Assembly: GCF_001422445.1 (NCBI RefSeq)
Contig: NZ_LMNA01000005.1
Coordinates: 1 to 64,000, forward strand
Reading direction: 5' to 3'
Source of the DNA: Pseudorhodoferax sp. Leaf274
Lineage (GTDB): Bacteria > Pseudomonadota > Gammaproteobacteria > Burkholderiales > Burkholderiaceae_C
DNA length: 64,000 bases
Each line of letters starts with the position of its first letter. The first letter of the stretch is position 1. The notes under the pieces are model-generated. The model ran no database searches. It saw nothing but the letters and a program-made list of their open reading frames with translations, and was not told the DNA's origin. Positions 1 to 64,000 of the stretch are shown here, one piece after another. Position numbers and translations under genes: made by a program.

Positions 1-43
1 TTATTGTAATGCAGAAAACTGAGATTGCAAGGAATTTTTTGTG

Positions 44-406
44 ATGCAGTTAAATAACATTGGCACCATGACCAACCAAACAGAACAAGGCGCGGCCGAG
101 GCCGCCCGACCTGGCTTTGAAGCCTGGGCCTCTAGCCAGAATTGGGTCATCGACCGCGACAGCTTTGGAGACTACGTGTACGGGTCCGTCTGCGATGGCT
201 GGGAGGCCTATCGCGCCGGGTTGGCGGATGCCAGGCGGCAGGCTTCTACCCCCGAGGGCTACGGGTCGGTCGCGACACACGCGCCCTGCAAGGGCATGGC
301 CTGCGGCATCACCCGCACCGACCAAGAGCACTCCCTGGAGTGCCAGGCAGAGCACACCGCAGCCATCGCTGGCGGCCGATTCGTGAAGGAGCAAAGCAAT
401 GGATGA
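44..406 (+). CDS. phage-type hypothetical protein
   Basis: Small soluble protein of about 120 residues with no recognised catalytic motif. An alanine-rich start leads into a segment with FEAWASSQNW and VYGSVCDGWEAYRAG, a composition typical of accessory proteins from prophage early regions. Upstream, CAAGGA at 28-33 is suitably placed for the ATG at 44; a GTG directly before it and an in-frame ATG at 68 are alternatives. Its stop overlaps the start of the next reading frame by 8 bases, so the two were once translationally coupled. It is the first of a run of overlapping same-strand genes. Function unknown; confidence rests on open frame, ribosome site and gene packing. Confidence 0.6.
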   Translation: MQLNNIGTMTNQTEQGAAEAARPGFEAWASSQNWVIDRDSFGDYVYGSVCDGWEAYRAGLADARRQASTPEGYGSVATHAPCKGMACGITRTDQEHSLECQAEHTAAIAGGRFVKEQSNG

Positions 407-659
407 GCGCACCGTGTACGCCGTCTACACAAACACCGACCTGACCGAAGGCCGCGGCCGGCAGTACGTCACCCACTACTGCGAGACCGAAGCCACGGCG
501 CGGCGCGTCGGTTCCAGGGGCTACGTGATGGGCTCGGACTGACCGATCCAGCCCGTCCAGCTGTTTAAGCACGGCAGCAGCTGGTACGGCCCGGTGTCCG
601 TCGTCCCGCCGACCGACGCCGACCTCGCTCTCATCGAGAAGGGCGCCCGCAATGGCTGA
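399..659 (+). pseudogene. phage-type hypothetical, in-frame TGA
   Basis: An ATG at 399 opens a frame (MDERTVYAVYTNTDLTEG...) that meets TGA at 540-542 after 47 codons. The same frame then continues without another stop for 38 codons (PIQPVQLFKHGSSWYG... to TGA at 657-659) and reaches exactly the start of the next gene, which overlaps it. The second half keeps coding character and the operon spacing is preserved. This looks like one nonsense change of a Cys or Trp codon in a single 86-residue gene. A truncated but functional 47-residue product, or readthrough, cannot be excluded. No function recognised. Confidence 0.6.
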
Positions 660-684
660 TCGGCCGCCACCCCAGGAGATTCCC

Positions 685-1281
685 ATGCAACCCCGTGACG
701 CCCTGTCCGCAATCGTCGCCGCATTCGACCGCGGCCTGTTCGCCGCTCGCTTGGATAGTGGCCTCAAGCTGGTCGATGACGCCCGAACAGCACTCGCATC
801 TGCGCCAGCGGCCCCCGACGCACACGAGGTCTGGGTGGCGGCTCAGCTGGTCCCCGGCGAAGGAATCGAAGACGGCGTGGCGCGCATCGAGGCTTTGCTC
901 GGCGCTGCAGCGGCGCCTGCGGCCGAGCCGGTGCCGCCTCCGGGCAAGGTGCTGGTGCCGATGCACATGACAGCCGAGATGCGGCGCGTGTTCCATCAGG
1001 ACGATGGCTGCACCTGGGCTGACCTGCTGGCGGCAGCCGACGCCGTAACCGAGGATGAGTTCTACGAGGTCGAGCGCCTGGACCACGATCCGGTGGATTC
1101 CAATGTGCAGGCACAGGTGGTGGCACCGGACGCGGCTCGGCTGGACTGGCTTCTGCGGCACTTGCCCGGCGATGCGCTGCGCTATTGCGTAGGCGAGCTG
1201 TCCGACACGGCGGATGAAGCAGAGTTTCGAGCTGCCATCGACGCGGCCCGCAGCTCCAAGGCCCATGGAGGCGCGGCATGA
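685..1281 (+). CDS. phage-type hypothetical protein
   Basis: Predicted protein of 198 residues. I chose the ATG at 685 because AGGAG lies about eight bases upstream; an in-frame ATG at 652 overlaps the preceding frame and would add 11 residues. The protein has an acidic, alanine-rich middle with a short proline stretch and a C-terminal part (ARLDWLLRHLPGDALRYCVG, then an Asp/Ala-rich helix) resembling hypothetical proteins of phage accessory regions. Its TGA overlaps the next ATG in an ATGA arrangement, indicating translational coupling. No enzyme motif or membrane segment is visible. Function unknown. Confidence 0.6.
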   Translation: MQPRDALSAIVAAFDRGLFAARLDSGLKLVDDARTALASAPAAPDAHEVWVAAQLVPGEGIEDGVARIEALLGAAAAPAAEPVPPPGKVLVPMHMTAEMRRVFHQDDGCTWADLLAAADAVTEDEFYEVERLDHDPVDSNVQAQVVAPDAARLDWLLRHLPGDALRYCVGELSDTADEAEFRAAIDAARSSKAHGGAA

Positions 1282-1637
1282 CCCTCTGCGAACTCCAAGG
1301 TGTTGAGCTGGACGCAGCAGTGGCCAAGGCGCTGGGCGTGGAGCCCGGTGCCGCCTACAGCTCCGACTGGAGCCACGGCGGCCCGCTCATCGAGCGCTTC
1401 CAGATCCACCTGTCCGGCCCCGAGTCCAGCGTGCACCGCAACGGCGGCCCGAAGGCCGGCTGGGGCCAGCGTGGAACCTGGGCCGCCACCAGTTGGAAGC
1501 TGCGCGGCGCGGATGGCCGGCGCGGCATGGGTTACCACGACACCGGTCCGCTTGTGGCGGCCATGCGTCTGATCGTCGCCCTCAACGGCGGCCAGGCTGA
1601 ATTTCTACCCCCAGAGCAGGCGGGCCCCAAGCCATGA
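1278..1637 (+). CDS. DUF2591 / NinX-like phage protein
   Basis: A 119-residue protein with the layout of the DUF2591 family, which includes phage NinX: an N-terminal ELQGVELDAAVAKALG segment, then a central SSDWSHGGPLIER motif, and a C-terminal TGPLVAAMRLIVAL segment. The family is found in phage nin-like and other early regions; its biochemical role is not established. The start overlaps the stop of the preceding gene (ATGA) and its own stop overlaps the next start in the same way, so it sits inside a coupled block. Family call is by eye from these conserved blocks. Confidence 0.65.
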   Translation: MTLCELQGVELDAAVAKALGVEPGAAYSSDWSHGGPLIERFQIHLSGPESSVHRNGGPKAGWGQRGTWAATSWKLRGADGRRGMGYHDTGPLVAAMRLIVALNGGQAEFLPPEQAGPKP

Positions 1638-1735
1638 CCAAAAAGACGATCACCATCGAAGTCGCCGAAGACGCGATCAAGGAGAACTGGCCCGAGTACC
1701 GGACGGTCTGGCCCCATGGAAAGGAAGGGGCGTGA
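1634..1735 (+). CDS. very small phage-type ORF (33 aa)
   Basis: A 33-residue frame that starts in an ATGA overlap with the DUF2591 gene and ends in a TGATG overlap with the next gene. The peptide is charged (MTKKTITIEVAEDAIKENW...) with no known domain. Its only support is perfect packing between two coupled genes. It may be a real micro-protein or a translational bridge. Confidence 0.4.
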   Translation: MTKKTITIEVAEDAIKENWPEYRTVWPHGKEGA

Positions 1736-1941
1736 TGCTGAAGGTCGAACATGACGAATCATCACCGGGGGAGCCTCGGGAGCGCTGCTGCATGTGCCGA
1801 AGCCCAACCCCGTTCTGGCACCGCTCGGATGTTGCTTTATGCCAGTCGTGCGCCCGCACGACGAAGCTGGCGCAGCTGCCGACGAAACAGGAGTGGATCA
1901 AGAAGGAGCAGCAACTGTTCGAGCGGAGGGCCCATGCCTGA
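1735..1941 (+). CDS. small CxxC zinc-ribbon-like phage protein
   Basis: A 68-residue protein with two Cys pairs, CCMC near residue 22 and CQSC near residue 40, arranged like a small zinc ribbon. A lysine- and glutamate-rich helix follows. Zinc binding is inferred from the cysteines only. The ATG at 1735 shares its A with the upstream stop; the GTG at 1732 is a less likely start. The gene overlaps the following one by 8 bases. Such proteins are common among unassigned phage early genes, and no specific role can be given. Confidence 0.5.
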   Translation: MLKVEHDESSPGEPRERCCMCRSPTPFWHRSDVALCQSCARTTKLAQLPTKQEWIKKEQQLFERRAHA

Positions 1942-2278
1942 CCAGACCCCCAGCATGCCGCCCCTGCCTGAGGCGTTCGGCTTTCACAGCGGCTTCGCAT
2001 GGATGTCCGCCCATGGCAGCGAATGCCATATCGCGCTCAAGCGCCAGGCAGAGCCCGGCTACGAGAAGCCCCTGTACACCGCCGAGCAAGCCCAGGCCGT
2101 GGCAGATGAGCGGGTGCGGGAGGCGCTGGAGCGCGGCTTCGAAGCCGGCTGGCGGATCGTCGCCAGAGACTGGGCCATGCGCGATGACCTGATTTCGGAC
2201 ATCGGGTCGCCGGCCTACATCGCAGATCGGGACCGCGCTCTGGAGATTCCCATCATCTCCCTCGCCGGGCCGAAATAG
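1934..2278 (+). CDS. phage-type hypothetical protein
   Basis: Predicted 114-residue protein, last gene of the coupled block before a strong terminator. The ATG at 1934 follows GGAGGG at 1925-1930. The product has a proline-rich start, a FHSGFAWMSAHGSE segment and a helical part rich in Ala, Glu and Arg (TAEQAQAVADERVREALERGFEAGW) that is often seen in phage hypothetical proteins. No catalytic motif, signal peptide or membrane span is visible. Function unknown. Confidence 0.55.
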   Translation: MPDQTPSMPPLPEAFGFHSGFAWMSAHGSECHIALKRQAEPGYEKPLYTAEQAQAVADERVREALERGFEAGWRIVARDWAMRDDLISDIGSPAYIADRDRALEIPIISLAGPK

Positions 2279-2300
2279 CCCAGACCAACCAACACACCCG

Positions 2301-2324
2301 AGCCCGCCCCGTGCGGGCTTTTTT
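2301..2324 (+). terminator. rho-independent terminator
   Basis: AGCCCGC at 2301-2307 pairs perfectly with GCGGGCT at 2313-2319 across a five-base loop and runs straight into six Ts. It closes the overlapping block of small phage-type genes. The last bases are close to the ribosome site of the following gene. Confidence 0.85.
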
Positions 2325-2337
2325 AATGGAGGAAGTG

Positions 2338-2535
2338 ATGAACCTGCTGACCATTGACGACATCACCGAGATGACCAAGCTCAGCCGCTACCACGTGCGG
2401 GATGTAGTGGTGAAATCGCCAGGTTTTCCGCCACCGGCTCCAGGCACCGGCCCGCGGAAACCTCGGTGGCCCGAGCATGCTGTGAGGAAATTTTTCTCCG
2501 GCAAGCCCGCACAAAAGGCGAACAGCGCCTCGTAA
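2338..2535 (+). CDS. AlpA/excisionase-like small DNA-binding protein
   Basis: A 65-residue basic protein that starts after AATGGAGGAAGTG, an excellent ribosome site. The N-terminal half (LLTIDDITEMTKLSRYHVRDVVV) has the shape of a MerR/AlpA-type winged helix: a first helix of the TIDDITEMTKLS type followed by a recognition helix. The C-terminal tail is lysine-rich. Small proteins of this type act as excisionases or as activators of integrase genes and normally lie beside the integrase and attachment site. Here no integrase follows; the next 250 bases are non-coding. I infer an orphan excisionase-like gene of a decayed element. Confidence 0.55.
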   Translation: MNLLTIDDITEMTKLSRYHVRDVVVKSPGFPPPAPGTGPRKPRWPEHAVRKFFSGKPAQKANSAS

Positions 2536-2783
2536 CCCGCATGGATGCTTGGTTTGCGTTCCGGCCCCGGGCACCATCGCTTCAGTTCAAAGCGATTCAC
2601 CACGCTCCAAAGTCCTTTTAAATCAGGGACTTACAAGATAAATGACGGTTCAAGCGGCTCCAAGCCGCTTCACCAGATCCCATGTTTGCGTGTCCCCCAA
2701 GGTGTACCCAGAATGAAGTTTTCGACAACTTCAGCCTCCGGGGGACAGCCCTCCACCGCCGCGAAGCCGACACGCGCGTCGAC
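2536..2783. other. non-coding junction with two hairpins
   Basis: No gene is visible here. Two perfect inverted repeats occur: AAGCGGCT / AGCCGCTT at 2652-2670 with a 3-base loop, and TGAAGTT / AACTTCA at 2714-2733. Neither is followed by a T run, so neither looks like a terminator. Base composition shifts here from the phage-like genes to the catabolic region. Because an excisionase-like gene without integrase ends at 2535, this may hold a former attachment site, but no direct-repeat partner was found in the window. Confidence 0.35.
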
Positions 2784-3698
2784 TCAGAAGCTTGCACTGC
2801 GCACCAGCGAGAGCACTGCGTCGGCGAAGGCCGCCGGATCTTCTTGCGGCAGGTTGTGGCCCACCCCAGCGATCACCCTGTGATCGTGTGGGCCCGTGAA
2901 ATGTGGGCCATGGTTGGCGCTGTTCGGCTGGCCCATCACACCATCTTCTGCGCCATCGAGCGTGATCGAAGCCACTGTCACGGGCGGACGTTGCGCCAGC
3001 CGCGACTGCAGTCGCGCATACGCTGGGTCGCCATCGACGAGCGCGAAACGATGGCGGTACGAGTGGATCACCACCTCGACAAAATCAGGGTTGTCGAACG
3101 CGGCCGCGCTGCGCGCGTAGGTCGCGTCATCGAACGCCCAGGTTGGCGACCACAGCCGCCACAACAGCTTGCAGAGTGCATGTCGATTCTGGGCCAGTCC
3201 GGTCCGACCCCGTTCGCCATGGAAATAGTACTGGTACCACCAGCGGTGCTCCATCTCCGGCGTGGCCGGTTGCTGCGCGATCGTGAGGTCCTGGATCTTG
3301 TAGCCGTTCATCGACAGCAACCCCGCGCAACGCTCAGGCCACAACACCGCAGCCACGCACGCCGCCGTGCCGCCCCAGTCGTAGCCTGCGAGGACGGCAC
3401 GCTTGATTGCAAGGGCGTCCAGCAGCGCCAGCAAATCCGCGCCCAGGGCCGCCTGTTCGCCTGAACGCGGCGTTTGAGCGTCTACGAATCGCGTGGGCCC
3501 AAAGCCGCGCAGGTACGGAACGATGACGCGGCAACCTTTCCCGGCAAGGATCGGCGCGACCTCGGCGTAGGCCTGCACGTCGTACGGAAAGCCATGCATC
3601 AACAACACCGGGGGGCCATTGGTCGGGCCGCTTTGGTGCAATGCGATCTGGAGCACGCCAGCGCGGATGTGATGAAGGGGGCCGAGGGTGCTGGCCAT
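2784..3698 (-). CDS. alpha/beta hydrolase (epoxide hydrolase/dehalogenase-like)
   Basis: A 304-residue alpha/beta-hydrolase. Visible motifs are the oxyanion-hole HGFPYD, the nucleophile elbow GYDWGGTAA, where the nucleophile is Asp as in epoxide hydrolases and haloalkane dehalogenases, and a C-terminal GVGHNLPQEDP carrying the catalytic His. The WWYQYYF block belongs to the cap domain. I chose the ATG at 3698 because GGAAGA lies seven bases upstream; an in-frame ATG at 3713 has no ribosome site. It lies downstream of a Bug-type binding protein, SDR and enolase-family gene on the same strand, but a 128-base gap separates it. Substrate unknown. Confidence 0.8.
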   Translation of the reverse strand: MASTLGPLHHIRAGVLQIALHQSGPTNGPPVLLMHGFPYDVQAYAEVAPILAGKGCRVIVPYLRGFGPTRFVDAQTPRSGEQAALGADLLALLDALAIKRAVLAGYDWGGTAACVAAVLWPERCAGLLSMNGYKIQDLTIAQQPATPEMEHRWWYQYYFHGERGRTGLAQNRHALCKLLWRLWSPTWAFDDATYARSAAAFDNPDFVEVVIHSYRHRFALVDGDPAYARLQSRLAQRPPVTVASITLDGAEDGVMGQPNSANHGPHFTGPHDHRVIAGVGHNLPQEDPAAFADAVLSLVRSASF

Positions 3699-3826
3699 GG
3701 GCAAGTCTTCCATCAGTTTGTGCGCATGAACGCATTGTGCTCGTGGCGCCAGATCGTTCGACCTTCCAGACCGAAGCCGGCAAGGGTGCTGTTGAAGATC
3801 TCGATCCGCTGGTCGATGATCCAGGA

Positions 3827-4795
3827 CTACTTCTTCAGATCCACGCTGGCGAGCAGGCCCTTGAAGTAGTCCGACTGGCTGTTCATGAAGCCCAGAAAAG
3901 CCTCGCCGTCCAGGTAGGCCGGTTGCAGGTTGGCGCGCTGCAGCGCCTCCTTGAACGCCGGATCCTCGCCGATCTTGCGGCTGGCATCGCGCAGGTACCT
4001 CACCACCTCGGGCGGCGTCTTCAGTGGCGCACCGAGGCCGCGCCAAGTGCCGAACACCAGGTCGACGCCCTTCTCCTTGAAGGTGGCGACCTGGTCGTAC
4101 GGCGCAGGAGAGCGGCGTTCGCCCATCGACACCAGCACGCGCACGTTGCCTGCCGCCACATGCGAGCCGATCTCCGCCGGGCTGACCGCGATGGCATCCA
4201 CATGCCCACCAACCAGCGCCAGCACGCTGGGCGCCGCGCCCTGGAACGGAACATGGTTGAAGCGCACGTGGGTCTTCTGCTCGACGGCGGCGGCCGCCAG
4301 ATGCCAGATCGTGCCGGTGCCGGCATTGCCCATGGACACGGCGCCGGGGTCCTTGCGCGCCGCGGCCAGCAGGTCGTCGATCGTCTTGTGCGGCGAGTCG
4401 GTACGCACGGCGATCAGGCCGGGGTCGCCGTTCAGCCGCGCGATCGGGATGAAGTCGGCCGTGGTCGTCTTCGTCATGTTCAGGTGCGGAATGATGGCCA
4501 GCTCGGAGATGATCACGCCGATCTTGTAGCCGTCCGGCGCGGCACGCGCGACCTCGGTCATGCCGATGCCACCGCCCGCACCAGGCTTGTTGCTGACCAC
4601 GATGGGCTGCGGCACGAGCTTCTTCGCGGCCTCGGCGAAGAGCCGCGCCATGACGTCGGTACCGCCGCCCGCGGAGGACGGCACCACGATCTCGATCGGT
4701 CGGACCGGGTAGTCGGCAGCCTGCACGGCCAGGGGGGCAAGCAGGCCGGCGGCGAAGGCCGCTGCCAGCGTGCAGACAGTGTGTCGTTTGTTCAT
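3827..4795 (-). CDS. Bug-type (TTT family) periplasmic binding protein
   Basis: A 322-residue member of the Bug / tripartite tricarboxylate transporter receptor family. It has a Sec signal peptide (MNKRHTVCTLAAAFAAGLL...VQAA), then the family opening YPVRPIEIVVPSSAGGGTDVMAR, a GAGGGIG loop, and the late VLVSMGERRSPAPYDQVATFKEKG segment. These proteins bind carboxylates or aromatic acids in the periplasm and often act as orphan receptors. A clear ribosome site (GGAGA) precedes the ATG at 4795. It sits 23 bases after the SDR gene, so it is probably co-transcribed with the SDR and enolase. Downstream of its stop a short open stretch (3714-3826) resembles leftover coding sequence. Confidence 0.9.
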   Translation of the reverse strand: MNKRHTVCTLAAAFAAGLLAPLAVQAADYPVRPIEIVVPSSAGGGTDVMARLFAEAAKKLVPQPIVVSNKPGAGGGIGMTEVARAAPDGYKIGVIISELAIIPHLNMTKTTTADFIPIARLNGDPGLIAVRTDSPHKTIDDLLAAARKDPGAVSMGNAGTGTIWHLAAAAVEQKTHVRFNHVPFQGAAPSVLALVGGHVDAIAVSPAEIGSHVAAGNVRVLVSMGERRSPAPYDQVATFKEKGVDLVFGTWRGLGAPLKTPPEVVRYLRDASRKIGEDPAFKEALQRANLQPAYLDGEAFLGFMNSQSDYFKGLLASVDLKK

Positions 4796-4818
4796 CGAAG
4801 TCTCCTGAAAGTCGTCGG

Positions 4819-5586
4819 TCAAAGCACGGACACCATGCCGCCATCGACATAGATGATCTGGCCGCTCACGTAGTTGGACGCAGCGGATGCGAGGTAGACC
4901 GCCGTGCCGATCAACTCGTCCGGCCGGCCCCAGCGCCCTGCCGGCGTGCGGCCCTTGACCCAGGCGTCGAAGGTCGGGTTGTCGATCAGCGCCTGGTTCA
5001 TGTCGGTCAGCATGTAGCCCGGGCCGATGGCGTTGGCCTGGATGTTGTGCGCCGCCCATTCGGCCGTCATGGCGCGGGTCAGCATCTTGATGCCGCCCTT
5101 GGCCACCGTGTAGGGGGCCACGGTGGCGCGCGCCAGTTCGCTGGTCAGCGAGCCGATGTTGATGACCTTGCCGCGGCCGCGCGGGATCATGCGCCTGGCG
5201 GCTTCGCGCCCGACCACGAAAGCGCTCGTGAGGTTGGTCTCAATCACGCGTCGCCAGTCCTCGGTGGCGAGCTCCACCATCGGTTTGCGGAACTGCACGC
5301 CGGCGTTGTTGACCAGGATGTCGACCTCGATGCCAGCTGCGTCGAGCTGGGCGAACGCGGCGACCACGGCGGCCTCATCGCAGACGTCGAACGCAAGCGC
5401 CTGCACCGCGTGGCCCTTGGCGCGCAGGGCGGCCGCAGAGGCATCGAGGCGGGCGGCATCGACCCCGTTGAGCACCACGCCCGCGCCGGCATCGGCCAGG
5501 CCTTCGGCGATGGCAAAGCCCAGGCCTCGCGATGAGCCGGTGACCAACGCAGTCCTGCCGGCGAGACTGAAGAGTGGATGGGACAT
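4819..5586 (-). CDS. SDR oxidoreductase, gluconate 5-dehydrogenase-like
   Basis: A 255-residue classical short-chain dehydrogenase. It has the cofactor loop TGSSRGLG, the NNAG motif, the catalytic Ser in INIGSLTSE and the YTVAKGG active-site Tyr/Lys pair, and ends in GQIIYVDGGM. Its closest relatives by motif are gluconate 5-dehydrogenases and related sugar-acid oxidoreductases. The adjacent enolase-family dehydratase (13 bases upstream) supports a sugar-acid role: keto-acid reduction or hexonate oxidation. Exact substrate is inferred from context only. Confidence 0.8.
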   Translation of the reverse strand: MSHPLFSLAGRTALVTGSSRGLGFAIAEGLADAGAGVVLNGVDAARLDASAAALRAKGHAVQALAFDVCDEAAVVAAFAQLDAAGIEVDILVNNAGVQFRKPMVELATEDWRRVIETNLTSAFVVGREAARRMIPRGRGKVINIGSLTSELARATVAPYTVAKGGIKMLTRAMTAEWAAHNIQANAIGPGYMLTDMNQALIDNPTFDAWVKGRTPAGRWGRPDELIGTAVYLASAASNYVSGQIIYVDGGMVSVL

Positions 5587-5599
5587 GGAGCAGCTTCTT

Positions 5600-6847
5600 T
5601 CAGGGGGTTTGCAGCGTGCCATCCACCAGGCGGGTCTGGGTCCAGGTGGTGACGGTGTTCTCGCACGGGTACTTCGCAGCCTGGACCTCATCGAGGTCGA
5701 CGCCCAGGCCGGGCTTGTCGTTGGCGTAGACGTAGCCAGCGCGGAACTCCGGCAGGCCCGGGAACACGTCCAGCAGCGCGCCGCGCGGGCCCTTGAGGTT
5801 CTGGATCACGAAGTTGGGCGGCTCGATGCCCGACCATTCCTGCACGCCGAAGTTGCGTGCCGCCAGGTCGATGTGGATGTTCGCCGCGTGCGCGATCGGC
5901 GACATGTCGCCGGGGCCGTGCCAGGCCGTCCGCACGCCGAACTGCTCGGCGAAGAGCTGCAGCTTGCGGCCGGGCGTGATGCCGCCGATCTGGCTCAGGT
6001 GCACGCGGATGAAGTCGATCAGCTGTTCGGCGATCAGCGTCTTCCACTCGTAGGGGTTGTTGAACAGCTCGCCCTGCGCCAGCGGGATCCGCGTCTTGTC
6101 GCGCAGCTGGCGCAACCACCTGCCCTCTTCAAGCGGGATCGCATCCTCCAGGAAGAACAGGTCGAAGCGCTCCATGTCGCAGGCGAAGCGGATCGCGTCG
6201 ACCGGGCTCAGGCGCTCGTGCACGTCGTGGCACAGGGCGACGTCGAAGCCGACCTTGCTGCGGATGCCGTCGAACAGCTTGAGCGTGCCGCGCATGTAGC
6301 TGCGGCTGTCCAGGTAGACGCCGGGCGGAGCGCCGGCCGGTGCCGTGGCCGGTGCCGGGCCGAAGCCGCCACCGCCATAGCCGCCGCTCTGGCAACGAAT
6401 GTGCGTGATGCCCTGTTCCTGGTAGCGCTGGATGCTCTCGCACAGCTCGGCCAGGTCGCGTCCGTCGGCATGGCGGTAGATCGGCACGCCTTCGCGGACC
6501 TTGCCGCCGAACAGCTGGTAGACCGGCATGCCCGCCATCTTTCCCTTGATGTCCCACAGCGCCATGTCGATGCCCGAGATCGCGTTGTTCTCGACCGGGC
6601 CGTTGCGCCAGTAGGCGTTCTGGTGCATGAGCTGCCACAGCTCTTCGATGGCGTGCACATCGCGCCCGACCAACAGTGGCTTGAGGTACTGCTCGACCAG
6701 GCACTGCACGACCAGGTGCCGGTAGGCGAAGGTGGCGCATCCCAGGCCGTACAGGCCTGGCTGGTTGGTCTCGACCTTGACGACGACGAGGTTGATGCCC
6801 TCGGGCGCCGTCAGGATGACCTTCACATCGGAAATCAGGGTTGCCAT
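5600..6847 (-). CDS. enolase-superfamily mannonate/gluconate dehydratase-like
   Basis: A 415-residue protein of the mandelate racemase / enolase superfamily, closest to the D-mannonate dehydratase (ManD, formerly RspA) group. Visible family blocks are the N-terminal MHQNAYWRNGPVENNAISGIDMALWDIKGK, the metal-site region CHDVHERLSP, the FLEDAIPLEE acid, the QGELFNNPYEW block and the late AWHGPGDMSPIAHAANIHIDLA segment. Family members dehydrate D-mannonate and/or D-gluconate to 2-keto-3-deoxygluconate. It starts at 6847 facing the GntR regulator across a palindromic operator and is first in a run with the SDR and Bug genes. Substrate specificity cannot be fixed from sequence alone. Confidence 0.82.
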   Translation of the reverse strand: MATLISDVKVILTAPEGINLVVVKVETNQPGLYGLGCATFAYRHLVVQCLVEQYLKPLLVGRDVHAIEELWQLMHQNAYWRNGPVENNAISGIDMALWDIKGKMAGMPVYQLFGGKVREGVPIYRHADGRDLAELCESIQRYQEQGITHIRCQSGGYGGGGFGPAPATAPAGAPPGVYLDSRSYMRGTLKLFDGIRSKVGFDVALCHDVHERLSPVDAIRFACDMERFDLFFLEDAIPLEEGRWLRQLRDKTRIPLAQGELFNNPYEWKTLIAEQLIDFIRVHLSQIGGITPGRKLQLFAEQFGVRTAWHGPGDMSPIAHAANIHIDLAARNFGVQEWSGIEPPNFVIQNLKGPRGALLDVFPGLPEFRAGYVYANDKPGLGVDLDEVQAAKYPCENTVTTWTQTRLVDGTLQTP

Positions 6848-6894
6848 GGAAGCCTTGGGTTGCAGACACGGAGGCGATGCCGTGCGTCCGAACA

Positions 6895-6924
6895 AAGAAT
6901 ACTGTGATATTTCACAATATTCTT
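6895..6924. promoter_or_regulatory. 30-bp palindromic operator
   Basis: A near-perfect dyad with arms AAGAATAcTGTGA and its complement TTCACAATATTCTT; two of fifteen positions mismatch. It lies 48 bases upstream of the enolase-family gene and 121 bases upstream of the GntR start, so it can serve both divergent promoters. The TGTGA / TCACA half-sites are spaced by four bases, unlike the six of a CRP site. The neighbouring GntR protein is the obvious candidate ligand. Confidence 0.7.
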
Positions 6925-7044
6925 AAGTACTTACCCTGTGCCTGAACCGGTTCACCGGCAACCCGTCCTCAGTGGTGGATGGCGATCCTTCCGAGATATA
7001 TCGACGCAGAGTCCGCTATGCTTGACGGCTCCACCGAGGAAGCC

Positions 7045-7845
7045 ATGGCGAACCGATCCACTGCACGTCCGAAACTGGTGTCCGTCGACGAAGACGCGCC
7101 TGCACGCACGGGCAAGAGCGCATCCAACCTGGCGGGCCAGGCCTATGACCGCATCGAGGAGCTGCTGGTTTCGTGCACGCTCGCGCCTGGCCGCTTTCTG
7201 GCCATGCACGAGCTGCAGGCCATGGTTGGCTATGGGCGGACGCCAGTGCACCAGGCGCTGAGCCGCCTGGCTGCCGACACGCTCGTGCAGATCACGCCGC
7301 GCCATGGTTTCCGCATCGCGCCGATCGACCTGACGCGCGAACGGCTGCTGCTGCGCCTGCGCCGCGAGATGGAGCGCTTCGTGATCCGGCTCGCCACGGA
7401 GCGCTCCGGCGCATCCGAGCGCAACCGCATGCAGCACATCAAGCGCCAGCTCGTCGAGCATGGCGCGCGCATGACCGTGGAGCAGTTCAATGTCGTCGAC
7501 CGCCTGATCGACCAGCAGTTCCTGGCGGCCGCGCAAGAGCCATTCGTGGAAGGCACGCTGCGGCCGTTGCACACGATCTTTCGCCGCATCGGCTGGATCT
7601 ACCACATGCACAAGCCGGACGATGTGCAGCTGCAGGGAACCGTGGACGGACACATCGCGGTCATCGAGGCCGTGGCCAGCGGCCAGGTGGAGGCCGCGAT
7701 GGCAGCATCAGATCGCCTGATGGACTTTGTCGACAGCATGTTCGACGTGCTCGAGCGCGATGTGCCTCCGAGCAGGCTCGATTGCAGCCTCGACGCAGAC
7801 GACCGCATGCTGGAACTCACCAAGGCCATCGCGGGCCCGCGCTGA
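7045..7845 (+). CDS. GntR-family (FCD-type) regulator
   Basis: GntR-family transcription factor of about 266 residues. The N-terminal winged helix covers GQAYDRIEELLVSCTLAPGRFLAMHELQAMVGYGRTPVHQALSRLAAD..., followed by an all-helical FCD-type effector domain with the metal-ligand-like His in DGHIAVIEAVASGQVEAAMAA. The ATG at 7045 follows GAGGA; in-frame ATGs at 7018 and 6979 would add 9 or 22 residues. It faces the enolase/SDR/Bug run across the 6895-6924 palindrome, so I infer control of that operon with a sugar acid as effector. Confidence 0.82.
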   Translation: MANRSTARPKLVSVDEDAPARTGKSASNLAGQAYDRIEELLVSCTLAPGRFLAMHELQAMVGYGRTPVHQALSRLAADTLVQITPRHGFRIAPIDLTRERLLLRLRREMERFVIRLATERSGASERNRMQHIKRQLVEHGARMTVEQFNVVDRLIDQQFLAAAQEPFVEGTLRPLHTIFRRIGWIYHMHKPDDVQLQGTVDGHIAVIEAVASGQVEAAMAASDRLMDFVDSMFDVLERDVPPSRLDCSLDADDRMLELTKAIAGPR

Positions 7846-7860
7846 AGGCACGCGCCGCGC

Positions 7861-7959
7861 GGTGGAACACCGGAGGAACTGTCCCAATTCGTCAAGACAG
7901 AGTTCGACCGCTGGGTGCCCCTTCTGCGAGCCCTGAACTTGCCGAAGCAGGCACAGTGA
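7861..7959 (+). pseudogene. 3' remnant of a Bug receptor gene
   Basis: A 33-codon reading stretch ending at TGA 7957-7959 spells PEELSQFVKTEFDRWVPLLR and a short tail, the typical last helix of Bug-type binding proteins. No start or upstream Bug sequence precedes it; the GntR gene ends only 15 bases earlier. It is therefore a gene end left behind by a deletion. The following 139 bases (7960-8098) hold no recognisable gene. Confidence 0.6.
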
Positions 7960-8098
7960 CGCAAGGCGATGCCGGACAAGTCTTGAGCCGCGAGCATCCC
8001 GGGACTTGGAAGGTCGAGCAGACTGCACAAGCGTTCGCCTGGTGGCGGGGCGCCGCCCGCCATTCGACGCTTGGCGCTGGCCCTCACCCAGGTTTGCA

Positions 8099-8920
8099 TC
8101 AAGACCGATCGGCATCGCCAGCGTAGCCTCGCACGACCTCCATGAAGGCGGCCAGGACCGGAGAGTGGTCCGCCTTGCGGTGGACGCAGCTGAGTTCGAT
8201 GTCCTTCAGGAAGCGCGATCGCAGTGGACGGAAGACCGCGCCCGGCAAGCGCAGCATCGTGCCCGATTCCGTCGTGATGCACAGGCCGAGCCGGGCGCAG
8301 ACCAGTCCCACGCAGGTCGTGACATCCTCGACCTCCTGCTCCACGGCAATCTGCACCTTCTCGCGCCGGAACGCCCCCATCACTTCCTGCGCCAGGCCCG
8401 CCAGCGGCGTGTTCGGGTACAGCACCATCGGCTGGCGTTCCAGGTCGCGGATCGAGACCTCGGCCTGTCTGGCGAGCGCATGGCTTTCGTGCATGCCGAC
8501 ATACATCGGCTCGCGCAACACCAGCAGAACGGCCAGATCGGGCTCGACTGGCGGCAGGCGGTGAAAGCCCACCGTGATGCGGTGCTCGCGCAAGGCCTGG
8601 ATCTGCTCGCCTTTGGTCAGGTTGCGCAGCCGGATGCGCACCTCTGGCCGTTGCGCGTGGAACGCGCCGATGAGCTTCGGGATGACGTTGAGCACACCAG
8701 AGCCGAAGATGCCGACGTGCAGGTCGCCGAGCATCCCCTTGCCCGCGCGCAGTGCACGTTCGCGTGCAAGCCGCGCAAGTTCCAGGATGTTCGGTACATC
8801 GTGCAGCAGCGACTGCGCAGCCTCGGTCAGTTGGATGCCTCGCGCGGTGCGCACGAAGAGCTCGACGCCGAGTTCGTCTTCCATCTGCCGCATCTGGCGC
8901 GACAGCGGAGGCCCCTGCTG
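8099..8920 (-). pseudogene. LysR-family regulator lacking its 5' end
   Basis: A LysR-type regulator whose recognition helix and wing (GPPLSRQMRQMEDELGVELF) and effector domain are intact through to the C terminus, but whose first ~38 residues (helices 1 and 2) are missing. In place of them the minus strand reads into the reverse complement of a Bug gene from about 8911 onward. A GTG at 8956 keeps a frame open but gives unrelated residues. Without helices 1-2 DNA binding should fail, so I call it a pseudogene. It lies divergent to the intradiol dioxygenase gene, whose regulator it may once have been. Confidence 0.75.
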
Positions 8921-9135
8921 CTGTGCGACGATGGCGTGTTCACGCTCAACCCGCACCTGTTTCGCAAGCTCAGCGACAGCATGGCCGACTTCACACCCGT
9001 GGTGGACCTGGCGCAGCTGCAGATGGTGCTGTCAGGCGTCAAGGTGCTCGGTGGCATCGGCGGGCAGGTGTTGCCCAACGCCGGCAAGCCGCCGATGCCG
9101 AACTCGTCAAGACATCCGGCGTCCGACTCGACTAG
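8911..9135 (+). pseudogene. internally deleted Bug receptor remnant
   Basis: The plus strand spells LLLCDDGVFTLNPHLFRKL and then DFTPVVDLAQLQMVLS, the conserved middle block of Bug-type receptors. After about 9040 homology is lost in that frame, while another frame ends with DAELVKTSGVRLD and TAG at 9133-9135, resembling a Bug C terminus. Start, signal peptide and most of the body are absent. The left end butts directly against the truncated LysR gene. This is a second, separate Bug scar within 1.2 kb. Confidence 0.6.
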
Positions 9136-9144
9136 GAGAACCCC

Positions 9145-10098
9145 ATGATCATCGAAAAGCAGAGCGATGTAACCGCGGCCGTGCTGGCCGAACTGCAGCG
9201 TGCGAGCGATCCGCGCTTCAAGCAGATCATGACCGCGGCGGTCAACCATCTGCACGGCTTCGTGCGCGACGCACGCCTGTCCGAGGCCGAGTTCCACCAG
9301 GCTTGCGCGCTCATCGCCAAGCTCGGACAGCTGACCACGGCCTCGCACAACGAGGTGGTGCTGATCGCCGGCTCGCTGGGCATCTCCGCGCTCGTCTGCC
9401 TGCTCAACAACGGCGACCACGGCCAGACCGACACCACGGCCAACCTGATGGGCCCGTTCTGGCGCATGGATTCCCCGCCGACCGAGAACGGTGGATCCAT
9501 CGTGCGTTCGCCGACACCCGGCGCGCCCGTGTTCGTCAACGCATGGGTGCGCGACCCGCAGGGCCGGCCCGTCGCCGACGCCGAGGTCGATGTCTGGCAC
9601 GCCTCGTCCGAAGGGTTCTACGAGAACCAGGACCCGGGCCAGGCCGACATGAACCTGCGCGGCAAGTTCAGGACGGATGCCACCGGGCGCATTGGGTTCC
9701 GCACCATCAAGCCCGTGGGCTACCCCATCCCGCTCAGCGGTCCGGTCGGGGCGCTTTTGCGTGCGCAGGGGCGGCACAACATGCGGCCCGCGCACATCCA
9801 CTTTATGGTGTTCAAGCCCGGCTTCAAGACGCAGTTCGCGCAGGTTTACTCCAGCGACGACCCCCACCTGGAGACCGATGTGCAATTCGGCGTGACGCGC
9901 GCGCTGGTCGGCCAGTACGTGCTGCATTCGGGCGAGACACCGCCGGCGCCGGACGTCGAGGGGCCCTGGTACACGCTGGACCACCATTTCGTCATCGAGC
10001 CAGGCGAGGCCAGGCTGCCCAAGCCCCCGATCACCGGCAAGGCCAGCGGCGACCGGCCCACGCTCGCCGTGCTCGAACGTTCCACCGATCCCACGTGA
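9145..10098 (+). CDS. intradiol ring-cleavage dioxygenase (hydroxyquinol/catechol type)
   Basis: A 317-residue intradiol dioxygenase of the catechol / hydroxyquinol 1,2-dioxygenase family, which cleaves a 1,2-diol ring between the hydroxyls using Fe(III). The N-terminal helical dimerisation domain (residues ~1-110) is followed by LMGPFWRMDSPP, the beta-sandwich opening VFVNAWVRDPQGRPVADAEVDVWHA, then GFYENQ, GYPIPLSGPVG (Tyr ligands) and RPAHIHFMV (His ligands). All four iron ligands appear present. AGGAGA precedes the ATG. The neighbours are damaged (truncated LysR upstream, deleted hydratase downstream), so this may be a surviving piece of a lost aromatic operon. Confidence 0.9.
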   Translation: MIIEKQSDVTAAVLAELQRASDPRFKQIMTAAVNHLHGFVRDARLSEAEFHQACALIAKLGQLTTASHNEVVLIAGSLGISALVCLLNNGDHGQTDTTANLMGPFWRMDSPPTENGGSIVRSPTPGAPVFVNAWVRDPQGRPVADAEVDVWHASSEGFYENQDPGQADMNLRGKFRTDATGRIGFRTIKPVGYPIPLSGPVGALLRAQGRHNMRPAHIHFMVFKPGFKTQFAQVYSSDDPHLETDVQFGVTRALVGQYVLHSGETPPAPDVEGPWYTLDHHFVIEPGEARLPKPPITGKASGDRPTLAVLERSTDPT

Positions 10099-10112
10099 GA
10101 GAACCACCATCC

Positions 10113-10513
10113 ATGATCAATGCCGTAGAACGCCACGATGCCGCCCAGGCGCTGCTCCAGGCCGAAGTCGACCGCAAGCCCATCCAGCAGGTCATCCGCA
10201 CCTGGCCCGCCATGGAGATCGAGGATGCCTACGCCGTGCAGCAGCTTTGGGCCGAGGCCAAGGTCAGATCCGGCGCGCGCATCGTCGGCCACAAGATCGG
10301 CCTGACCTCGCGCGCGATGCAGATGGCCTCGAAGATGAACGAGCCGGACGACGGCGTGCTGCTCGACAGCATGGTGTATGCGGACGGCGCCCGGATCTCG
10401 GCCGCGCAGTTCCACCTGCCGCGCCTGGAGGTGGAGCTGGCCTTCGTGCCGGTGACACCATCCATGCGGACGACGGGCCGCTGGGTTCGATCGGCGTCTC
10501 CTTCTCCGCGTAG
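10113..10513 (+). pseudogene. 2-oxo-pentenoate/heptenedioate hydratase, internal deletion
   Basis: The frame from ATG 10113 matches the first ~112 residues of the hydratase family that acts after extradiol cleavage (2-keto-4-pentenoate or 2-oxo-hept-4-ene-1,7-dioate hydratase): IEDAYAVQQLWAEAKV, GHKIGLTSRAMQ, then EVELAFV. Immediately afterwards a different frame supplies the family C terminus GDTIHADDGPLGSIGVSFSA, ending at TAG 10511-10513. The intervening ~130 residues are gone and the join is out of frame. Family length is about 260 residues; here only 401 bases remain. It starts 14 bases after the dioxygenase gene. Confidence 0.8.
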
Positions 10514-10532
10514 GGCCGTGCTTTGTGCGATG

Positions 10533-11696
10533 TCAGTTTGCGCCGGCTCCGACGACCTGAGCCTGGACCAGGCTCTCGATGTCCGGCATCGCATAGCCGA
10601 ACTCCCGCAGGATGTCGACGCTGTGCTGCCCTGCCCCCGGCGCGGCACCCGGCAACACGCTCGGCGTGCGCTGGAAGCGAGGCGCCGGCGCGGGCTGCAT
10701 GCCTCCCGGGGCTTCGACGAACGTCCTGCGGGCCAGGTTGTGCGGGTGGTTCGGCGCTTCGCGCATCTCCAGCACGGGTGCAAAGCACGCATCGCTGCCT
10801 TCCAGCAGCGCACACCATGCATCGCGGCTGCGGGTGCGGAACAAGGCCTCCAGCCGCTCCCTGAGCGCGGGCCATTCCTGCGCGTTCCACTGCGTCGGCA
10901 GCGCCTCGGTCGCGAGCCCGCAACGCGCCAGCAACTCGCGGTAGAACTGCGGCTCAATCGGTCCGATCGAGATGAACCTGCCGTCCGCACACGCATAGCA
11001 CCCGTAGAACGGCGCGGCGCCGTCCAGGAAGTTGCTTTCGCGCGCGTCGTTCCAGAATCCCTTGGCCTGCATGCCGTACAGCGCGGCCATGAGCACCGCG
11101 GCGCCATCGCTCATGGCCGCATCGACCACCTGGCCCTGGCCTGAGCGTTGCGCCTCGAACAGCGCCGCCACCACGCCCAGCGCCAGCAGCATGCCGCCAC
11201 CGCCGTAGTCTCCCACCAGGTTCAGGGGCGGCGTGGGCGGCTGGTCCCGCTTGCCCATGGCATGCAGCGCACCCGAGATGGCGATGTAGTTCAGATCGTG
11301 TCCGGCTGCCTGCGCTAGCGGACCGGTCTGGCCCCAGCCCGTGATGCGACCGTAGACCAGCCGTGGGTTGCGCGCCCGGCATGCCTCCGGCCCCAGGCCC
11401 AGCTTCTCGGTCACGCCGGGACGGAAGCCTTCGATCAACACGTCGGCGCGTTCCACCAGACGCAGCACGATCTCGACGGCACGCGGATCCTTCATGTCCA
11501 GTGCGATCGATCGGCGCCCGCGGTCGACCACGCCGTCGTTGCGCATCAACGCCCCCAACGCCCCGCCGTCGCCCGCGGGCGGGCGGTCGACACGGATCAC
11601 GTCGGCCCCCATGTCGGCCAGCATCATGCCGGCGAAGGGGCCTGGCCCGATGCCAGCCAGTTCGATCACCGTCACACCCTTCAGTGGCCCTGCCAT
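10533..11696 (-). CDS. CaiB/BaiF family, alpha-methylacyl-CoA racemase-like
   Basis: A 387-residue class III CoA-transferase-fold protein of the alpha-methylacyl-CoA racemase subgroup. Family blocks are [64 protein letters not shown], which carries the catalytic His, and [12 protein letters not shown], which carries the catalytic Asp. Such enzymes epimerise 2-methylacyl-CoA thioesters so that acyl-CoA dehydrogenases can act. It is the last gene of the operon crotonase-thiolase-FadB-racemase and starts 8 bases after the FadB-like stop. Its presence suggests a substrate with a methyl branch next to the thioester. Confidence 0.85.
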
Positions 11697-11704
11697 CGGC
11701 GACC

Positions 11705-13831
11705 TCAGACGGCGTAGTAGCGGGAGCCGCCCGCCGCCATCGCGCGCAAGGCATCCGGAACCGCATACCGCTCGCCATGGCGAGTCGCCAGGCGGTCGCA
11801 TTCCGCCACGAAGGCCGGTGCCCCTACGGTATCGATGTAGCCGATGGCGCCACCCAGCGCTGCCGGGAAGCCCCAACCCAGCAGCGATCCCACGTCGGCA
11901 TCGCGCACGCTGACGATGCCTTCCGCCACGCAGCGCGCGGCCTCCAGCGACTGTGCGTACATCAGGCGCTTGCGCACCTCTTCCACGTCGGGCTGCTGCG
12001 CGGCCACAGGGTAGTGCTCAGCCAGGCCGCGCCACAACGTCTTGCGGCCGTCTGCCGGGTAGTCGTAGAAGCCTTTTCCTGCCTTGCGGCCGATGCGCTC
12101 GAACTTGCCGACCATGTCGTCCAGCACCTGGTCCTGCGGCTGCGCGCGGTAGGCCGCGCCCTGGTCGGCGCGGGCCTGCTGGAGCGCCTTGTGCAGCAGC
12201 TCGACCGAGATCTCGTCGGTCAGCGCGAGCGCGGGCATCGGCATGCCGGCCATGCGCGCCGCGTTCTCGATCAGGATGGGGTTCACGCCCTCGCGCAGCA
12301 TGGTCATGGCCTCGTAGGGGAACATGGCGAACGCACGGTTCGCATAGAACGAGGGGCAGTCGTTGACCACGATGGGCGTCTTGCGGATGCGCTTGACGAA
12401 GTCCAGTGCCTGGGCGATCGTGGCCTCGCTGGTCTGCTGGCCACGGATCACCTCGACCAGCGGCATCTTCTCCACGGGCGAGAAAAAATGCAGGCCGACG
12501 AACTGCGCCGGCCGCACCGAGACCTCGGCCAGGCTGGTGATCGGCAGCGTCGAGGTGTTGGTGGCAAACACCGCGCCCGGCGACATCGCCGCCTCCGCCT
12601 GGCGCGTCACCTCGGCCTTGACCTTGCGGTCCTCGAACACCGCCTCGATGACCAGGTCGCAATCGGCCAGCGCCGCGTAGTCGGAGGTCGGCGCGATGAG
12701 GGCCAGCGCCTGGTCGCGCTTCCCGGCCGACAGCCGGCCCTTGGCCACCTGCGCGTCCAGCAGCTTCTGCGAGTAGGCCTTGCCCTTCTCGGCCGCGGCC
12801 TGCTGCACGTCCAGCAGCACCACCCGCAGGCCGGCCTGCGCGCTCACATGGGCCAGGCCGGCACCCATCATGCCCGCGCCCAGCACCGCCACCTTGGCGA
12901 ATTTGCGCACCGGCACATCCTTCGGGCGGTCTGCCAGGCGGTTCGCCTCGCCCATGGAATAGAACAGGGTGCGGATCATGTTGCGCGTCGCCGCCGAGGT
13001 CGCGAGCCGCGCGAACTGGCGCTGCTCGATCTTCAGGCCGTTGTCCAGGTCGACCTGGCAGCCGTCGTACAGGCAGGCCAGGATCGCCTCCGGCGCCGGG
13101 TACAGGCCCTGGGTCTTGCCCAAGAGGCCGCCCGACACGCCGAAGAAGAGCTGCGTCGGACCCGGCGCCTGCGGCGTACCGCCTGGGAACCGGAAGCCCT
13201 TGGCATCCCAGGGCTTGACGGCGTGGGCCGGTCCGTCGGCCAGCACCCAGGCCCTGGCACGCGCCAGCAGCTCCGCGGCCGGCACCACCTCGTCGACCAG
13301 CCCGGCTTCCAGCGCCTGCCGGGGCGCGAGCTTGCGGCCTTCCAGCAGGAAAGGCAACGCGGCCCGGATGCCGATCATGCGCGGCAGTCGTTGCGTGCCG
13401 CCCGCGGCCGGCAACAGGCCCAGCGTCACCTCGGGCAGCCCGATCTGGATCCTGGCGTCGTCGGCGGCGATGCGGCGGTGGCAGGCCAGCGCGATCTCGT
13501 AGCCCCCGCCGAGTGCCGTGCCGTTCAATGCGGCCACGAAAGGCTTGCCCGAACGCTCCAGCGTGCGCAGCACGCGGCTGATCGGCGCGGTGATCGCCAT
13601 CGATTGCTCCGCCGTCTTCACGCTGCGCACCAGGTCCAGGTCGGCGCCGACCACGAACTCGGGCCGCGCCGAGGTCACGACCACGCCCTTGACCGCCGGA
13701 TCGGCGATGGTCCTGGCCACGGCCTGCGCGAACGCGCCGATGGAGGCCTCGTTCAGCACGTTCATCGGCCGGTCGGCGACGTTCCAGGCCAGCGTCGCGA
13801 CGCCGTCGCCATCGACTTGATAGTCCACCAT
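11705..13831 (-). CDS. FadB-type enoyl-CoA hydratase / 3-hydroxyacyl-CoA dehydrogenase
   Basis: A 708-residue bifunctional beta-oxidation protein. The N-terminal crotonase domain has the oxyanion segment [28 protein letters not shown], and [20 protein letters not shown]. The dehydrogenase half opens with the NAD-binding [21 protein letters not shown] and contains the [17 protein letters not shown] block with the catalytic His-Glu pair. It hydrates enoyl-CoA and oxidises the resulting 3-hydroxyacyl-CoA in the cytoplasm. AAGGAAG stands before the ATG at 13831. It lies 29 bases after the thiolase gene, the expected partner for the last step. Confidence 0.92.
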
Positions 13832-13860
13832 GTTCTTGCTTCCTTGGATTGGTTCGGTGA

Positions 13861-15069
13861 TCAGACGCGCTCGACCAGCATCACGGAGCCCATGCCCCCG
13901 CCCACGCACAGCGTGACCAGGCCCACGGTCTTGTCGCGGCGCTCCAGCTCGTCGAGCAGGGTGCCCAGCAGCATGCCGCCGGTCGCGCCGAGCGGATGGC
14001 CCATGGCGATGGCTCCGCCGTTGACGTTCACCTTGTCGTGCGGCACGCCCAGCGCGTCCATGAAGCGCAGCACCACGGACGCGAAGGCCTCGTTGCACTC
14101 GAACAGGTCCACGTCGCTGGCCCGCATGCCGGCGCGCTTGAGCGCCATCTCCGCCGCCGGCGCCGGACCGGTCAGCATGATGGTCGGCTCGGTGCCCACC
14201 GTGCCGAAGGACAGCACACGGGCGCGCGGTTTGAGGCCCTGGGCCTTGCCGCCCTCGGCGCTGCCGATCAGCACGGCCGAGGCGCCGTCCACGATGCCCG
14301 AGGAATTGCCGGCGTGGTGCACGTGCGCGATGGCAGCCAGTTGCGGGTAGCGCATCAGCGCCACCGCGTCGAAGCCCATCTTCTCGCCCTGCGCGATGAA
14401 GGACGGCTCCAGCGCTGCCAGCGAGTCCAGCGTGGTGTCCGCGCGCGGATGCTCGTCGCGCTCCAGCACCACCAGGCCGTTGAGGTCGCGCACCGGCACG
14501 ACCGACTGCGCGAAGTAGCCGTGCTGCCAGGCCTGCGCGGCGCGCCGCTGGCTTTCCACGGCATAGCTGTCCACATCCGTGCGGCTGTAACCGTACAGCG
14601 TGGCGATCAGGTCGGCCGAAATGCCCTGTGGCACGAAGCGGTTCGGAATCGTGATCTGCGGGTCGGTGATCCAGGCGCCGCCCGAGGTGAACATGGGCAC
14701 GCGCGACATGCTGTCCACGCCGCCGCCGATGGTCAGCTCGGCCTGCCCGGACTTGACCAGCGCGGCCGCGAAGTTGCAGGCCTCGAGCCCGGAGCCGCAG
14801 AAGCGGTTGAGCTGCACGCCGGGCACGGCCTGGTCGTAACCGGCCGCGAACACCACGGCCTTGGCGATGTCGCCGCCCTGCTCCATGGCCGGTTCCACGC
14901 AGCCCAGCACGACGTCGTTGATCCTGGAGGTGTCCAGCGCGTGGCGCTCGCGCAGCGCCGCCAGCAAGCCGGCGGCCAGGCGCACGGGCGCCACTTCGTG
15001 CAAGCCGCCGGAGGGGCGCCCCTTGCCGCGCGGTGTGCGGACGGCATCGAAAATGTAGGCATCAGTCAT
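13861..15069 (-). CDS. acetyl-CoA C-acyltransferase (thiolase)
   Basis: A 402-residue degradative thiolase. The nucleophilic Cys91 is in NRFCGSGLEA, His358 in NVNGGAIAMGHPLGATGG and the second Cys388 in TLCVGGGMGS, so the full catalytic set is present. It cleaves 3-ketoacyl-CoA with CoA to release acetyl- or propionyl-CoA. It is the second gene of a four-gene minus-strand operon, between crotonase 2 (61 bases upstream) and the FadB-like gene, and is thus the terminal enzyme of this beta-oxidation set. Confidence 0.92.
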   Translation of the reverse strand: MTDAYIFDAVRTPRGKGRPSGGLHEVAPVRLAAGLLAALRERHALDTSRINDVVLGCVEPAMEQGGDIAKAVVFAAGYDQAVPGVQLNRFCGSGLEACNFAAALVKSGQAELTIGGGVDSMSRVPMFTSGGAWITDPQITIPNRFVPQGISADLIATLYGYSRTDVDSYAVESQRRAAQAWQHGYFAQSVVPVRDLNGLVVLERDEHPRADTTLDSLAALEPSFIAQGEKMGFDAVALMRYPQLAAIAHVHHAGNSSGIVDGASAVLIGSAEGGKAQGLKPRARVLSFGTVGTEPTIMLTGPAPAAEMALKRAGMRASDVDLFECNEAFASVVLRFMDALGVPHDKVNVNGGAIAMGHPLGATGGMLLGTLLDELERRDKTVGLVTLCVGGGMGSVMLVERV

Positions 15070-15130
15070 GGTCGGTCCGGGTCGTCATCGGGCTGAGAAA
15101 AAGGAAGAAGGCATGGGTGGCCGCGCGGCC

Positions 15131-15937
15131 TCAGCGGCCGGTGAAGACCGGTTTGCGCCGCTGCTGGAACGCCTGCAGGCCCTCGGCCGTGTCGGCCGTG
15201 GCAAACACGCTGGCTTGGTGGCGGGCCTCGCGGTCGAGCATCTCGTCGAAGCTGCCACCGCGCAGCAGGATGTCCTTGGACAGGCGGAACGCCTGCGTGG
15301 GACCGGAGCCGATGGACTCGGCCAGCTTGCGGGCTTCTGCGACCACCGTGCCCGCCGGCACGGCCCGGTTGATCAGGCGGGCCTCGGCGGCGGCCTGGCC
15401 GCTCAGCAACCGCCCCGTGTAGATCAGCTCGGCCGCGTGGTGGTAGCCCAGCCGCTCCAGCAGGAAGTGGTGCGCCCCCGTGTCTGGCACGAAGCCGATG
15501 TTGCGGAACGGGCTGCCCAGCAGGGCGTCTTCGTCCGCAATGCACAGGTCGCAGGCCAGCGCCAGCCCCAGGCCGAAGCCCAGGGCCGGCCCCGCCACGG
15601 CCGACAGCGTGGGCAGGGGAAACTCCCGCAGGCGCTTGCAAAAAGGGCTCACGACCTCGCCGATGACCGCCATGGGATCGGCGCTCGCCATGTCCAGGGA
15701 CGACAAGTCCCAGCCGGCCGAGAACACGTCCGCGCCACCGCGCAGCAGCAGGCAGCGCGCATCGCCGGCCTGCACCTCGTCCAGCAACTGGCCCAGGCGC
15801 ACCACATCCCCGGCGCGAAAGCTGTTCTTCTGCGACGGCAGGTGGATGACCACTTCTGCCACCGGACCCTGGCGGTGCAGGTGGATCCCGCCCAAGGGGG
15901 TGTCTTCTGCCACTGTGCGCATGCGGTTGGTCTCCAT
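15131..15937 (-). CDS. enoyl-CoA hydratase/isomerase (crotonase 2)
   Basis: A crotonase-fold protein of up to 268 residues. The oxyanion-hole segments are DVFSAGWDLSSL and AVAGPALGFGLGLALACDL; the usual catalytic Glu region reads LGSPFRNIGFVPDTGAHHFL, where the acidic residue is shifted, so hydratase or isomerase activity is equally possible. The ATG at 15937 defines the longest frame, but an in-frame ATG at 15922 has GGAGA nine bases upstream and may be the true start. A motif-B dyad (15972-15989) lies just upstream, making this the first gene of the crotonase-thiolase-FadB-racemase operon. Confidence 0.85.
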   Translation of the reverse strand: METNRMRTVAEDTPLGGIHLHRQGPVAEVVIHLPSQKNSFRAGDVVRLGQLLDEVQAGDARCLLLRGGADVFSAGWDLSSLDMASADPMAVIGEVVSPFCKRLREFPLPTLSAVAGPALGFGLGLALACDLCIADEDALLGSPFRNIGFVPDTGAHHFLLERLGYHHAAELIYTGRLLSGQAAAEARLINRAVPAGTVVAEARKLAESIGSGPTQAFRLSKDILLRGGSFDEMLDREARHQASVFATADTAEGLQAFQQRRKPVFTGR

Positions 15938-15971
15938 GGAACCCAGTCTGTCCGCCCCGCCCCCGCGGAAT

Positions 15972-15989
15972 ATCGTCGCATCCGACGAA
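15972..15989. promoter_or_regulatory. motif B dyad (putative LuxR-type box)
   Basis: ATCGTCGCATCCGACGAA, matching the motif-B consensus ATCGTC-N6-GACGAT at all but the last base. It lies in the 66-base gap between crotonase 1 and crotonase 2, 35 bases before the longest start of the latter. Two other copies precede other catabolic genes at 20719 and 24936. Confidence 0.6.
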
Positions 15990-16003
15990 TCCGCGCGGTG
16001 GCG

Positions 16004-16810
16004 TCAGCCGCGCCGCGCGAACACCGGGCGGCGCTTGTGCAGGAACGCCTGCAGGCCCTCTTCGAAGGACGGCCCGTCGATCAGTTCGCGCTGCCGGTCG
16101 CGCTCGTAGTCCATCTGCTGTGCCAGCGTGTTGTGCTCAGACGCTGCGAACAGCGCCCGGGCCTCCTGCACCGCATGGGGCGGCAGCTCGCCCAACTGCG
16201 CAGCCAGCCGGGCCACCTCGGCCGGCAGCGCGTCATCGTCGACACAGGCCCACACCAGCCCCCATTGCTGCGCCTGTTCGGCGGACAGGCGCGTTCCCAG
16301 CAGCGACAGCCCCAAGGCCCGCGCACGCCCCGCGGCACGCGGCAGCATCCAGCTGCTGCCCATGTCCGGCACGATCCCCAGCGCAGGGATGAAGGGCAGG
16401 TAGAAGTAGCTCGACCGTGCCGCCACGACGATGTCGGCCGCCAGGGCCAGACCGACGCCCCCGCCGGCGGCCGCACCCTGCAGCGCGCAGAGGACCGGGA
16501 CCGGCAGCGCGCGCAACTCGCGCACCAGGCGGTTGCCGCCATCGGTCAGCAGCGCCGCGATCTCTTCGCCCCGGCTGGCTTGGCCGGCGGGACGCGGGGC
16601 GGCCAGCGACGGCAGGTCTGCCCCCGCGCTGAACGCGCGGCCCCGACCCGCCAGCACCAGCACGCGGATGGCCGGGTCGTCGCGCACGCGTTGCAGGCCC
16701 TGCAGGCACGCACGGACCAAGGCTTCGCCGAGCGGATTCATGCGCCCGGGATCGTTCAGCGCCAACGTGGCCACGCCCTCCACCACCTCGAAATCGACCA
16801 AGGACTCCAT
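16004..16810 (-). CDS. enoyl-CoA hydratase/isomerase (crotonase 1)
   Basis: A 268-residue crotonase-superfamily protein with the segments GRAFSAGADLPSL and CALQGAAAGGGVGLALAADIVVAA for the oxyanion hole, and FIPALGIVPDMGSSWMLPR where the catalytic Glu is replaced by Asp. This pattern is frequent in PaaG-like and other 2,3-/2,4-enoyl-CoA isomerases, so isomerase activity is plausible. GGAG precedes the ATG at 16810. It diverges from the thioesterase gene over the motif-A operator at 16865-16884 and is followed by crotonase 2 after 66 bases. Confidence 0.85.
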   Translation of the reverse strand: MESLVDFEVVEGVATLALNDPGRMNPLGEALVRACLQGLQRVRDDPAIRVLVLAGRGRAFSAGADLPSLAAPRPAGQASRGEEIAALLTDGGNRLVRELRALPVPVLCALQGAAAGGGVGLALAADIVVAARSSYFYLPFIPALGIVPDMGSSWMLPRAAGRARALGLSLLGTRLSAEQAQQWGLVWACVDDDALPAEVARLAAQLGELPPHAVQEARALFAASEHNTLAQQMDYERDRQRELIDGPSFEEGLQAFLHKRRPVFARRG

Positions 16811-16864
16811 GCCGATGCTCCTGCTGTGAACGCCGCGTCGCATCCGTGGCCATGCGGCCATTAA

Positions 16865-16884
16865 TAACCCGACGCGTCGGGTTA
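16865..16884. promoter_or_regulatory. motif A operator (perfect dyad)
   Basis: TAACCCGACGCGTCGGGTTA is a perfect 20-bp palindrome in the 90-base divergent region between crotonase 1 and the thioesterase. It is surrounded by AT-rich -10-like sequences (TTAATA on one side, TATATT on the other), as expected for an operator covering divergent promoters. It is the most symmetrical of six motif-A copies in the window. Confidence 0.78.
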
Positions 16885-16900
16885 TATTACAGGACATCGC

Positions 16901-17824
16901 ATGCTCCCAAACACCGACCCGACCATGAAGCCGCTGCCTCCCGTGGAATGGACCGACCTGCCGATGGACCGTTTGCTGGAACTGGAAACGCTGGCGCCGG
17001 GGCAATTCCGCAACATTCCCAACGACAGCAACCGCAACGGCCGCTCCTATGGCGGGCACAGCATCGCCATAGCCTTGCAGGCGGCCAGCCGCACCGTGCC
17101 GGCGGACCGCCCTGCCAGCATGCTGCAGTTCATGTTCCTGAAGGGCGTGCTGCCTGGCGTCCCGGTCGACTACCAGGTCACCAGCCTGCAGGACGGCAAG
17201 CGCTTCTCGTCGCGCCACATCCGCGCGCTGCAGAACGGCCAGGCCGTCCTCGACGCGCACGCCACGTTCGCGCGGCCCGCGCCGGCAGACCGGCTCGCGC
17301 ACGCCGACGCGCCACCGGCCGACCTGCCAGGCCCGCAGGCTTCGGTGCGTGTGACCGACCTGCCGCCTGCCAGCGCAGCCGCACTGGAGGGCCTGGGCAG
17401 CTACTCGTTCGCGGAGAAGTCCTGCATCGAGTTCCGGCTGCCCCGGCCCGAGCAGCTGGCAGCACCCGGCGGCTGCAACCGCTTCGAGTTCTGGATGCGC
17501 GCCAGGTCCCTGCCCGCGGACGATCTGCATGGCCAGTCCGTCGGCCTGGCGTATCTCTCAGACTGGTGGATCAACTTTCCGAGCCTGTCTGCCCACATTG
17601 CCGGCCTGCAGCGCAGCGGCGACGCCATCTACGTCGCCAGCCTGAACCACAGCATCTGGTTCCACCGCCACCACGATCCGCGCGAATGGATGCTGCTGGC
17701 CTGCGACAGCCCACGCGCCGTGGGCGGGCGCGGGCTGGCACTGGCGGCGGTGTACGACGCACAGGGCGGGCGGGTCGCCACCATCAGCCAGGAATGCCTG
17801 ATGGCCGCGCGGCTGGACGCCTGA
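16901..17824 (+). CDS. acyl-CoA thioesterase, TesB-like double hotdog
   Basis: A 307-residue protein with the two-hotdog layout of acyl-CoA thioesterase II: an N-terminal hotdog with the YGGHSIAIALQAASRTVP helix and the SSRHIRALQNGQAVLDAHATF strand region, and a C-terminal hotdog with ASLNHSIWFHR and a catalytic Asp-bearing block. It hydrolyses acyl-CoA, which could relieve CoA trapping during growth on slowly degraded acids. AGGA stands seven bases before the ATG at 16901. It is transcribed away from the motif-A dyad and converges with the acyl-CoA dehydrogenase gene, ending 9 bases before it. Confidence 0.85.
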   Translation: MLPNTDPTMKPLPPVEWTDLPMDRLLELETLAPGQFRNIPNDSNRNGRSYGGHSIAIALQAASRTVPADRPASMLQFMFLKGVLPGVPVDYQVTSLQDGKRFSSRHIRALQNGQAVLDAHATFARPAPADRLAHADAPPADLPGPQASVRVTDLPPASAAALEGLGSYSFAEKSCIEFRLPRPEQLAAPGGCNRFEFWMRARSLPADDLHGQSVGLAYLSDWWINFPSLSAHIAGLQRSGDAIYVASLNHSIWFHRHHDPREWMLLACDSPRAVGGRGLALAAVYDAQGGRVATISQECLMAARLDA

Positions 17825-17833
17825 GCCAGGCCC

Positions 17834-18970
17834 TCACAGGTCGCGTGCGATGAGTTCCTTCATGATCTCGTTCGTGCCGCCGTAGATGCGCTGTGCACGG
17901 GCGTCGACATAGGCCTTCGCGATCGGGTACTCGGCCATGAAGCCGTAGCCGCCGTGCAGCTGCACGCAGGCATCCACCACCTTGCCCTGCAGGTCGGTGG
18001 TCCAGTACTTGGCCATCGACGCCATCTGCGCGTCGAGTTCCCCGCGCATGAGCAGCTGCAGGCAACGGTCGACGAACACACGGCCGATCTGCAGCTCGGT
18101 CTTGAGTTCCGCGAGCGTGAAGCGGGTGGCCTGGAAGTCCGCCACGGCCTGGCCGAAGGCCTGGCGCTGGCGTACATATTCCAGCGTCCAGCCGTAGGCC
18201 GCCTCGGCCGCGGCAATCGCCGACACCGCGATCTGCAGCCGCTCCCAGGGCAGCTCGCGCATCAGGTAGGCAAAGCCCTGGTTCTCCTCGCCGAGCAGGT
18301 TCGCGACCGGCACGCGCACCTGGTCGAAGAACAGCTCGCCGGTGTCCTGGGACTTCAGGCCGATCTTCTTCAGCGGCGCCCCCTTGGTCAGACCTGGAGA
18401 GTCCGCATCGACCACCAGCAGGCTCACGCCCTTGGCCCCGGCACGCGGGTCGGTCTTGACGACGACCACCACCATGTCGCACACGGTGGCGTTGGAGATG
18501 AAGGTCTTGGACCCGGACACGACGTAATGCCCGCCGTCGCGCACCGCCGTCGTGCGCACCGCCTTCACGTCCGAGCCGCCGCCGGGCTCGGTCATCGCCA
18601 GGGCGCCCACGACCTCGCCCGCCACCATGCGGGGCAGATACGCCTGCTGGAGCGCCTCGCTGCCGTAGTGCATCAGGTAGTTGCTCACGATGTCCGAATG
18701 CATGGCGAACGACAGGCCGATGTTGCTGTAGCGCGCGGCCTCTTCCAGCAGCGCCGCGGTGTACAGCCGGTCGGCACCCGGCCCGCCATGGGTTTCCGGC
18801 ACCGTGGGGCACAGCAGGCCGGCGGCGCCGGCGCGGTGGAACAGTTCGCGCTCGAAGCCGCCGCGCGCTTCCCAGCGCTCCACATGGGGCGCCACTTCGC
18901 GCTCCAGGAAGCGCGCCACGGTGGCGCGGAACTGCGCATGCTCGGGGCCGAAGAGATCACGGGGGGACAT
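17834..18970 (-). CDS. acyl-CoA dehydrogenase, long-chain-like
   Basis: A 378-residue FAD-dependent acyl-CoA dehydrogenase. The FAD/substrate signature is AMTEPGGGSDV, and the C terminus reads IYGGTNEIMKELIARDL, the pattern of the long-chain (LCAD) group. There Gly replaces the usual C-terminal Glu and the base is supplied from the middle helix, here LPWERLQIA. So catalytic competence is retained. I chose the ATG at 18970 to begin MSPRDLFG; a GTG further upstream is weaker. It follows CoA ligase 1 by 63 bases on the same strand, forming an activation-oxidation pair under motif B. Confidence 0.88.
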   Translation of the reverse strand: MSPRDLFGPEHAQFRATVARFLEREVAPHVERWEARGGFERELFHRAGAAGLLCPTVPETHGGPGADRLYTAALLEEAARYSNIGLSFAMHSDIVSNYLMHYGSEALQQAYLPRMVAGEVVGALAMTEPGGGSDVKAVRTTAVRDGGHYVVSGSKTFISNATVCDMVVVVVKTDPRAGAKGVSLLVVDADSPGLTKGAPLKKIGLKSQDTGELFFDQVRVPVANLLGEENQGFAYLMRELPWERLQIAVSAIAAAEAAYGWTLEYVRQRQAFGQAVADFQATRFTLAELKTELQIGRVFVDRCLQLLMRGELDAQMASMAKYWTTDLQGKVVDACVQLHGGYGFMAEYPIAKAYVDARAQRIYGGTNEIMKELIARDL

Positions 18971-19033
18971 GGATGCTTTCACAAAGGACAAAGAGCGGCA
19001 GCGCACAGGCGCCAGGACCAGGGCAACGGCAGC

Positions 19034-20590
19034 TCAGCCAACGCGGCGCGCCTGACCTTCCCAATAGGGCGCGCGCAGCCTGTACTTGAGCAGCTTGCCG
19101 GCGCCGGACACCGGCATCTCGCTGCGGAATTCGACGCTGCGCGGGCACTTGTAGCCTGCAATGCGCGGCCTGCAGTGCGCGATCACCGCCGCCTCGTCGA
19201 CCTGCGCCCCCGCTTGCAGCACCAGCACGGCATGCACCCGTTCGCCCCATTGCGCGTCGGGCACGCCGAACACCGCACACTGGGCCACGCCGGGCAGCGA
19301 CAGCACGGCGGCCTCGACCTCCACCGAGTACACGTTCTCGCCTCCGGTCACGATCATGTCCTTGAGCCGGTCGACGATGTACAGCAGGCCATGGGCGTCC
19401 AGCCGGCCGGCATCGCCGGTGCGCATCCAGCCGTCGTGCAGCGCCTGCGCGGTCAGTTCCGGCTGCCTCCAGTAACCCTGCATCACGCCGGGGCCGCGCA
19501 GTTCGATCTCGCCGATCCGGCCGGTCGGCAGCTCGTCGCCGTCGGCATCGACGATGCGGACTTCGCAACACGGCGTGGCCAGGCCCGCTGCCAGGTGGAA
19601 GCCCTGCGCCCGTCCCTGCGCCGTGTGGCACCGGTGCGGCAGCGCCACCGCAATGCCGGAGGTCTCGGTCATGCCGTAGAACTGCGTCAGCTCCACGCCC
19701 GGCATGCGTTCGACCGTTTGCGCGAGCAAGGTGCCGTCGATCGGCGAGGCCCCGTAGAACAGGCGCTGCAGGGACGAGAGGTCGGACGCGCCGAACGCCG
19801 GCGCGTCGAGCACGCGGCGCAGCATGGTCGGCACCAGCGCGGCTTCGACCACGCGCTCGTGCGCGATCAGGTCCAGGAACGCATCGGGATGGAAGACGGG
19901 CAGCATCAGCTGCGTGTCGGCGCACGCCATCGCCTGCAGCACCACCGCCATGCCGCCGACATGGAACATCGGCAGCGCGTGCAGGCAGACCACCCCCGGC
20001 GCGCGGCCGGCCACGCAGACCGAGGCCAGGGTCGACGCGTACAGGCCCGCATGCGTCAGCACCACGCCTTTTGCACGGCCGGTGGTGCCGCCGGTGTAGA
20101 ACAGCACCGCGGGCTGCTCGCCGCCAGCGCGCGCGTCGGGGAGCGCGGACGCGGCCTGCGGCAAGGCGTGGCCGTCCAGGAAGCCGGCCGGCGCGCGTTC
20201 CTCGCCCAGATAGACCGCGGTCAGCGGCTGCGGGATCCGCGCGCGCGCCGCCGCCATCAGCGGCAGGGCGGCGTCGTCGGCCAGCAGCACGCGGGTGTCG
20301 CTGTCCTCGAGCACGAAGCCCAGCTCCTCGGGGCTCAGCCGCAGGTTGATGGGATGCAGGATGGCCCCTGCCCACCAGGCCGCGTAGAACGCTTCCAGGC
20401 AACGGTCCGTGTTGCCGCACAGCACGCCGAGGCGGTCGCCCGGTTGCACCCCCAGCCTGCGCAGCGCCCCGGCCAGGCGCTGTACACGTGCGAAGAGTTC
20501 TGCATAGGTCTGGCGACGCGCACCGCAGATGGTTGCCGTACGGTCGGGATGCTCGCGCCGTGCCTTGTGCAGCGATTGCGTCAGTTGCAT
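19034..20590 (-). CDS. acyl-CoA synthetase, AMP-forming (CoA ligase 1)
   Basis: A 518-residue adenylate-forming CoA ligase. The P-loop is FYTGGTTGRAKGVVLTH, followed by QFYGMTETSG (A5-type motif), GWMRTGDAGRLDAHGLLYIVDRLKD (hinge) and a C-terminal SGAGKLLKYRLR containing the catalytic Lys. It activates a carboxylic acid to its CoA thioester through an acyl-adenylate. It is closely similar throughout to CoA ligase 2 at 45459 (same length, near-identical C-terminal block), so the two are paralogues. A motif-B dyad lies 129 bases upstream and an acyl-CoA dehydrogenase gene directly downstream. Confidence 0.9.
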   Translation of the reverse strand: MQLTQSLHKARREHPDRTATICGARRQTYAELFARVQRLAGALRRLGVQPGDRLGVLCGNTDRCLEAFYAAWWAGAILHPINLRLSPEELGFVLEDSDTRVLLADDAALPLMAAARARIPQPLTAVYLGEERAPAGFLDGHALPQAASALPDARAGGEQPAVLFYTGGTTGRAKGVVLTHAGLYASTLASVCVAGRAPGVVCLHALPMFHVGGMAVVLQAMACADTQLMLPVFHPDAFLDLIAHERVVEAALVPTMLRRVLDAPAFGASDLSSLQRLFYGASPIDGTLLAQTVERMPGVELTQFYGMTETSGIAVALPHRCHTAQGRAQGFHLAAGLATPCCEVRIVDADGDELPTGRIGEIELRGPGVMQGYWRQPELTAQALHDGWMRTGDAGRLDAHGLLYIVDRLKDMIVTGGENVYSVEVEAAVLSLPGVAQCAVFGVPDAQWGERVHAVLVLQAGAQVDEAAVIAHCRPRIAGYKCPRSVEFRSEMPVSGAGKLLKYRLRAPYWEGQARRVG

Positions 20591-20718
20591 GGATCAGCTT
20601 TCTCGTCGGTCGTGGTCGATGGGTGACCCGGCGGATCTGCATCGGCCGGCCCTGCTTGTCTCCAGACTGCGCTGTGCGTGCAGCCGGTCGCAGTGTGGCG
20701 GCGTGCCATGGCTGGAAA

Positions 20719-20736
20719 ATCGTCGCATGCGACGAT
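20719..20736. promoter_or_regulatory. motif B dyad (perfect)
   Basis: ATCGTCGCATGCGACGAT is a perfect 18-bp palindrome. It lies between the end of the LuxR gene (20766) and the start of CoA ligase 1 (20590), on whose promoter it probably acts. Of the three motif-B copies it is the only one with full symmetry. Confidence 0.68.
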
Positions 20737-20765
20737 CCGCGCGGGCCGGCCGTGCCGGCCGCTCC

Positions 20766-23579
20766 TCAGTCGATCAGGCGTTGGCGCCGCGCTGCCTGCA
20801 CGGCCTCCATGCGGTTGCGCACGTCCAGCTTGACGTTGATGTTGCGCAGGTGCGTGCGCACCGTCGTTTCCGCCACGAACAGGCGCTCCGCCATCTGCTC
20901 GTTCGACAAGCCCTGCGCCGCCAACCGCAGCACCTGGGTCTCCTTGCCGGTCAGCACCTCGGCCGCTGTCGGCTGCGCGCCGCTGGATGCCTGCGCGCCC
21001 GCTCGGACCGCCAGCGGATCGACCTGGCGTCCGCTCTGGCGCAGCAGGGCTTCGATGAACTCGTCCGGGCCTTGCGCGCCACCGTCGATGGTTTCCTCCA
21101 GCAGCACCGTGGGCGACTGGTGCAGTTCGTGCAGCAGCGCCATCAGCCCGGGGCCCTCGTCCAGGAAGGCACGCACATAGCCTTCCGACGCGGCGAAGCG
21201 CACGGCCTTGGCCAGCACGCGCATGGCCTTCTTGTGCTGGCCGTCCTGGTGATGGGCCTGCGCCAGCAGCAAACGCAGCGTCAGCATGCGCCGCTCGCGG
21301 TACACCCGCTCGGCCTGGTCCAGCGCCGTGCGCAGGCTGGCAACGACCTCGGCGCCGTTGCCCTGCGCGATGGCACAGCGCGCCGCCGCCACGTCGGGTG
21401 TCTCGACGTCGTTGGCGCGCATCGCCATGCGCGACACACGCTCCCATAGCGCGCTGTCGCCGCAACGTGCCAGCTCGGCCCGCGCGGCCGCGATCCGGCC
21501 CTGCACGGCCAGGATGCGCACGCGCTCCAGGCGCGCACTCGCCACCGCGCGCGGCAGCTGTTCGCGGTAGCCGATGTGTTCGAGTTCGGCCAGCACCTGC
21601 AGGGCCCGCTCCCCCTCGCCACGGCTGAGCACGATACGCGCCAGCACCACATGCGCCGTGATGATCTGGTCCGGCACCCCCACGCGGCGGATCAGGGGCA
21701 CATTGACACTGAGCAGGCGCTCGGCCTGCTCGCAACGTCCCGCTTCGTACAACGACTCGGCGAGCAGCGCCGCCGCCATGGTGTTGCCATTGGTGGCGCG
21801 CGCGCCGCTGGCGGCGCCGTTGCGCACGGCCAGGCGCAGCCGGCCGAGCGCCTGGCGCAAGCGCCCCTGGCCCAGGTCGACGGCTCCTTCGACGGCGTCC
21901 GACAGGATGAAGCTGAAGCGCCCCTCCTGTGGCGCCTGCCGTTTGCGCACCGCATCGACCAGGCGCAGGGCATGGTGGTAGCGCCCGCTGTACATCGAGA
22001 AGGTCGCCATGGCGATCTCCAGCACACTGCGTGCGAACGCGAAGGTGGCATTGGACGGCAACCGGTCGAGCACCGCGTTGCCCAGCGGGTCGGCTTCGTC
22101 GAACCGGTCCATCACCGCCAGCAGCAGTGGCCGCATGACCAAGCGGTGGGCCTGGATCTGCGGGTCGCAGGTCTCGGCGCGCTCCAGCCATTCCAGCAGC
22201 GGCCAGGCATGTCGGCCGCCACGACCGAAGCACACGGCCCATGCGTGGATCGCGCGCAGCATCGGCTGGCCGTCCAGTGCGCCCTGGGCCACCAGCGGGT
22301 CCATCCAGCGCAGCAGCAGCCGCACGCGCCCCTGCTCCAGCAGCTGCGGCGCGTGCGCCTGCAGCAGTGCGATGGCCTGGTCCAGCGCACCGGTCTGCAA
22401 TGCGTGGCCGATGGCCGGCACCGGGCGCCCTTCCCCGAGGTACCAGGCGCATGCCGCGTGGTGCAGGGCCGGCACCTGGTCCGGGTGGTAGCGCTGCAAC
22501 TGCCCGCGCAGGAAGTCGGCGAACATGCCGTGGTAACGGTAGGCGCCCCCGCTGCCCTGCACCGGCACCAGGAACAGGTGGGCGCGCTCCAGGCGCTGCA
22601 GCACGGTGTGGCTGTCGTCGCGGCTGCACAGGTGGTCGCAGATCGCCGCGTCCAGCTGCCCGAGGATGCTGGTGCGCAGCAGGAACAGGCGCACGTCCTC
22701 GGGCTGGCGCGCCAGCACGTCCTCGACCAGGTAGTCCACCACCGCCGTGTTGGAGCCCGAGAAGCCGGCGATGAAGTCGCTGGGGTTCTCGCGGTGCTGC
22801 AGCGACACCGAGGCCAGCCAGACCGCCGCGGCCCAGCCCTCGGTGCTGCGGTGCAGGCGCTCGATGTCGTCGGCCGATAGCACGTCGCCGTGCAGCGCGC
22901 GCAGCATCTGCCCGGTCTCGTCGGCCGACAGGCGCAGCTGGGTCGGGTCGATCTCGAGCAGGCGGCCGCGTGCGCGCAGCCAGCCCAGCCCCAGCTCCGG
23001 CACGCCGCGCGAACCCACGACCAGCTGCACGCCGCGCGGCAGCTGCGCGATCAGCGCGTTGACCAGTCCCAGCACCGCAGCGCTCTGCAGCGCCTCGAAA
23101 TCATCCAGGAAGAGCGTGAACGGCGCGGGATGCGCGGCCACGCGGTCGATCAGGTCCAGCGCCCTGCCATCCAGGTCCGACCAGCCGCCGCCCTGCAGGG
23201 CTGTCAGCCCGGGCACCAGCGGGTCCAGCGCCGCCGCCAGCACGGACAGAAAGCGGCCGACGTCGTTGTCGGCGCTGTCCAGCGTCAGCCAGGCCGTGGG
23301 CACGCCGCTGTCCGCGAAGCGCTGGCGGACCTGCTGCATGGCCGTGGTCTTGCCGAAGCCCGCCGGGGCGCGCAACAGGATCAGCCGGGCGGCGGCGGCG
23401 TCGAAGATCTGGTCGCACACCACGGTGCGCGGCACCTCGAAGGACTGGCGCGACGGTGGCTGCAGCTTGGCCGCCAGCGCGCCGGCGCGCGCCGGCTCGC
23501 GCAGGGCCGCGGCAGGCACGGCGAACGGGGTGCCGTTGAAGGCAGGCATCGGCCTGTGGGTGTTCGCGATCGCGTGCAT
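20766..23579 (-). CDS. MalT-like LuxR-family (LAL) regulator
   Basis: A 937-residue large ATP-binding regulator of the LuxR family. A Walker A motif (APAGFGKTT, residues 71-79) and a LFLDDFEAL Walker B segment form the N-terminal STAND-type NTPase; a long helical TPR-like region follows; the last ~70 residues are a LuxR helix-turn-helix (LTGKETQVLRLAAQGLSNEQ, then TTVRTHLRNINVKL). Such proteins bind an inducer with ATP and activate catabolic operons. GGAG precedes the ATG at 23579. It lies amid three operons that carry the motif-B dyad, which makes it the first candidate for that site. Effector unknown. Confidence 0.9.
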   Translation of the reverse strand: MHAIANTHRPMPAFNGTPFAVPAAALREPARAGALAAKLQPPSRQSFEVPRTVVCDQIFDAAAARLILLRAPAGFGKTTAMQQVRQRFADSGVPTAWLTLDSADNDVGRFLSVLAAALDPLVPGLTALQGGGWSDLDGRALDLIDRVAAHPAPFTLFLDDFEALQSAAVLGLVNALIAQLPRGVQLVVGSRGVPELGLGWLRARGRLLEIDPTQLRLSADETGQMLRALHGDVLSADDIERLHRSTEGWAAAVWLASVSLQHRENPSDFIAGFSGSNTAVVDYLVEDVLARQPEDVRLFLLRTSILGQLDAAICDHLCSRDDSHTVLQRLERAHLFLVPVQGSGGAYRYHGMFADFLRGQLQRYHPDQVPALHHAACAWYLGEGRPVPAIGHALQTGALDQAIALLQAHAPQLLEQGRVRLLLRWMDPLVAQGALDGQPMLRAIHAWAVCFGRGGRHAWPLLEWLERAETCDPQIQAHRLVMRPLLLAVMDRFDEADPLGNAVLDRLPSNATFAFARSVLEIAMATFSMYSGRYHHALRLVDAVRKRQAPQEGRFSFILSDAVEGAVDLGQGRLRQALGRLRLAVRNGAASGARATNGNTMAAALLAESLYEAGRCEQAERLLSVNVPLIRRVGVPDQIITAHVVLARIVLSRGEGERALQVLAELEHIGYREQLPRAVASARLERVRILAVQGRIAAARAELARCGDSALWERVSRMAMRANDVETPDVAAARCAIAQGNGAEVVASLRTALDQAERVYRERRMLTLRLLLAQAHHQDGQHKKAMRVLAKAVRFAASEGYVRAFLDEGPGLMALLHELHQSPTVLLEETIDGGAQGPDEFIEALLRQSGRQVDPLAVRAGAQASSGAQPTAAEVLTGKETQVLRLAAQGLSNEQMAERLFVAETTVRTHLRNINVKLDVRNRMEAVQAARRQRLID

Positions 23580-23692
23580 TCTGTTGCTCCGTGGCGTACG
23601 TGCAAGGCCGTCGGCGAGCGGTCGTGCAAGCGGCCCATGCTCGGGCAAGCCAGGCCACGCCACAAGCCTCGCCCAGGCTCCGAGGTCCGCGG

Positions 23693-24871
23693 CTAGTTCA
23701 TCTGGTCGTAGTCGAGCACCACCTTCCAGCGCCCGTTCTGCAGCTGCGACAGCCGCACCTTGTCCGAGCCCAGGTGCTGGGTCGGCGAAAAGCGCATGGG
23801 CGGGTTGCCGAAGATGTCGCCCGGCACATCGCTCAAGCCCTCCATGGCGCGTGCGAAGCTGTCGGTGTCCAGCGCCGTGCCGGCCTTCTCCAGCGCACGG
23901 CCCATGAGGTCGATCATGGTGTAGCCATAGACCGAAAACACCGTGGGCGCTTCCTTGAACCGGGCCTGGTAACGGTTGGCCCAGACCCGGATCGGCTCGG
24001 AGGCGTCGTCCAGGTAGGGGTGCTGAGCCGTGGTGGCAGCATAGAAGCCGTCCATGGCCTTGCCGCCCAGCCTGGGGATCAGGTCGGTGTAGGCCGAAGA
24101 GGCGGCCAGGAAGGTCGGCGCGTAGTCCAGCTTGCGTGCCTCGGCGATGGCGCCCACGGTTTCGCGGATCAGCGTGCCCATGACCACGAAGTCGCAGTTG
24201 GCCGCCTTCAGCCGCGCCACCTGGGACGAGAAGTCGGTGGCGCCACGCTTGAAGCTGGTGCGTTCCGCCACCTCGGTGCCCGCGAGCTGCAGGCCGGCCT
24301 CCGCGCCTTTCACCACTTCGTGGCCGTAGTCGTCGTCCTGGAACAGCACGCAGGCCTTGCGCGCATTGCTGCTCCTGTACAGCTTGGGCACGACCGCACG
24401 CACCTGGTCGAAGTAGGAAGAGATCATCGCGTACTTGAGCTTGTGCAGTGGCTCGTACATGTCGCGCGACAAGGCCATCGGAAACAGGTTGAACACGTTC
24501 TTGGGGAACTGCACCTGCATCGCGGCCAGCGTGTGGACCGTGCCAAAGGTGCCGACCACGGCGAACACCTTGTCCTGGTTGACCAGCTTCTGCGCCGCCA
24601 GCACGCTGCGCTTGGGGTCATAGGCGTTGTCCTCCACCAGCAGGCGCAGCTTGCGGCCGTGGATGCCGCCCTTCTCGTTGATCTCGGCGACCCGCATCTG
24701 CAGGCCGTTGCGCACGTCCTTGCCGTAGCCGGCCACCGGGCCGGACAGGTCGCTGATGGAGCCGACCAGCACCTCGTTGGCCGAGACACCCTGGGTCTGT
24801 GCCAGGACGCAGGCAGCGGTCAGGGAGAACAGGGGCGCGGCCAGGCAGCGCGCAAGCAACACGGGTTTCAT
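23693..24871 (-). CDS. branched-chain-type ABC substrate-binding protein 1
   Basis: A 392-residue periplasmic Leu/Ile/Val-binding-type receptor. A signal peptide (MKPVLLARCLAAPLFSLTAACVLA) precedes ANEVLVGSISDLSGPVAGYGKDVRNG, the typical type I fold opening, and the GGIHGRKLRLLVEDNAYDP block. The ATG at 24871 has AGGAG six bases upstream; the ATG at 24877 overlaps that ribosome site. No permease or ATPase genes adjoin it, so it probably docks with the transporter encoded at 28075-33522. A motif-B dyad lies 65 bases upstream. Homologues often bind aromatic or aliphatic acids rather than amino acids. Confidence 0.88.
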   Translation of the reverse strand: MKPVLLARCLAAPLFSLTAACVLAQTQGVSANEVLVGSISDLSGPVAGYGKDVRNGLQMRVAEINEKGGIHGRKLRLLVEDNAYDPKRSVLAAQKLVNQDKVFAVVGTFGTVHTLAAMQVQFPKNVFNLFPMALSRDMYEPLHKLKYAMISSYFDQVRAVVPKLYRSSNARKACVLFQDDDYGHEVVKGAEAGLQLAGTEVAERTSFKRGATDFSSQVARLKAANCDFVVMGTLIRETVGAIAEARKLDYAPTFLAASSAYTDLIPRLGGKAMDGFYAATTAQHPYLDDASEPIRVWANRYQARFKEAPTVFSVYGYTMIDLMGRALEKAGTALDTDSFARAMEGLSDVPGDIFGNPPMRFSPTQHLGSDKVRLSQLQNGRWKVVLDYDQMN

Positions 24872-24935
24872 GCCCATCTCCTTCGTGGTTGTGATCGGCG
24901 CTGCAGCGAATCTAGGCTTCAGGCCTGGGCGGGAT

Positions 24936-24953
24936 ATCGTCCGATCCGACGAT
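24936..24953. promoter_or_regulatory. motif B dyad upstream of binding protein 1
   Basis: ATCGTCCGATCCGACGAT, one mismatched pair from perfect symmetry. A -10-like TAGATT (minus strand, 24909-24914) lies downstream and would place the dyad centre near -42, the usual position of a lux-box-type activator site. Placement relative to transcription start is inferred. Confidence 0.62.
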
Positions 24954-24983
24954 CCCCGGCCCGGATCAACCCTGGCGTCGACC

Positions 24984-26144
24984 TCACATGCGCTTGGCGA
25001 CTTCCTCCAGCATCACCTCGGTGGCGCCGCCGCCAATGGTCAGGATGCGCGCATCGCGCGCCATGCGCTCCACCGGTGTGCCGGTGATGTAGCCCGTGCC
25101 GCCGTGCAGCTGCAGGCAGGTGTGCACCACCTCCTGCAGCGTCTCCGCGCCGAAGGCCTTGAGCATGGACACCTCGCGCACCGTGTCCTTGCCCTCGTCG
25201 ATCATCTGGGCACACTGGTAGGTCAGCGCCCGCACGGCCGCTGCCTTGGCTGCGACCCAGGCGAGCTTGTGGCGCACCACGGGCTGCTCCCACAGCGACT
25301 TGCCGAAGGCCTGCCGGTTGCGCAGGTAGTCCACCGTCAGTTCGATGGCCTTGGAACAGGTGCCTGACGCCAGCCCGCCCACCACCAGCCGTTCGTTCTG
25401 GAACGTGCCCATGATGTAGTAGAAGCCCTTGCCCTCCTCGCCCAGCAGCGCATCGTGCGGCAGTTGCAGGTCGTCGAAGAACAGCTCGGCCGTGTCCGAC
25501 GAACGCCAGCCGTGCTTGTCGAATTTGCGCGCCACCTTCAGGCCGGGGTTGCCCTTGTCGACGATGAACATCGAGATGCCGCGGCTGCCCTTGGCCTCGG
25601 AATCTGTGCGCGCCGCCACGATGTAGATGTCGCCCAGCACGCCGTTGGTGATGAAGGTCTTGGAGCCGTTGATCACCCAGCCGTCGGCGGTCTTGACGGC
25701 GCGCGTCCTGATCGCGGCGACATCGGAGCCGGCGTGCGGCTCGGTCACGCAGATCACGCCCACATGGCTGCCCGCGCAGGCCAGGGGCAGGTACTTCTGC
25801 TTCTGCGCGGTCGAGCCGCGGTGCGCGATGTGGGAGATCGACATGTCGCTGTGCACGGTCAGCGCGGAGGCCACGCCGCCGTACGACGAACGGGCCAGCT
25901 CTTCGGCAAGCACGACCGAGGCCATGGCGCCCATGCCGCCGCCGCCGAACTCCACCGGATGCCGCATGCCAAGGAAGCCCAGTTCGCCCAGCGCGCGGAA
26001 CACCGAGCGCGGGATCTCACCGGCCGCCTCCCAGGCATCGCCCTGGGGCACGATCACCTCGTCGACGAAACGGCGCACCTGCTGGCGCACCATGCGCAGC
26101 TCCTCGCTCAGCACATCGGGCTCGTTGAATTCAAACGCGGTCAT
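24984..26144 (-). CDS. acyl-CoA dehydrogenase (IVD/LCAD-type)
   Basis: A 386-residue acyl-CoA dehydrogenase with CVTEPHAGSDVAAIRT as the FAD/substrate signature and C-terminal TCLQLHGGTGYITGTPVERMARDARI. The C-terminal base position reads IGGGATEV, without the Glu of short/medium-chain enzymes; the Glu in NERLVVGG of the middle helix fits the isovaleryl-CoA / long-chain type base. This supports a branched or bulky acyl-CoA substrate. It diverges from TetR regulator 1 over a motif-A operator (26203-26220) and is followed by binding protein 1. Confidence 0.88.
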   Translation of the reverse strand: MTAFEFNEPDVLSEELRMVRQQVRRFVDEVIVPQGDAWEAAGEIPRSVFRALGELGFLGMRHPVEFGGGGMGAMASVVLAEELARSSYGGVASALTVHSDMSISHIAHRGSTAQKQKYLPLACAGSHVGVICVTEPHAGSDVAAIRTRAVKTADGWVINGSKTFITNGVLGDIYIVAARTDSEAKGSRGISMFIVDKGNPGLKVARKFDKHGWRSSDTAELFFDDLQLPHDALLGEEGKGFYYIMGTFQNERLVVGGLASGTCSKAIELTVDYLRNRQAFGKSLWEQPVVRHKLAWVAAKAAAVRALTYQCAQMIDEGKDTVREVSMLKAFGAETLQEVVHTCLQLHGGTGYITGTPVERMARDARILTIGGGATEVMLEEVAKRM

Positions 26145-26202
26145 GTGGAATGTCCCAGGGGTTCTGCCATCGGCGTTGTTCTGACGGCGGCTCGCTATAA
26201 AT

Positions 26203-26220
26203 TAACCGCCACGTCGGTCT
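26203..26220. promoter_or_regulatory. motif A operator between acyl-CoA dehydrogenase and TetR 1
   Basis: TAACCGCCACGTCGGTCT, a motif-A copy with a well-conserved right half (CGTCGGTCT) and a diverged left half. It lies in the 139-base divergent region, flanked by AT-rich -10-like TATAAA. Position fits autoregulation of the TetR gene and control of the dehydrogenase. Confidence 0.65.
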
Positions 26221-26283
26221 ATTTTAGAAGTCGAGGCCGTCTGCGCGCAAGCGCGTTGCTAAACTCGCCCGACTGGAGAAGCC

Positions 26284-26877
26284 ATGCCAAGAGTGCGTTC
26301 GGACGACTACGAGACCAAGAGCCAAGCCATCATGGACTGCGCGGCCGCGCTGTTCGCCAAGGAGGGCTATCCGGCCGCCAAGATGCAGGATGTGGCCAAG
26401 GCCTGTGGCGCGACCAAGTCGATGCTGTACCACTACTTCCCGACCAAGGACGACCTGCTGTTCGCCATGCTCGAGGAGCATCTGCAGCGCATCATCCAGG
26501 GCCTGGACGAAGCGCTGGCGCAGCCCGGCACACCGCGCGAGCGCCTGCAGGCATTGGTCGAGGTCTACACCCAGAAGTCGGCACAGACGCGCAGGCGCCA
26601 TGTGGTGGCGATGAACGACGTGAAGTTCCTGCCCAAGGCCCAGCAGGCGCCGCTGCTGGCCCTGCAACGGCAGTTGACGGAGCGCGTCGCACAGCTGCTG
26701 CGCGCGCTCCATCCCGGCCTGCCCGACGAGGTCTACAAGCCCTACACCATGATGCTGCTGGGCATGCTGAACTGGACCGACCTCTGGTACAAGCCCTCGG
26801 GCAAGGTCAAGCCCCAGGAACTGTGCGACCGCATCACGCGGCTGTTCCTCAAGGGCCTGCTGGCCGAGAAGGCCTGA
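26284..26877 (+). CDS. TetR-family regulator 1
   Basis: A 197-residue TetR-type repressor. The N-terminal helix-turn-helix ends with the recognition segment ATKSMLYHYF (residues 43-52) and a ligand-binding helical domain follows. The C-terminal segment PYTMMLLGMLNWTDLWYKPSGKVKPQELCDRI has a close counterpart in TetR regulator 2 at 35756. GGAG precedes the ATG. The two proteins align without gaps over their first 52 residues and share nearly the same recognition helix, which suggests they read the same operator. Likely effector is an acyl-CoA of the pathway (inference). Confidence 0.88.
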   Translation: MPRVRSDDYETKSQAIMDCAAALFAKEGYPAAKMQDVAKACGATKSMLYHYFPTKDDLLFAMLEEHLQRIIQGLDEALAQPGTPRERLQALVEVYTQKSAQTRRRHVVAMNDVKFLPKAQQAPLLALQRQLTERVAQLLRALHPGLPDEVYKPYTMMLLGMLNWTDLWYKPSGKVKPQELCDRITRLFLKGLLAEKA

Positions 26878-26878
26878 A

Positions 26879-28033
26879 TCAGTCCATCGACTTGTAGGTC
26901 ACCGCAGCCGGGTCGGCCTTGAGCAGAAACAGCTTGGGCGCCGCCAGATGGTTGGTGGCGCTGAAGCTGATCGGCGTCATGACGCCCGTGTCCAGCTTGT
27001 CGACCTTGGCCAGTTCGGCATTGGTGCAGTCCCAGCTCAATGCCTTGCCGCAGCGCCCCATGGCGTCCAGCAGTGCGCGCGTCGACGCGTAGCCCGTGAA
27101 GGTGTAGCGGTTGACCTTGGCGATTTCTTCCGGCGACAGGTACTTGGCCAGTTTCTCGCCGAAGGCCTTGCCCTGGGGCGAGCTTTCCAGGTAGACGTAG
27201 TCCACCGTGTAGACGTTCTCGCCCGCCGTGCCCATCATCTTGGCGCTGGCCGGCACGCGCGACACATAGGTCACGCCGACCGGGATCTTGTGGCCGATGC
27301 GCTCCAGCTCCTTGGTCATCACGATGTTCTCGCCCAGCACCCCGCCTGCCATGAGCGCCTCGGCACCGGCCTGCTTGAGCTTGAGCATCTCCGAGGAGAA
27401 GTCGGACTGGCCCTTCTTGAAGATCTGCGAGGAGACCACCTGGAACTTCTTCTCCTTGGCCGCGCGCTCGAAGCCCTGGCGCACGTTGTCGCCGTAGTCG
27501 TCGTCCTGCGAGACCACGGCCCACTTCTTGTTCGGGTAGAGGTCTGCCATGCGGCCGACCAGTTCGGCCACCGCGTCCGCCATGTCGTAGCCGACCGCAA
27601 AGACGTTCTTGATGGTCGGCCGGTACAGGCCTTCGTAGGTCGTGATCGGCGCCATGGCGGGAATGCCCGACTGCTTGAGGACCGGCATGGCGGCCTGCGC
27701 CTGCGCGGTGCCAGAGATGGAGGTCAGCGCGAAGACCTTGTCGCTGTTGACCAGCTTGCGCACGCCCTGGATGGTGCGGGACGGCACATAGCCATCGTCC
27801 TCGGACAGCAGCCGCAGCTTGCGCCCGTGCAGGCCGCCCGCCGCGTTCACCTCCGCCAGCGCCAGCTTCACGCCCAGGTTGTGGGCCACGCCCAGCAGCG
27901 CGGGTGGCCCGGTCAGCGGCAGGATGTCGCCCAGCAGGATCTCGCTGTCGGTGACGCCCTGTTGGGCCATGGTTGGCAGCGCCGTGCAGGCGGCAAGCAC
28001 GCCGGCGGCGAGGGAAGTCAGTCTCCTGTTCAT
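26879..28033 (-). CDS. branched-chain-type ABC substrate-binding protein 2
   Basis: A 384-residue periplasmic receptor of the Leu/Ile/Val type, with signal peptide MNRRLTSLAAGVLAACTALPTMAQ, the opening GVTDSEILLGDILPLTGPPALLG and the GGLHGRKLRLLSEDDGY block. It is clearly related to binding protein 1 but belongs to the transporter operon: it is the last gene after the permeases, 41 bases after LivM. It converges with TetR 1, ending one base after that gene's stop. Substrate unknown; operon context points to a carboxylic acid activated by the embedded CoA ligase. Confidence 0.9.
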   Translation of the reverse strand: MNRRLTSLAAGVLAACTALPTMAQQGVTDSEILLGDILPLTGPPALLGVAHNLGVKLALAEVNAAGGLHGRKLRLLSEDDGYVPSRTIQGVRKLVNSDKVFALTSISGTAQAQAAMPVLKQSGIPAMAPITTYEGLYRPTIKNVFAVGYDMADAVAELVGRMADLYPNKKWAVVSQDDDYGDNVRQGFERAAKEKKFQVVSSQIFKKGQSDFSSEMLKLKQAGAEALMAGGVLGENIVMTKELERIGHKIPVGVTYVSRVPASAKMMGTAGENVYTVDYVYLESSPQGKAFGEKLAKYLSPEEIAKVNRYTFTGYASTRALLDAMGRCGKALSWDCTNAELAKVDKLDTGVMTPISFSATNHLAAPKLFLLKADPAAVTYKSMD

Positions 28034-28074
28034 GCGGGGGCTCCTGGTGGTGGAAACGGGGAAGGTGGCGGGAA

Positions 28075-29121
28075 TCAGTAGCGCAGCGGCCAATGCACCC
28101 AGGTGTGGCGCAGGTCGTGCCACATGCCGCGCAGTCCGCGCGGGTCGAAGCGCAGGAAGCCGATGATGGCCAGGCCATACAGGATGGTCTTGACCTCGTG
28201 CGCACTGGTGCTCATCACATCGGCCAGCCGGCCGCCGAGCAGGCCCGTCAGCACCCCGAAGACTTCCGGCAGCGTGACGATGAAGATGGTGCCCAGGACC
28301 GCCCCCAGCACCGCACCGATGCCGCCGACGATGATGATCGCCAAGGCCTCGATGCTGAGCAGAAAGGGATAGCCTTCGACCGAGACGATGCCCATGTACA
28401 TGCCCATCAGCGCGCCCGCCACACCGGTCAGGGCCGCGCTGATCAGGAAGGCCAGCAGCTTGTAGCGCACCAGGCTGATGCCCATGGTGCGGGCTGCGAT
28501 GTCGTTGTCGCGCAATGCCATCAAGGCGCGGCCGATGTAGGAGCGGCGCAGGTTCAGCACCAGCAGGATCGCCAGCGCCGCCACCGCCAGGCAGAACCAG
28601 TAGAAGGCCTGGTCGCTCGCCAGGCTCATGCCGAGCAGCACGGGCCGCTCGACCATGATGCCGCGGCCTGCACCCGTGAAGGCGCCGCCGCCCAGGATGC
28701 CGGCGCTCACGATGTGGCTGAACGCCAGCGTGGTGATGGCCAGGTACAACCCGTGCAGCCGCAGCGACGGCACGCCCACCAGCAGGCCGAAGGCCGCGGG
28801 CACCACGGCCGCCAGCCCCAGTGCGGCTTCGGGCGGCAGCCCCAGCCGAGCGACGCCGATGGCATAGGCATAGCCGCCCAACATCAGGAAGCCGACATGC
28901 CCCAGCGAGATCAAGCCCGTGAAGCCGGTCAGCACCATCAGCCCCAGCGCGCCGACCGTCGTGTAGAGGATGATCGTCAGGTGCGACAGCAGGAAGTTGC
29001 CGACGAACAGCGGTGCTGCCGCCAGTCCCAGCAACAGGACCGCGCACCACGCCTTGACGGCCGGCGAGTCCGTCAGGACCAGCAGGTCCGCGTAGCCTTG
29101 TTTGAAGTAGCCGCTGCGCAT
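28075..29121 (-). CDS. livM: LivM-type ABC permease
   Basis: A 348-residue inner-membrane permease of the branched-chain amino acid ABC family. About ten hydrophobic helices are visible, with the family blocks GLISLGHVGFLMLGGYAYAIG near the N-terminal third, ALRDNDIAARTMGISLVRYKLLAFLISAALTGVAGAL (coupling region) and SIEALAIIIVGGIGAVLGAVLG. It pairs with the LivH-type permease, whose stop and its ATG share one base (TGATG), so the two are translationally coupled. Substrate specificity is set by the binding protein, not by this gene. Confidence 0.92.
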   Translation of the reverse strand: MRSGYFKQGYADLLVLTDSPAVKAWCAVLLLGLAAAPLFVGNFLLSHLTIILYTTVGALGLMVLTGFTGLISLGHVGFLMLGGYAYAIGVARLGLPPEAALGLAAVVPAAFGLLVGVPSLRLHGLYLAITTLAFSHIVSAGILGGGAFTGAGRGIMVERPVLLGMSLASDQAFYWFCLAVAALAILLVLNLRRSYIGRALMALRDNDIAARTMGISLVRYKLLAFLISAALTGVAGALMGMYMGIVSVEGYPFLLSIEALAIIIVGGIGAVLGAVLGTIFIVTLPEVFGVLTGLLGGRLADVMSTSAHEVKTILYGLAIIGFLRFDPRGLRGMWHDLRHTWVHWPLRY

Positions 29122-29993
29122 CAGACCCTCTCGATCCGTTTTTCACCGAACAGGCCGAACGGCCGCACCATCAGCACCACCAGGATCAGCACGAAGCCCG
29201 CGATTTCCTTGAGCGTGCTGGGCAGGTAGCCGCCGACCAGGTTTTCGAGCACGCCGATCACCAGGCCGCTGAAGCCAGAGCCGAGCACGGCGTCGAAGCC
29301 GCCCAGCACCGTGGCCGGGAAGGCCTTCAGGCCCAGCTCGAAGATCGTCGGCGCCAGCCCGTAGATCACGGCGAAGAACGCGCCGGCCAGCGCGGCCAGA
29401 CCCGACGCCGCAGCCCAGGCGACCGCCTGCACGCGGGCCGTGGAAACGCCCATCAGCCGCGCCGTCTTCTCGTCGGCGGCCACTGCGCGCATGGCCACAC
29501 CGAAGCGGCTGCGGCGCAGGAAGAACCAGAAGCCGGCCAGCGCCAGCAGCAACACGGCCACCACCGCCAGCTGGCTGGCCCGCATGCCGACATCGGCGAA
29601 GCGCACGATCGTGTCCGCACCGGCCACCTCGAACTTGTGGGGCGCGGCCCCCCAGACCATGGTGACCAGCGAACGCAACACCACGGCGAGGCCGACGGTC
29701 ACCAGCACCACCGACAGCACGGGCTCGCCCAGCATGGGCCGCATGACCAAGCGCTCGCACACCAGCCCGAGCAATGCGCCGATCAACACCGCCACCAGCA
29801 CCGTGGCGACGGCCCCCGTGCCGAACGTGACGGCGATGGACCAGGCGGTGTAGGCGCTCAGCATCCCCATCTCGCCCTGCGCGAAGTTGACGATGCCGGT
29901 GGCCTTGTAGATGACCGCGAAGCCCATGGCGACCAGGCCGTAGATCGCGCCCACGGCCAGGCCGGAGATGACCAGTTCGATGAAGTAGCTCAC
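29121..29993 (-). CDS. livH: LivH-type ABC permease
   Basis: A 290-residue inner-membrane permease. The family start YFIELVISGLAVGAIYGLVAMG and IYKATGIVNFAQGEMGMLSAY are diagnostic, followed by AVAADEKTARLMGVSTARV (coupling region) and KAFPATVLGGFDAVLGSGFSGLVIGVLEN. I set the start at the GTG 29993 because GGAGGTGA, a near-ideal ribosome site, lies just before it; the longer upstream frame lacks homology. It overlaps LivM by one base and is preceded by the CoA ligase gene by 61 bases. Confidence 0.92.
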   Translation of the reverse strand: MSYFIELVISGLAVGAIYGLVAMGFAVIYKATGIVNFAQGEMGMLSAYTAWSIAVTFGTGAVATVLVAVLIGALLGLVCERLVMRPMLGEPVLSVVLVTVGLAVVLRSLVTMVWGAAPHKFEVAGADTIVRFADVGMRASQLAVVAVLLLALAGFWFFLRRSRFGVAMRAVAADEKTARLMGVSTARVQAVAWAAASGLAALAGAFFAVIYGLAPTIFELGLKAFPATVLGGFDAVLGSGFSGLVIGVLENLVGGYLPSTLKEIAGFVLILVVLMVRPFGLFGEKRIERV

Positions 29994-30054
29994 TGAATCA
30001 CCTCCGTGCTGCGCACTGCGGTGCGCGCTTGCTTGGGGCAGCCCGGCGCGGCGC

Positions 30055-31909
30055 TCATGCCGCCGCCCCGTAGATGACCTCAAGTTCGCGTGCGAACTTC
30101 TTGTTGATGGAGCCGCGGCGCACCTTCTGCGTGGCGGTGAGCTCGCCGTCGTCGTGGTCCAGCTCCTTCTCGAGCAGCACGAACCGGCGCACGTTCTCCA
30201 CCCGGGCGAACTTGCCGTTGACCTCGTCGACCACGCCCTGGATGAGTTCGCGCACCTCCGCCATCTGGGTCAGCGACTTAAAGGTCGTGTACTGCAGGTC
30301 GCGCTCGCCGGCCCAGCGGCCGACGCTGTCGAAGTCGATCTGGATCAGGCCACCCAGGAACTTCCTGCCCTCGCCGACCACGATGGCCTCGCGCACATAC
30401 GGACTGTCCTTGAGCGCGTTCTCGATCTCCGAGGGCGCGATGTTCTTGCCGCCGCTGGTGATGATGATGGCCTTCTTGCGGTCGACCACCACGATCTCGC
30501 CCTCGCCGCGCTGCTCGACGATGTCGCCCGTGGCCAGCCACCCCTGCGCCGACAGGATGTCGGCCGTGCCTTTGTCGTCGAACAGGTAGCCTGCGAACAC
30601 GCCCGGCGAACGCACGAAGACCTCGCCATCCTCGCCCAGCTTCCATTCCACGTTTTCCATCGCCGGGCCGCAGCTGCCCTGGATGAAGGGCCGGTCCGGC
30701 ACCTGCACGAAACACAGGCCGCCAGCCTCGGTCAGCCCGTAGCCCTGCCCCACGGGCAGGCCCAGGATGTCGAAGAACTTCAAGGTCTCCGGCGACACCG
30801 AGGCACCGCCGCACATGCGGGTGTGGGTGCGGTTCAGGCCCATGTGCCGCTGCATGTTGCGAAACAGCAGCAGGTACCACAGCGCGAACTCCAGCCGGTC
30901 GCCCGGTACCGTGAGCCGCCCCCGAACCGCCCGGCGGTCCGACAGCACGCGGCCGCGCTGCATGCCCTTGCGGTAGAGCCAGCGCTGCAGCCGGCCGCTG
31001 TCCTTCATGCGGAACTCGAAGCCCTGCTGCAGCTTCTCCCAGATCCGCGGCACGCCGAGGAAGAAGGTCGGCGCGATCTCGCGGATGTTGCTGGCCACCG
31101 TGTCGATGGACTCGGCGAAGTTGACGCACCCCCCGGAGATCAGGTGCTGCACGGTGGAATACGTCCGCTCGGCCACGTGGCACAGCGGCAGGTAGCAGAC
31201 CGACTCGAAGGGCTTGCCTGCCATGCGCCGCGCCACCATGTACGCATAGGCGCCGTAGACGAAGTTGCGGTGTGTCAGCATCGCGCCCTTCGGTGGCCCG
31301 GTCGTGCCCGAGGTGTAGACCAGGATGTTGACGTCGTCGGGCCGGAGCGCATCGATCAGGCTGTCCAGCCAGCGCTCCGCGCCGGAGTTCGCGGCGACAT
31401 GCTGGTCGCCCAGCGCCATCAGGTGCTCGAACGCATGCGGACGCCCCGGCGTGTAGCGGCGCAACCCCTTCATGTCGACGCAGAAGATGTGCTGCAGGTG
31501 TGGCAGGCCGTTGCCCTGGGCGATGGCGTCGAGCACCTTGTCCGTCTGCTCCTGGTCGCCCGTGACGGCCAGGCTGGCCTGGCAATGGCCGGCGATGTAC
31601 TGCACCTCGGGCCAGGGGTTCGTGGGGTAGATGCCGACGACCTGCACGCCGACCATCTGCGCGCCCAGGTCTGCGTAGAACCATTCGGGCACGTCCTCCG
31701 CCGCGATGACGATGCGGTCGCCGCGCTGCAGGCCCAACTGCGTCAGGCCGAAGGCGACGCGGCGCGCATCGCGGTAGTAGTCGGCCCAGGTGCGGCCGCG
31801 CCAGATGCCGTGGATCTTCTCGCGCAGCGCGACCTGCCCGCCGCGCTGCTGCGCGCACAGGCGCAGCAGGCCCGGCATCGTCGCCTCGCCGCGGATGAGT
31901 CTGTCGTGG

Positions 31910-31917
<8 letters not shown>
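30055..31917 (-). CDS. long-chain acyl-CoA synthetase (AMP-forming), within ABC operon
   Basis: A 620-residue adenylate-forming ligase of the long-chain fatty acyl-CoA synthetase group. The P-loop is VYTSGTTGPPKGAMLTH, then GYGLTEAGG, GWLATGDIVE, VVVDRKKAIIITSGGKNIAPSEIEN and a C-terminal catalytic Lys block near TATQKVRRG. It is longer than the two 518-residue ligases. Its start overlaps the end of LivG by 8 bases and LivH follows, so import and activation are encoded in one transcript. This suggests vectorial acylation or at least tight coupling of uptake and CoA activation. Confidence 0.9.
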
Positions 31918-32691
<774 letters not shown>

Positions 32692-32695
<4 letters not shown>

Positions 32696-33522
32696 GACAG
32701 CCACCGCTTGCGACGCTTGTAGTGCTTCACGTCTTTCATGTGGGTATGCCCGGCCTGCGAGGACAGGCCCAGGTAGAACTCGCGCACATCCTGGTTGCGG
32801 CGCAGCTGCTCGCTGCTGCCGTCCAGCACCACGCGGCCGTTTTCCATGATGTAGGCGTAGTCGGCGATGGCCAGCGCCCGGCTGGCGTTCTGCTCCACCA
32901 GCAGGATCGTCAGGCCGGCGGTTTCGCGCAGGCGGCAGATGGCGCTGAAGATCTCCGTCACGATCAGCGGCGCCAGGCCCAGCGACGGTTCGTCCAGCGC
33001 CAGCACCTTGGGCTGGCTCATCAGCGCGCGGCCGATGGCCACCATCTGCTGCTCGCCGCCCGACAGGTAGCCGGCGATCTGGCGGCGCTTGTCGACCAGG
33101 CGCGGAAACAGCGCGAAGACCTCGTCGCGCGCCTGCGCCATCCTGGCAGCGCTCTGCAGATGGGCGCCCGCGACCAGGTTCTCCTCGACCGTCAGCGTCG
33201 CGAACAGGCGGCGGCCCTCGGGCACCTGCACCATGCCGCGCCGCACGATCTGCGGCGCCGGGGCGCGTTCGATGGCCTCGCCGAAGAGCTGGACCGAGCC
33301 CTTCTCGATCTTGCCGTCCTCGGCATCGAGCACACCGGAGATGGCCTTGAGCACCGTGGACTTGCCGGCGCCGTTCGACCCCAGCAGCGCCACGATCTGG
33401 CCGGGGCGAACCTCCAGCGACACATCGCGCACAGCCTCGATCGCGCCGCCGTAGACGATCTGCAGGTTGTGCGCCGCCAGGGCCAGCGGCGCGGAGTTGG
33501 AATGGACAGGTGGTGCGCTCAT
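32692..33522 (-). CDS. livF: LivF-type ABC ATPase
   Basis: A 276-residue ABC ATPase, first gene of the transporter operon. Walker A is GSNGAGKST, signature YLSGGEQQMVAIGRAL, Walker B VLALDEPSLGLAP, typical of LivF, with an extra ~20-residue basic tail (HYKRRKRWLS). Either the ATG at 33522 or the GTG directly before it could start translation. No ribosome site is visible: a TAATTA -10-like hexamer ends about ten bases upstream, so the message may be nearly leaderless. The motif-A operator at 33537-33554 lies just upstream. Confidence 0.92.
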
Positions 33523-33536
33523 CACGGTGAATAATT

Positions 33537-33554
33537 AGTCCGACTCGTCGGTCT
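33537..33554. promoter_or_regulatory. motif A operator upstream of the ABC operon
   Basis: AGTCCGACTCGTCGGTCT, a well-conserved motif-A copy 15 bases upstream of livF. It abuts a TAATTA -10-like sequence on the minus strand, so a bound repressor would block RNA polymerase. The remaining bases to 33638 hold no gene, only a short inverted repeat (TAGGGG/CCCCTA, 33598-33612). Confidence 0.72.
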
Positions 33555-33638
33555 TTTTCTCGGGCGGATTATGAAAGCAGCGGGGCCCAAAATGTTTTAG
33601 GGGTTGCCCCTAGGTTGTGCCAAAAACCGCGGGCGGGC

Positions 33639-34391
33639 TCAGGTGCTGTGGCCTGGCCGCCGGTGGCCGGCCGTGCGCGGAGCGATCTCGGGCTTGAGGC
33701 GCCACGCCGGCGTGAAATCGGCCAGCGGATGCGTCGGCATCACCGCCTCGTGTTCGATGCCGCGCAGGCGTTCTGCGTACGCGTCCAGGTAGGTGTGGCG
33801 CTGCGCCTCGTCCGAATACTGGAGCGACCAGCCCACGAAGGGCTGCAGCACCTGCAGGCCGCTGTAGCCGAAGGTGCCGTGCTGCAGGTGCCACAGCACC
33901 ACGTCGCGCTGGCCCAGCAACCCGTCCGGCTCCATCATGTCCGGGAAGCAGCCCGTGGTGAACGCCAGCATCGCCTTCTTGCCCTTGAACCCGCCCTGGT
34001 CGAAACGCATGCCGCCCGCACCGTAGGCCGTGCCGTTGGCGAACACCCGATCGATCCAGCCCTTCATGATCGCGGGCACCGAGAACCACCACAGCGGGAA
34101 CTGCAGGATCAGCAGGTCGCAGGCCTGGAGCTTGTCGATCTCGGTCTGGATGTCGGACGTGAAGGTGCGGCGCTGCGAAGCCTGCTTCTGCTCTCGGTCG
34201 TACTGCAGCGCGTCCGGGAAGCGCCGCTCGATGAAGTCCTCGCCCGCGGCGATCGGATTGAAGCGCATGGCGTACAGGTCCGAGACCGCCACCGCGTGGC
34301 CGCAGCCGCGCAAGGTCTCGACCGAGCGGTCCAGCAGGGCGCGGCCGAACGACTTGGGTTCGGGGTGTGCAAAGACGATCAGTACTTTCAT
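33639..34391 (-). CDS. NAD(P)H:quinone oxidoreductase, flavodoxin fold
   Basis: A 250-residue flavoprotein of the NQO1 / modulator of drug activity family. The start MKVLIVFAHPEPKSFGRALLD and the FMN/FAD-site block LLILQFPLWWFSVPAIMKGWIDRVF are diagnostic, as is FTTGCFPDMMEPDGLLG. Such enzymes reduce quinones by two electrons and would protect against quinones formed from oxygenated aromatics. It follows the ferredoxin reductase gene by 33 bases, in the same motif-A-controlled transcript. Its link to the pathway is contextual. Confidence 0.88.
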   Translation of the reverse strand: MKVLIVFAHPEPKSFGRALLDRSVETLRGCGHAVAVSDLYAMRFNPIAAGEDFIERRFPDALQYDREQKQASQRRTFTSDIQTEIDKLQACDLLILQFPLWWFSVPAIMKGWIDRVFANGTAYGAGGMRFDQGGFKGKKAMLAFTTGCFPDMMEPDGLLGQRDVVLWHLQHGTFGYSGLQVLQPFVGWSLQYSDEAQRHTYLDAYAERLRGIEHEAVMPTHPLADFTPAWRLKPEIAPRTAGHRRPGHST

Positions 34392-34424
34392 CGGGCAACT
34401 CCACGGAACATCGGTCGGGACGGA

Positions 34425-35678
34425 TCAGGCCGGCACCGCCAGCAGGCCCTTGAGCGGCTGGCTTTCGTCGGCCAGCACCTGCGGCAAGGCCGGCGCTGAG
34501 GCCGCGACCAGCCGTTTGGCGACCATGAAGTCCTGCGGCCGGTTGACCGCTTCGGCCGCCACGACGCGCCCCGCGCGCAGGTAGAAGGCGATGAAGCTGC
34601 GCGTGCCCGGCGCACCGCGCAACACACACTGGTCTTCGCCGTGCGACAGGCCCACCATCTGCAGCTTGAGCTCGTACTGGTCCGACCAGAACCAGGGCAC
34701 CGGGTCGTAGGCCTTGGGCTTGCCGCACAGCGCAGCCGCGACCGCGCGCGCCTGCTCCAGCGCGTTGGGCACGGACTCCAGGCGCAGGCGCCGGCCATAG
34801 AGCGCGCTCGGCAGATTGGTGCAATCGCCTGCGGCATGGATGTCGGGATCGGAACTGCAGCCGAAGGCATCCACCACGATGCCGTCGGCCACCGCCAGGC
34901 CGGCCGCGGCGGCCAGCTCGACATTGGGCAACATGCCGATGCCGGCCAGCACCAGGTCGGCGTGCAGCACGCTGCCATCGCTGCAGACCAGCGCCTCGAT
35001 GGCGCCGCTGCCAGGCGCACACTCGGCGCGGTTTACCGTGACGCCGGTGCGCAGGTCGACGCCGGCCGCGCGGTGCACCTCCTCGTAGAAGGCCGACAGC
35101 GCCGGCCCCGTGACCCGGGCCAGCACGCGCGGCTGCCCTTCGACCACGACCACGGACGCACCCAGCTTGCGCGCCGATGCCGCCACCTCCAGGCCCACGT
35201 AGCCACCGCCCACCACCACCAGGCGCCGGCCCGGGGCCAGCTGCGCGCGCAGGCCATCGGCGTCGCCGCGGGTGCGCAGACAGTGCAGGTTGGGCGGCGT
35301 GCTGCCGGGCACCAGGCCCGGCGCCGTCAGCGGCCGTGGCCGGCCGCCCAGGCACAGGGCCAGCTTGGCGTAGGCCAGGTGGCTGCCATCGGCCAGCAGC
35401 AACTGCCGTGCTGCGCGGTCGATGCGCAACACGCGGGTGCCGGTCTTCAACGTGACACCGGCCTTGTCGAACGCCTCGGGCGAGCGGAGCTCCAGCGCCG
35501 CGCCGTCGGCGCTGCCGGACAGGTAGGCCTTGGACAGCGGCGGGCGCTGGTAAGGCAGGTGCACCTCCTCACCCACCAGCGTGATGGTGCCGGCCCAGCC
35601 CTGCTGCCGCGCGGACAGGGCCAACTCCGCACCGGCATGGCCTGCGCCCACGATGACCAGGGGACCATTGGAAGACAT
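34425..35678 (-). CDS. ferredoxin reductase, FAD/NAD(P)-dependent
   Basis: A 417-residue pyridine nucleotide-disulfide-fold reductase of the putidaredoxin reductase group. FAD-binding VIVGAGHAGAELALS at the N terminus, YQRPPLSKAYL, NAD-binding VVVGGGYVGLEVAAS in the middle and the FAD-closing DIHAAGDCTNLP are visible. It passes electrons from NAD(P)H to a [2Fe-2S] ferredoxin, for which the gene at 45003 is the natural partner. I chose the ATG at 35678 since AAGGA lies six bases upstream; ATGs at 35684 and 35693 are upstream alternatives. It diverges from TetR 2 over a motif-A region. Confidence 0.88.
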   Translation of the reverse strand: MSSNGPLVIVGAGHAGAELALSARQQGWAGTITLVGEEVHLPYQRPPLSKAYLSGSADGAALELRSPEAFDKAGVTLKTGTRVLRIDRAARQLLLADGSHLAYAKLALCLGGRPRPLTAPGLVPGSTPPNLHCLRTRGDADGLRAQLAPGRRLVVVGGGYVGLEVAASARKLGASVVVVEGQPRVLARVTGPALSAFYEEVHRAAGVDLRTGVTVNRAECAPGSGAIEALVCSDGSVLHADLVLAGIGMLPNVELAAAAGLAVADGIVVDAFGCSSDPDIHAAGDCTNLPSALYGRRLRLESVPNALEQARAVAAALCGKPKAYDPVPWFWSDQYELKLQMVGLSHGEDQCVLRGAPGTRSFIAFYLRAGRVVAAEAVNRPQDFMVAKRLVAASAPALPQVLADESQPLKGLLAVPA

Positions 35679-35695
35679 CTGCATTCCTTTCATTC

Positions 35696-35713
35696 ACCGA
35701 CGCGTGGGTCGGT
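35696..35713. promoter_or_regulatory. motif A region between ferredoxin reductase and TetR 2
   Basis: ACCGACGCGTGGGTCGGT. This copy has ACCGAC and GTCGGT half-sites separated by six bases rather than two; ACCGACGCGTGGGT within it also forms a normally spaced dyad. A -10-like TATACT (35715-35720) follows on the plus strand. Spacing makes it the least canonical of the six copies. Confidence 0.6.
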
Positions 35714-35755
35714 CTATACTTTTGGCGATCCGCTGCACGCATCCCACCGCACCAC

Positions 35756-36358
35756 ATGACCAGAGAACGCGCGGGCGACTACGACGCCAAGAAGCAGCTC
35801 ATCCTCGACCGCGCAGCGGACCTGTTCGCCAGCAAGGGGTTCGATGGCACGACCATGGTGGAAGTGGCCACGGCCTGCGGCGCGTCCAAATCGCACCTCT
35901 ACCACTACTTCCCCAGCAAGGAAGTGCTGCTGTTCGCCATCGTCAGCGAACACATTGCGCAGCAGGCCGCCGAACTCGGCGAGATCGTCGCGCGTCCGCT
36001 GCCGGCGCTCGACCGCTTCGAGCTGTTCGTCTCCGCCTTCGTGGCGCGCTCCGCGGCGTCGCGCAGCGAGCACCTGGTCCTCATGGGCTGCCTGAATTTC
36101 CTGCCCGATGCCGAGCGCCAACAGGTGCGCACGCTCGAAGCGCAACTGATCGGCCTGATGATCGGCCTGCTCGAAGAAATCAATCCCGGGCTCATGGCCC
36201 CCGAGACGGTGAAGACGCCCTACGCCATGCTGCTGTTCGGCATGATCATCTGGACCTTCACCTGGTACCAGCAGACCGGCGCCATCAAGCCCCAGGAACT
36301 GGCGGCGCGCATCTCGCAACTGTTCATCCAGGGCTTTCGCGGCAGCCGGTTTCCGTGA
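35756..36358 (+). CDS. TetR-family regulator 2
   Basis: A 200-residue TetR-type repressor with the recognition segment ASKSHLYHYF at residues 43-52, in the same register as ATKSMLYHYF of TetR 1. The C-terminal part (TPYAMLLFGMIIWTFTWYQQTGAIKPQELAARI) also parallels TetR 1. No strong ribosome site precedes the ATG. It is divergent from the ferredoxin reductase gene over motif A and probably autoregulated. The 109 bases after its stop contain no recognisable gene. Having two such paralogues in one region points to layered control by related ligands. Confidence 0.87.
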   Translation: MTRERAGDYDAKKQLILDRAADLFASKGFDGTTMVEVATACGASKSHLYHYFPSKEVLLFAIVSEHIAQQAAELGEIVARPLPALDRFELFVSAFVARSAASRSEHLVLMGCLNFLPDAERQQVRTLEAQLIGLMIGLLEEINPGLMAPETVKTPYAMLLFGMIIWTFTWYQQTGAIKPQELAARISQLFIQGFRGSRFP

Positions 36359-36467
36359 GCGCCGGCTCATGGGCGTCGCCCCGCCACGCCACGGTCGTGC
36401 AGGTGGCCGTGGGCCACGGCATCGCCGCCCGGCACACGTTCCTGCACCGGCAGGACCATGCCGGACA

Positions 36468-37796
36468 TCAGGCGGCCTGCCCCACACCCAGCACGCCGAG
36501 CGCCATGCGCGCTGCCGCCTCGCCGGTGTCCACGCACGCCTGGGTGCCGCCACCGCCGTAGTCCTTGACCGCGTCGCCCACGTTCCAGAGGTTGGCCAGC
36601 GGCGTTTCCTGCGGCATGTCGTAGCCGGCGCAGGAGCGCTGGGCGGGCCATTCGTCGCGCATCACGCGGATGGAGAGGATCCTGGCACCGGCGAAGCCAG
36701 GGAACTCGTTGCGCAGGTCCTGCAGGCCCAGTTCGGTTTCGGCCTTCTCGTCGAAGTCGCCCAACGCGGGCTTGGGCACCACGTAGGCCACGTAGAGATG
36801 CCAGCCCGGGGGCGCCATTTCAGGGCACATGGCGCTGAGCTCGCCCAGGTTGCACAGGCGTTCGGTGTTGGCAAAGGTGATGAGACCGGGTTGGTCGATC
36901 AGGCGCTGCCGGGTGGCGAAGTTGACCACGATGTTGGCCGCCGGGCGCAGCACACGCCGGGCCTTGGCCACGTAGGCCTCGCCCATGGCTTGCTCGCCGA
37001 CCAGCCGGATCGTGGCGCTGGGCCCGACGTTGCTGATGACCACGCGGGCACCGACGCGCTGCGTCACGCCATCGCGCACCACGTCCACGCCGGTGGCGCG
37101 GCCATCGGCCACGTGGATCTTGCGCACCGGTGCGTCGAGCCAGATCTCGCCGCCCTTGGCGCGGATGCCGGCGCCCAGGTCGTTCCACAGCCCGATCGTG
37201 CCGCGCGGGCAAAAGCCGAAGCGCTTGAAGGCGCCCTTGAACGCGAAGTAGGTAAGGAAGGCGCGCGCCGGCAACTCATTGGCGTTGGCGGCCCAGATGG
37301 CGGCGCAGAAGTTGCGGAACAACCGGTGCACGGTCTCGTTCTTGGTGAACTTTTTGAGCCAGTCCTCGGTGGACAGCGTTTCTTCCGGCAACTCGGCGTT
37401 GCCTTTGCGCACGTCGCCGAAGCTGGCGCCGATCTTGGCGGCGGCCTTGGTCAGGCCGCCGAGGATCAGGCTCCAGCCACCGCCCTTGCTGGGGTCGATG
37501 ATCTTGCCGTCGATGCGGAACACGGTGGCCGGCTGGGGTTCGCGCACATCCAGCGGCACGCCCAGCAGGTCGAACGTCTGCTCGAAGCTGCTGCCGCGCT
37601 CGATGGCGATGGCGCCACGGTTGACGATGAAGCCGTCGATCTCTTCGCTGGACGCGCGCCCGCCCAGGCGGTCCTGCGATTCCACCAGCAACACCTTGCG
37701 GCCGGCCGCCACCAAGTGGGCTGCGGCGCTCATGCCGCCTGCACCGGCGCCGATCACGATGGCGTCGTAGTGGGCTGTCTGCTGGGCTGGGGTCAT
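36468..37796 (-). CDS. FAD-dependent oxidoreductase, phytoene desaturase-like
   Basis: A 442-residue flavoprotein of the CrtI / carotenoid isomerase-like amine-oxidase superfamily. The dinucleotide-binding start is AIVIGAGAGGMSAAAHLVAAGRKVLLVESQDRLGGRA, the middle holds PRGTIGLWNDLGAGIRAKGGEIW, and the C terminus WNVGDAVKDYGGGGTQACVDTGEAAA closes the FAD site. Related enzymes introduce double bonds into isoprenoid or ring systems. It lies 104 bases after the SCP-x-type thiolase on the same strand and is probably the last gene of the Rieske operon. A dehydrogenation or aromatisation role is possible but unproven. Confidence 0.8.
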   Translation of the reverse strand: MTPAQQTAHYDAIVIGAGAGGMSAAAHLVAAGRKVLLVESQDRLGGRASSEEIDGFIVNRGAIAIERGSSFEQTFDLLGVPLDVREPQPATVFRIDGKIIDPSKGGGWSLILGGLTKAAAKIGASFGDVRKGNAELPEETLSTEDWLKKFTKNETVHRLFRNFCAAIWAANANELPARAFLTYFAFKGAFKRFGFCPRGTIGLWNDLGAGIRAKGGEIWLDAPVRKIHVADGRATGVDVVRDGVTQRVGARVVISNVGPSATIRLVGEQAMGEAYVAKARRVLRPAANIVVNFATRQRLIDQPGLITFANTERLCNLGELSAMCPEMAPPGWHLYVAYVVPKPALGDFDEKAETELGLQDLRNEFPGFAGARILSIRVMRDEWPAQRSCAGYDMPQETPLANLWNVGDAVKDYGGGGTQACVDTGEAAARMALGVLGVGQAA

Positions 37797-37900
37797 GTCT
37801 TCTCCTGTGTAGGAATGTGTCGAGAGGGTCGGAGCCAAAGGAGCCCGGCCGCCACGCGCGGCGTGGGCCGTTCCAGCAGCACCACGGAATCGGCCAGGGC

Positions 37901-39103
37901 TCAAGCCCCTTCCTGGCCGACGATGGAGATCGAACAGATGTTCTGCGACGGTTGCCCGCCCAGGTTGTGCACCAGACCGGTCTTGGGGCTGGCCAGCTGG
38001 CGCGGCCCAGCGCGGCCCTGCAGCTGCAGGTAGATCTCGTAGAGCATGCGGATGCCGCTGGCCCCCACAGGATGGCCGAAGCACTTGAGGCCGCCATCGA
38101 TCTGGCAGGGCACGCGGCCTGCCGCGTCGAAGTCGCCATCCAGCACGTCGTGGACCGCCCGGCCCTCATCCGACAGGCCCAGGTCTTCCATGGTCACGAG
38201 CTCGGTGATCGAAAAGCAGTCGTGCACCGCGGTCATGCTGATGCCCTCGCGCGGCCTGGCGATGCCGGCCTCCGCGTAGGCACGCCGGGCGGCAATGCGC
38301 GTGGTGTGGAAGTAGCTGCCGTCCCAGCCGTTGGACTGCATCTCCCAACCGTTGGAGACCGCGACCTGCAGCGCTTTGAAGGTCACCAGGTCCTTCTTGC
38401 CCAGCGCCCGCGCGATCTCGGGCGTGGTGACAATCGCGGCGGCGGCGCCATCCGACACGCCGCAGCAGTCGAACAGGCCCAGCGGTGCGGCGATCGTCGG
38501 CGCCTTCATGCACTGCTCCTCGGTGATCGCCTTCTGCAGATGGGCCTTGGGGTTCTTCGCACCGTTGGCATGGCTCTTGATCGAGACGTGCGAGATGGCG
38601 CGCTTGAGCAGGGCCGCGTCGATGCCGTGCTTGGCGCGGTAGGCGCTGGCCAGCTGCGCGAAGTTGGCGGGCGCCACGGCATTGGGGTACCACTGCGGAA
38701 TGTAGGTGCCGACAGTGGCCACGGGCAGGCCGCCGTAGCCGGTGTCCTTGAGCTTCTCCACGCCCAGGGCAATGGCGATGTCGCAGGCGCCTGCGGCCAC
38801 GGCGTAGACGGCGCCGCGGATGGCCTCGGAGCCGCCCGCGCAGAAGTTCTCCACGCGCGTCACGCCGATGTTGGGCAGGCGCAGCGCGATGCCCATGGGC
38901 GTGCCGCCGCGCCCGGTCCCCACGTCGTCGATGTGGGTGGAGAACCAGGCCGCGCCGAGTTGGTCGGGCGCGATGCCGGCGTCGGCCATGGCCTCGTTGT
39001 AGGCCTCCAGCATGAGGTCCTCGGGACTGGCGTCCCAGCGTTCGCCGAACTTGCTGCAACCCATCCCGAGGATGGCGACCTTGTCCTTGATGCCTTGTGC
39101 CAT
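37901..39103 (-). CDS. SCP-x-type thiolase
   Basis: A 400-residue thiolase-superfamily protein of the sterol carrier protein x group. It keeps the nucleophilic Cys88 (VENFCAGGSEAIRGA) and the His of KCFGHPVGASGIRM, while the last motif reads HNLGGQPSQN instead of the CxG of classical thiolases, as usual for SCP-x. Such proteins cleave branched 3-ketoacyl-CoA or, with a DUF35 partner, catalyse retro-aldol steps on side chains. It follows the HMG-CoA-synthase-like/OB-fold gene by 9 bases, recalling archaeal thiolase-HMGS-DUF35 complexes. Substrate unknown. Confidence 0.88.
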   Translation of the reverse strand: MAQGIKDKVAILGMGCSKFGERWDASPEDLMLEAYNEAMADAGIAPDQLGAAWFSTHIDDVGTGRGGTPMGIALRLPNIGVTRVENFCAGGSEAIRGAVYAVAAGACDIAIALGVEKLKDTGYGGLPVATVGTYIPQWYPNAVAPANFAQLASAYRAKHGIDAALLKRAISHVSIKSHANGAKNPKAHLQKAITEEQCMKAPTIAAPLGLFDCCGVSDGAAAAIVTTPEIARALGKKDLVTFKALQVAVSNGWEMQSNGWDGSYFHTTRIAARRAYAEAGIARPREGISMTAVHDCFSITELVTMEDLGLSDEGRAVHDVLDGDFDAAGRVPCQIDGGLKCFGHPVGASGIRMLYEIYLQLQGRAGPRQLASPKTGLVHNLGGQPSQNICSISIVGQEGA

Positions 39104-39112
39104 GTTCCGTCC

Positions 39113-40573
39113 TCAGCCTTGCGCGCCACGCACCGGCGTGGCTTTCCAGAAGTACCGCGTGAAGCCGCGGCGCTCGTCGACGTCCTTGATGCGGAACACC
39201 ATCTCCATGGCGCTGCCCGCATCGACCTCGCCCACGTCCAGGTCGGTGAAGTCCATCAGGATGCGGCCGCCGCCCTCGAAGTCGATCTGGCCATAGTGGT
39301 GCGGCGGCGCGGGGTGCCAGGACAGGTATTCGGCCGACCAGCTCAGGATGCGCGCGGGCCGGTCGGCCAGCGGATGGGGCTTCTGCGTGTCCTGCAGCGG
39401 CTGGGCGTCGTAGCTCAGGCGCGAGGGCGGGAAGTGCACGCTGCCCGTCACCTCGCAGCGCCCTGCCACCAGGGCCTGCAGCGCCTGGTGGTGGCGCCAG
39501 GCGGTGGACAGCGCGGTCTTCTTGTCCTGCTCGCCGCGCATGCCGCGCTCCAGCGCCAGCTGGCCCTTGAACGACAGGAAGCGCGTGTACTGGCGGTCCT
39601 CGACGCCGCGCGCGATCCAGGCGCTGACACCGCGCGCAGGCTGAAACGTGCGGACGGCGTCGGTGGCGCGGAACACCAGGGCCTGGGCGCCGCTGCCGAA
39701 CTGCGCCAGCACGATGCACTGGCCCGGTTGCACGCCCTCCAGGACCTGGGCCAGCAGCAGCAGGCCGTGCGGCACGCCGGTCTCGCCCACGGTGTCGGTC
39801 AGGGCATCCACCACGGCCTCAGGGCGCATGCCGCAGGCCTTGGCCAGTTGCTGGTCCATCCTGGCGAAGCTGCTCGGGAAGATGAAGTGGTCGACCTGGG
39901 CCGGCTGCACGCCGGCATTCGCCAGCGCCGCCTTGACCGCGCGCGGCACCAGCTTGGCGATGCCTTCGTCGCGCACCCACCGTTCTTCCCAGTGGTAGTC
40001 GACGTCTTCGCCGGTGGCACGGAAGCGGTCGACGAAGTCGGCGGTCACGGTGCCGGCGCCGAGGTACTCGGCCAGCACGTTCTCGCGGCCCACCACCAAG
40101 GCCGCGGCCGCGTCGCCGTAGTCCAGCTCCTGTGCGCTGCCGGCGCGCGTGCGGCGGTTGTCTGCCGCCAGCACCAGCGTGTCGCCACCGCCGGCCTGCA
40201 CGCGGGCCACGGCCTGGGTCAGGGCCGACAGGCCGGCGCGCTGCGTGCCGCCCAGGTCGACGGCGTCGATGTCCTCCGCCAGTGCCAGCGCACCGGCCGC
40301 GATGCCGGCGTTCAGGCGTTCTGCGAATGGCAGGGTGTCCGAGGCGAACAGCAGGCCGCGCACGGCCCTGCGGTTGCGCGCCTCGGCAGGACCGAGGCAG
40401 TCGCGGGCGGCGGCCACGGCCATGGTGATGCTGTCCTCGTCCCAATTGGCGAAGGCCCGCGTGCCCTTGCGCCCGGCGAACTGCGGCGCGTACCAGGCGT
40501 TGGCCTGCGCAGCCGCCTGGCGCGACAGGCGCAGCCGCGGCACGTAGCCGCCGTAGGCGGTGATTCCGATCAT
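39113..40573 (-). CDS. HMG-CoA synthase-like protein fused to OB-fold (DUF35-like)
   Basis: A 486-residue fusion. Residues 1 to ~340 follow the HMG-CoA synthase / thiolase fold (MIGITAYGGYVPRLRLSR, GLLFASDTLPFAER, HFIFPSSFARMDQQLAKACG, LAQFGSGAQALVF). Residues ~360-486 form a DUF35-type OB-fold ending in GGRILMDFTDLD...GSAMEMVFRIKDVDERRGFTRYFWKATP. At the position of the synthase nucleophile (ACYGGT) it has VDLGGT, so Asp106 replaces Cys. The OB part also lacks the zinc-ribbon cysteines. I infer a non-condensing scaffold or altered-chemistry partner of the adjacent thiolase. Its ATG overlaps the esterase stop. Confidence 0.8.
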   Translation of the reverse strand: MIGITAYGGYVPRLRLSRQAAAQANAWYAPQFAGRKGTRAFANWDEDSITMAVAAARDCLGPAEARNRRAVRGLLFASDTLPFAERLNAGIAAGALALAEDIDAVDLGGTQRAGLSALTQAVARVQAGGGDTLVLAADNRRTRAGSAQELDYGDAAAALVVGRENVLAEYLGAGTVTADFVDRFRATGEDVDYHWEERWVRDEGIAKLVPRAVKAALANAGVQPAQVDHFIFPSSFARMDQQLAKACGMRPEAVVDALTDTVGETGVPHGLLLLAQVLEGVQPGQCIVLAQFGSGAQALVFRATDAVRTFQPARGVSAWIARGVEDRQYTRFLSFKGQLALERGMRGEQDKKTALSTAWRHHQALQALVAGRCEVTGSVHFPPSRLSYDAQPLQDTQKPHPLADRPARILSWSAEYLSWHPAPPHHYGQIDFEGGGRILMDFTDLDVGEVDAGSAMEMVFRIKDVDERRGFTRYFWKATPVRGAQG

Positions 40574-41508
40574 GGTCGACTTTCTCCTGGGTGATGGCGC
40601 TGCAGCTGCGACGCGAGGAAGCGGCCGCCCTGGCCGAGCGCATCGCGCGCCTGCGGCAGCGCGTGCAGAAATTGCTGGAACACATGGACCATGCCGGGCC
40701 AGACCTGCGCGGTGGCCTGGCCACCGGCGGCGTTGACGCGCTGGGCGAAGCGCTCCGTGTCGCTCAGCACCGTCTCGCGGTCGCCGACCTGCAGCAGCAA
40801 GGGCGGCAGGGCACGCAGTTGCGCCGGGTCGGCGTACAGCGGGGAGGCCAGTGGATCGTCCGCCTGGCCGGTGCTGCCCAGGTAGTTGCGGGCCATGGCC
40901 TGGACCATCGGGCGCTGGTGGATCGGGTCGGCCGCCGACCGCGAGACATAGCTCTCCCCGGTGGCCGCCAGATCGGTCCAGGCGGACATCGTGAATGCGG
41001 CCGCGGGCAAGGGCCGTTGCTGCGCCTGCAAGGCCAGCAGCGTGCTCAGTGCCAGGCCACCACCGGCAGAGTCGCCGGCCAAGGCCAGGTCCTGCGCCGC
41101 GAAGCCCTGCGCCCGCAGCGCCTGCAGCACCGCCAGCGCATCGTCCAGCGCGGCCGGGTAACGGTGCTCAGGCGCCAGGCGGTAGTCCACGCCCAGCACG
41201 CGCACCCCCGCAGCCGCCGACAGCGCAAGCATCAGCTCACGGTGCGACTGCAGCGAGCCGACCTGGAAGCCGCCACCGTGGAAGTACACGATGGCCTGGT
41301 CGTGCGCCACGCCAGGCGCTGTGATCCAGGCGCAGGGCACGCCGCCGAGCTGCAATGGCGCGAACGTGCCCTCGCCCGCTGCGCCGAACAACTGGTCCCA
41401 ATCGGCACGCATCTGCGCCACCGGGGTATCGCGCCGCCAGCGGCCGTACACCGCTTTGACGCGCGCGATGACGGCCTCGACGGCCGGCGTGTCGACCGGC
41501 TGTGTCAT
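40570..41508 (-). CDS. alpha/beta hydrolase, hormone-sensitive-lipase family
   Basis: A 312-residue esterase of the HSL (bacterial family IV) group, with HGGGF as the oxyanion hole, GDSAGGGLA carrying the nucleophilic Ser, the acid in GDRETVLSD and the His in GMVHVFQQF. It hydrolyses short acyl esters or lactones in the cytoplasm. Both ends overlap neighbours by ATGA (SDR upstream, HMGS-like downstream), so it is an integral operon member. A role in opening a lactone or an ester made by the upstream oxygenation steps is plausible, not shown. Confidence 0.88.
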   Translation of the reverse strand: MTQPVDTPAVEAVIARVKAVYGRWRRDTPVAQMRADWDQLFGAAGEGTFAPLQLGGVPCAWITAPGVAHDQAIVYFHGGGFQVGSLQSHRELMLALSAAAGVRVLGVDYRLAPEHRYPAALDDALAVLQALRAQGFAAQDLALAGDSAGGGLALSTLLALQAQQRPLPAAAFTMSAWTDLAATGESYVSRSAADPIHQRPMVQAMARNYLGSTGQADDPLASPLYADPAQLRALPPLLLQVGDRETVLSDTERFAQRVNAAGGQATAQVWPGMVHVFQQFLHALPQARDALGQGGRFLASQLQRHHPGESRP

Positions 41509-42245
41509 GCGCCGCACCCCATGCCGCCGGAGACGCCCAGCACTTCGCCCGTCACATAGGCCGCGCCGTCCGAAGCCAGGAAGGCCACGGCGGCGGCCAC
41601 CTCCTCGCCCGTGCCGAGCCGGCCCGTCAGCGTGGCATCGGTCATGGCACCGAGCAGCCGCTCCCCGCCCGCATGCACGGCCTGGCGCAGCAACGGCGTG
41701 TCGATCGGGCCCGGCGCCACGACATTGGCCGTGATGCCCTTGCGGCCGTTCTCCCGCGCGATCGAGCGGGTGAAGGCCATCACCCCGCCCTTGGCCGCTG
41801 CGTACACGGAGCCGCCGCGCGAGCCGAGCCGGCCCGCCTCCGATGCCACGTTCACGATGCGCCCGTAGCCCTGCGCCTGCATGGCGGGCAGCACGGCATG
41901 CGTGGTGTTCAGCACCGCTTCGAGGTTCACCGCCAGCAGCCGGCGCCAGTCCGCCGGCCCGGTCTTGGTGAAGAAGGCATGCTGGTCCACACCGGCACAG
42001 TTCACGAGCACGTCGAACGGGCCGAGCCGCGCCACCTCGGCCTGCACACGCGCGAAGTCGCAGACGTCCAGCACCACGGCGGTGGCGCCACAGGACTCCG
42101 CCACGCGCTGCGCCGCTTCGGCCTGCAGGTCGGCACAGACCACGTCCAGTCCATCGGCCGACAGGCGTCGCACGATGGCAGCGCCGATGCCGCTGGCGCC
42201 ACCGGTCACCAGTGCGCGCCGGCGCACGTTGGAAGCCGCCGCCAT
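41505..42245 (-). CDS. SDR-family oxidoreductase
   Basis: A 246-residue classical short-chain dehydrogenase: GGASGIGAA cofactor loop, VNCAGVDQ, catalytic Ser in VNVASEAGR, YAAAKGGVMAF with the Tyr/Lys pair, and C-terminal GVSGGMGCG. Directly after the Rieske and crotonase genes, it could oxidise a cis-dihydrodiol or a 3-hydroxyacyl-CoA; both reactions are known for this family. The start adjoins the crotonase stop without a gap and the end overlaps the esterase by four bases. Confidence 0.88.
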   Translation of the reverse strand: MAAASNVRRRALVTGGASGIGAAIVRRLSADGLDVVCADLQAEAAQRVAESCGATAVVLDVCDFARVQAEVARLGPFDVLVNCAGVDQHAFFTKTGPADWRRLLAVNLEAVLNTTHAVLPAMQAQGYGRIVNVASEAGRLGSRGGSVYAAAKGGVMAFTRSIARENGRKGITANVVAPGPIDTPLLRQAVHAGGERLLGAMTDATLTGRLGTGEEVAAAVAFLASDGAAYVTGEVLGVSGGMGCGA

Positions 42246-43076
42246 TCAATGCCCCTTGAAGACCGGCGCGCGTTTCTCGATGACGGCCGCCAGGCCTTCC
42301 AGCGCGTCGTCCATACCGCACAGCATGGCCTGCGCGTGGTTCTCTTCCGGCATGGCCGACTCGACCGTCTGCCCAATGCCGTTCCAGAGCAGGCGCTTGG
42401 TGTTCGCCAGGGCCTTGGGCGCGCCGGCCGCAAGCTGGCGTGCCAGCGCCCAGGCCTCGGCCTGCAGTTGCCCGTCGGCGACGACGCGCGTGATGAGGCC
42501 GATCTCCTTCGCCTCGCGGGCCGTCAACACCGGGTTGAGCATCAGGATTTCGGTCGCGCGCCGCAGGCCCACGAGTTGCGTCAGCGTGACCGACACACCG
42601 GCGTCCGGCACCATCGCCACGCGGGTCGCGCCGGCCAGGAAGCGCGCCGATTCCGCCGCCACCACGAAGTCGGACGCGCACACCAGGCCCATGCCGCCAC
42701 CGCCGGCCGCATAGCCCTGCACCACGGTGACGACCGGCGGGTTCAGCCGCATCAATGCGCCGGTGGCGAGTTGCAGCAGCGCGGTCGCCACGCGGATGTA
42801 GTCCGGCAAGCCCTTGCCCTGGGCCAGGAACGTGTGCACGTCGCCACCGGCGCAGAAGTTCTTGCCCTCGCCGCTCAGCAGCAGCGCGCGCACCCGGCCG
42901 TCGCCGTGCACGCGGAGCACGGCCGCGTGCAGGGCGCGCAGCATCTCCACGTTCAGCCCGTTGGCCGAGCCGGGTTGGTTCAGATGCAGGTGGGCCACGC
43001 CATCGGCGTGCAACGCCAGCCGCACGAAACCGTCGTCCACCAGCGTGTCGGCCGGCGATGCGAGGGATGTGTCCAT
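42246..43076 (-). CDS. enoyl-CoA hydratase/isomerase (crotonase 3)
   Basis: A 276-residue crotonase-fold protein with GKNFCAGGDVHTFLAQG and VVQGYAAGGGGMGLVCASDFVVAA as oxyanion segments; the region of the second catalytic Glu reads TRVAMVPDAGVSVTL with Asp-type substitution, more usual in isomerases of the 2-(1,2-epoxyphenyl)acetyl-CoA group. Its position right after the Rieske beta subunit (23 bases) suggests it acts on a ring-oxygenated CoA thioester or its cleavage product. Substrate is inferred from context. Confidence 0.86.
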   Translation of the reverse strand: MDTSLASPADTLVDDGFVRLALHADGVAHLHLNQPGSANGLNVEMLRALHAAVLRVHGDGRVRALLLSGEGKNFCAGGDVHTFLAQGKGLPDYIRVATALLQLATGALMRLNPPVVTVVQGYAAGGGGMGLVCASDFVVAAESARFLAGATRVAMVPDAGVSVTLTQLVGLRRATEILMLNPVLTAREAKEIGLITRVVADGQLQAEAWALARQLAAGAPKALANTKRLLWNGIGQTVESAMPEENHAQAMLCGMDDALEGLAAVIEKRAPVFKGH

Positions 43077-43099
43077 GTGTCGTTCTCCAGTGGGGTGTC

Positions 43100-43591
43100 T
43101 CAGACGAGGAAGGCCATCGAATACAGCGCGTCGGCGTTGTTGACGATGCTGACCTTCTTGCGGGCCATCAGGAAGCTGTCGCCGTTGCGGCGCAGCCGGT
43201 AGTCCAGGCGGGCGGCCCACAGCACGTCGCCGCGGGTCTGGTTCTCGAAGATCAGCACGTTGCAGCCGACGTTGAGTTCCGCGCCCTCGTCCTGCAGCAC
43301 CTCGACGTTGGAGACCAGGCGGCGCAGGCGCGACTGCGGCGTCTGCGCAAAGCGCTTGCCGGTGTGGAACTGGCGGATGCGCAACGCGATGCGCGAGCGG
43401 TTGTCGTAGATGATGGACATCACCAGCTCGGGGTCGCCGTCGTTGCCGTTGGCGGGCACCCAGTAGACGCCGTCGTCGGCCCACAGGGCTTCCCAGGCGT
43501 CGTACTGGTGCTCGTCCTGCAGCCGTGCTTCGCGGTAGATGAACTGCGTCACGTCTTCCAGCGTGGCGCGTTGCTCCGGCGTCATCGGCAT
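43100..43591 (-). CDS. ring-hydroxylating dioxygenase beta subunit
   Basis: A 163-residue small subunit of the NTF2-like fold: VTQFIYREARLQDEHQYDAWEALWADDGVYWVP, then SRIALRIRQFHTGKRFAQTPQSRLRRLVSNVEV and the closing DYRLRRNGDSFLMARKKVSIVNNADALYS. It forms the alpha3beta3 core with the large subunit and is structural. Its ATG shares one base with the large-subunit stop (TGATG), so the two are coupled. Length is typical of the family. Confidence 0.92.
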   Translation of the reverse strand: MPMTPEQRATLEDVTQFIYREARLQDEHQYDAWEALWADDGVYWVPANGNDGDPELVMSIIYDNRSRIALRIRQFHTGKRFAQTPQSRLRRLVSNVEVLQDEGAELNVGCNVLIFENQTRGDVLWAARLDYRLRRNGDSFLMARKKVSIVNNADALYSMAFLV

Positions 43592-44880
43592 CACGCGGCC
43601 TCCATGGTCTGGCGGTAGTGGCGCCAGATGCCGCGCGTGGGCACCTCGTCGGTGTTGTCGCCGATCAGGAAACCGTTCTCGTCGCGCCGCTCGCGGTGCT
43701 TGCCGCGGCCCAGGAACAGCCATTCCGGGTTGCGCATCTGCACGCCCATCTGGGTGCGCTCGTACATCTCGGCGTCGTCGGCCAGCAGGAACCCGGCCGG
43801 GCCGACCGAGCCCATGGTCTGCTGGCGCATGCGGCGGTTCAGGTCCGGGGCGCCCTTGAACTGCAGGGCCGTCACATGCTGCACGCTCTCGTTCACCGAC
43901 AGCGGCTGGATCACGAAGATCTGGATCTCCGCGATGAACAGGTTCGGGTAGATCATGACGTGCGGCGTCCCGTCGACCATGATCCTGCGGGCCTTCTCCT
44001 CGCCGTAGGCCGCGCGCATCTTGGCGGCGTAGTCGGGCAGCCGGTCCTCGGTGGTGCCGAACCAGGACATCGGCACATCGCGCTTGCGGAACTCGGGCCG
44101 CAGGTCGTTCTCGGTGTGGCCGTTGCCAAGGTCGCGCGACACGGCGGTGGACTCGGCGCTGTACAGCGTGCCGATGCCGCTTTGCGCCACCTCGAAGATG
44201 GAGGCGTGCACGAAGGACGGGTGGTAACCGTCGGTCTCGTTCTCGACCAGGAACTTCCAGTTGGCCTTGACCTTGTGCTTGAGGAAGCCTGCGGTGATCT
44301 CGATCTCGCCCTCGGGCGAGGTTTCGCACAGCGCGTCGATGGACTGCATCGCGGCGCCCAGGTGCTCCTGCAGGCCAGGCCCTTCGGCCGCCATGGAGCC
44401 GAACACGAAGCCGCGGTAGCTGGCCACGCGCGCAACCTTGCCCATGCCGAGCTGGCTGCGGTCGACACCGTCATAGCCCGATGGGAAGGGCCAACCCTTG
44501 AGCGCGCCATCGTTGCCGAAGGTCCAGCCGTGGTAAGGGCAGGTGAAAGAGCGCGCGTTGCCATGGTCCTTCATGCACACGCGGTTGCCGCGGTGCGGGC
44601 AGCGGTTGTGCAGCAGATGGATCTGGCCGGTGCGGTCGCGCGTCATGATCACCGGCTCGGGGCCGATGGACTTCATGACGAAGTCGTTGGCTTGGGGCAC
44701 CTCGCTCTCGTGGCCCACATAAACCCAGGTCTTGAACCAGATCTTCTCCAGTTCGGCCTGGTAGATGGCGGGGTCGGTGTAGAGCGAGCCATGCACCTGC
44801 TGCTCGCGGACGAGCGCGTCCCAGCGTGGCTGTGCGACCGGTGCGCTGGCAATCGGAATCAGGGGGTGGCAGTTGTCCAC
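43591..44880 (-). CDS. ring-hydroxylating dioxygenase alpha subunit (Rieske)
   Basis: A 429-residue Rieske oxygenase large subunit. The [2Fe-2S] ligands are Cys94 and His96 (CPHRG) and Cys114 and His117 (CPYHGW). The mononuclear iron site is ENETDGYHPSFVH with bridging Asp217 and His220/His225. It inserts oxygen into a ring or C-H bond using electrons from ferredoxin and reductase. The start resembles benzoate/salicylate-type enzymes (TDPAIYQAELEKIWFKTWVYVGHESEVP), but the substrate cannot be named. It is the first gene of an eight-gene operon driven by a promoter that carries a motif-A operator. Confidence 0.93.
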   Translation of the reverse strand: MDNCHPLIPIASAPVAQPRWDALVREQQVHGSLYTDPAIYQAELEKIWFKTWVYVGHESEVPQANDFVMKSIGPEPVIMTRDRTGQIHLLHNRCPHRGNRVCMKDHGNARSFTCPYHGWTFGNDGALKGWPFPSGYDGVDRSQLGMGKVARVASYRGFVFGSMAAEGPGLQEHLGAAMQSIDALCETSPEGEIEITAGFLKHKVKANWKFLVENETDGYHPSFVHASIFEVAQSGIGTLYSAESTAVSRDLGNGHTENDLRPEFRKRDVPMSWFGTTEDRLPDYAAKMRAAYGEEKARRIMVDGTPHVMIYPNLFIAEIQIFVIQPLSVNESVQHVTALQFKGAPDLNRRMRQQTMGSVGPAGFLLADDAEMYERTQMGVQMRNPEWLFLGRGKHRERRDENGFLIGDNTDEVPTRGIWRHYRQTMEAA

Positions 44881-44934
44881 GTCAGGGTTCCTCCGTACGG
44901 GATGGATGTGTTGTTCGGCGGCCGAGTTGGCGCG

Positions 44935-44964
44935 ATAATAGTCCGACGAGACGGTCTATGTCAA
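44935..44964 (-). promoter_or_regulatory. sigma70-type promoter of the Rieske operon
   Basis: On the minus strand TTGACA (44959-44964) and TATTAT (44935-44940) are separated by 18 bases, a consensus -35 with a good -10. The motif-A dyad occupies exactly the spacer, a classic repressor placement. On the plus strand TTGTTC (44911-44916) and GATAAT (44934-44939), 17 bases apart, could drive the divergent ferredoxin gene. Confidence 0.75.
44940..44957. promoter_or_regulatory. motif A operator in the Rieske/ferredoxin region
   Basis: AGTCCGACGAGACGGTCT, with TA outside each end completing a 20-bp imperfect dyad. It lies between -35 and -10 of the Rieske promoter and just downstream of the plus-strand -10-like GATAAT. 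One bound repressor would shut off both the oxygenase operon and the ferredoxin. Confidence 0.72.
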
Positions 44965-45002
44965 ACCGCCGTCGCGGAGTTTTTTCGAAGGACTTTCATC
45001 CC

Positions 45003-45323
45003 ATGCCGACCGTTGTTTTCACCGATCCCCAGGGCACCGAACACCGCGTGGAAGCGCCATCGGGGCGCAGCCTCATGAAGATCGCCGTCGACCACGGCGT
45101 GCCCGGCATCCTGGGCGACTGCGGTGGCGCATGCAGCTGCGCGACCTGCCACGGCTATGTCGACCCGGCCTTCGCCGAGCGGCTGCCGGCGCGCACGGAG
45201 ACCGAGGAATTCATGCTGGAAGGCGTGCCGGATCTGCGCGCGACCAGCCGGCTGTGCTGCCAGCTGCGCATGGCGCCGGAACTCGACGGCATACGCATCC
45301 AGCTGCCCGACGAACAGGTCTGA
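45003..45323 (+). CDS. [2Fe-2S] ferredoxin, adrenodoxin/putidaredoxin type
   Basis: A 106-residue ferredoxin. The cluster cysteines are Cys40, Cys46 and Cys49 in GDCGGACSCATCHGYV and Cys86 in SRLCCQL, the spacing of adrenodoxin-type proteins. It shuttles single electrons from a FAD reductase to an oxygenase. The divergent Rieske genes are the obvious acceptor and the reductase at 34425 the donor, all three under motif A. The ATG at 45003 is preceded by AAGGA. Confidence 0.92.
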   Translation: MPTVVFTDPQGTEHRVEAPSGRSLMKIAVDHGVPGILGDCGGACSCATCHGYVDPAFAERLPARTETEEFMLEGVPDLRATSRLCCQLRMAPELDGIRIQLPDEQV

Positions 45324-45377
45324 GCAAGCACCACAGCCCGCCATGCAGGCCGGCACAAAGGGTCAACCCCAATAAAT

Positions 45378-45395
45378 AAGCCGTCTGGTCGGTCT
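45378..45395. promoter_or_regulatory. motif A operator upstream of CoA ligase 2
   Basis: AAGCCGTCTGGTCGGTCT, with TA outside each end. It overlaps a plus-strand -10-like TATTAT (45395-45400), about 60 bases before CoA ligase 2. The left half is diverged, the right half fully conserved. Confidence 0.66.
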
Positions 45396-45458
45396 ATTAT
45401 TTGTCGCACTGCGACGCACGCGCCGCCACACGACTTCCCATCCTGCAGAGAACCGACG

Positions 45459-47015
45459 ATGACCGTGAGCCTCACCCAGTGCCTGCACCGCGCACTGCAG
45501 CAGTACCCCGACCGGCTCGCGACCATCCACGCATCGCGACGCCGGACGTACCGCGAGATCCACGCGCGTGTCGCGAGCCTGGCCGGTGCACTGCGTGCAA
45601 TGGGGGTGTCCAAGGGAGACCGGGTCGGCATCCTGTCGCTGAACTCGGACCGCTACCTGGAGGTCTATCTGGCCGTGTTCTGGCTGGGCGCCGCCATCAA
45701 CCCGGCCAACACCCGCTGGAGCGCGCACGAACTGGCCTACTCGTTCCGCGATTGCGACACCCGCGTGCTGTTCATCGACGACGCACATCTGCCGCTGGCC
45801 GATGCCGTGCACGCCGAGGCGCCCTGCGTGCAGCAATGGATCTACCTGGGCGATGCGCCCTGCCCCGCCGCGATGCAGGCCTACGAGCCGCTGATGGCGA
45901 CGGCACCCGTGGACGACGTCGGCGCGGCCGACCGGGACCTGGCCGCCGTCTTCTACACGGGCGGCACGACCGGCTTCCCGAAGGGCGTGCAGCTGTCGCA
46001 CGAAAGCATCATGGGCGCCGCCCTGAACCGGCTGGCGCAGGGCCATCCGGTCGGTCCGGTGTACCTGCACGCCGCCCCGCTCTTCCACCTGGCTGGGGCC
46101 ATGGGCGTGTTCTGGCAGTTCGTATCGGGCGGCACCCACATGGTCATCAAGAGCTTCACGCCGCTGGACTTCATGCAGGCGGTCCAGCAGGAGCAGGTCA
46201 GCGACACGCTGCTGGTCCCGACCATGGTGCAGATGGTGCTGGACCACCCGGAGTTCTCCGCCTACGACCTCGGCAGCCTGAAGTTCCTGGTCTACGGCGC
46301 GTCGCCGATCAGCGAGACCCTGCTGGACCGCGCGACCACCGCCTTCCCCGACCTGCAGTTCATGCAGGGCTACGGCATGACCGAGCTGTCCGGCTGCGTG
46401 ACCTACCTGGGCCCCGAGTTCCATACCCCGGCGGGGCGCGCGCGCGGCAAGCTGCGCTCAGCCGGCCGCGCCGCGCCGATGGCGGAGGTGAAGATCGTCG
46501 ACTCCGAAGGTCAGGAGCTGCCGCGTGGCACCGTCGGCGAGATCGCGGCGCGCGGCATGTCCACCATGCTCGGTTACTGGAACAAACCCGAGGAAACCGC
46601 GCGCACGCTGCGCGACGGCTGGGTGCACTCCGGCGACGGTGCCTACATGGACGAGGACGGCTTCATCTTCATCGTCGACCGCCTGAAAGACATGATCGTG
46701 AGCGGTGGCGAGAACGTGTACTCGGCCGAGGTGGAAAACGCAGTGCTCAAGCACCCCGCCATCGCCAGCTGCGCCGTGATCGGCGTGCCGGACGACAAAT
46801 GGGGCGAGCGCGTACACGCCGTCGTGGTGCTCAAGCCCGGCATGGACTGCACGCCGGACGCGCTGAGCACGCACTGCAAGAACCTGATCGCCGGCTACAA
46901 GTGCCCGCGCAGCATCGAGTTCCGGTCGGAGTTGCCGCTGTCAGGGGCTGGCAAGATCATGAAGAACAGGCTGCGCGAGGCCCATTGGAGCCAAGCCAAC
47001 CGACGTGTGAACTGA
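45459..47015 (+). CDS. acyl-CoA synthetase, AMP-forming (CoA ligase 2)
   Basis: A 518-residue adenylate-forming CoA ligase, paralogue of CoA ligase 1. P-loop FYTGGTTGFPKGVQLSH, FMQGYGMTELSG, GWVHSGDGAYMDEDGFIFIVDRLKD and the catalytic Lys in SGAGKIMKNRLR. From AGYKCPRS to the C terminus the two ligases are nearly identical in layout. This copy is controlled by a motif-A site, ligase 1 by motif B, so each regulon has its own activation enzyme. It activates an acid to acyl-CoA; substrate unknown. A degraded phosphatase gene follows. Confidence 0.9.
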   Translation: MTVSLTQCLHRALQQYPDRLATIHASRRRTYREIHARVASLAGALRAMGVSKGDRVGILSLNSDRYLEVYLAVFWLGAAINPANTRWSAHELAYSFRDCDTRVLFIDDAHLPLADAVHAEAPCVQQWIYLGDAPCPAAMQAYEPLMATAPVDDVGAADRDLAAVFYTGGTTGFPKGVQLSHESIMGAALNRLAQGHPVGPVYLHAAPLFHLAGAMGVFWQFVSGGTHMVIKSFTPLDFMQAVQQEQVSDTLLVPTMVQMVLDHPEFSAYDLGSLKFLVYGASPISETLLDRATTAFPDLQFMQGYGMTELSGCVTYLGPEFHTPAGRARGKLRSAGRAAPMAEVKIVDSEGQELPRGTVGEIAARGMSTMLGYWNKPEETARTLRDGWVHSGDGAYMDEDGFIFIVDRLKDMIVSGGENVYSAEVENAVLKHPAIASCAVIGVPDDKWGERVHAVVVLKPGMDCTPDALSTHCKNLIAGYKCPRSIEFRSELPLSGAGKIMKNRLREAHWSQANRRVN

Positions 47016-47044
47016 TCGCACCGTTTCGGGGTGGGCCTGGCCTC

Positions 47045-47528
47045 TCGGGCGATGCGCGCTACCGCCAGAAGAACGTGCGCTGCTGACGGCACGTGGCACG
47101 CGCGCCTTCCCGAACAACGCGCCCATGCGCTGGGCCGGCCTGTCGAGGACGAGCGCATCTACCGGCGCATCGCCTGGGGCCCGCTGTTGGACGTGTTCGT
47201 GATCGACATGCGCAGCTACCGTGGCGCGGATGGCCCCAATCGGCAGGAACAGGGCGGCCCTGACAGCGCCTTGCCCGGCCCCGCCCCACTGCGCTGGCTG
47301 CAGCAGGGGCTCGCCGCGAGCCAGGCCACGTGGAAGGTGATCGCGTCGGACATGCCGATCGGCCTGCAGGTACCCGATGGCAAAGACACCGAAGGCCGTA
47401 CGCGCTGGGAGACCGTCGCGAACGGCAACGGCCCGCCGCTGGGCCGCGAACGGGAGATCGCGGCGCTGCTGCGTTTCATCCAACGCCAGCGCATCCGCCG
47501 CACGGTGTGGCTGACCGCGGACGTGCAT
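47045..47528 (+). pseudogene. alkaline phosphatase D (PhoD) remnant
   Basis: Pieces of a PhoD-type metallophosphoesterase occur in three frames: DARYRQKNVR (to ~47080), LLTARGTRAFPNNAPMRW (from ~47080) and then PVEDERIYRRIAWGPLLDVFVIDMRSYRG followed by WKVIASDMPIGL, ANGNGPPLGREREIAALLRF and VWLTADVH. Two frameshifts separate them. The N-terminal half is absent, and the C terminus stops exactly at the stop codon of the convergent acyl-CoA dehydrogenase gene (47529). It is a clear relic disrupted by rearrangement, unrelated in function to its neighbours. Confidence 0.78.
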
Positions 47529-48668
47529 CTAGGACTGGCTGAGCAATGCCCGCTGGACCAGCAGCCTCTGGATGTCCGACGTGCCTTCGTAGATCTGGCA
47601 CACGCGCACGTCGCGGTAGATGCGCTCCAGCGGAAAGTCGTTGACGTAGCCGTAGCCGCCCAGCGTCTGGATCGCGGCGCTGCACACGCGCTCGGCCATC
47701 TCGCTGGCGAACAGCTTGGCCATCGCCGCCTCCTTCAGGCACGGCCGCCCGGCGTCGCGCAGGCTGGCGGCATGCCAGATCAACTGGCGTGCGGCCTCGA
47801 GCTGCGTGGCACAGTCGGCCAGGCGAAATCCGACGGCCTGCAGATCGAAGATCGCGCCGCCGAAGGCCTGCCGCTCCTTCGCATAGGCCAGCGCCACCTC
47901 GAATGCGCTGCGCGCCATGCCGACGCTCTGCGCCGCGATGCCGATGCGCCCACCCTCCAGCGCGCCGAGCGCGATGCGGTAGCCCTCGCCTTCCTGGCCG
48001 ATCAGGTTGCCTGCCGGGATCCGGCAGCCTTCGAAGTTGATCTGCGCGGTGTCGCTGCTGTGCTGGCCGAGCTTGTCTTCGAGCCGCGCCACGTGGTAGC
48101 CCGGCGTGTCGGTCGGCACGATGAAGGCGCTCATGCCGCGCTTGCCTGCCGTCTTGTCCGTCACCGCGATGACGATCGCGACCTGGCCGTGCTTGCCGCT
48201 GGTGATGAACTGCTTGACGCCGTCGATCACATAGCCATCGCCGTCGCGCCTGGCCACGGTGCGCAGCGACGCTGCATCGCTGCCGGCCTGCGGCTCCGTC
48301 AGGCAGAAGGCGCCCAGCATGCGGCCTTGCGCCAGCGGCTGCAGCCACTGCTTCTTCTGCTGCGCGTTGCCGTCGCGCATGAGGATGGCGTTGACGGGGC
48401 AGTTGGTCACGCTGATCGCCGTGCTGGTGCCGCCGTCGCCAGCCGCGATCTCCTCCAGCACGAGCGCCAGCGTCAGGTAGTCCAGGCCGGCGCCGCCGTC
48501 TTCCTCGGGCACGCAGATGCCGTAGGCGCCGAGTGCGGCCAGGCCCGCGTGTGCGGCTTTCGGGAAGTGGTGCTCGCGGTCCCAGGTGGGGGCGTGCGGC
48601 CACAGTTCGGCTTGCGCGAAGGCGCGCACTGCGTCGCGGATGGCTTCCTGGTCGGGGTTGAGCAGCAT
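47529..48668 (-). CDS. acyl-CoA dehydrogenase, short/medium-chain-type
   Basis: A 379-residue acyl-CoA dehydrogenase. FAD/substrate signature CLTEPQAGSDAASLRT; C-terminal QIYEGTSDIQRLLVQRALL contains the Glu that serves as catalytic base in short/medium-chain enzymes, unlike the other two dehydrogenases here. It oxidises acyl-CoA to enoyl-CoA and passes electrons to ETF. The ATG at 48668 begins MLLNPDQEAIRDAVRAFAQ, a normal family start. It is separated from the indolepyruvate oxidoreductase gene by 88 bases and may share its transcript. Confidence 0.9.
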   Translation of the reverse strand: MLLNPDQEAIRDAVRAFAQAELWPHAPTWDREHHFPKAAHAGLAALGAYGICVPEEDGGAGLDYLTLALVLEEIAAGDGGTSTAISVTNCPVNAILMRDGNAQQKKQWLQPLAQGRMLGAFCLTEPQAGSDAASLRTVARRDGDGYVIDGVKQFITSGKHGQVAIVIAVTDKTAGKRGMSAFIVPTDTPGYHVARLEDKLGQHSSDTAQINFEGCRIPAGNLIGQEGEGYRIALGALEGGRIGIAAQSVGMARSAFEVALAYAKERQAFGGAIFDLQAVGFRLADCATQLEAARQLIWHAASLRDAGRPCLKEAAMAKLFASEMAERVCSAAIQTLGGYGYVNDFPLERIYRDVRVCQIYEGTSDIQRLLVQRALLSQS

Positions 48669-48756
48669 GGCGGCTAGCGTCTCTTTGGAGGTGGAAGGAA
48701 GCGGACTGCCGCAAGCGGGTCCGGCAATGGTCGGTGCGCGGCGTGCAGGGTCCGGG

Positions 48757-51700
48757 TCATGCCGCTTTGGCAATGGCGATGCGGGCCGGCGCGCGGAACT
48801 CCTGCAGCAGCGCCTCCTTGTCGTGCCGGTACGCCTGCAAGGCCTGCAGCTTCACCGGGCCGAACCCGCGCACCTGCGACACCAGGTTCGCCAGCTCCAC
48901 CGCGCTGGCGTGCGTGCGTGGCTTCAGCTCCTTGACCAGGCCATCGACCAGGTCGAAGTAGTCGGCGACCAGTTCACGCTCGGCGACACGCTCGTGGTTC
49001 CGGCCGAACGGATCGAACATGCCGCCACGCAAGCCCTTGAACGCGGCGAGCACCGCGAACGCCTTGAAGATCCAGGGCCCGAACTTGATCTTCCTGGGCC
49101 GGCCGGTGTTCGCGTCGATGCGTGCGATGCCGGGCGGCGCCAGCCACACGGAGACCTTGCCGACGCCATCGAACTGCTTGTGCACCGTGGCCTTGAAATC
49201 CGCCGACGCATAGAGGCGCGCCACCTCGTACTCGTCCTTGTAGGCCATCACGCGGTAGGCATTGACGGCGACGGCGCGCGCGAGTTCCTGCGTACCTGGC
49301 GCGGCGTCGCGTTCGGCATTGCGGACCCGGTTGACGAGTTGCAGGTAGCGCTTGGCATAGGCCGCGTTCTGGTAGCGCGTCAGCTCCAGGGCATGCATCT
49401 GCACCAACTGGTCGAGGGTCTGGGCCGCGCCCTGGGTTGGCACGGTGGCTTCGATCAGCTCCTGCGCTGCCTGCGGGAACTGCGCAGCGATGCGGCCCCA
49501 GCTGAACGCGCGGCGGTTCGTGGCCGGCGCCACTGCACTGTCGATCGCAATTTCCAGCGACGCGATCGACAAGGGGAGCAAGCCCTTCTGCCAGGCGTAG
49601 CCGAGCATCAGCACATGGGCAGAGGTCGAGTCGCCGAACAGTGCGGTGGTCAAGGCACTCGCGTTGATGCTGTGGCAGGCGTCCGGCGCGCACCGGCCTT
49701 CGACGCGCCGCGCGATCTGCTCGGCAGGCAGTGCGGCATCCCGGTTGCGCACGACGGCCGCGGTGGGCGTGAGGTCGGCATTGACCACGGCGGCCGAGCG
49801 CAAGGGCGACAGACGCGATGCGACGTCGTCCGAGGCCGAGTAGACGAGGTCGGCACCGATCAGCAGGTCGGCCGCACCTGGGCCGATGCGCGAGGCCTGG
49901 ATTCCGGCTGCGTCCGTGCTGATGCGCACCTGGCTCAGCACCGCACCGTTCTTCTGCGCCAGGCCGGTGAAGTCGAGCACGTTGGACACCTTGCGGTCGA
50001 CCAGCGCCGCCGCCCCCAGCAAGGCGCCGACGGTCAGGACGCCCGACCCGCCGATGCCGGCAAACAGCACGTTGTAGCTCCGATGCTGCATGGGCGACGG
50101 CACCACCGGCGCCAGCGACGCGACGAGTTGCTGCTCGCGCTCGGCCGACAGAATGCCCGGCTTGGCAGGCTTGCCGCCTTCGATCTCCACGAAGCTCGGG
50201 CAGAAGCCCTTGATGCACGACATGTCGGTGTTGCAGCTCGACTGGTTGATGGTCCGCTTGCGGCCGAATGGTGTCTCGAGCGGCTCGATCGCAATGCAGT
50301 TGGACTGCACCGAGCAGTCGCCGCAGCCCTCGCAGACACGCGAGTTGATCAGTGCCCGTGCCGGCGCGGCCAAGGCCTTGTCCTTCTTGCGCCGGCGGCG
50401 CTTCTCGGCCGCGCAGGTCTGCACGTAGACGATGGCGGTCACGCCTTCGATCTCGCGCAGGCGGCGCTGCACGGCATCCAGCGCGTCGCGGTGGTGCACC
50501 GTCACGCCCGGTGCCAGCTCGGTATTGCCTTCCCAGTTTTCGGGCACGTCGGACACCAGCGCGATGGTCGTGACGCCCTCGGCATGCAGCTGGCGCGTGA
50601 TGCGTGCGGGGTCGTTGGTGCCTTCGGCCTGCTGGCCTCCGGTCATCGCCACGGCGTCGTTGTAGAGGATCTTGTAGGTGATGTTGGTGCCCAGCGCCAG
50701 CGCGGCGCGGATGGCGAGCACGCCCGAATGCTGGTAGGTGCCGTCGCCCAGGTTCTGGAAGATGTGCCGCGTCTCGGAGAAGGGCTGCGCACCGGCCCAC
50801 TGCACGCCCTCGCCGCCCATCTGGCAGAAGGTGTCGGTCTTCAGTTCGGGCAGCATCAAGGCCATGACGTGGCAGCCGATGCCGCCGCCGCTGATCGATC
50901 CGTCGGGTGTCCGGGTCGATGTGTTGTGCGGGCAGCCCGAGCAGAAGTACGGCGTGCGCGCCGGCACGGCCATGTCGTCGACCGGCGTCTGGCGTGCCTG
51001 CATGCGCGCCAGGCGCTGCGGCAGATCGGCCACGCCACCGAGGCGTTCGACCAGCGCGCGCGCCACCATGATGGGCGTGAATTCGGACGTCTCGGGCAAC
51101 AGCGCGCGGCCTGCGGGATCCTGCTTGCCGGTCACGGCCGGCCGTGAATGCGATGGCGCGTGGTACAGCGCTTCCTTGATCTGCGATTCGACGGTGGCGC
51201 GCTTTTCCTCGACGACGAACAGTTCCTGGTGGCCCTTGGCGAACTCGACGATGCCAGTGGTTTCGAGAGGCCAGCTCATCGCGACCTTGTAGACCGAGAC
51301 GCCCAGGCCTTGCAGGTCGGCCGCCGTGAGGCCGAGGTCGGCACAGGCCTGCATCAGGTCCTGGTGTGCCTTGCCGACCGTCACCACGCCGAGCCTGCGC
51401 TCACGGGCGGCCACGATGGTCTTGTCGAGCTGGTTGGCACGGGCCCAGCGGCGCGCCGCCGGCAGGCGTGCGTCGATGAGCCTGCGCTCGAGCTCGAAGC
51501 GCTGGGCCGGCCACTGGATGGCCGGATCCCAGTTCAGCGGCGTCGTATCGCCGTCGTGCTGCGGCACCACGAACGGCGTGGGCGGCGCCAGTTGAACGAC
51601 GCCGGCGGCTTCCACCACTTCGGCGATGGTCTTCATGCCGACCCACAGGCCCGAGAAGCGCGAGAGCGCGATGCCGGCCAGGCCCAGCTCCAGCACTTCG

Positions 51701-52236
51701 CCCACGCTTGCGGGCTGCAGCACCGGCATCGACACGGCCTGGAACAGGCCATCGGTCTGGTGCGGATACATCGACGACTGGGCCGCATGGTCGTCGCCCG
51801 AGACGGCGAGCACGCCGCCCAGCGGCGATGTTCCCATCACGTTGGCACTGCGGAACACGTCGCCGGTGCGGTCCACGCCGGGGCCCTTGCCATACCAGAT
51901 GCCGAAGACACCGTCGACCTTGCCCGGCCCGAATGCGCGGTGCATCTGCGCGCCCCACAAGGCAGTGGCGGCCAGGTCTTCATTGAGCCCCGGCTGGAAC
52001 ACGATGTCGTGCGCCTTCAGCTGGGCCGCTGCTTTCCAGAGTTGCTGGTCGTAGGCGCCCAGCGGCGAGCCACGGTAGCCGGACACCAGCCCTGCGGTGG
52101 CGAGGCCGCGGCTGCGGTCCAGCCGGCGCTGCACCATCGGCAAGCGCACCAGCGCCTGGATGCCGGACATGAAGGCTGGGCCGTCGTCGGCGCCGTAGAT
52201 GTCCTGCTTCTCGAAAAGTCTGTCGTCCGCGCCCAT
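48757..52236 (-). CDS. indolepyruvate:ferredoxin oxidoreductase, fused subunits
   Basis: A 1159-residue fusion of the alpha and beta subunits of indolepyruvate (2-oxoacid) ferredoxin oxidoreductase. The N-terminal part has GLVSGYRGSPLGAYDQQLW and FQPGLNEDLAATALWG; the thiamine-diphosphate part has FCSGCPHNTST and MGGEGVQWAG; a Cys-rich insert (RVCEGCGDCSVQSNC, then SCNTDMSCIKGFCP) can bind iron-sulfur clusters; the C-terminal gamma-like domain starts FAGIGGSGVLTVGALLG. It oxidatively decarboxylates aryl- or branched 2-oxoacids to acyl-CoA. This full-length fused form is common in aerobic proteobacteria. It diverges from an Lrp regulator. Confidence 0.93.
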   Translation of the reverse strand: MGADDRLFEKQDIYGADDGPAFMSGIQALVRLPMVQRRLDRSRGLATAGLVSGYRGSPLGAYDQQLWKAAAQLKAHDIVFQPGLNEDLAATALWGAQMHRAFGPGKVDGVFGIWYGKGPGVDRTGDVFRSANVMGTSPLGGVLAVSGDDHAAQSSMYPHQTDGLFQAVSMPVLQPASVGEVLELGLAGIALSRFSGLWVGMKTIAEVVEAAGVVQLAPPTPFVVPQHDGDTTPLNWDPAIQWPAQRFELERRLIDARLPAARRWARANQLDKTIVAARERRLGVVTVGKAHQDLMQACADLGLTAADLQGLGVSVYKVAMSWPLETTGIVEFAKGHQELFVVEEKRATVESQIKEALYHAPSHSRPAVTGKQDPAGRALLPETSEFTPIMVARALVERLGGVADLPQRLARMQARQTPVDDMAVPARTPYFCSGCPHNTSTRTPDGSISGGGIGCHVMALMLPELKTDTFCQMGGEGVQWAGAQPFSETRHIFQNLGDGTYQHSGVLAIRAALALGTNITYKILYNDAVAMTGGQQAEGTNDPARITRQLHAEGVTTIALVSDVPENWEGNTELAPGVTVHHRDALDAVQRRLREIEGVTAIVYVQTCAAEKRRRRKKDKALAAPARALINSRVCEGCGDCSVQSNCIAIEPLETPFGRKRTINQSSCNTDMSCIKGFCPSFVEIEGGKPAKPGILSAEREQQLVASLAPVVPSPMQHRSYNVLFAGIGGSGVLTVGALLGAAALVDRKVSNVLDFTGLAQKNGAVLSQVRISTDAAGIQASRIGPGAADLLIGADLVYSASDDVASRLSPLRSAAVVNADLTPTAAVVRNRDAALPAEQIARRVEGRCAPDACHSINASALTTALFGDSTSAHVLMLGYAWQKGLLPLSIASLEIAIDSAVAPATNRRAFSWGRIAAQFPQAAQELIEATVPTQGAAQTLDQLVQMHALELTRYQNAAYAKRYLQLVNRVRNAERDAAPGTQELARAVAVNAYRVMAYKDEYEVARLYASADFKATVHKQFDGVGKVSVWLAPPGIARIDANTGRPRKIKFGPWIFKAFAVLAAFKGLRGGMFDPFGRNHERVAERELVADYFDLVDGLVKELKPRTHASAVELANLVSQVRGFGPVKLQALQAYRHDKEALLQEFRAPARIAIAKAA

Positions 52237-52349
52237 GTCTTGTGCTCCTGTTCAGGACCACAAGCTTATTGAAGAGTGCGTGGCAAGATGCTCCAATTCG
52301 GCCATCGAATCGCCTTATCCTTGGCCGTTTCATCTAGCCAATCAAGAAA

Positions 52350-52826
52350 ATGCAAGCCGAAACAACCCAGGACCTCGACCGCATCGACCGCAAGATCCTG
52401 CAGACACTGGTGAAGGACGGCCGCATCAGCTGGCGCGAGCTGGCGGACGAGGTCGGCCTGTCGACCACGCCGGTGCTGCGGCGCGTGAAGGCGCTCGAAG
52501 AATCGGGCTGCATCCGCGGCTACACGGCCACGCTCGACGAAGCACGCCTGGCCGGCACGCTGAGCGTGTTCGTCTCCATCACGCTGGACAAGCAGGACGC
52601 CGATGCGCTCGTGCGCTTCGAGGAGCAGATCAAGCTGGCGCCGGAGGTCATGAGCTGCTTTCTGATGACCGGCGATTTCGACTACCTGCTGCGTGTGGTC
52701 ACGCCCAGCGTGGAGGCGTTCCAGGTGTTCCTGACCGGCAAGCTCGCGCGCATGCCGGGCGTGGCGCACCTGAAGTCGAGCTTTGCGCTGAAGGCGATCA
52801 TGGTGCGGCAGGCGCCACTGGTCTGA
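52350..52826 (+). CDS. Lrp/AsnC-family regulator
   Basis: A 158-residue Lrp-type regulator: N-terminal helix-turn-helix (LDRIDRKILQTLVKDGRISWRELADEVGLSTTPVLRRVKALEESGCI) and a C-terminal ligand-binding RAM domain (TLSVFVSITLDKQ..., MTGDFDYLLRVV). It is divergent from the indolepyruvate oxidoreductase gene with 113 bases between the starts, an arrangement typical of an amino-acid-responsive activator and its target. Effector is probably an aromatic or branched amino acid (inference). Confidence 0.9.
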   Translation: MQAETTQDLDRIDRKILQTLVKDGRISWRELADEVGLSTTPVLRRVKALEESGCIRGYTATLDEARLAGTLSVFVSITLDKQDADALVRFEEQIKLAPEVMSCFLMTGDFDYLLRVVTPSVEAFQVFLTGKLARMPGVAHLKSSFALKAIMVRQAPLV

Positions 52827-52863
52827 GAGGTCGACCGGCTCCGGCCCCGGCCGCTGCCGACCG

Positions 52864-53826
52864 CTAGCGGCCGAACGGCGCGTCGCTGGCGAGGTAGCGC
52901 GCGCCCGACCATTGGCCGCTCTCGCAGAGATCGCGCACCACCTTGCCGATCAGGCGGCAGATCGCCAGCTTGGCATTGGTGGTCGGCAGGTGGCGCGACA
53001 CGCACAGGCCCAGCACACGCACCATGTCTGGCGAGGCGATGCGGTGGGCCACGAGGCGCCCGTCCTCCACCTCGCGCTGCGCCAGGCCGAGCGGCATGAT
53101 GGTCGGCCCGATGCCGGCTTCGACCGCGCTCTTGAGCACGTAGACCGAGTTGATCTCCGCCGCGATGCCTTGCGGCGCGTGGCCGGCGCGTCGCAGGGCC
53201 TCGTCGACGATCCAGCGTGTGCAATGCCCATGTTGCGGGCTTGGCAGCACCAGCGGCCGCGCCACGGCCTGGTCGAGCGAGACGTCACCGGGCGCGGGTG
53301 CCTGCGGGTCCTGGGGCGAATGCATCAGCACGAATGCTTCTTCGACCAGCGGCGTGAACGCGATGTCGCGCGAAGGCATGGTGTCGGTGAAGATGGCCAC
53401 GTCGACACGCCCGACGAGCAACTGTTCGGCCATGTTGCCGGTGAGTTCCTCGTTCAGCTGGAACAGGATGTCGGGATGGCGGCGTGCCACCGCGCGCATC
53501 AAGGGCAGCGCCAGCGTGGCGGCGACGCTCTGCGGCAAGGCCGCCAGTACAGAGCCGACCACGGTCTCGGAAGACCGCAGCACCGCAGCCCGGGCATCGC
53601 TGACCTGCTTGGTGATGCCCTGGGCGTATTCGTGGAACACCCTGCCGGCCTCGGTCGTCGCGACGCCATTGCGGCTGCGCGACAGAAGCTGCACGCCGAG
53701 TTCTGCTTCGAGTTCGGCGAGCTGCTTGCTCAGCGCCGACTGCGCCACGTGCAGATGCTCCGCTGCACGGGACAGGCTCTTGTTTTCGACGATCGCAAGA
53801 AAGTACTTGAGTTGGCGCAGTTCCAT
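52864..53826 (-). CDS. LysR-family regulator
   Basis: A 320-residue LysR-type regulator with intact N-terminal helix-turn-helix (MELRQLKYFLAIVENKSLSRAAEHLHVAQSALSKQLAELEAELG) and a periplasmic-binding-like effector domain. It is the last gene of the MFS / FAD oxidase / tannase run, 25 bases after the tannase stop, and may be co-transcribed with it rather than divergent. Likely controls that cluster; effector unknown. It converges with the Lrp gene. Confidence 0.88.
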   Translation of the reverse strand: MELRQLKYFLAIVENKSLSRAAEHLHVAQSALSKQLAELEAELGVQLLSRSRNGVATTEAGRVFHEYAQGITKQVSDARAAVLRSSETVVGSVLAALPQSVAATLALPLMRAVARRHPDILFQLNEELTGNMAEQLLVGRVDVAIFTDTMPSRDIAFTPLVEEAFVLMHSPQDPQAPAPGDVSLDQAVARPLVLPSPQHGHCTRWIVDEALRRAGHAPQGIAAEINSVYVLKSAVEAGIGPTIMPLGLAQREVEDGRLVAHRIASPDMVRVLGLCVSRHLPTTNAKLAICRLIGKVVRDLCESGQWSGARYLASDAPFGR

Positions 53827-53851
53827 CGCCTCGATTCTGGACCTTCCCTGC

Positions 53852-55411
53852 TCAGCTGGTCGAACACGCGAAGCTGGCTGCGTCGTTCACGTCACCGCTG
53901 CCCTTGTAGCGCGGATAGGCCGGGTACTTGCAGAGCGGCCGGGCGACGGTGGTGGCGCCGCCCGCATCGAGCTTGCGGTGCACCAGCGCTTGCGCCGACG
54001 CCGGCGTGCCCTGCTCCACCCACGTCGCCACCGCCTTCAGCAGATCGACCTTGTCGGGCCCGGCGCCGCCGAAGCAGTGGCCCACACCCGGCGCCATGAA
54101 CAGCTCGACCGTCTGGTCGGCCCGGGCCTGGCCCAGCGAGGCGACGACCTTGTCGTAGTAGCGCGCCGTGTCGCGCGCGCTGACCGATGAGTCGGTCGTG
54201 CCGTTCCACAGGATCAGCTTGGCGCCGCGCGCATTCAAGGCAGCCAGGTTCGGGTCGAAGGCCTGGAACATGCCGCCGACCACGCCCATGCGCGGCAGCC
54301 AGTCGTCGTAGTTCCAGGCGAGCGTGTCGTAGCTGGCGTCCTGCGTGATGAAGGAGCGCACGAAGCCGTCCGAGAACAGGCCCTGCACCGACGTGCCGCC
54401 CAGCGCCGCGCTGGGCCAGATGTACTCGCCCCAACCCTTGGCCGCGTTCTCGGCGCCGGGGTTGTAGCCTGGATGCGACCAGGCGCCATCGGCCGTGGCA
54501 ATGGCCGAGGTCACGGTGTTGACGGTGGCGATCTGCGCGTCGGACAGGCAGGTGTCGCCGGTGTCCGCACCGGCCGCGCAGCGCAGCGGCGCCGCGTCGT
54601 AGTGGCAGGCCTCGGGCTTGGAGATGATGCCGTCGGCCACGCCGTCGAGCCCGTCGCATTGGGCCAGCACCGCATTCGCGAGCAGGGTCTGCTTGGCTTC
54701 GTTGAGCGTGTTGGCCGGCGTGCGCACCTGCTTGGAGATGCGGTTGAACTGCATGAACAAGCCCATGATGTTGCCGGCCGGCGCACGCGCAACGATGCCG
54801 TCGAAATCCTCCGGGTAGCGTTGGGCCAGCGTCAGCGCGTCGTGCCCGCCCATCGAACAACCCTCGAAGTAGCTGCGCGAAGCGGCCGTGCCGAAGAAGC
54901 TGGCGACCAGCGCCTTGCCCGGGGGCAGCGCACGGTGCTCCGAGCGGTAGGTGAAGTCCGCCAGCTGCTCGGGATTGAGCGCGAAGGTGGCCTTGAAGTA
55001 GTCGAGGCCGCGCGCCCCCGGGTAGTCGTAGCCGCCGTTGGTGCCGAGCGTCGCGTAGCGCTCGCTGAGGATCGACGGGCTGAACTGCTGGTCGGTGGCA
55101 ACCGGCATCGCGCCGTCGAAGCCGCCGCCGCCGAGGAACGCGATCTTGCCGTTCCAGCCGCTGGTCGGCATGCGGGCCTCCAGGCGCAGGGTCGAGCCAT
55201 CGAGCCGGGCCTGCACCACGCAGGCCTCGGGCTGCGCGCCGGTGGCGGCCACCACCTTCGCCTCCTGCACGGTGGCGCCGCCGCTCAAGGTCTTGCCTGT
55301 GAGCAGCGGGCACTGTTCGGCGAGCGTCAGCTTGGGGGCGTCGTCGTCGCTGCCGCCGCAGCCGGCGCAGGCCAGCACGGCGATCAAGGAAGCACTGAGG
55401 GCGATCTGCAT
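53852..55411 (-). CDS. tannase/feruloyl esterase family lipoprotein
   Basis: A 519-residue secreted esterase of the tannase/feruloyl esterase family. The N terminus (MQIALSASLIAVLACAGCGGSDDD) looks like a lipoprotein signal with a modified Cys at 15 or 18. The catalytic Ser is in EGCSMGGHDAL, the acid in LILWNGTTDSS, the His in GVGHCFGG. The family hydrolyses esters of hydroxybenzoates and hydroxycinnamates and includes MHETase. GGAGA precedes the ATG at 55411; a longer start lacks a ribosome site. With the MFS transporter upstream, I infer extracytoplasmic ester cleavage followed by uptake of the acid. Confidence 0.87.
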   Translation of the reverse strand: MQIALSASLIAVLACAGCGGSDDDAPKLTLAEQCPLLTGKTLSGGATVQEAKVVAATGAQPEACVVQARLDGSTLRLEARMPTSGWNGKIAFLGGGGFDGAMPVATDQQFSPSILSERYATLGTNGGYDYPGARGLDYFKATFALNPEQLADFTYRSEHRALPPGKALVASFFGTAASRSYFEGCSMGGHDALTLAQRYPEDFDGIVARAPAGNIMGLFMQFNRISKQVRTPANTLNEAKQTLLANAVLAQCDGLDGVADGIISKPEACHYDAAPLRCAAGADTGDTCLSDAQIATVNTVTSAIATADGAWSHPGYNPGAENAAKGWGEYIWPSAALGGTSVQGLFSDGFVRSFITQDASYDTLAWNYDDWLPRMGVVGGMFQAFDPNLAALNARGAKLILWNGTTDSSVSARDTARYYDKVVASLGQARADQTVELFMAPGVGHCFGGAGPDKVDLLKAVATWVEQGTPASAQALVHRKLDAGGATTVARPLCKYPAYPRYKGSGDVNDAASFACSTS

Positions 55412-55458
55412 GGTGGTTGTCTCCGTCATTGGATGGGTTGTGTGAGCGCGTCCGGCCC

Positions 55459-56892
55459 TCAGCTGAAGCTGACGACCTTGCCAGGGTTGAAGATGTTCTG
55501 CGGATCGAACGCCCGCTTGACCGAGCGCATCAGCGCCACCGCATGCGCGCCGTGCTCCTCGACGAGGTACTGCATCTTGTGCAGGCCCACGCCGTGCTCA
55601 CCGGTCGATGTGCCGCCGTGCCCGAGCGAACGCTGGACCAGCCGGTGGCTGAATGCCTCCGCCGCAGCCACCTCATCGGGTGCGTCGGGATCGACCAGCA
55701 CCAGGCAATGGAAGTTGCCGTCGCCGACATGGCCGAACACCGGCGCCAGCAGGCCATGGGCAGCGATGTCGTCGAGCGTCTCTTCGACGCAGCTGGCCAG
55801 CGCGGACAAGGGCACGCAGGCGTCGGTCGTCATGCTGCGGCTGCCGGCCTTGAGTTGCAGCGAAGCGAAATAGGCGTGGTGGCGCGGCGTCCACAGGCGC
55901 GAGCGCTCTTCCTGCAGGCTGGCCCACTGGAACGCGCCGCCGCCGTGGCCGCTGGCGATCTCGCGCACCACCGCGGCCTGCTCGTCGATCTGCGCCTGGC
56001 TGCCCGCGAACTCCAGAAACAGCGTCGGCTTCTCGGCCAGCGTGGTGCGGCTGTGTGCGTTCACGGCCTGGATCGTCAGCGCATCCAGCATCTCCGCGCG
56101 GGCCAGCGGCACGCCGAGCTGGATCGACTCGATGACGCAATCCACGGCGGCCCGCACGCTCGGGAAATGCACCACCGCGGCGGCCACGACTTCGGGGTGG
56201 GGGTGGATGCGCACCGTCGCCTCGGTGATGAGCCCGAGCGTGCCTTCCGAGCCGCAGAAGAGCTGCGTCAGGTTGTAGCCCGCCGAGCTCTTGCGCGCGT
56301 GCGATGCGGTACGGATGACCTCGCCCTGCGCCGTCACGACCGCCAGGCTCACGACGTTGTCGCGCATCGTGCCGTAGCGCACGGTGTTGGTCCCGGAAGC
56401 AGCGGTTGCCACCATGCCGCCGATGCTGGCGTCGGCGCCGGGGTCCACCGAGAAGAAGAAGCCGGTGCCTGCCAGCGCCGCATTCAGCTGGTTGCGCGTG
56501 GTGCCCGCCTGCACCGTGGCCGTCAGGTCGTCGGTGCGGATCGCCAGCACTTCGTTCATCTGCGAGAAGTCGATGCACACGCCGCCCTCGACAGCCAGCA
56601 GGTGGCCTTCGATCGACGAGCCGACACCGAAGGCGATGACAGGCACCCGCTCGGCCGCACAGGCCTTCACCACGAACGCTGCTTCGTCGGTGTCGTGCAC
56701 GAAGACGACGGCATCGGGCGGCTGCGGGCGGTAGCTCGACTCGTCGCTGCCGTGCTGCAGCAGCACGCTGTCGGCGGTGGAGAGGCGCGCCGCGAAGCGG
56801 CCCCGCAATGCCGCGAGCAGTTCGGCAGAGGGTGCGCGGCGGCGGGTACCAGCAGCAGACGGGCGCACAGGGTCCATCACATGAGCGTTCAT
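55459..56892 (-). CDS. FAD-linked oxidase, D-lactate/glycolate dehydrogenase-like
   Basis: A 477-residue flavoprotein of the GlcD / D-lactate dehydrogenase (VAO) family. The N-terminal FAD-binding domain shows AVVFVHDTDEAAFVVKACAAERVPVIAFGVGSSIEGH, DPGADASIGGMVATAASGTNTVRYG and GSEGTLGLITEATVRIHP; the C-terminal cap has GHVGDGNFHCLVLVD and GTSTGEHGVGLHKMQYL with metal-site residues. It oxidises a 2-hydroxyacid to a 2-oxoacid. It lies between the MFS and tannase genes, with gaps of 57 and 47 bases, and so is in one likely transcript. Exact substrate unknown. Confidence 0.88.
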   Translation of the reverse strand: MNAHVMDPVRPSAAGTRRRAPSAELLAALRGRFAARLSTADSVLLQHGSDESSYRPQPPDAVVFVHDTDEAAFVVKACAAERVPVIAFGVGSSIEGHLLAVEGGVCIDFSQMNEVLAIRTDDLTATVQAGTTRNQLNAALAGTGFFFSVDPGADASIGGMVATAASGTNTVRYGTMRDNVVSLAVVTAQGEVIRTASHARKSSAGYNLTQLFCGSEGTLGLITEATVRIHPHPEVVAAAVVHFPSVRAAVDCVIESIQLGVPLARAEMLDALTIQAVNAHSRTTLAEKPTLFLEFAGSQAQIDEQAAVVREIASGHGGGAFQWASLQEERSRLWTPRHHAYFASLQLKAGSRSMTTDACVPLSALASCVEETLDDIAAHGLLAPVFGHVGDGNFHCLVLVDPDAPDEVAAAEAFSHRLVQRSLGHGGTSTGEHGVGLHKMQYLVEEHGAHAVALMRSVKRAFDPQNIFNPGKVVSFS

Positions 56893-56949
56893 GACGTCGA
56901 TTCCTATCAGGGGATGAAGCCGCGCGCAGGCCGCCCGCGGCAGGTCGCG

Positions 56950-58278
56950 CTAGCGCGTCGAGGAATTGAGGGGCTGCTTCGGCGGTTTGACCAGCAACAC
57001 CAGCACGGCGCCGATCACCAGGAATGCCGCCAGCATGTGCAGGCCCGCATCGGTGCTCTTCGTCGCGTCCTTGATCAGGCCGATCATGAACGGCGCGGAG
57101 AAGCCCGAGAGGTTGCCGAACGAGTTGATGAGGGCGATGCCCGCCGCCGCAGCAGCACCGCCCAGGAACGCGGTCGGCATGCCCCAGAACACGGGCAGCG
57201 TGGACATGATGCCCATCGTCGCGATGGTCAGGCCGACCATCGACAGGGTGGCGTTGCCGTGCATCGCCACGCTCATCAGCAGGCCCGCGGCACCGACGAC
57301 AGCGGCGATGGCCGAGTGCCAGCGGTGCTCGAGCCGGCGGTCCGCGCTGCGTGCTGTCAGGTACATCGCGACCACGCCGAAGGACCACGGAATCGCGCTG
57401 AGCAGGCCGATGTCGAGCGCGCCCTTCACCCCGATGGCCTTGATGATGCTGGGCAGCCAGAACGAGATGCCGTACAGGCCCGACACGAAGCAGAAGTACA
57501 CCAGCGCCAGCAGCCACACCCGGCCATTGGACATCACGCTCCAGATGCTGACCTCGGCTTTGCCGGTGCCTTCCGCCGCGATGTCACGGGCGACCAAAGC
57601 GCGTTCGTCGGGGCTCAGCCAGGCGGCGTCCTTGACGCGGTCGTCGAGATAGCGCCAGACCAGCACACCCAGCGCGGCGGTGGGCAGGCCCTGCAGCAGG
57701 AACATCCATTGCCAGCCTTGCCAGCCGTTGACCCCGGCCATGCCCTGCAGGATCCAGCCCGAGATCGGCCCGCCCAGGATGCCGGCGAACGGAATGGCGG
57801 CCAGGAACAGCGAAGTCGCCTTGCCGCGGCGCGCAGCCGGGTACCAGTAGGTGAGGTACAGGATGATGCCGGGGAAGAAGCCGGCTTCGGCCGCGCCCAG
57901 GAAGAAGCGGATCACGTAGAACGTCATCGGCGAGTTCACGAACATCGTGGCGGCCGACAGCAGGCCCCAACTGATCATGATCCGAGCGATCCAGCGGCGC
58001 GCCCCCACCTTGTGCAGGATCACGTTGCTCGGCACTTCGAACAGGAAGTAGCCGATGAAGAAGATGCCGGCGCCCAGGCCGTACACCGCTTCGCTGAACT
58101 GCAGCGCGTCCTGCATCTGCAGCTTGGCGAACCCGACGTTGACACGGTCCAGGTAGGCCGCGATGTAGCAGACGAACAGCAGCGGGATCAGACGCCAACT
58201 GACCTTGCGGTAGACCGCGTCGGCGGCCGAGAGAGAAGTGCTGCCGCCATGTGGCGGTGACAGAGTCGTGGATGTCAT
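56950..58278 (-). CDS. MFS transporter, anion:cation symporter family
   Basis: A 442-residue major facilitator with about twelve hydrophobic helices. The family mark LFVCYIAAYLDRVNVGFAKLQM, the loop FEVPSNVILHKVGARRWIARIMISWG and AAEAGFFPGIILYLTYWYP are those of the ACS group that imports phthalate, hydroxyphenylacetate, tartrate and other organic anions. It is the first gene of the FAD oxidase / tannase / LysR run. AGGCAAC precedes the ATG. The following 240 bases up to the IS remnant contain no recognisable gene. Confidence 0.9.
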   Translation of the reverse strand: MTSTTLSPPHGGSTSLSAADAVYRKVSWRLIPLLFVCYIAAYLDRVNVGFAKLQMQDALQFSEAVYGLGAGIFFIGYFLFEVPSNVILHKVGARRWIARIMISWGLLSAATMFVNSPMTFYVIRFFLGAAEAGFFPGIILYLTYWYPAARRGKATSLFLAAIPFAGILGGPISGWILQGMAGVNGWQGWQWMFLLQGLPTAALGVLVWRYLDDRVKDAAWLSPDERALVARDIAAEGTGKAEVSIWSVMSNGRVWLLALVYFCFVSGLYGISFWLPSIIKAIGVKGALDIGLLSAIPWSFGVVAMYLTARSADRRLEHRWHSAIAAVVGAAGLLMSVAMHGNATLSMVGLTIATMGIMSTLPVFWGMPTAFLGGAAAAAGIALINSFGNLSGFSAPFMIGLIKDATKSTDAGLHMLAAFLVIGAVLVLLVKPPKQPLNSSTR

Positions 58279-58519
58279 CGTGTTGCCTCGGATGGTTCTG
58301 CTCGGCCTGCATGGTCGATCCGCGCCCCCGTAGGGCCTATCGGGTTAACTCGCGAAATGCATACCGATGGGAGAACGTGCCATCTCGGGCCGAGATGCCG
58401 GCAGTCATCCCTGCGGACGCAGCTCACGAATGGTGGCGCGTAACAATGGAGATGCGCGCACAGCCCAGGACCGCACACGTGACCGCACATATGACCGGAC
58501 ACTTGTTGCCAACGTGGTC

Positions 58520-59259
58520 ACGCACCGCGCGCTTGCAGGTGTCTCGCAGCGGCTATGGCCAATGGCGCGTGCGCCTGCCAGTCCCAGCACACTGGCCAAC
58601 CAAGCGCTGGACGTCAAGGTAGCGGCCATCCACGATGCCAGTCGCCGAAGCTATGGCCGTACTCGGATCGTTCGCAAGCTGCGCCAGCAGGGCGAAGTCG
58701 TCAGCGCCGAGCGAGTGCGAAGCTTGCCGGTGGCGCCGAATCTGCTGGATCGGCGCTTTGATGGTTGGCAGCGTGACCAGGCATGGGTAGCGGACATCAC
58801 GTACGTGCCCACCGCAGGGGGCTGGCTGTAGTTGGCCGCCGTGATGGACTTGGCAGGTCGGCGCATCGTAGGCTGGTCGATGTCCGAGACTATCGATGCC
58901 ACGCTGGTGTGCACCGCCTTGAAGTCGGCATGGTGGCTGCGCAATCCTGCCAAGGGGCTGCTGGTCCACACCGACCGGGGGTCGCAGTATGCCGGTGGGC
59001 GCTACCGGGCGCTGGCCGCCGAACTAGGCATCACGACGTCCATGAGCAGGAAGGTCAACGCCTGGGACAACGCTCCCATGGGAGCTTCTTCAAGACGCTG
59101 AAGGTCGAGCGCATCCATCCGGTACGCTATGACACGCGGGCGCAGGCCAGACTAGCCATCGTCGATTGGATAGAGGGCTGGTACGACCGCCAGCGCCTGC
59201 ACTCGGCCAACGGCTTCCTGCCTTCGGTGATCTGGGAGAACACCCGTTTAGATGCATGA
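58520..59259 (+). pseudogene. IS3-family OrfB transposase, multiply broken
   Basis: DDE integrase-type transposase fragments in several frames: LQVSRSGYGQW (to ~58560), then a second frame ANQALDVKVAAIHDASRRSYG to LRQQGEVVSAERV, a direct join to LPVAPNLLDRRFDG that skips about 40 family residues, and WVADITYVPTAGGWL followed by TAG at 58829-58831 where Tyr is usual. After HTDRGSQYAGG the frame shifts by a one-base loss at NAPMG, hitting the catalytic Glu codon, and FFKTLKVERIHPVRYD to TRLDA continues in another frame. At least two frameshifts, a nonsense codon and a deletion. Confidence 0.8.
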
Positions 59260-59289
59260 CTTGCTGTACGTGGAAACGAGGCAAGGTCA
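58520..59289 (+). mobile_element. IS3-family insertion sequence remnant
   Basis: The right part of an IS3-type element. Its right end GGAAACGAGGCAAGGTCA (59272-59289) looks like the terminal inverted repeat of this family. No matching left end is present; the sequence upstream of 58520 holds no OrfA. Only the degraded OrfB described separately remains, so the copy cannot move by itself. Confidence 0.65.
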
Positions 59290-59394
59290 CGTGGATCAAT
59301 CGAATTTACTCAGAGTCCCAGAAACCCGAAATCTGTTCACCCCTGCGTTTGCCTCTGCGTTTACCCCTTGGGGCTTTCAGCCAGGCCGAAGAAC

Positions 59395-59424
59395 AAAAAA
59401 GCACTTAGCGTTTCCGCTAAGTGC
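59395..59424 (-). terminator. rho-independent terminator after tRNA-Val
   Basis: On the minus strand a perfect 10-bp stem (GCACTTAGCG / CGCTAAGTGC, four-base loop) is followed by six Ts. It lies 19 bases after the tRNA 3' end, the expected place for the tRNA-Val transcript terminator. Confidence 0.88.
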
Positions 59425-59443
59425 TTCATTGATCTACCAAATT

Positions 59444-59520
59444 TGGTAGGCGCGATTGGACTCGAACCAACGACCCCCACCATGTCAAGGTGGTGCTCTA
59501 ACCAGCTGAGCTACGCGCCT
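59444..59520 (-). tRNA. tRNA-Val (GAC)
   Basis: A 77-base tRNA with encoded CCA. Acceptor stem AGGCGCG / CGCGCCT, D arm with GCTCAGCTGGTTAGAGC, anticodon stem CCACC / GGTGG around loop TTGACAT giving anticodon GAC (valine, codons GTC/GTT), and T arm with GGTTCGAGTCC. It lies 59 bases after relA on the same strand and next to an IS3 remnant, a common setting because tRNA genes are insertion hot spots. Confidence 0.96.
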
Positions 59521-59579
59521 GTCGTAAGCCCACGATTATAGCCATGGTTTTTGGCTTCTGTCATCCGCGGCCCAAAAAT

Positions 59580-61832
59580 TTATCGGCGGCGCGCCGAGCG
59601 CACGCCCTGCACCTCGGCCACCACGCCGAGCACGCGGGCCAGCCGGGCGGCATCGGCGATCTCCACCGTGAAGGTCATCCAGGCCGTGCCCTTGACGGAT
59701 TGGGTCTGCACGCCGATGACGTTCATGCGCTCCTTGGTGAAGACCTCCGAGATGTCGCGCAGCAGGCCCTGGCGGTCGGCGGCCTCCACCGCCACGTCGA
59801 CCGGGTACACGGCAGCCACCTCCTTGCGCTGCTGGCCCCACTCGACCTCGATCACGCGCTCGGCGTTGCGGGCGGCCATCTCGCGCAGGTTGCTGCAGTC
59901 CGCACGGTGGATGCTGACGCCCTTGCCACGCGTGACGAAGCCGACGATGCCATCCGGCGGCGCGGGCTTGCAGCACTTGGCCAGCTGCGTCATCAGCGAA
60001 TCGATGCCCACCACCAGCACGCCGCCCTTGCTCGCGCCGCGCGCCTTGCGGAGCAGCGGCGCCTCGTCCTGCGGCGGCGCCGCCGGGCGCAGCAGCTGCT
60101 CGATGTTGCGCAGCGAGTACTCGTCCTTGCCGACGACCTCGAACAGTCCGTCGGCCGACTTGAAGCCCAGCTGGGTGGCGATGTCGTCGAGCTTGAGCGC
60201 GGTCTTGCCCTCGCGCTGCAGCAGCTTCTCGACGGCCTCGCGCCCGCGCGCCACGGTGGCATGCAGCGCGGCCGCGTTGAACCAGGCCCGCGCCTTGGCG
60301 CGCGCACGGTGGCTGGCCAGGTAGCCCAGGTCGGCATTGAGCCAGTCGCGCGAGGGCCCGCCTTCCTTGGCCGCCGTGATCTCCACGGTCTGCCCGTTCT
60401 GCAGCGGCGTGTTGAGCGGCACCATCACGCCGTCCACGCGCGCGCCGCGGCAGCGGTGGCCCAGGTTGGTGTGCAGCGAGTAGGCGAAGTCCACGGGCGT
60501 GGCGCCGGCCGGCAGCTCGACGATGGCCGCATTCGGCGTCAACACGTAGATGCAGTCGCTGAGCAGGTCGACGGGGCCGCTGGCCGGCAAGCCCTCGGGC
60601 CGCATGGCGCCCGACAGGTCGCGCTCCCAGGCCAGCAGCTGGCGCAGCACGGCGATCTTGGCGTCGTAGGCGCCGCTGGCCGAGACACCGGCATAGCCCT
60701 TTGCACCCGCCTCCTTGTAGGCCCAGTGGGCGGCCACGCCGTGCTCGGCGTGGTCGTGCATGGCCTGGGTGCGGATCTGGATCTCGATCGGCTGGCCCAG
60801 CGCGCCGCCGTCCAGCCGCGGCCGCACCACCGTGTGCAGCGACTGGTAGCCGTTGCCCTTGGGCTTGGCGATGTAGTCGTCGAACTCGCCCGGCACGGGC
60901 TGGAAGTGCGCGTGCACCCAGGCCAGCACGGCGTAGCAGTCGGCCACCGCCGGCACGATCACGCGCAGCGCGCGCACGTCGAACACCTGGCCGAAGTCCA
61001 GCGACTTGCCGCGCATCTTCTTGACGATGCTGTAGATGTGCTTGGGCCGGCCCTGCACGGTGGCGGCGATGTCCTGTGCACGCAGGTCGGCCTCGACCGC
61101 GCTGCGCAGCTGCGCCATGCCGGCTTCGCGCTCGACACGCTTTTCGTCGAGCAGCCGCGCCACCTCCTTGTAGGTCACGGGCTCCAGGAAGCGGAAGGCC
61201 AGGTCTTCCATCTCCCACTTGATCTGCCAGATGCCCAGGCGGTTGGCGAGCGGCGCGAACACCTGCAGCGACTCGCGCGCCATCGCCTCGGCCACGGGGG
61301 TCTTGCTGGCCGCATGCCAGCGCAGCGTCTGCAGCCGCGAGGCCAGGCGCAGCATGACCACGCGCAGGTCGCGCGAGAACGCCAGCAGCATCTTGCGCAC
61401 GGTCTCGGTCTGCACGCCGGCGTCGTCGACCAGGTGCGCGGACGACAGCGCGCCGCGCGACAGGCGCTGCACGCGCATGAGCTGCGTGGTCTCCACGGCC
61501 AGCGTCGCGAAGTTCTCGCCGAAGGCCTTGGCGATGACCTCGTGGGGCCGGTTCAGGTGCACGCAGGCATGCACGAGGTAGCTGGCGGCCTGCATGGCCT
61601 CGGAGCCGCCGACGTCGCGCAGGATGGTGGCCACGGCGTCGGCGTGGGCCAGCGTGTTCTCGCCCGAATCCAGCGTCTCGTCGGCGATCAGCGGCTCGGC
61701 GAAGGCGCGCGCGCGCGCCAGCGCATGGACCTGGTCGGCCAGGGTGCGTTCGCTGGCCGCGATCAGGTCGTTGACGGGAACGGGTGTGGTCAGGGGCCCG
61801 GAGGGCTGCGCGCTGGAAGCCTTCACCTGCAA
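59580..61832 (-). CDS. relA: RelA, (p)ppGpp synthetase
   Basis: A 750-residue RelA/SpoT-family protein making (p)ppGpp during amino acid starvation at the ribosome. The synthetase domain shows GRPKHIYSIVKKMRGK and KPKGNGYQSLHTVV; TGS (DCIYVLTPNAAIVELPAGATPVDFAYSLHTNLGH), a Cys-containing regulatory segment (LAKCCKPAPPDGIVGFVTRGKGVSIHRADC) and a C-terminal ACT domain follow. In the N-terminal hydrolase region the metal-binding HD is lost (LVHACVHL where LLHDxxED is usual), as expected for RelA rather than SpoT. It starts 4 bases after the upstream hydrolase gene. Confidence 0.94.
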   Translation of the reverse strand: MQVKASSAQPSGPLTTPVPVNDLIAASERTLADQVHALARARAFAEPLIADETLDSGENTLAHADAVATILRDVGGSEAMQAASYLVHACVHLNRPHEVIAKAFGENFATLAVETTQLMRVQRLSRGALSSAHLVDDAGVQTETVRKMLLAFSRDLRVVMLRLASRLQTLRWHAASKTPVAEAMARESLQVFAPLANRLGIWQIKWEMEDLAFRFLEPVTYKEVARLLDEKRVEREAGMAQLRSAVEADLRAQDIAATVQGRPKHIYSIVKKMRGKSLDFGQVFDVRALRVIVPAVADCYAVLAWVHAHFQPVPGEFDDYIAKPKGNGYQSLHTVVRPRLDGGALGQPIEIQIRTQAMHDHAEHGVAAHWAYKEAGAKGYAGVSASGAYDAKIAVLRQLLAWERDLSGAMRPEGLPASGPVDLLSDCIYVLTPNAAIVELPAGATPVDFAYSLHTNLGHRCRGARVDGVMVPLNTPLQNGQTVEITAAKEGGPSRDWLNADLGYLASHRARAKARAWFNAAALHATVARGREAVEKLLQREGKTALKLDDIATQLGFKSADGLFEVVGKDEYSLRNIEQLLRPAAPPQDEAPLLRKARGASKGGVLVVGIDSLMTQLAKCCKPAPPDGIVGFVTRGKGVSIHRADCSNLREMAARNAERVIEVEWGQQRKEVAAVYPVDVAVEAADRQGLLRDISEVFTKERMNVIGVQTQSVKGTAWMTFTVEIADAARLARVLGVVAEVQGVRSARRR

Positions 61833-61836
61833 CTCT

Positions 61837-62754
61837 TCACTTCAGGAATTCCACGACGGCCTGGCGCTGGTCGTCGGCCACCAGCGTGGGCGCATGGCCG
61901 ACACCGGCGAACTCCAGCAGCCGCGCGCGCGGGCCGCGCTGCGCCATCTGCCCGGCCGTCGCGCGCGTGAGCAGGTCGGAGTCGGCACCGCGCAGCAGCA
62001 GCGTGTCCGCCGCGATGCGGTCGTACAGCTGCCACAGCATGGCCTCGCCCTGCTCGGCCGCCTGCTGCGTCAGCGCGCCGAACGGCTCGGCGATGCGCGG
62101 GTCGTAGTGCAGCACCAGCGGGCCATCCGGCTCGCCGGCCACGGCAGGGCGCACCATGTGGCGCGACAGGTCCAGCCACTGCTGCGGGCTGTGCGGGCCG
62201 AAGCCGGTGGAAACGGCCCACATCGCGGCCGCCGCCTCTTCCAGCGAGGCATAGGTTCCGCCCTTGCCGAGGTAGGTGCCGATGCGCTGCAGCGCCTCCC
62301 ACTGCACCACCGGACCCACATCGTTGAGCACCAGCTTGCGCACGGGCGCCGGCAGCGGCAGGCCGGCCTGCCCTGCCACCACCAGCCCGATCAACCCGCC
62401 CATGCTGGTGCCGACCCAGTCCAGGCGCGCGATCGGCGCCTGCGCTTGCAGTTGCGCCAGCATGGCCAGCATGTCGCCCGCGTAGACCGGGATCTGGTAA
62501 TGCGCCGCATCGGCCAGCCAGTCGCTGCGGCCACGGCCCACCACATCGGGGCAGACCACGCGCACGTGCGGCGCCAGCATGCGTGCCAGCGCGTCGAAGT
62601 CGCGGCCCTGGCGCGACAGCCCGTGCACGCACACCACCACGTGCGGGTTGCCCGTGTCGCCCCACTGCCAGTAGGCCATGCGGTGGCTGTCCGCCGCGCC
62701 CGCGGCAGCGGCGGAACCAGGACAGACGACATGGTGCAGAACGGGAGCAGTCAT
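61837..62754 (-). CDS. alpha/beta hydrolase
   Basis: A 305-residue alpha/beta hydrolase with HG oxyanion region (VVVCVHGLSRQGRDFDALA), PDVVGRGRSDWL, nucleophilic Ser in DWVGTSMGGLIGL, and His near the end in FAGVGHAPTLVAD. No specific substrate is suggested. It directly precedes relA (4-base gap) and is likely co-transcribed. The 118 bases upstream to the SIMPL gene show no gene. Confidence 0.9.
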   Translation of the reverse strand: MTAPVLHHVVCPGSAAAAGAADSHRMAYWQWGDTGNPHVVVCVHGLSRQGRDFDALARMLAPHVRVVCPDVVGRGRSDWLADAAHYQIPVYAGDMLAMLAQLQAQAPIARLDWVGTSMGGLIGLVVAGQAGLPLPAPVRKLVLNDVGPVVQWEALQRIGTYLGKGGTYASLEEAAAAMWAVSTGFGPHSPQQWLDLSRHMVRPAVAGEPDGPLVLHYDPRIAEPFGALTQQAAEQGEAMLWQLYDRIAADTLLLRGADSDLLTRATAGQMAQRGPRARLLEFAGVGHAPTLVADDQRQAVVEFLK

Positions 62755-62872
62755 GGTGCGAAATTCGTTTGGAATGCGAGCGGCTGGCCCATCCTAAAGG
62801 ATAGGCGCCACGGTTGCGGCGCGCATCGCCTAGCAGGTCCGCCGAATGGCGTACGCCATCGGCCGCAGGCGG

Positions 62873-63604
62873 TCAGCGCAGCTGGACGCCGCCGGACACT
62901 GTCACCGTCACCGTGCTCTTGCCGGCCTCCACGGGCACCGGCGCCGCGTCGGAGTAGGAGGCCTTGGCCTGCATGGGCATCATGCGCGGGCGCGGCATGC
63001 CGCCCTCGTCGGCCATCACGGACACCTCGCGCAGGCTGTAGTCGGCAAAGCCGAAGCTCTTGGCGATGTCGGTGGCCTTGGCCTTGAACTGCGCGATGGC
63101 CTGGGCCTGGGCCTGGCCCTCCACGCGCGCCCGCTCCTCACGGCTCAGGCTGAACGCGACCTGGCCCACGGTGAGCCCCTGCACGCGCCCGGCCGCGCTG
63201 CTGATGCGGCCGAAGTCGCGTCCCTCCAGCACGATCTCGGCCGTGCCCTGCCAGGTGCTGATGCGGCCCTCCTTGCTGTAGCGCGGGGACAGGCTGAAGG
63301 CGCCACTGCGCACGTCCAGCTGGCCGGGCTGCGCGGACTTGCGCGCCTCGGCCAGCGCCGCATCGATGGCGGCCTTGAGCTGGCTCTGCACCGCGGCGGC
63401 GTCGGGCGCCTCGCGCGTGGTGCTGAGCGTCATGGTCAGGAAATCCTGCGGCACCTCCACCACACCCGAGGCGGACAGCTGCACCACGTTCTGCGGCACC
63501 GGCTGCACGCCCTGGGTATGGGCATGGGCAGGCAGCAAGGCGGCGGCGCCCAGGCAGGCGGCCAGCCACAGCGAGGACGGCAAACGAGAAACGGACATGG
63601 ACAT
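62873..63604 (-). CDS. periplasmic SIMPL-domain (DUF541) protein
   Basis: A 243-residue secreted protein of the SIMPL / DUF541 (YggE-like) family. It has a signal peptide (VSRLPSSLWLAACLGAAALLPAHA), then VVQLSASGVVEVPQDFLTMTLSTTREA, SPRYSKEGRISTWQGTAEIVLEGRD and the family end SVTVTVSGGVQLR-like tail. YggE is linked to oxidative-stress protection; the mechanism is not known. The start is ATG 63604 or 63598, both after AAGAAGG. It diverges from ompR. Confidence 0.88.
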   Translation of the reverse strand: MSMSVSRLPSSLWLAACLGAAALLPAHAHTQGVQPVPQNVVQLSASGVVEVPQDFLTMTLSTTREAPDAAAVQSQLKAAIDAALAEARKSAQPGQLDVRSGAFSLSPRYSKEGRISTWQGTAEIVLEGRDFGRISSAAGRVQGLTVGQVAFSLSREERARVEGQAQAQAIAQFKAKATDIAKSFGFADYSLREVSVMADEGGMPRPRMMPMQAKASYSDAAPVPVEAGKSTVTVTVSGGVQLR

Positions 63605-63768
63605 GAACCCTTCTTTCAAGACAAGGCCGGCATGGTCGACGCAAATCGCATACATCCTGTGAAGCCCCTGCGCGCACTTGTAACAGTGTGTGCCGAACGG
63701 GGTCTTAGGCCGAAATCGCCACCAGACCGTTGCAGAATTGCCGCTGTTACACATTTCTCTGCCTGCCC

Positions 63769-64000
63769 ATGTCCCAGACTTCTTCCCGACCCGACAAGAT
63801 TTTGGTAGTGGATGACGATTCGCGCATCCGCGACTTGCTGCGTCGCTACCTCGTGCAGGAAGGCTTCGAGGTCATCCTCGCGGAAGACGGCAAGGCGCTG
63901 AGCCGGCTGATGCTGCGCGAGACCGCCGACCTGATCGTGCTCGACCTGATGATGCCGGGCGAGGACGGCCTGTCGATCTGCCGCCGCCTGCGCGCCGCCA
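63769..64000 (+). CDS. ompR: OmpR-type response regulator (5' part, runs off window)
   Basis: The first 77 residues of a response regulator: receiver domain with the acidic pocket KILVVDDDSRIRDLLRRYL and the phosphorylated Asp in LIVLDLMMPGEDG. The close match to OmpR (VVDDDxRxRxLLxRYLxxxGF) supports the name. The DNA-binding half and the sensor kinase gene lie beyond the window edge. It faces the SIMPL gene across 164 bases. Confidence 0.88.
   Translation, partial: MSQTSSRPDKILVVDDDSRIRDLLRRYLVQEGFEVILAEDGKALSRLMLRETADLIVLDLMMPGEDGLSICRRLRAA

What the first reader, a model, noticed from the sequence alone, without database searches (positions are those of the whole stretch)
16865..45395. 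Six copies of one TetR-type dyad define a catabolic regulon (motif A)
The core CCGAC-NN-GTCGG with flanking TA recurs at 16865-16884, 26203-26220, 33537-33554, 35696-35713, 44940-44957 and 45378-45395, always in front of or between catabolic genes and never inside genes that I noticed. The targets are the thioesterase/crotonase 1, an acyl-CoA dehydrogenase with TetR 1, the ABC operon, the ferredoxin reductase with TetR 2, the Rieske operon with ferredoxin, and CoA ligase 2. The two TetR proteins align without gaps in the DNA-binding domain and have near-identical recognition helices (ATKSMLYHYF, ASKSHLYHYF), so both may bind the same sites. The set assembles transporter, ligase, oxygenase and its complete electron chain under one signal.
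Basis: partly seen in the sequence, partly recalled or inferred. Interest (0 to 1): 0.85.

Follow-up and report, generated by a model that had tools for sequence, protein, structure and literature searches.

The report
Shared repressor switch for catabolic genes
Five strong copies and one degenerate copy of a short palindromic DNA switch sit in front of genes that appear to take up and break down an unidentified carboxylic acid, and comparison with other bacteria indicates that two related TetR-type repressors read this switch, much as the known repressor PaaR does for phenylacetate.

Summary
The sites are real. Five of six fit a 20-bp palindrome, TAGACCGACNNGTCGGTCTA, with A+T-rich arms; site 4 is degenerate (6-bp centre). 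Genome scans find only the five strong sites in 6.7 Mb. Upstream of related tetR genes the palindrome occurs in 34 of 42 TetR1-clade and 26 of 26 TetR2-clade genes, 1 of 32 other relatives (a PaaR) and 1 of 690 stretches inside genes. In relatives, sites recur at the same places: ACAD1/tetR1, ABC operon, ferredoxin reductase/tetR2, Rieske oxygenase, CoA ligase. Operators often fill the spacer between -35 and -10, clearest at the Rieske promoter (TTGACA-18-TATTAT), which points to repression by blocking RNA polymerase. The core equals the published PaaR operator ACCGACCGGTCGGT, but no PaaR was found in this genome, and TetR1 and TetR2 form clades of their own. In relatives with both regulators the sites differ in flavour at one position, so full interchangeability is not shown. 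Binding, inducer and substrate are untested. A new member of a known kind.

The parts
16861..16888 (.). Operator 1 between crotonase (ECH1, starts 16810, minus) and acyl-CoA thioesterase (16901, plus); TTAATA-16-TATATT promoter-like pair around it
   Evidence: score 34.5; promoter-like pair
26198..26225 (.). Operator 2 between acyl-CoA dehydrogenase ACAD1 (minus) and tetR1 (plus)
   Evidence: score 32.8; same place in relatives
33532..33559 (.). Operator 3 before the ABC transporter/CoA ligase genes (livF first, minus)
   Evidence: score 32.2; same place in relatives
35689..35716 (.). Operator 4, degenerate: 6-bp centre instead of 2; between ferredoxin reductase (minus) and tetR2 (plus)
   Evidence: score 15.8; canonical before tetR2 in relatives
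44935..44962 (.). Operator 5 between Rieske oxygenase alpha (minus) and ferredoxin (plus); fills the 18-bp spacer of TTGACA-18-TATTAT on the minus strand
   Evidence: score 35.5; promoter 11 of 12; same place on a Variovorax plasmid
44958..44985 (.). Weak second copy 23 bp from operator 5
   Evidence: score 13.1
45373..45400 (.). Operator 6 before CoA ligase 2 (plus)
   Evidence: score 34.1
26284..26877 (+). TetR1, PaaR-like repressor
   Evidence: PF00440 + PF17932; clade
35756..36358 (+). TetR2, PaaR-like repressor, 43% identical to TetR1
   Evidence: PF00440 + PF17932
16901..17824 (+). acyl-CoA thioesterase
16004..16810 (-). crotonase ECH1
   Evidence: PF00378; likely start
24984..26144 (-). 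acyl-CoA dehydrogenase ACAD1
26879..33525 (-). branched-chain-type ABC transporter genes (two ATPases, two permeases, binding protein) with an AMP-forming CoA ligase among them
33639..34391 (-). flavodoxin-like NAD(P)H/FMN reductase
34425..35693 (-). FAD ferredoxin reductase
36468..43585 (-). rest of the Rieske run: FAD oxidoreductase, thiolase, HMG-CoA-synthase-like protein, alpha/beta hydrolase, SDR, crotonase, Rieske beta subunit (about 43100-43585)
43591..44880 (-). Rieske oxygenase alpha subunit
45003..45323 (+). [2Fe-2S] ferredoxin
   Evidence: PF00111; likely start
45459..47015 (+). CoA ligase 2

Best explanation
The sites are operators of two paralogous TetR-family repressors of the PaaR type, TetR1 and TetR2. 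A dimer binds the palindrome TAGACCGACNNGTCGGTCTA. Because the palindrome fills the space between, or lies against, the -35 and -10 elements, it blocks RNA polymerase at promoters for the transporter and ligase genes, the Rieske run and its ferredoxin, CoA ligase 2, acyl-CoA dehydrogenase, thioesterase and crotonase, and at the tetR1 promoter (weakly, if at all, at tetR2 and the ferredoxin reductase in this genome). A CoA thioester made from the imported acid most likely releases the repressors, so arrival of substrate opens the whole cluster. Shown by comparison: the motif, its placement, its confinement to the cluster and its tie to the two TetR clades. Inferred: physical binding, repression, the CoA-thioester inducer and the operon limits.
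For: A matrix from other bacteria ranks the six sites first. Genome scans give only the five strong sites. 131 sites in 55 relative loci (0.99 Mb): 0 of 131 lie in a best, non-overlapping match of a window protein. Palindrome upstream of 34 of 42 TetR1-clade and 26 of 26 TetR2-clade genes against 1 of 32 other tetR relatives and 1 of 690 genic stretches (tree). Of the 15 genomes reached I scanned 12: 12 of 12 have model hits, and in 8 of 12 all hits lie on one contig within about 1 to 50 kb. A Variovorax plasmid found by its Rieske protein, not by a TetR, has a 34.8 site between ferredoxin and Rieske gene. 44 of 129 sites have a sigma70-like pair whose spacer is centred on the operator, against 1.8 +/- 1.6 with shuffled flanks and 5.3 +/- 2.2 with only the nearest 12 bases shuffled. 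PaaR operator ACCGACCGGTCGGT between -10 and -35 in B. cenocepacia (PMC2770484, passages); binding by gel shift and release by 'compound II', which I take to be phenylacetyl-CoA (PMC9493321, passages).
Against: No binding, expression or inducer data. 8 of 42 TetR1-clade genes lack a 14-of-18 match within 300 bp (L061, L081, L087, L094, L095, L104, L107, L113); L087 and L095 have matrix hits of 26.6 and 19.1 there, and L104, L107, L113 sit on a long branch. Site 4 is degenerate. The matrix sites were first picked with a consensus that I wrote from the window's sites, so the matrix is not fully independent; applies that consensus alike to all groups. With every tblastn match counted, 3 of 131 sites lie under weak (33-36%) dehydrogenase matches, and 13 of 131 lie in ORFs of a crude caller that% of the DNA coding. 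16 of 123 sites scoring 25 or more have no matched gene start within 350 bp. 85 of 129 sites show no centred promoter-like pair at the cut-off used, and only 3 of the window's 6 do. Relatives were found with [TS]KS[MH]LYHY as one of two patterns, so helix likeness is partly by selection. 4 of 59 other relatives' genomes have one weak model hit each, E 0.0084-0.043. The tree's bootstrap had not settled and some long branches meet.
Confidence: 0.87

Rival explanations
1. Division of labour: the two repressors prefer different sub-flavours of the site. TetR1 mainly controls its own/ACAD1 promoter, TetR2 the ABC and reductase/tetR2 promoters, with partial overlap.
For: In 16 relative loci with a tetR1 site and an ABC and/or tetR2 site, G at position 8 occurs in 10 of 16 tetR1-promoter sites and 0 of 29 ABC or tetR2 sites, T in 3 of 16 against 20 of 29; 0 of 5000 within-locus permutations reach this. 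The recognition helix reads KSM in 43 of 43 TetR1-clade and KSH in 27 of 27 TetR2-clade rows.
Against: Orthologous sites share variants by descent, so the permutation overstates significance, and the helix letters are partly selected by the search pattern. The window's own tetR1 site has C there. Genomes in which only one clade was found keep sites at the Rieske gene.
Confidence: 0.35
2. Only one of the two TetRs binds; the other is a passenger or reads something else.
For: In one search some genomes show only a TetR1-type (G060, G061, G068, G069, G070) or only a TetR2-type strong match (G062, G063), so one may suffice; one further weak match of G060 was not placed on the tree.
Against: Each clade has the palindrome in front of its own gene: 34 of 42 and 26 of 26.
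Confidence: 0.1
3. The sites belong to PaaR or another regulator outside the cluster, the TetRs being neighbours by chance.
For: The core is the same as the PaaR operator; sites near PaaR-clade genes score 15.1-20.9 with the matrix in four of five loci scanned, so the two codes are close.
Against: In this genome the only two matches to TetR1 at E up to 1e-20 are TetR1 and TetR2, and PaaA_PaaC gives one match exactly at the cut-off, 28.5 bits. G001, which has a PaaR beside paa genes, has 0 model hits.
Confidence: 0.04
4. Chance palindromes or terminator-like hairpins in A+T-rich gaps.
For: The bare core is common in this 68% G+C window.
Against: Scores of 32-35 against a best simulated 16.5; the same gene borders in relatives.
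Confidence: 0.01

Closest known systems
PaaR (TetR) regulon of phenylacetate degradation, Burkholderia cenocepacia
   Same: Operator core ACCGAC-NN-GTCGGT; operator between -35 and -10; several promoters of one CoA-thioester pathway; same two domains as the PaaR of G001
   Different: TetR1 and TetR2 are 37% and 35% identical to the G001 PaaR and form separate clades; bases before ACC are TAG instead of TTG or TCA in the PaaR-clade sites seen; targets are a Rieske and ABC/ligase cluster, not paa genes; two regulators instead of one
KstR2 and other TetR repressors of catabolic clusters
   Same: TetR fold and catabolic targets (recalled); KstR2 chains appear in the structure search
   Different: Weak similarity (E about 1e-10); the KstR2 motif is different (recalled, no call)
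Ibuprofen ipfABDEF-type pathways
   Same: CoA ligase, two-subunit Rieske oxygenase and SCP2-type thiolase (recalled)
   Different: No ipf sequence was compared here; the substrate of the present cluster is unknown

Membership tests
TetR family, PaaR-like group (TetR_N + TetR_C_24) | both domains over the curated cut-off | tested here: met
   TetR1 58.2 and 83.8 bits, TetR2 63.3 and 60.6 bits
PaaR-like operator | ACCGAC-NN-GTCGGT palindrome at the tetR and target promoters | tested here: met
   five strong sites, each with at most small departures; published PaaR sequence; not met by site 4
PaaR proper | gene lies with paa genes and falls in the PaaR clade | tested here: not met
   separate clades, support 99/91 and 99/95; no paa genes among the neighbours identified; one PaaA_PaaC match at the cut-off in the genome
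TetR repressor | operator overlaps the core promoter | tested here: met
   44 of 129 sites centred in a promoter-like spacer, 3 of the window's 6 among them; best case
CoA-thioester-responsive repressor | release from DNA by a pathway CoA ester | not testable with these tools
   reported for PaaR (passages); inferred here
Single regulon for both TetRs | both proteins bind the same sites | tested here: inconclusive
   one-clade genomes keep Rieske sites; sub-flavours differ

The most novel reading that the evidence does not exclude
Two paralogous repressors share one private operator code descended from the PaaR code. The TetR1 half of the system has moved with the catabolic genes between Beta- and Alphaproteobacteria and Myxococcota; TetR2 was added in betaproteobacteria. 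Outer bases set the code apart from PaaR, and one recognition-helix residue (Met or His) together with one operator position (G or T at position 8) tilts each promoter towards one repressor, so that two different CoA esters, early and late in the pathway, are read by graded overlap on the same set of sites.
Probability: 0.25. Interest if true: 0.6.

Novelty: new member of a known kind. Interest (0 to 1): 0.42.

Why it matters
It fixes a precise operator and a bounded regulon for a recurring but, as far as I could find, uncharacterised Rieske/CoA-thioester cluster, so the inducer, and through it the substrate, can be sought with simple binding and reporter tests. It also gives a natural case of three related repressors (PaaR, TetR1, TetR2) whose helices and operators diverged from one core, useful for learning how TetR paralogues avoid or keep crosstalk.

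Tried and rejected
The short pattern CCGACNNGTCGGTCTA with 2 mismatches is uninformative genome-wide: 92 forward and 81 reverse matches against 152 and 156 for the reversed control, 100 places listed. Chance and terminators were rejected. Substrate: literature searches (listings only, empty) showed no paper that I recognised as describing this cluster; it stays open. The motif in print: (ACCGACCGGTCGGT) found only the two PaaR papers; (four strings) gave 77 papers, 15 listed and seen as titles and abstract starts, none about this operator, the other 62 not seen.

Papers: PMC2770484 and PMC9493321 were seen as passages; all others as search listings only. The KstR2 motif, ipf gene functions and general TetR lore are recalled.

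Rows dropped: of 61 loci, L114-L119 (weak partial matches) were left out throughout; L082 has no upstream DNA and was left out of upstream counts; L112 falls in the other clade and is not among the 32. One search used sites scoring 25 or more with full flanks (123 in relatives) plus the window's six. One search used 12 of the 15 genomes, plus G001. L085's genome is not held. Model scans scored 125-150 candidates per genome.

Errors of mine: in the tblastn the queries ECH1 and FADox (4 and 7 stops, read as X) and Fd were out of frame, so their labels there are unreliable. One search repeats the check in frame, with the results given in the Against line.
Full report
Observation. The exact core CCGACNNGTCGG occurs only at sites 1 and 3. 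Sites 2, 5 and 6, and site 4 in one register, have one mismatch; ten other one-mismatch cores fall in ORFs. The informative unit is a 20-bp palindrome, TAGACCGACNNGTCGGTCTA, with A+T arms. Site 4 is ACCGAC-GCGTGG-GTCGGT: right halves, wrong spacing.

Significance. I took the DNA upstream of TetR1/TetR2 relatives in named genomes and scored the palindrome. In 43 of 54 loci a match of at least 14 of 18 lies within 220 bp; random 220-bp pieces of the same loci reach that in 45 of 2064. A 28-bp matrix from those 43 sites (27 bits) ranks the six reader sites first in the window: 35.5, 34.5, 34.1, 32.8 and 32.2 for five, and 15.8 for site 4; 60 simulated windows gave at most 16.5. The consensus used to pick the 43 sites was written from the window, so the matrix is not fully independent. 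In the whole genome (6.7 Mb, 30 contigs) a flanked pattern hits the five strong sites plus one hairpin-like stretch on another contig, reversed control 0. A sequence model built from 54 relatives' sites gives the five sites as its ten best hits and then E of 0.94.

Conservation. In 55 relative loci (0.99 Mb) there are 131 sites scoring 18 or more. None of the 131 lies in a best, non-overlapping match of a window protein. A repeat with three mis-framed queries put right and every match counted gives 3 of 131, all under weak 33-36% dehydrogenase matches that run past the ACAD1 start; a crude ORF caller puts 13 of 131 in ORFs while calling 79% of the DNA coding. The order ACAD1, site, tetR1, ABC genes, site, FdR, site, tetR2 appears in 13 of the 55 loci (L070 with one more gene between). 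In Rhodopseudomonas and Cupriavidus lacunae, where only a TetR1-type regulator was found, sites stand before the Rieske gene, and in Rhodopseudomonas also before ACAD1, a crotonase and CoA ligase 2. Two genomes where only a TetR2-type was found (Macromonas and a lichen betaproteobacterium) also have Rieske sites. I scanned 12 of the 15 genomes with the model: 12 of 12 have hits, all on one contig within about 1 to 50 kb in 8, and on two or three contigs in the other four. Of 59 other relatives, four have one weak hit each. A Variovorax plasmid, reached through its Rieske protein, carries a 34.8 site between ferredoxin and Rieske genes; a Sulfitobacter plasmid has only weaker sites (16.6-19.4) and a Rhodococcus plasmid none at 14 or more.

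Which protein. TetR1 and TetR2 are 43% identical and carry TetR_N and TetR_C_24. A tree of 103 proteins puts them in two clades (43 rows, 99/91; 27 rows, 99/95), apart from a 29-row clade that holds PaaR (99/92, bootstrap not settled, some long branches). The palindrome lies within 300 bp upstream of 34 of 42 TetR1-clade genes and 26 of 26 TetR2-clade genes, against 1 of 32 other relatives and 1 of 690 stretches inside genes. The one exception is the tetR of G001, a same-genus genome, which sits beside PaaC, PaaD and PaaE-like proteins, a ligase and a crotonase, i.e. PaaR, with ACCGACCGGTCGGT 126 bp upstream. That is the operator published for B. cenocepacia PaaR (PMC2770484, passages). Sites near PaaR-clade genes score 15.1-20.9 with the matrix in four of five loci scanned, so the codes are close but below the 27-42 typical here.

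Mechanism. At site 5 the minus strand reads TTGACA-18-TATTAT, 11 of 12, with the operator filling the spacer, directed at the Rieske genes. Of 129 sites, 44 have such a pair centred on the operator; shuffled flanks give 1.8 +/- 1.6 and shuffling only the nearest 12 bases gives 5.3 +/- 2.2. In the window this holds for sites 1, 4 and 5. A second group of pairs lies about 25 bp upstream, with the operator over the start region. The A+T arms of the motif are therefore partly promoter elements. This is the anatomy of a repressor that excludes RNA polymerase, as described for PaaR. Release by a CoA thioester is inferred from PaaR (PMC9493321, passages) and from the CoA ligases among the targets.

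Shared or divided control. In 16 relative loci, G at position 8 occurs in 10 of 16 tetR1-promoter sites and 0 of 29 ABC or tetR2 sites; T occurs in 3 of 16 and 20 of 29. The recognition helix reads KSM in 43 of 43 TetR1-clade rows and KSH in 27 of 27 TetR2-clade rows. This fits graded preferences, but shared descent of orthologous sites is a plain alternative, and the loci were found with a helix pattern, so helix conservation is partly by selection.

Extent. By strand and spacing the five strong operators could govern crotonase 1 and the genes behind it, the thioesterase, ACAD1 and the minus-strand genes down to 17834, tetR1, the ABC/ligase genes, the Rieske run 36468-44880, ferredoxin and CoA ligase 2. 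Operon limits are not shown. The run of Rieske oxygenase, crotonase, SDR, hydrolase, HMG-synthase-like protein and thiolase recurs on the Variovorax plasmid, and parts of it on Sulfitobacter and Rhodococcus plasmids. The substrate is unknown.

Verdict. A real, well-bounded regulon of a known kind: PaaR-like TetR repressors.

Noticed in passing
window 35689-35716: Operator 4 has a centre four bases longer than the sites before tetR2 in relatives; autoregulation of tetR2 may be weakened here.
   Followed up: partly
window 44935-44985; L060, L063, L065, L068 near 9913-9966: A weaker second operator lies exactly 23 bp from the strong one at the window's site 5 and in four relatives' tetR1 promoters, suggesting paired dimers; one further case (L091) has 25 bp.
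   Followed up: partly
window 20766-23663: A 965-aa LuxR/MalT-type regulator sits inside the cluster and matches occur in several relatives; its role is unknown.
   Followed up: no
window 3827-10098: A separate set with an intradiol catechol dioxygenase, a muconate-cycloisomerase-like enzyme, and GntR- and LysR-type regulators lies left of the cluster and has no strong operator.
   Followed up: no
window 37901-40573: Thiolase next to an HMG-CoA-synthase-like protein, a pair that recurs with this Rieske oxygenase on a Variovorax plasmid (L120).
   Followed up: partly
window 48757-52826: A 1159-aa protein with pyruvate:ferredoxin-oxidoreductase-type and DUF6537 domains beside an AsnC-type regulator, just beyond the regulon.
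   Followed up: no
L074: A metagenome bin labelled Bordetella parapertussis carries an ACAD1-tetR1-ABC set; the label looks doubtful to me.
   Followed up: no
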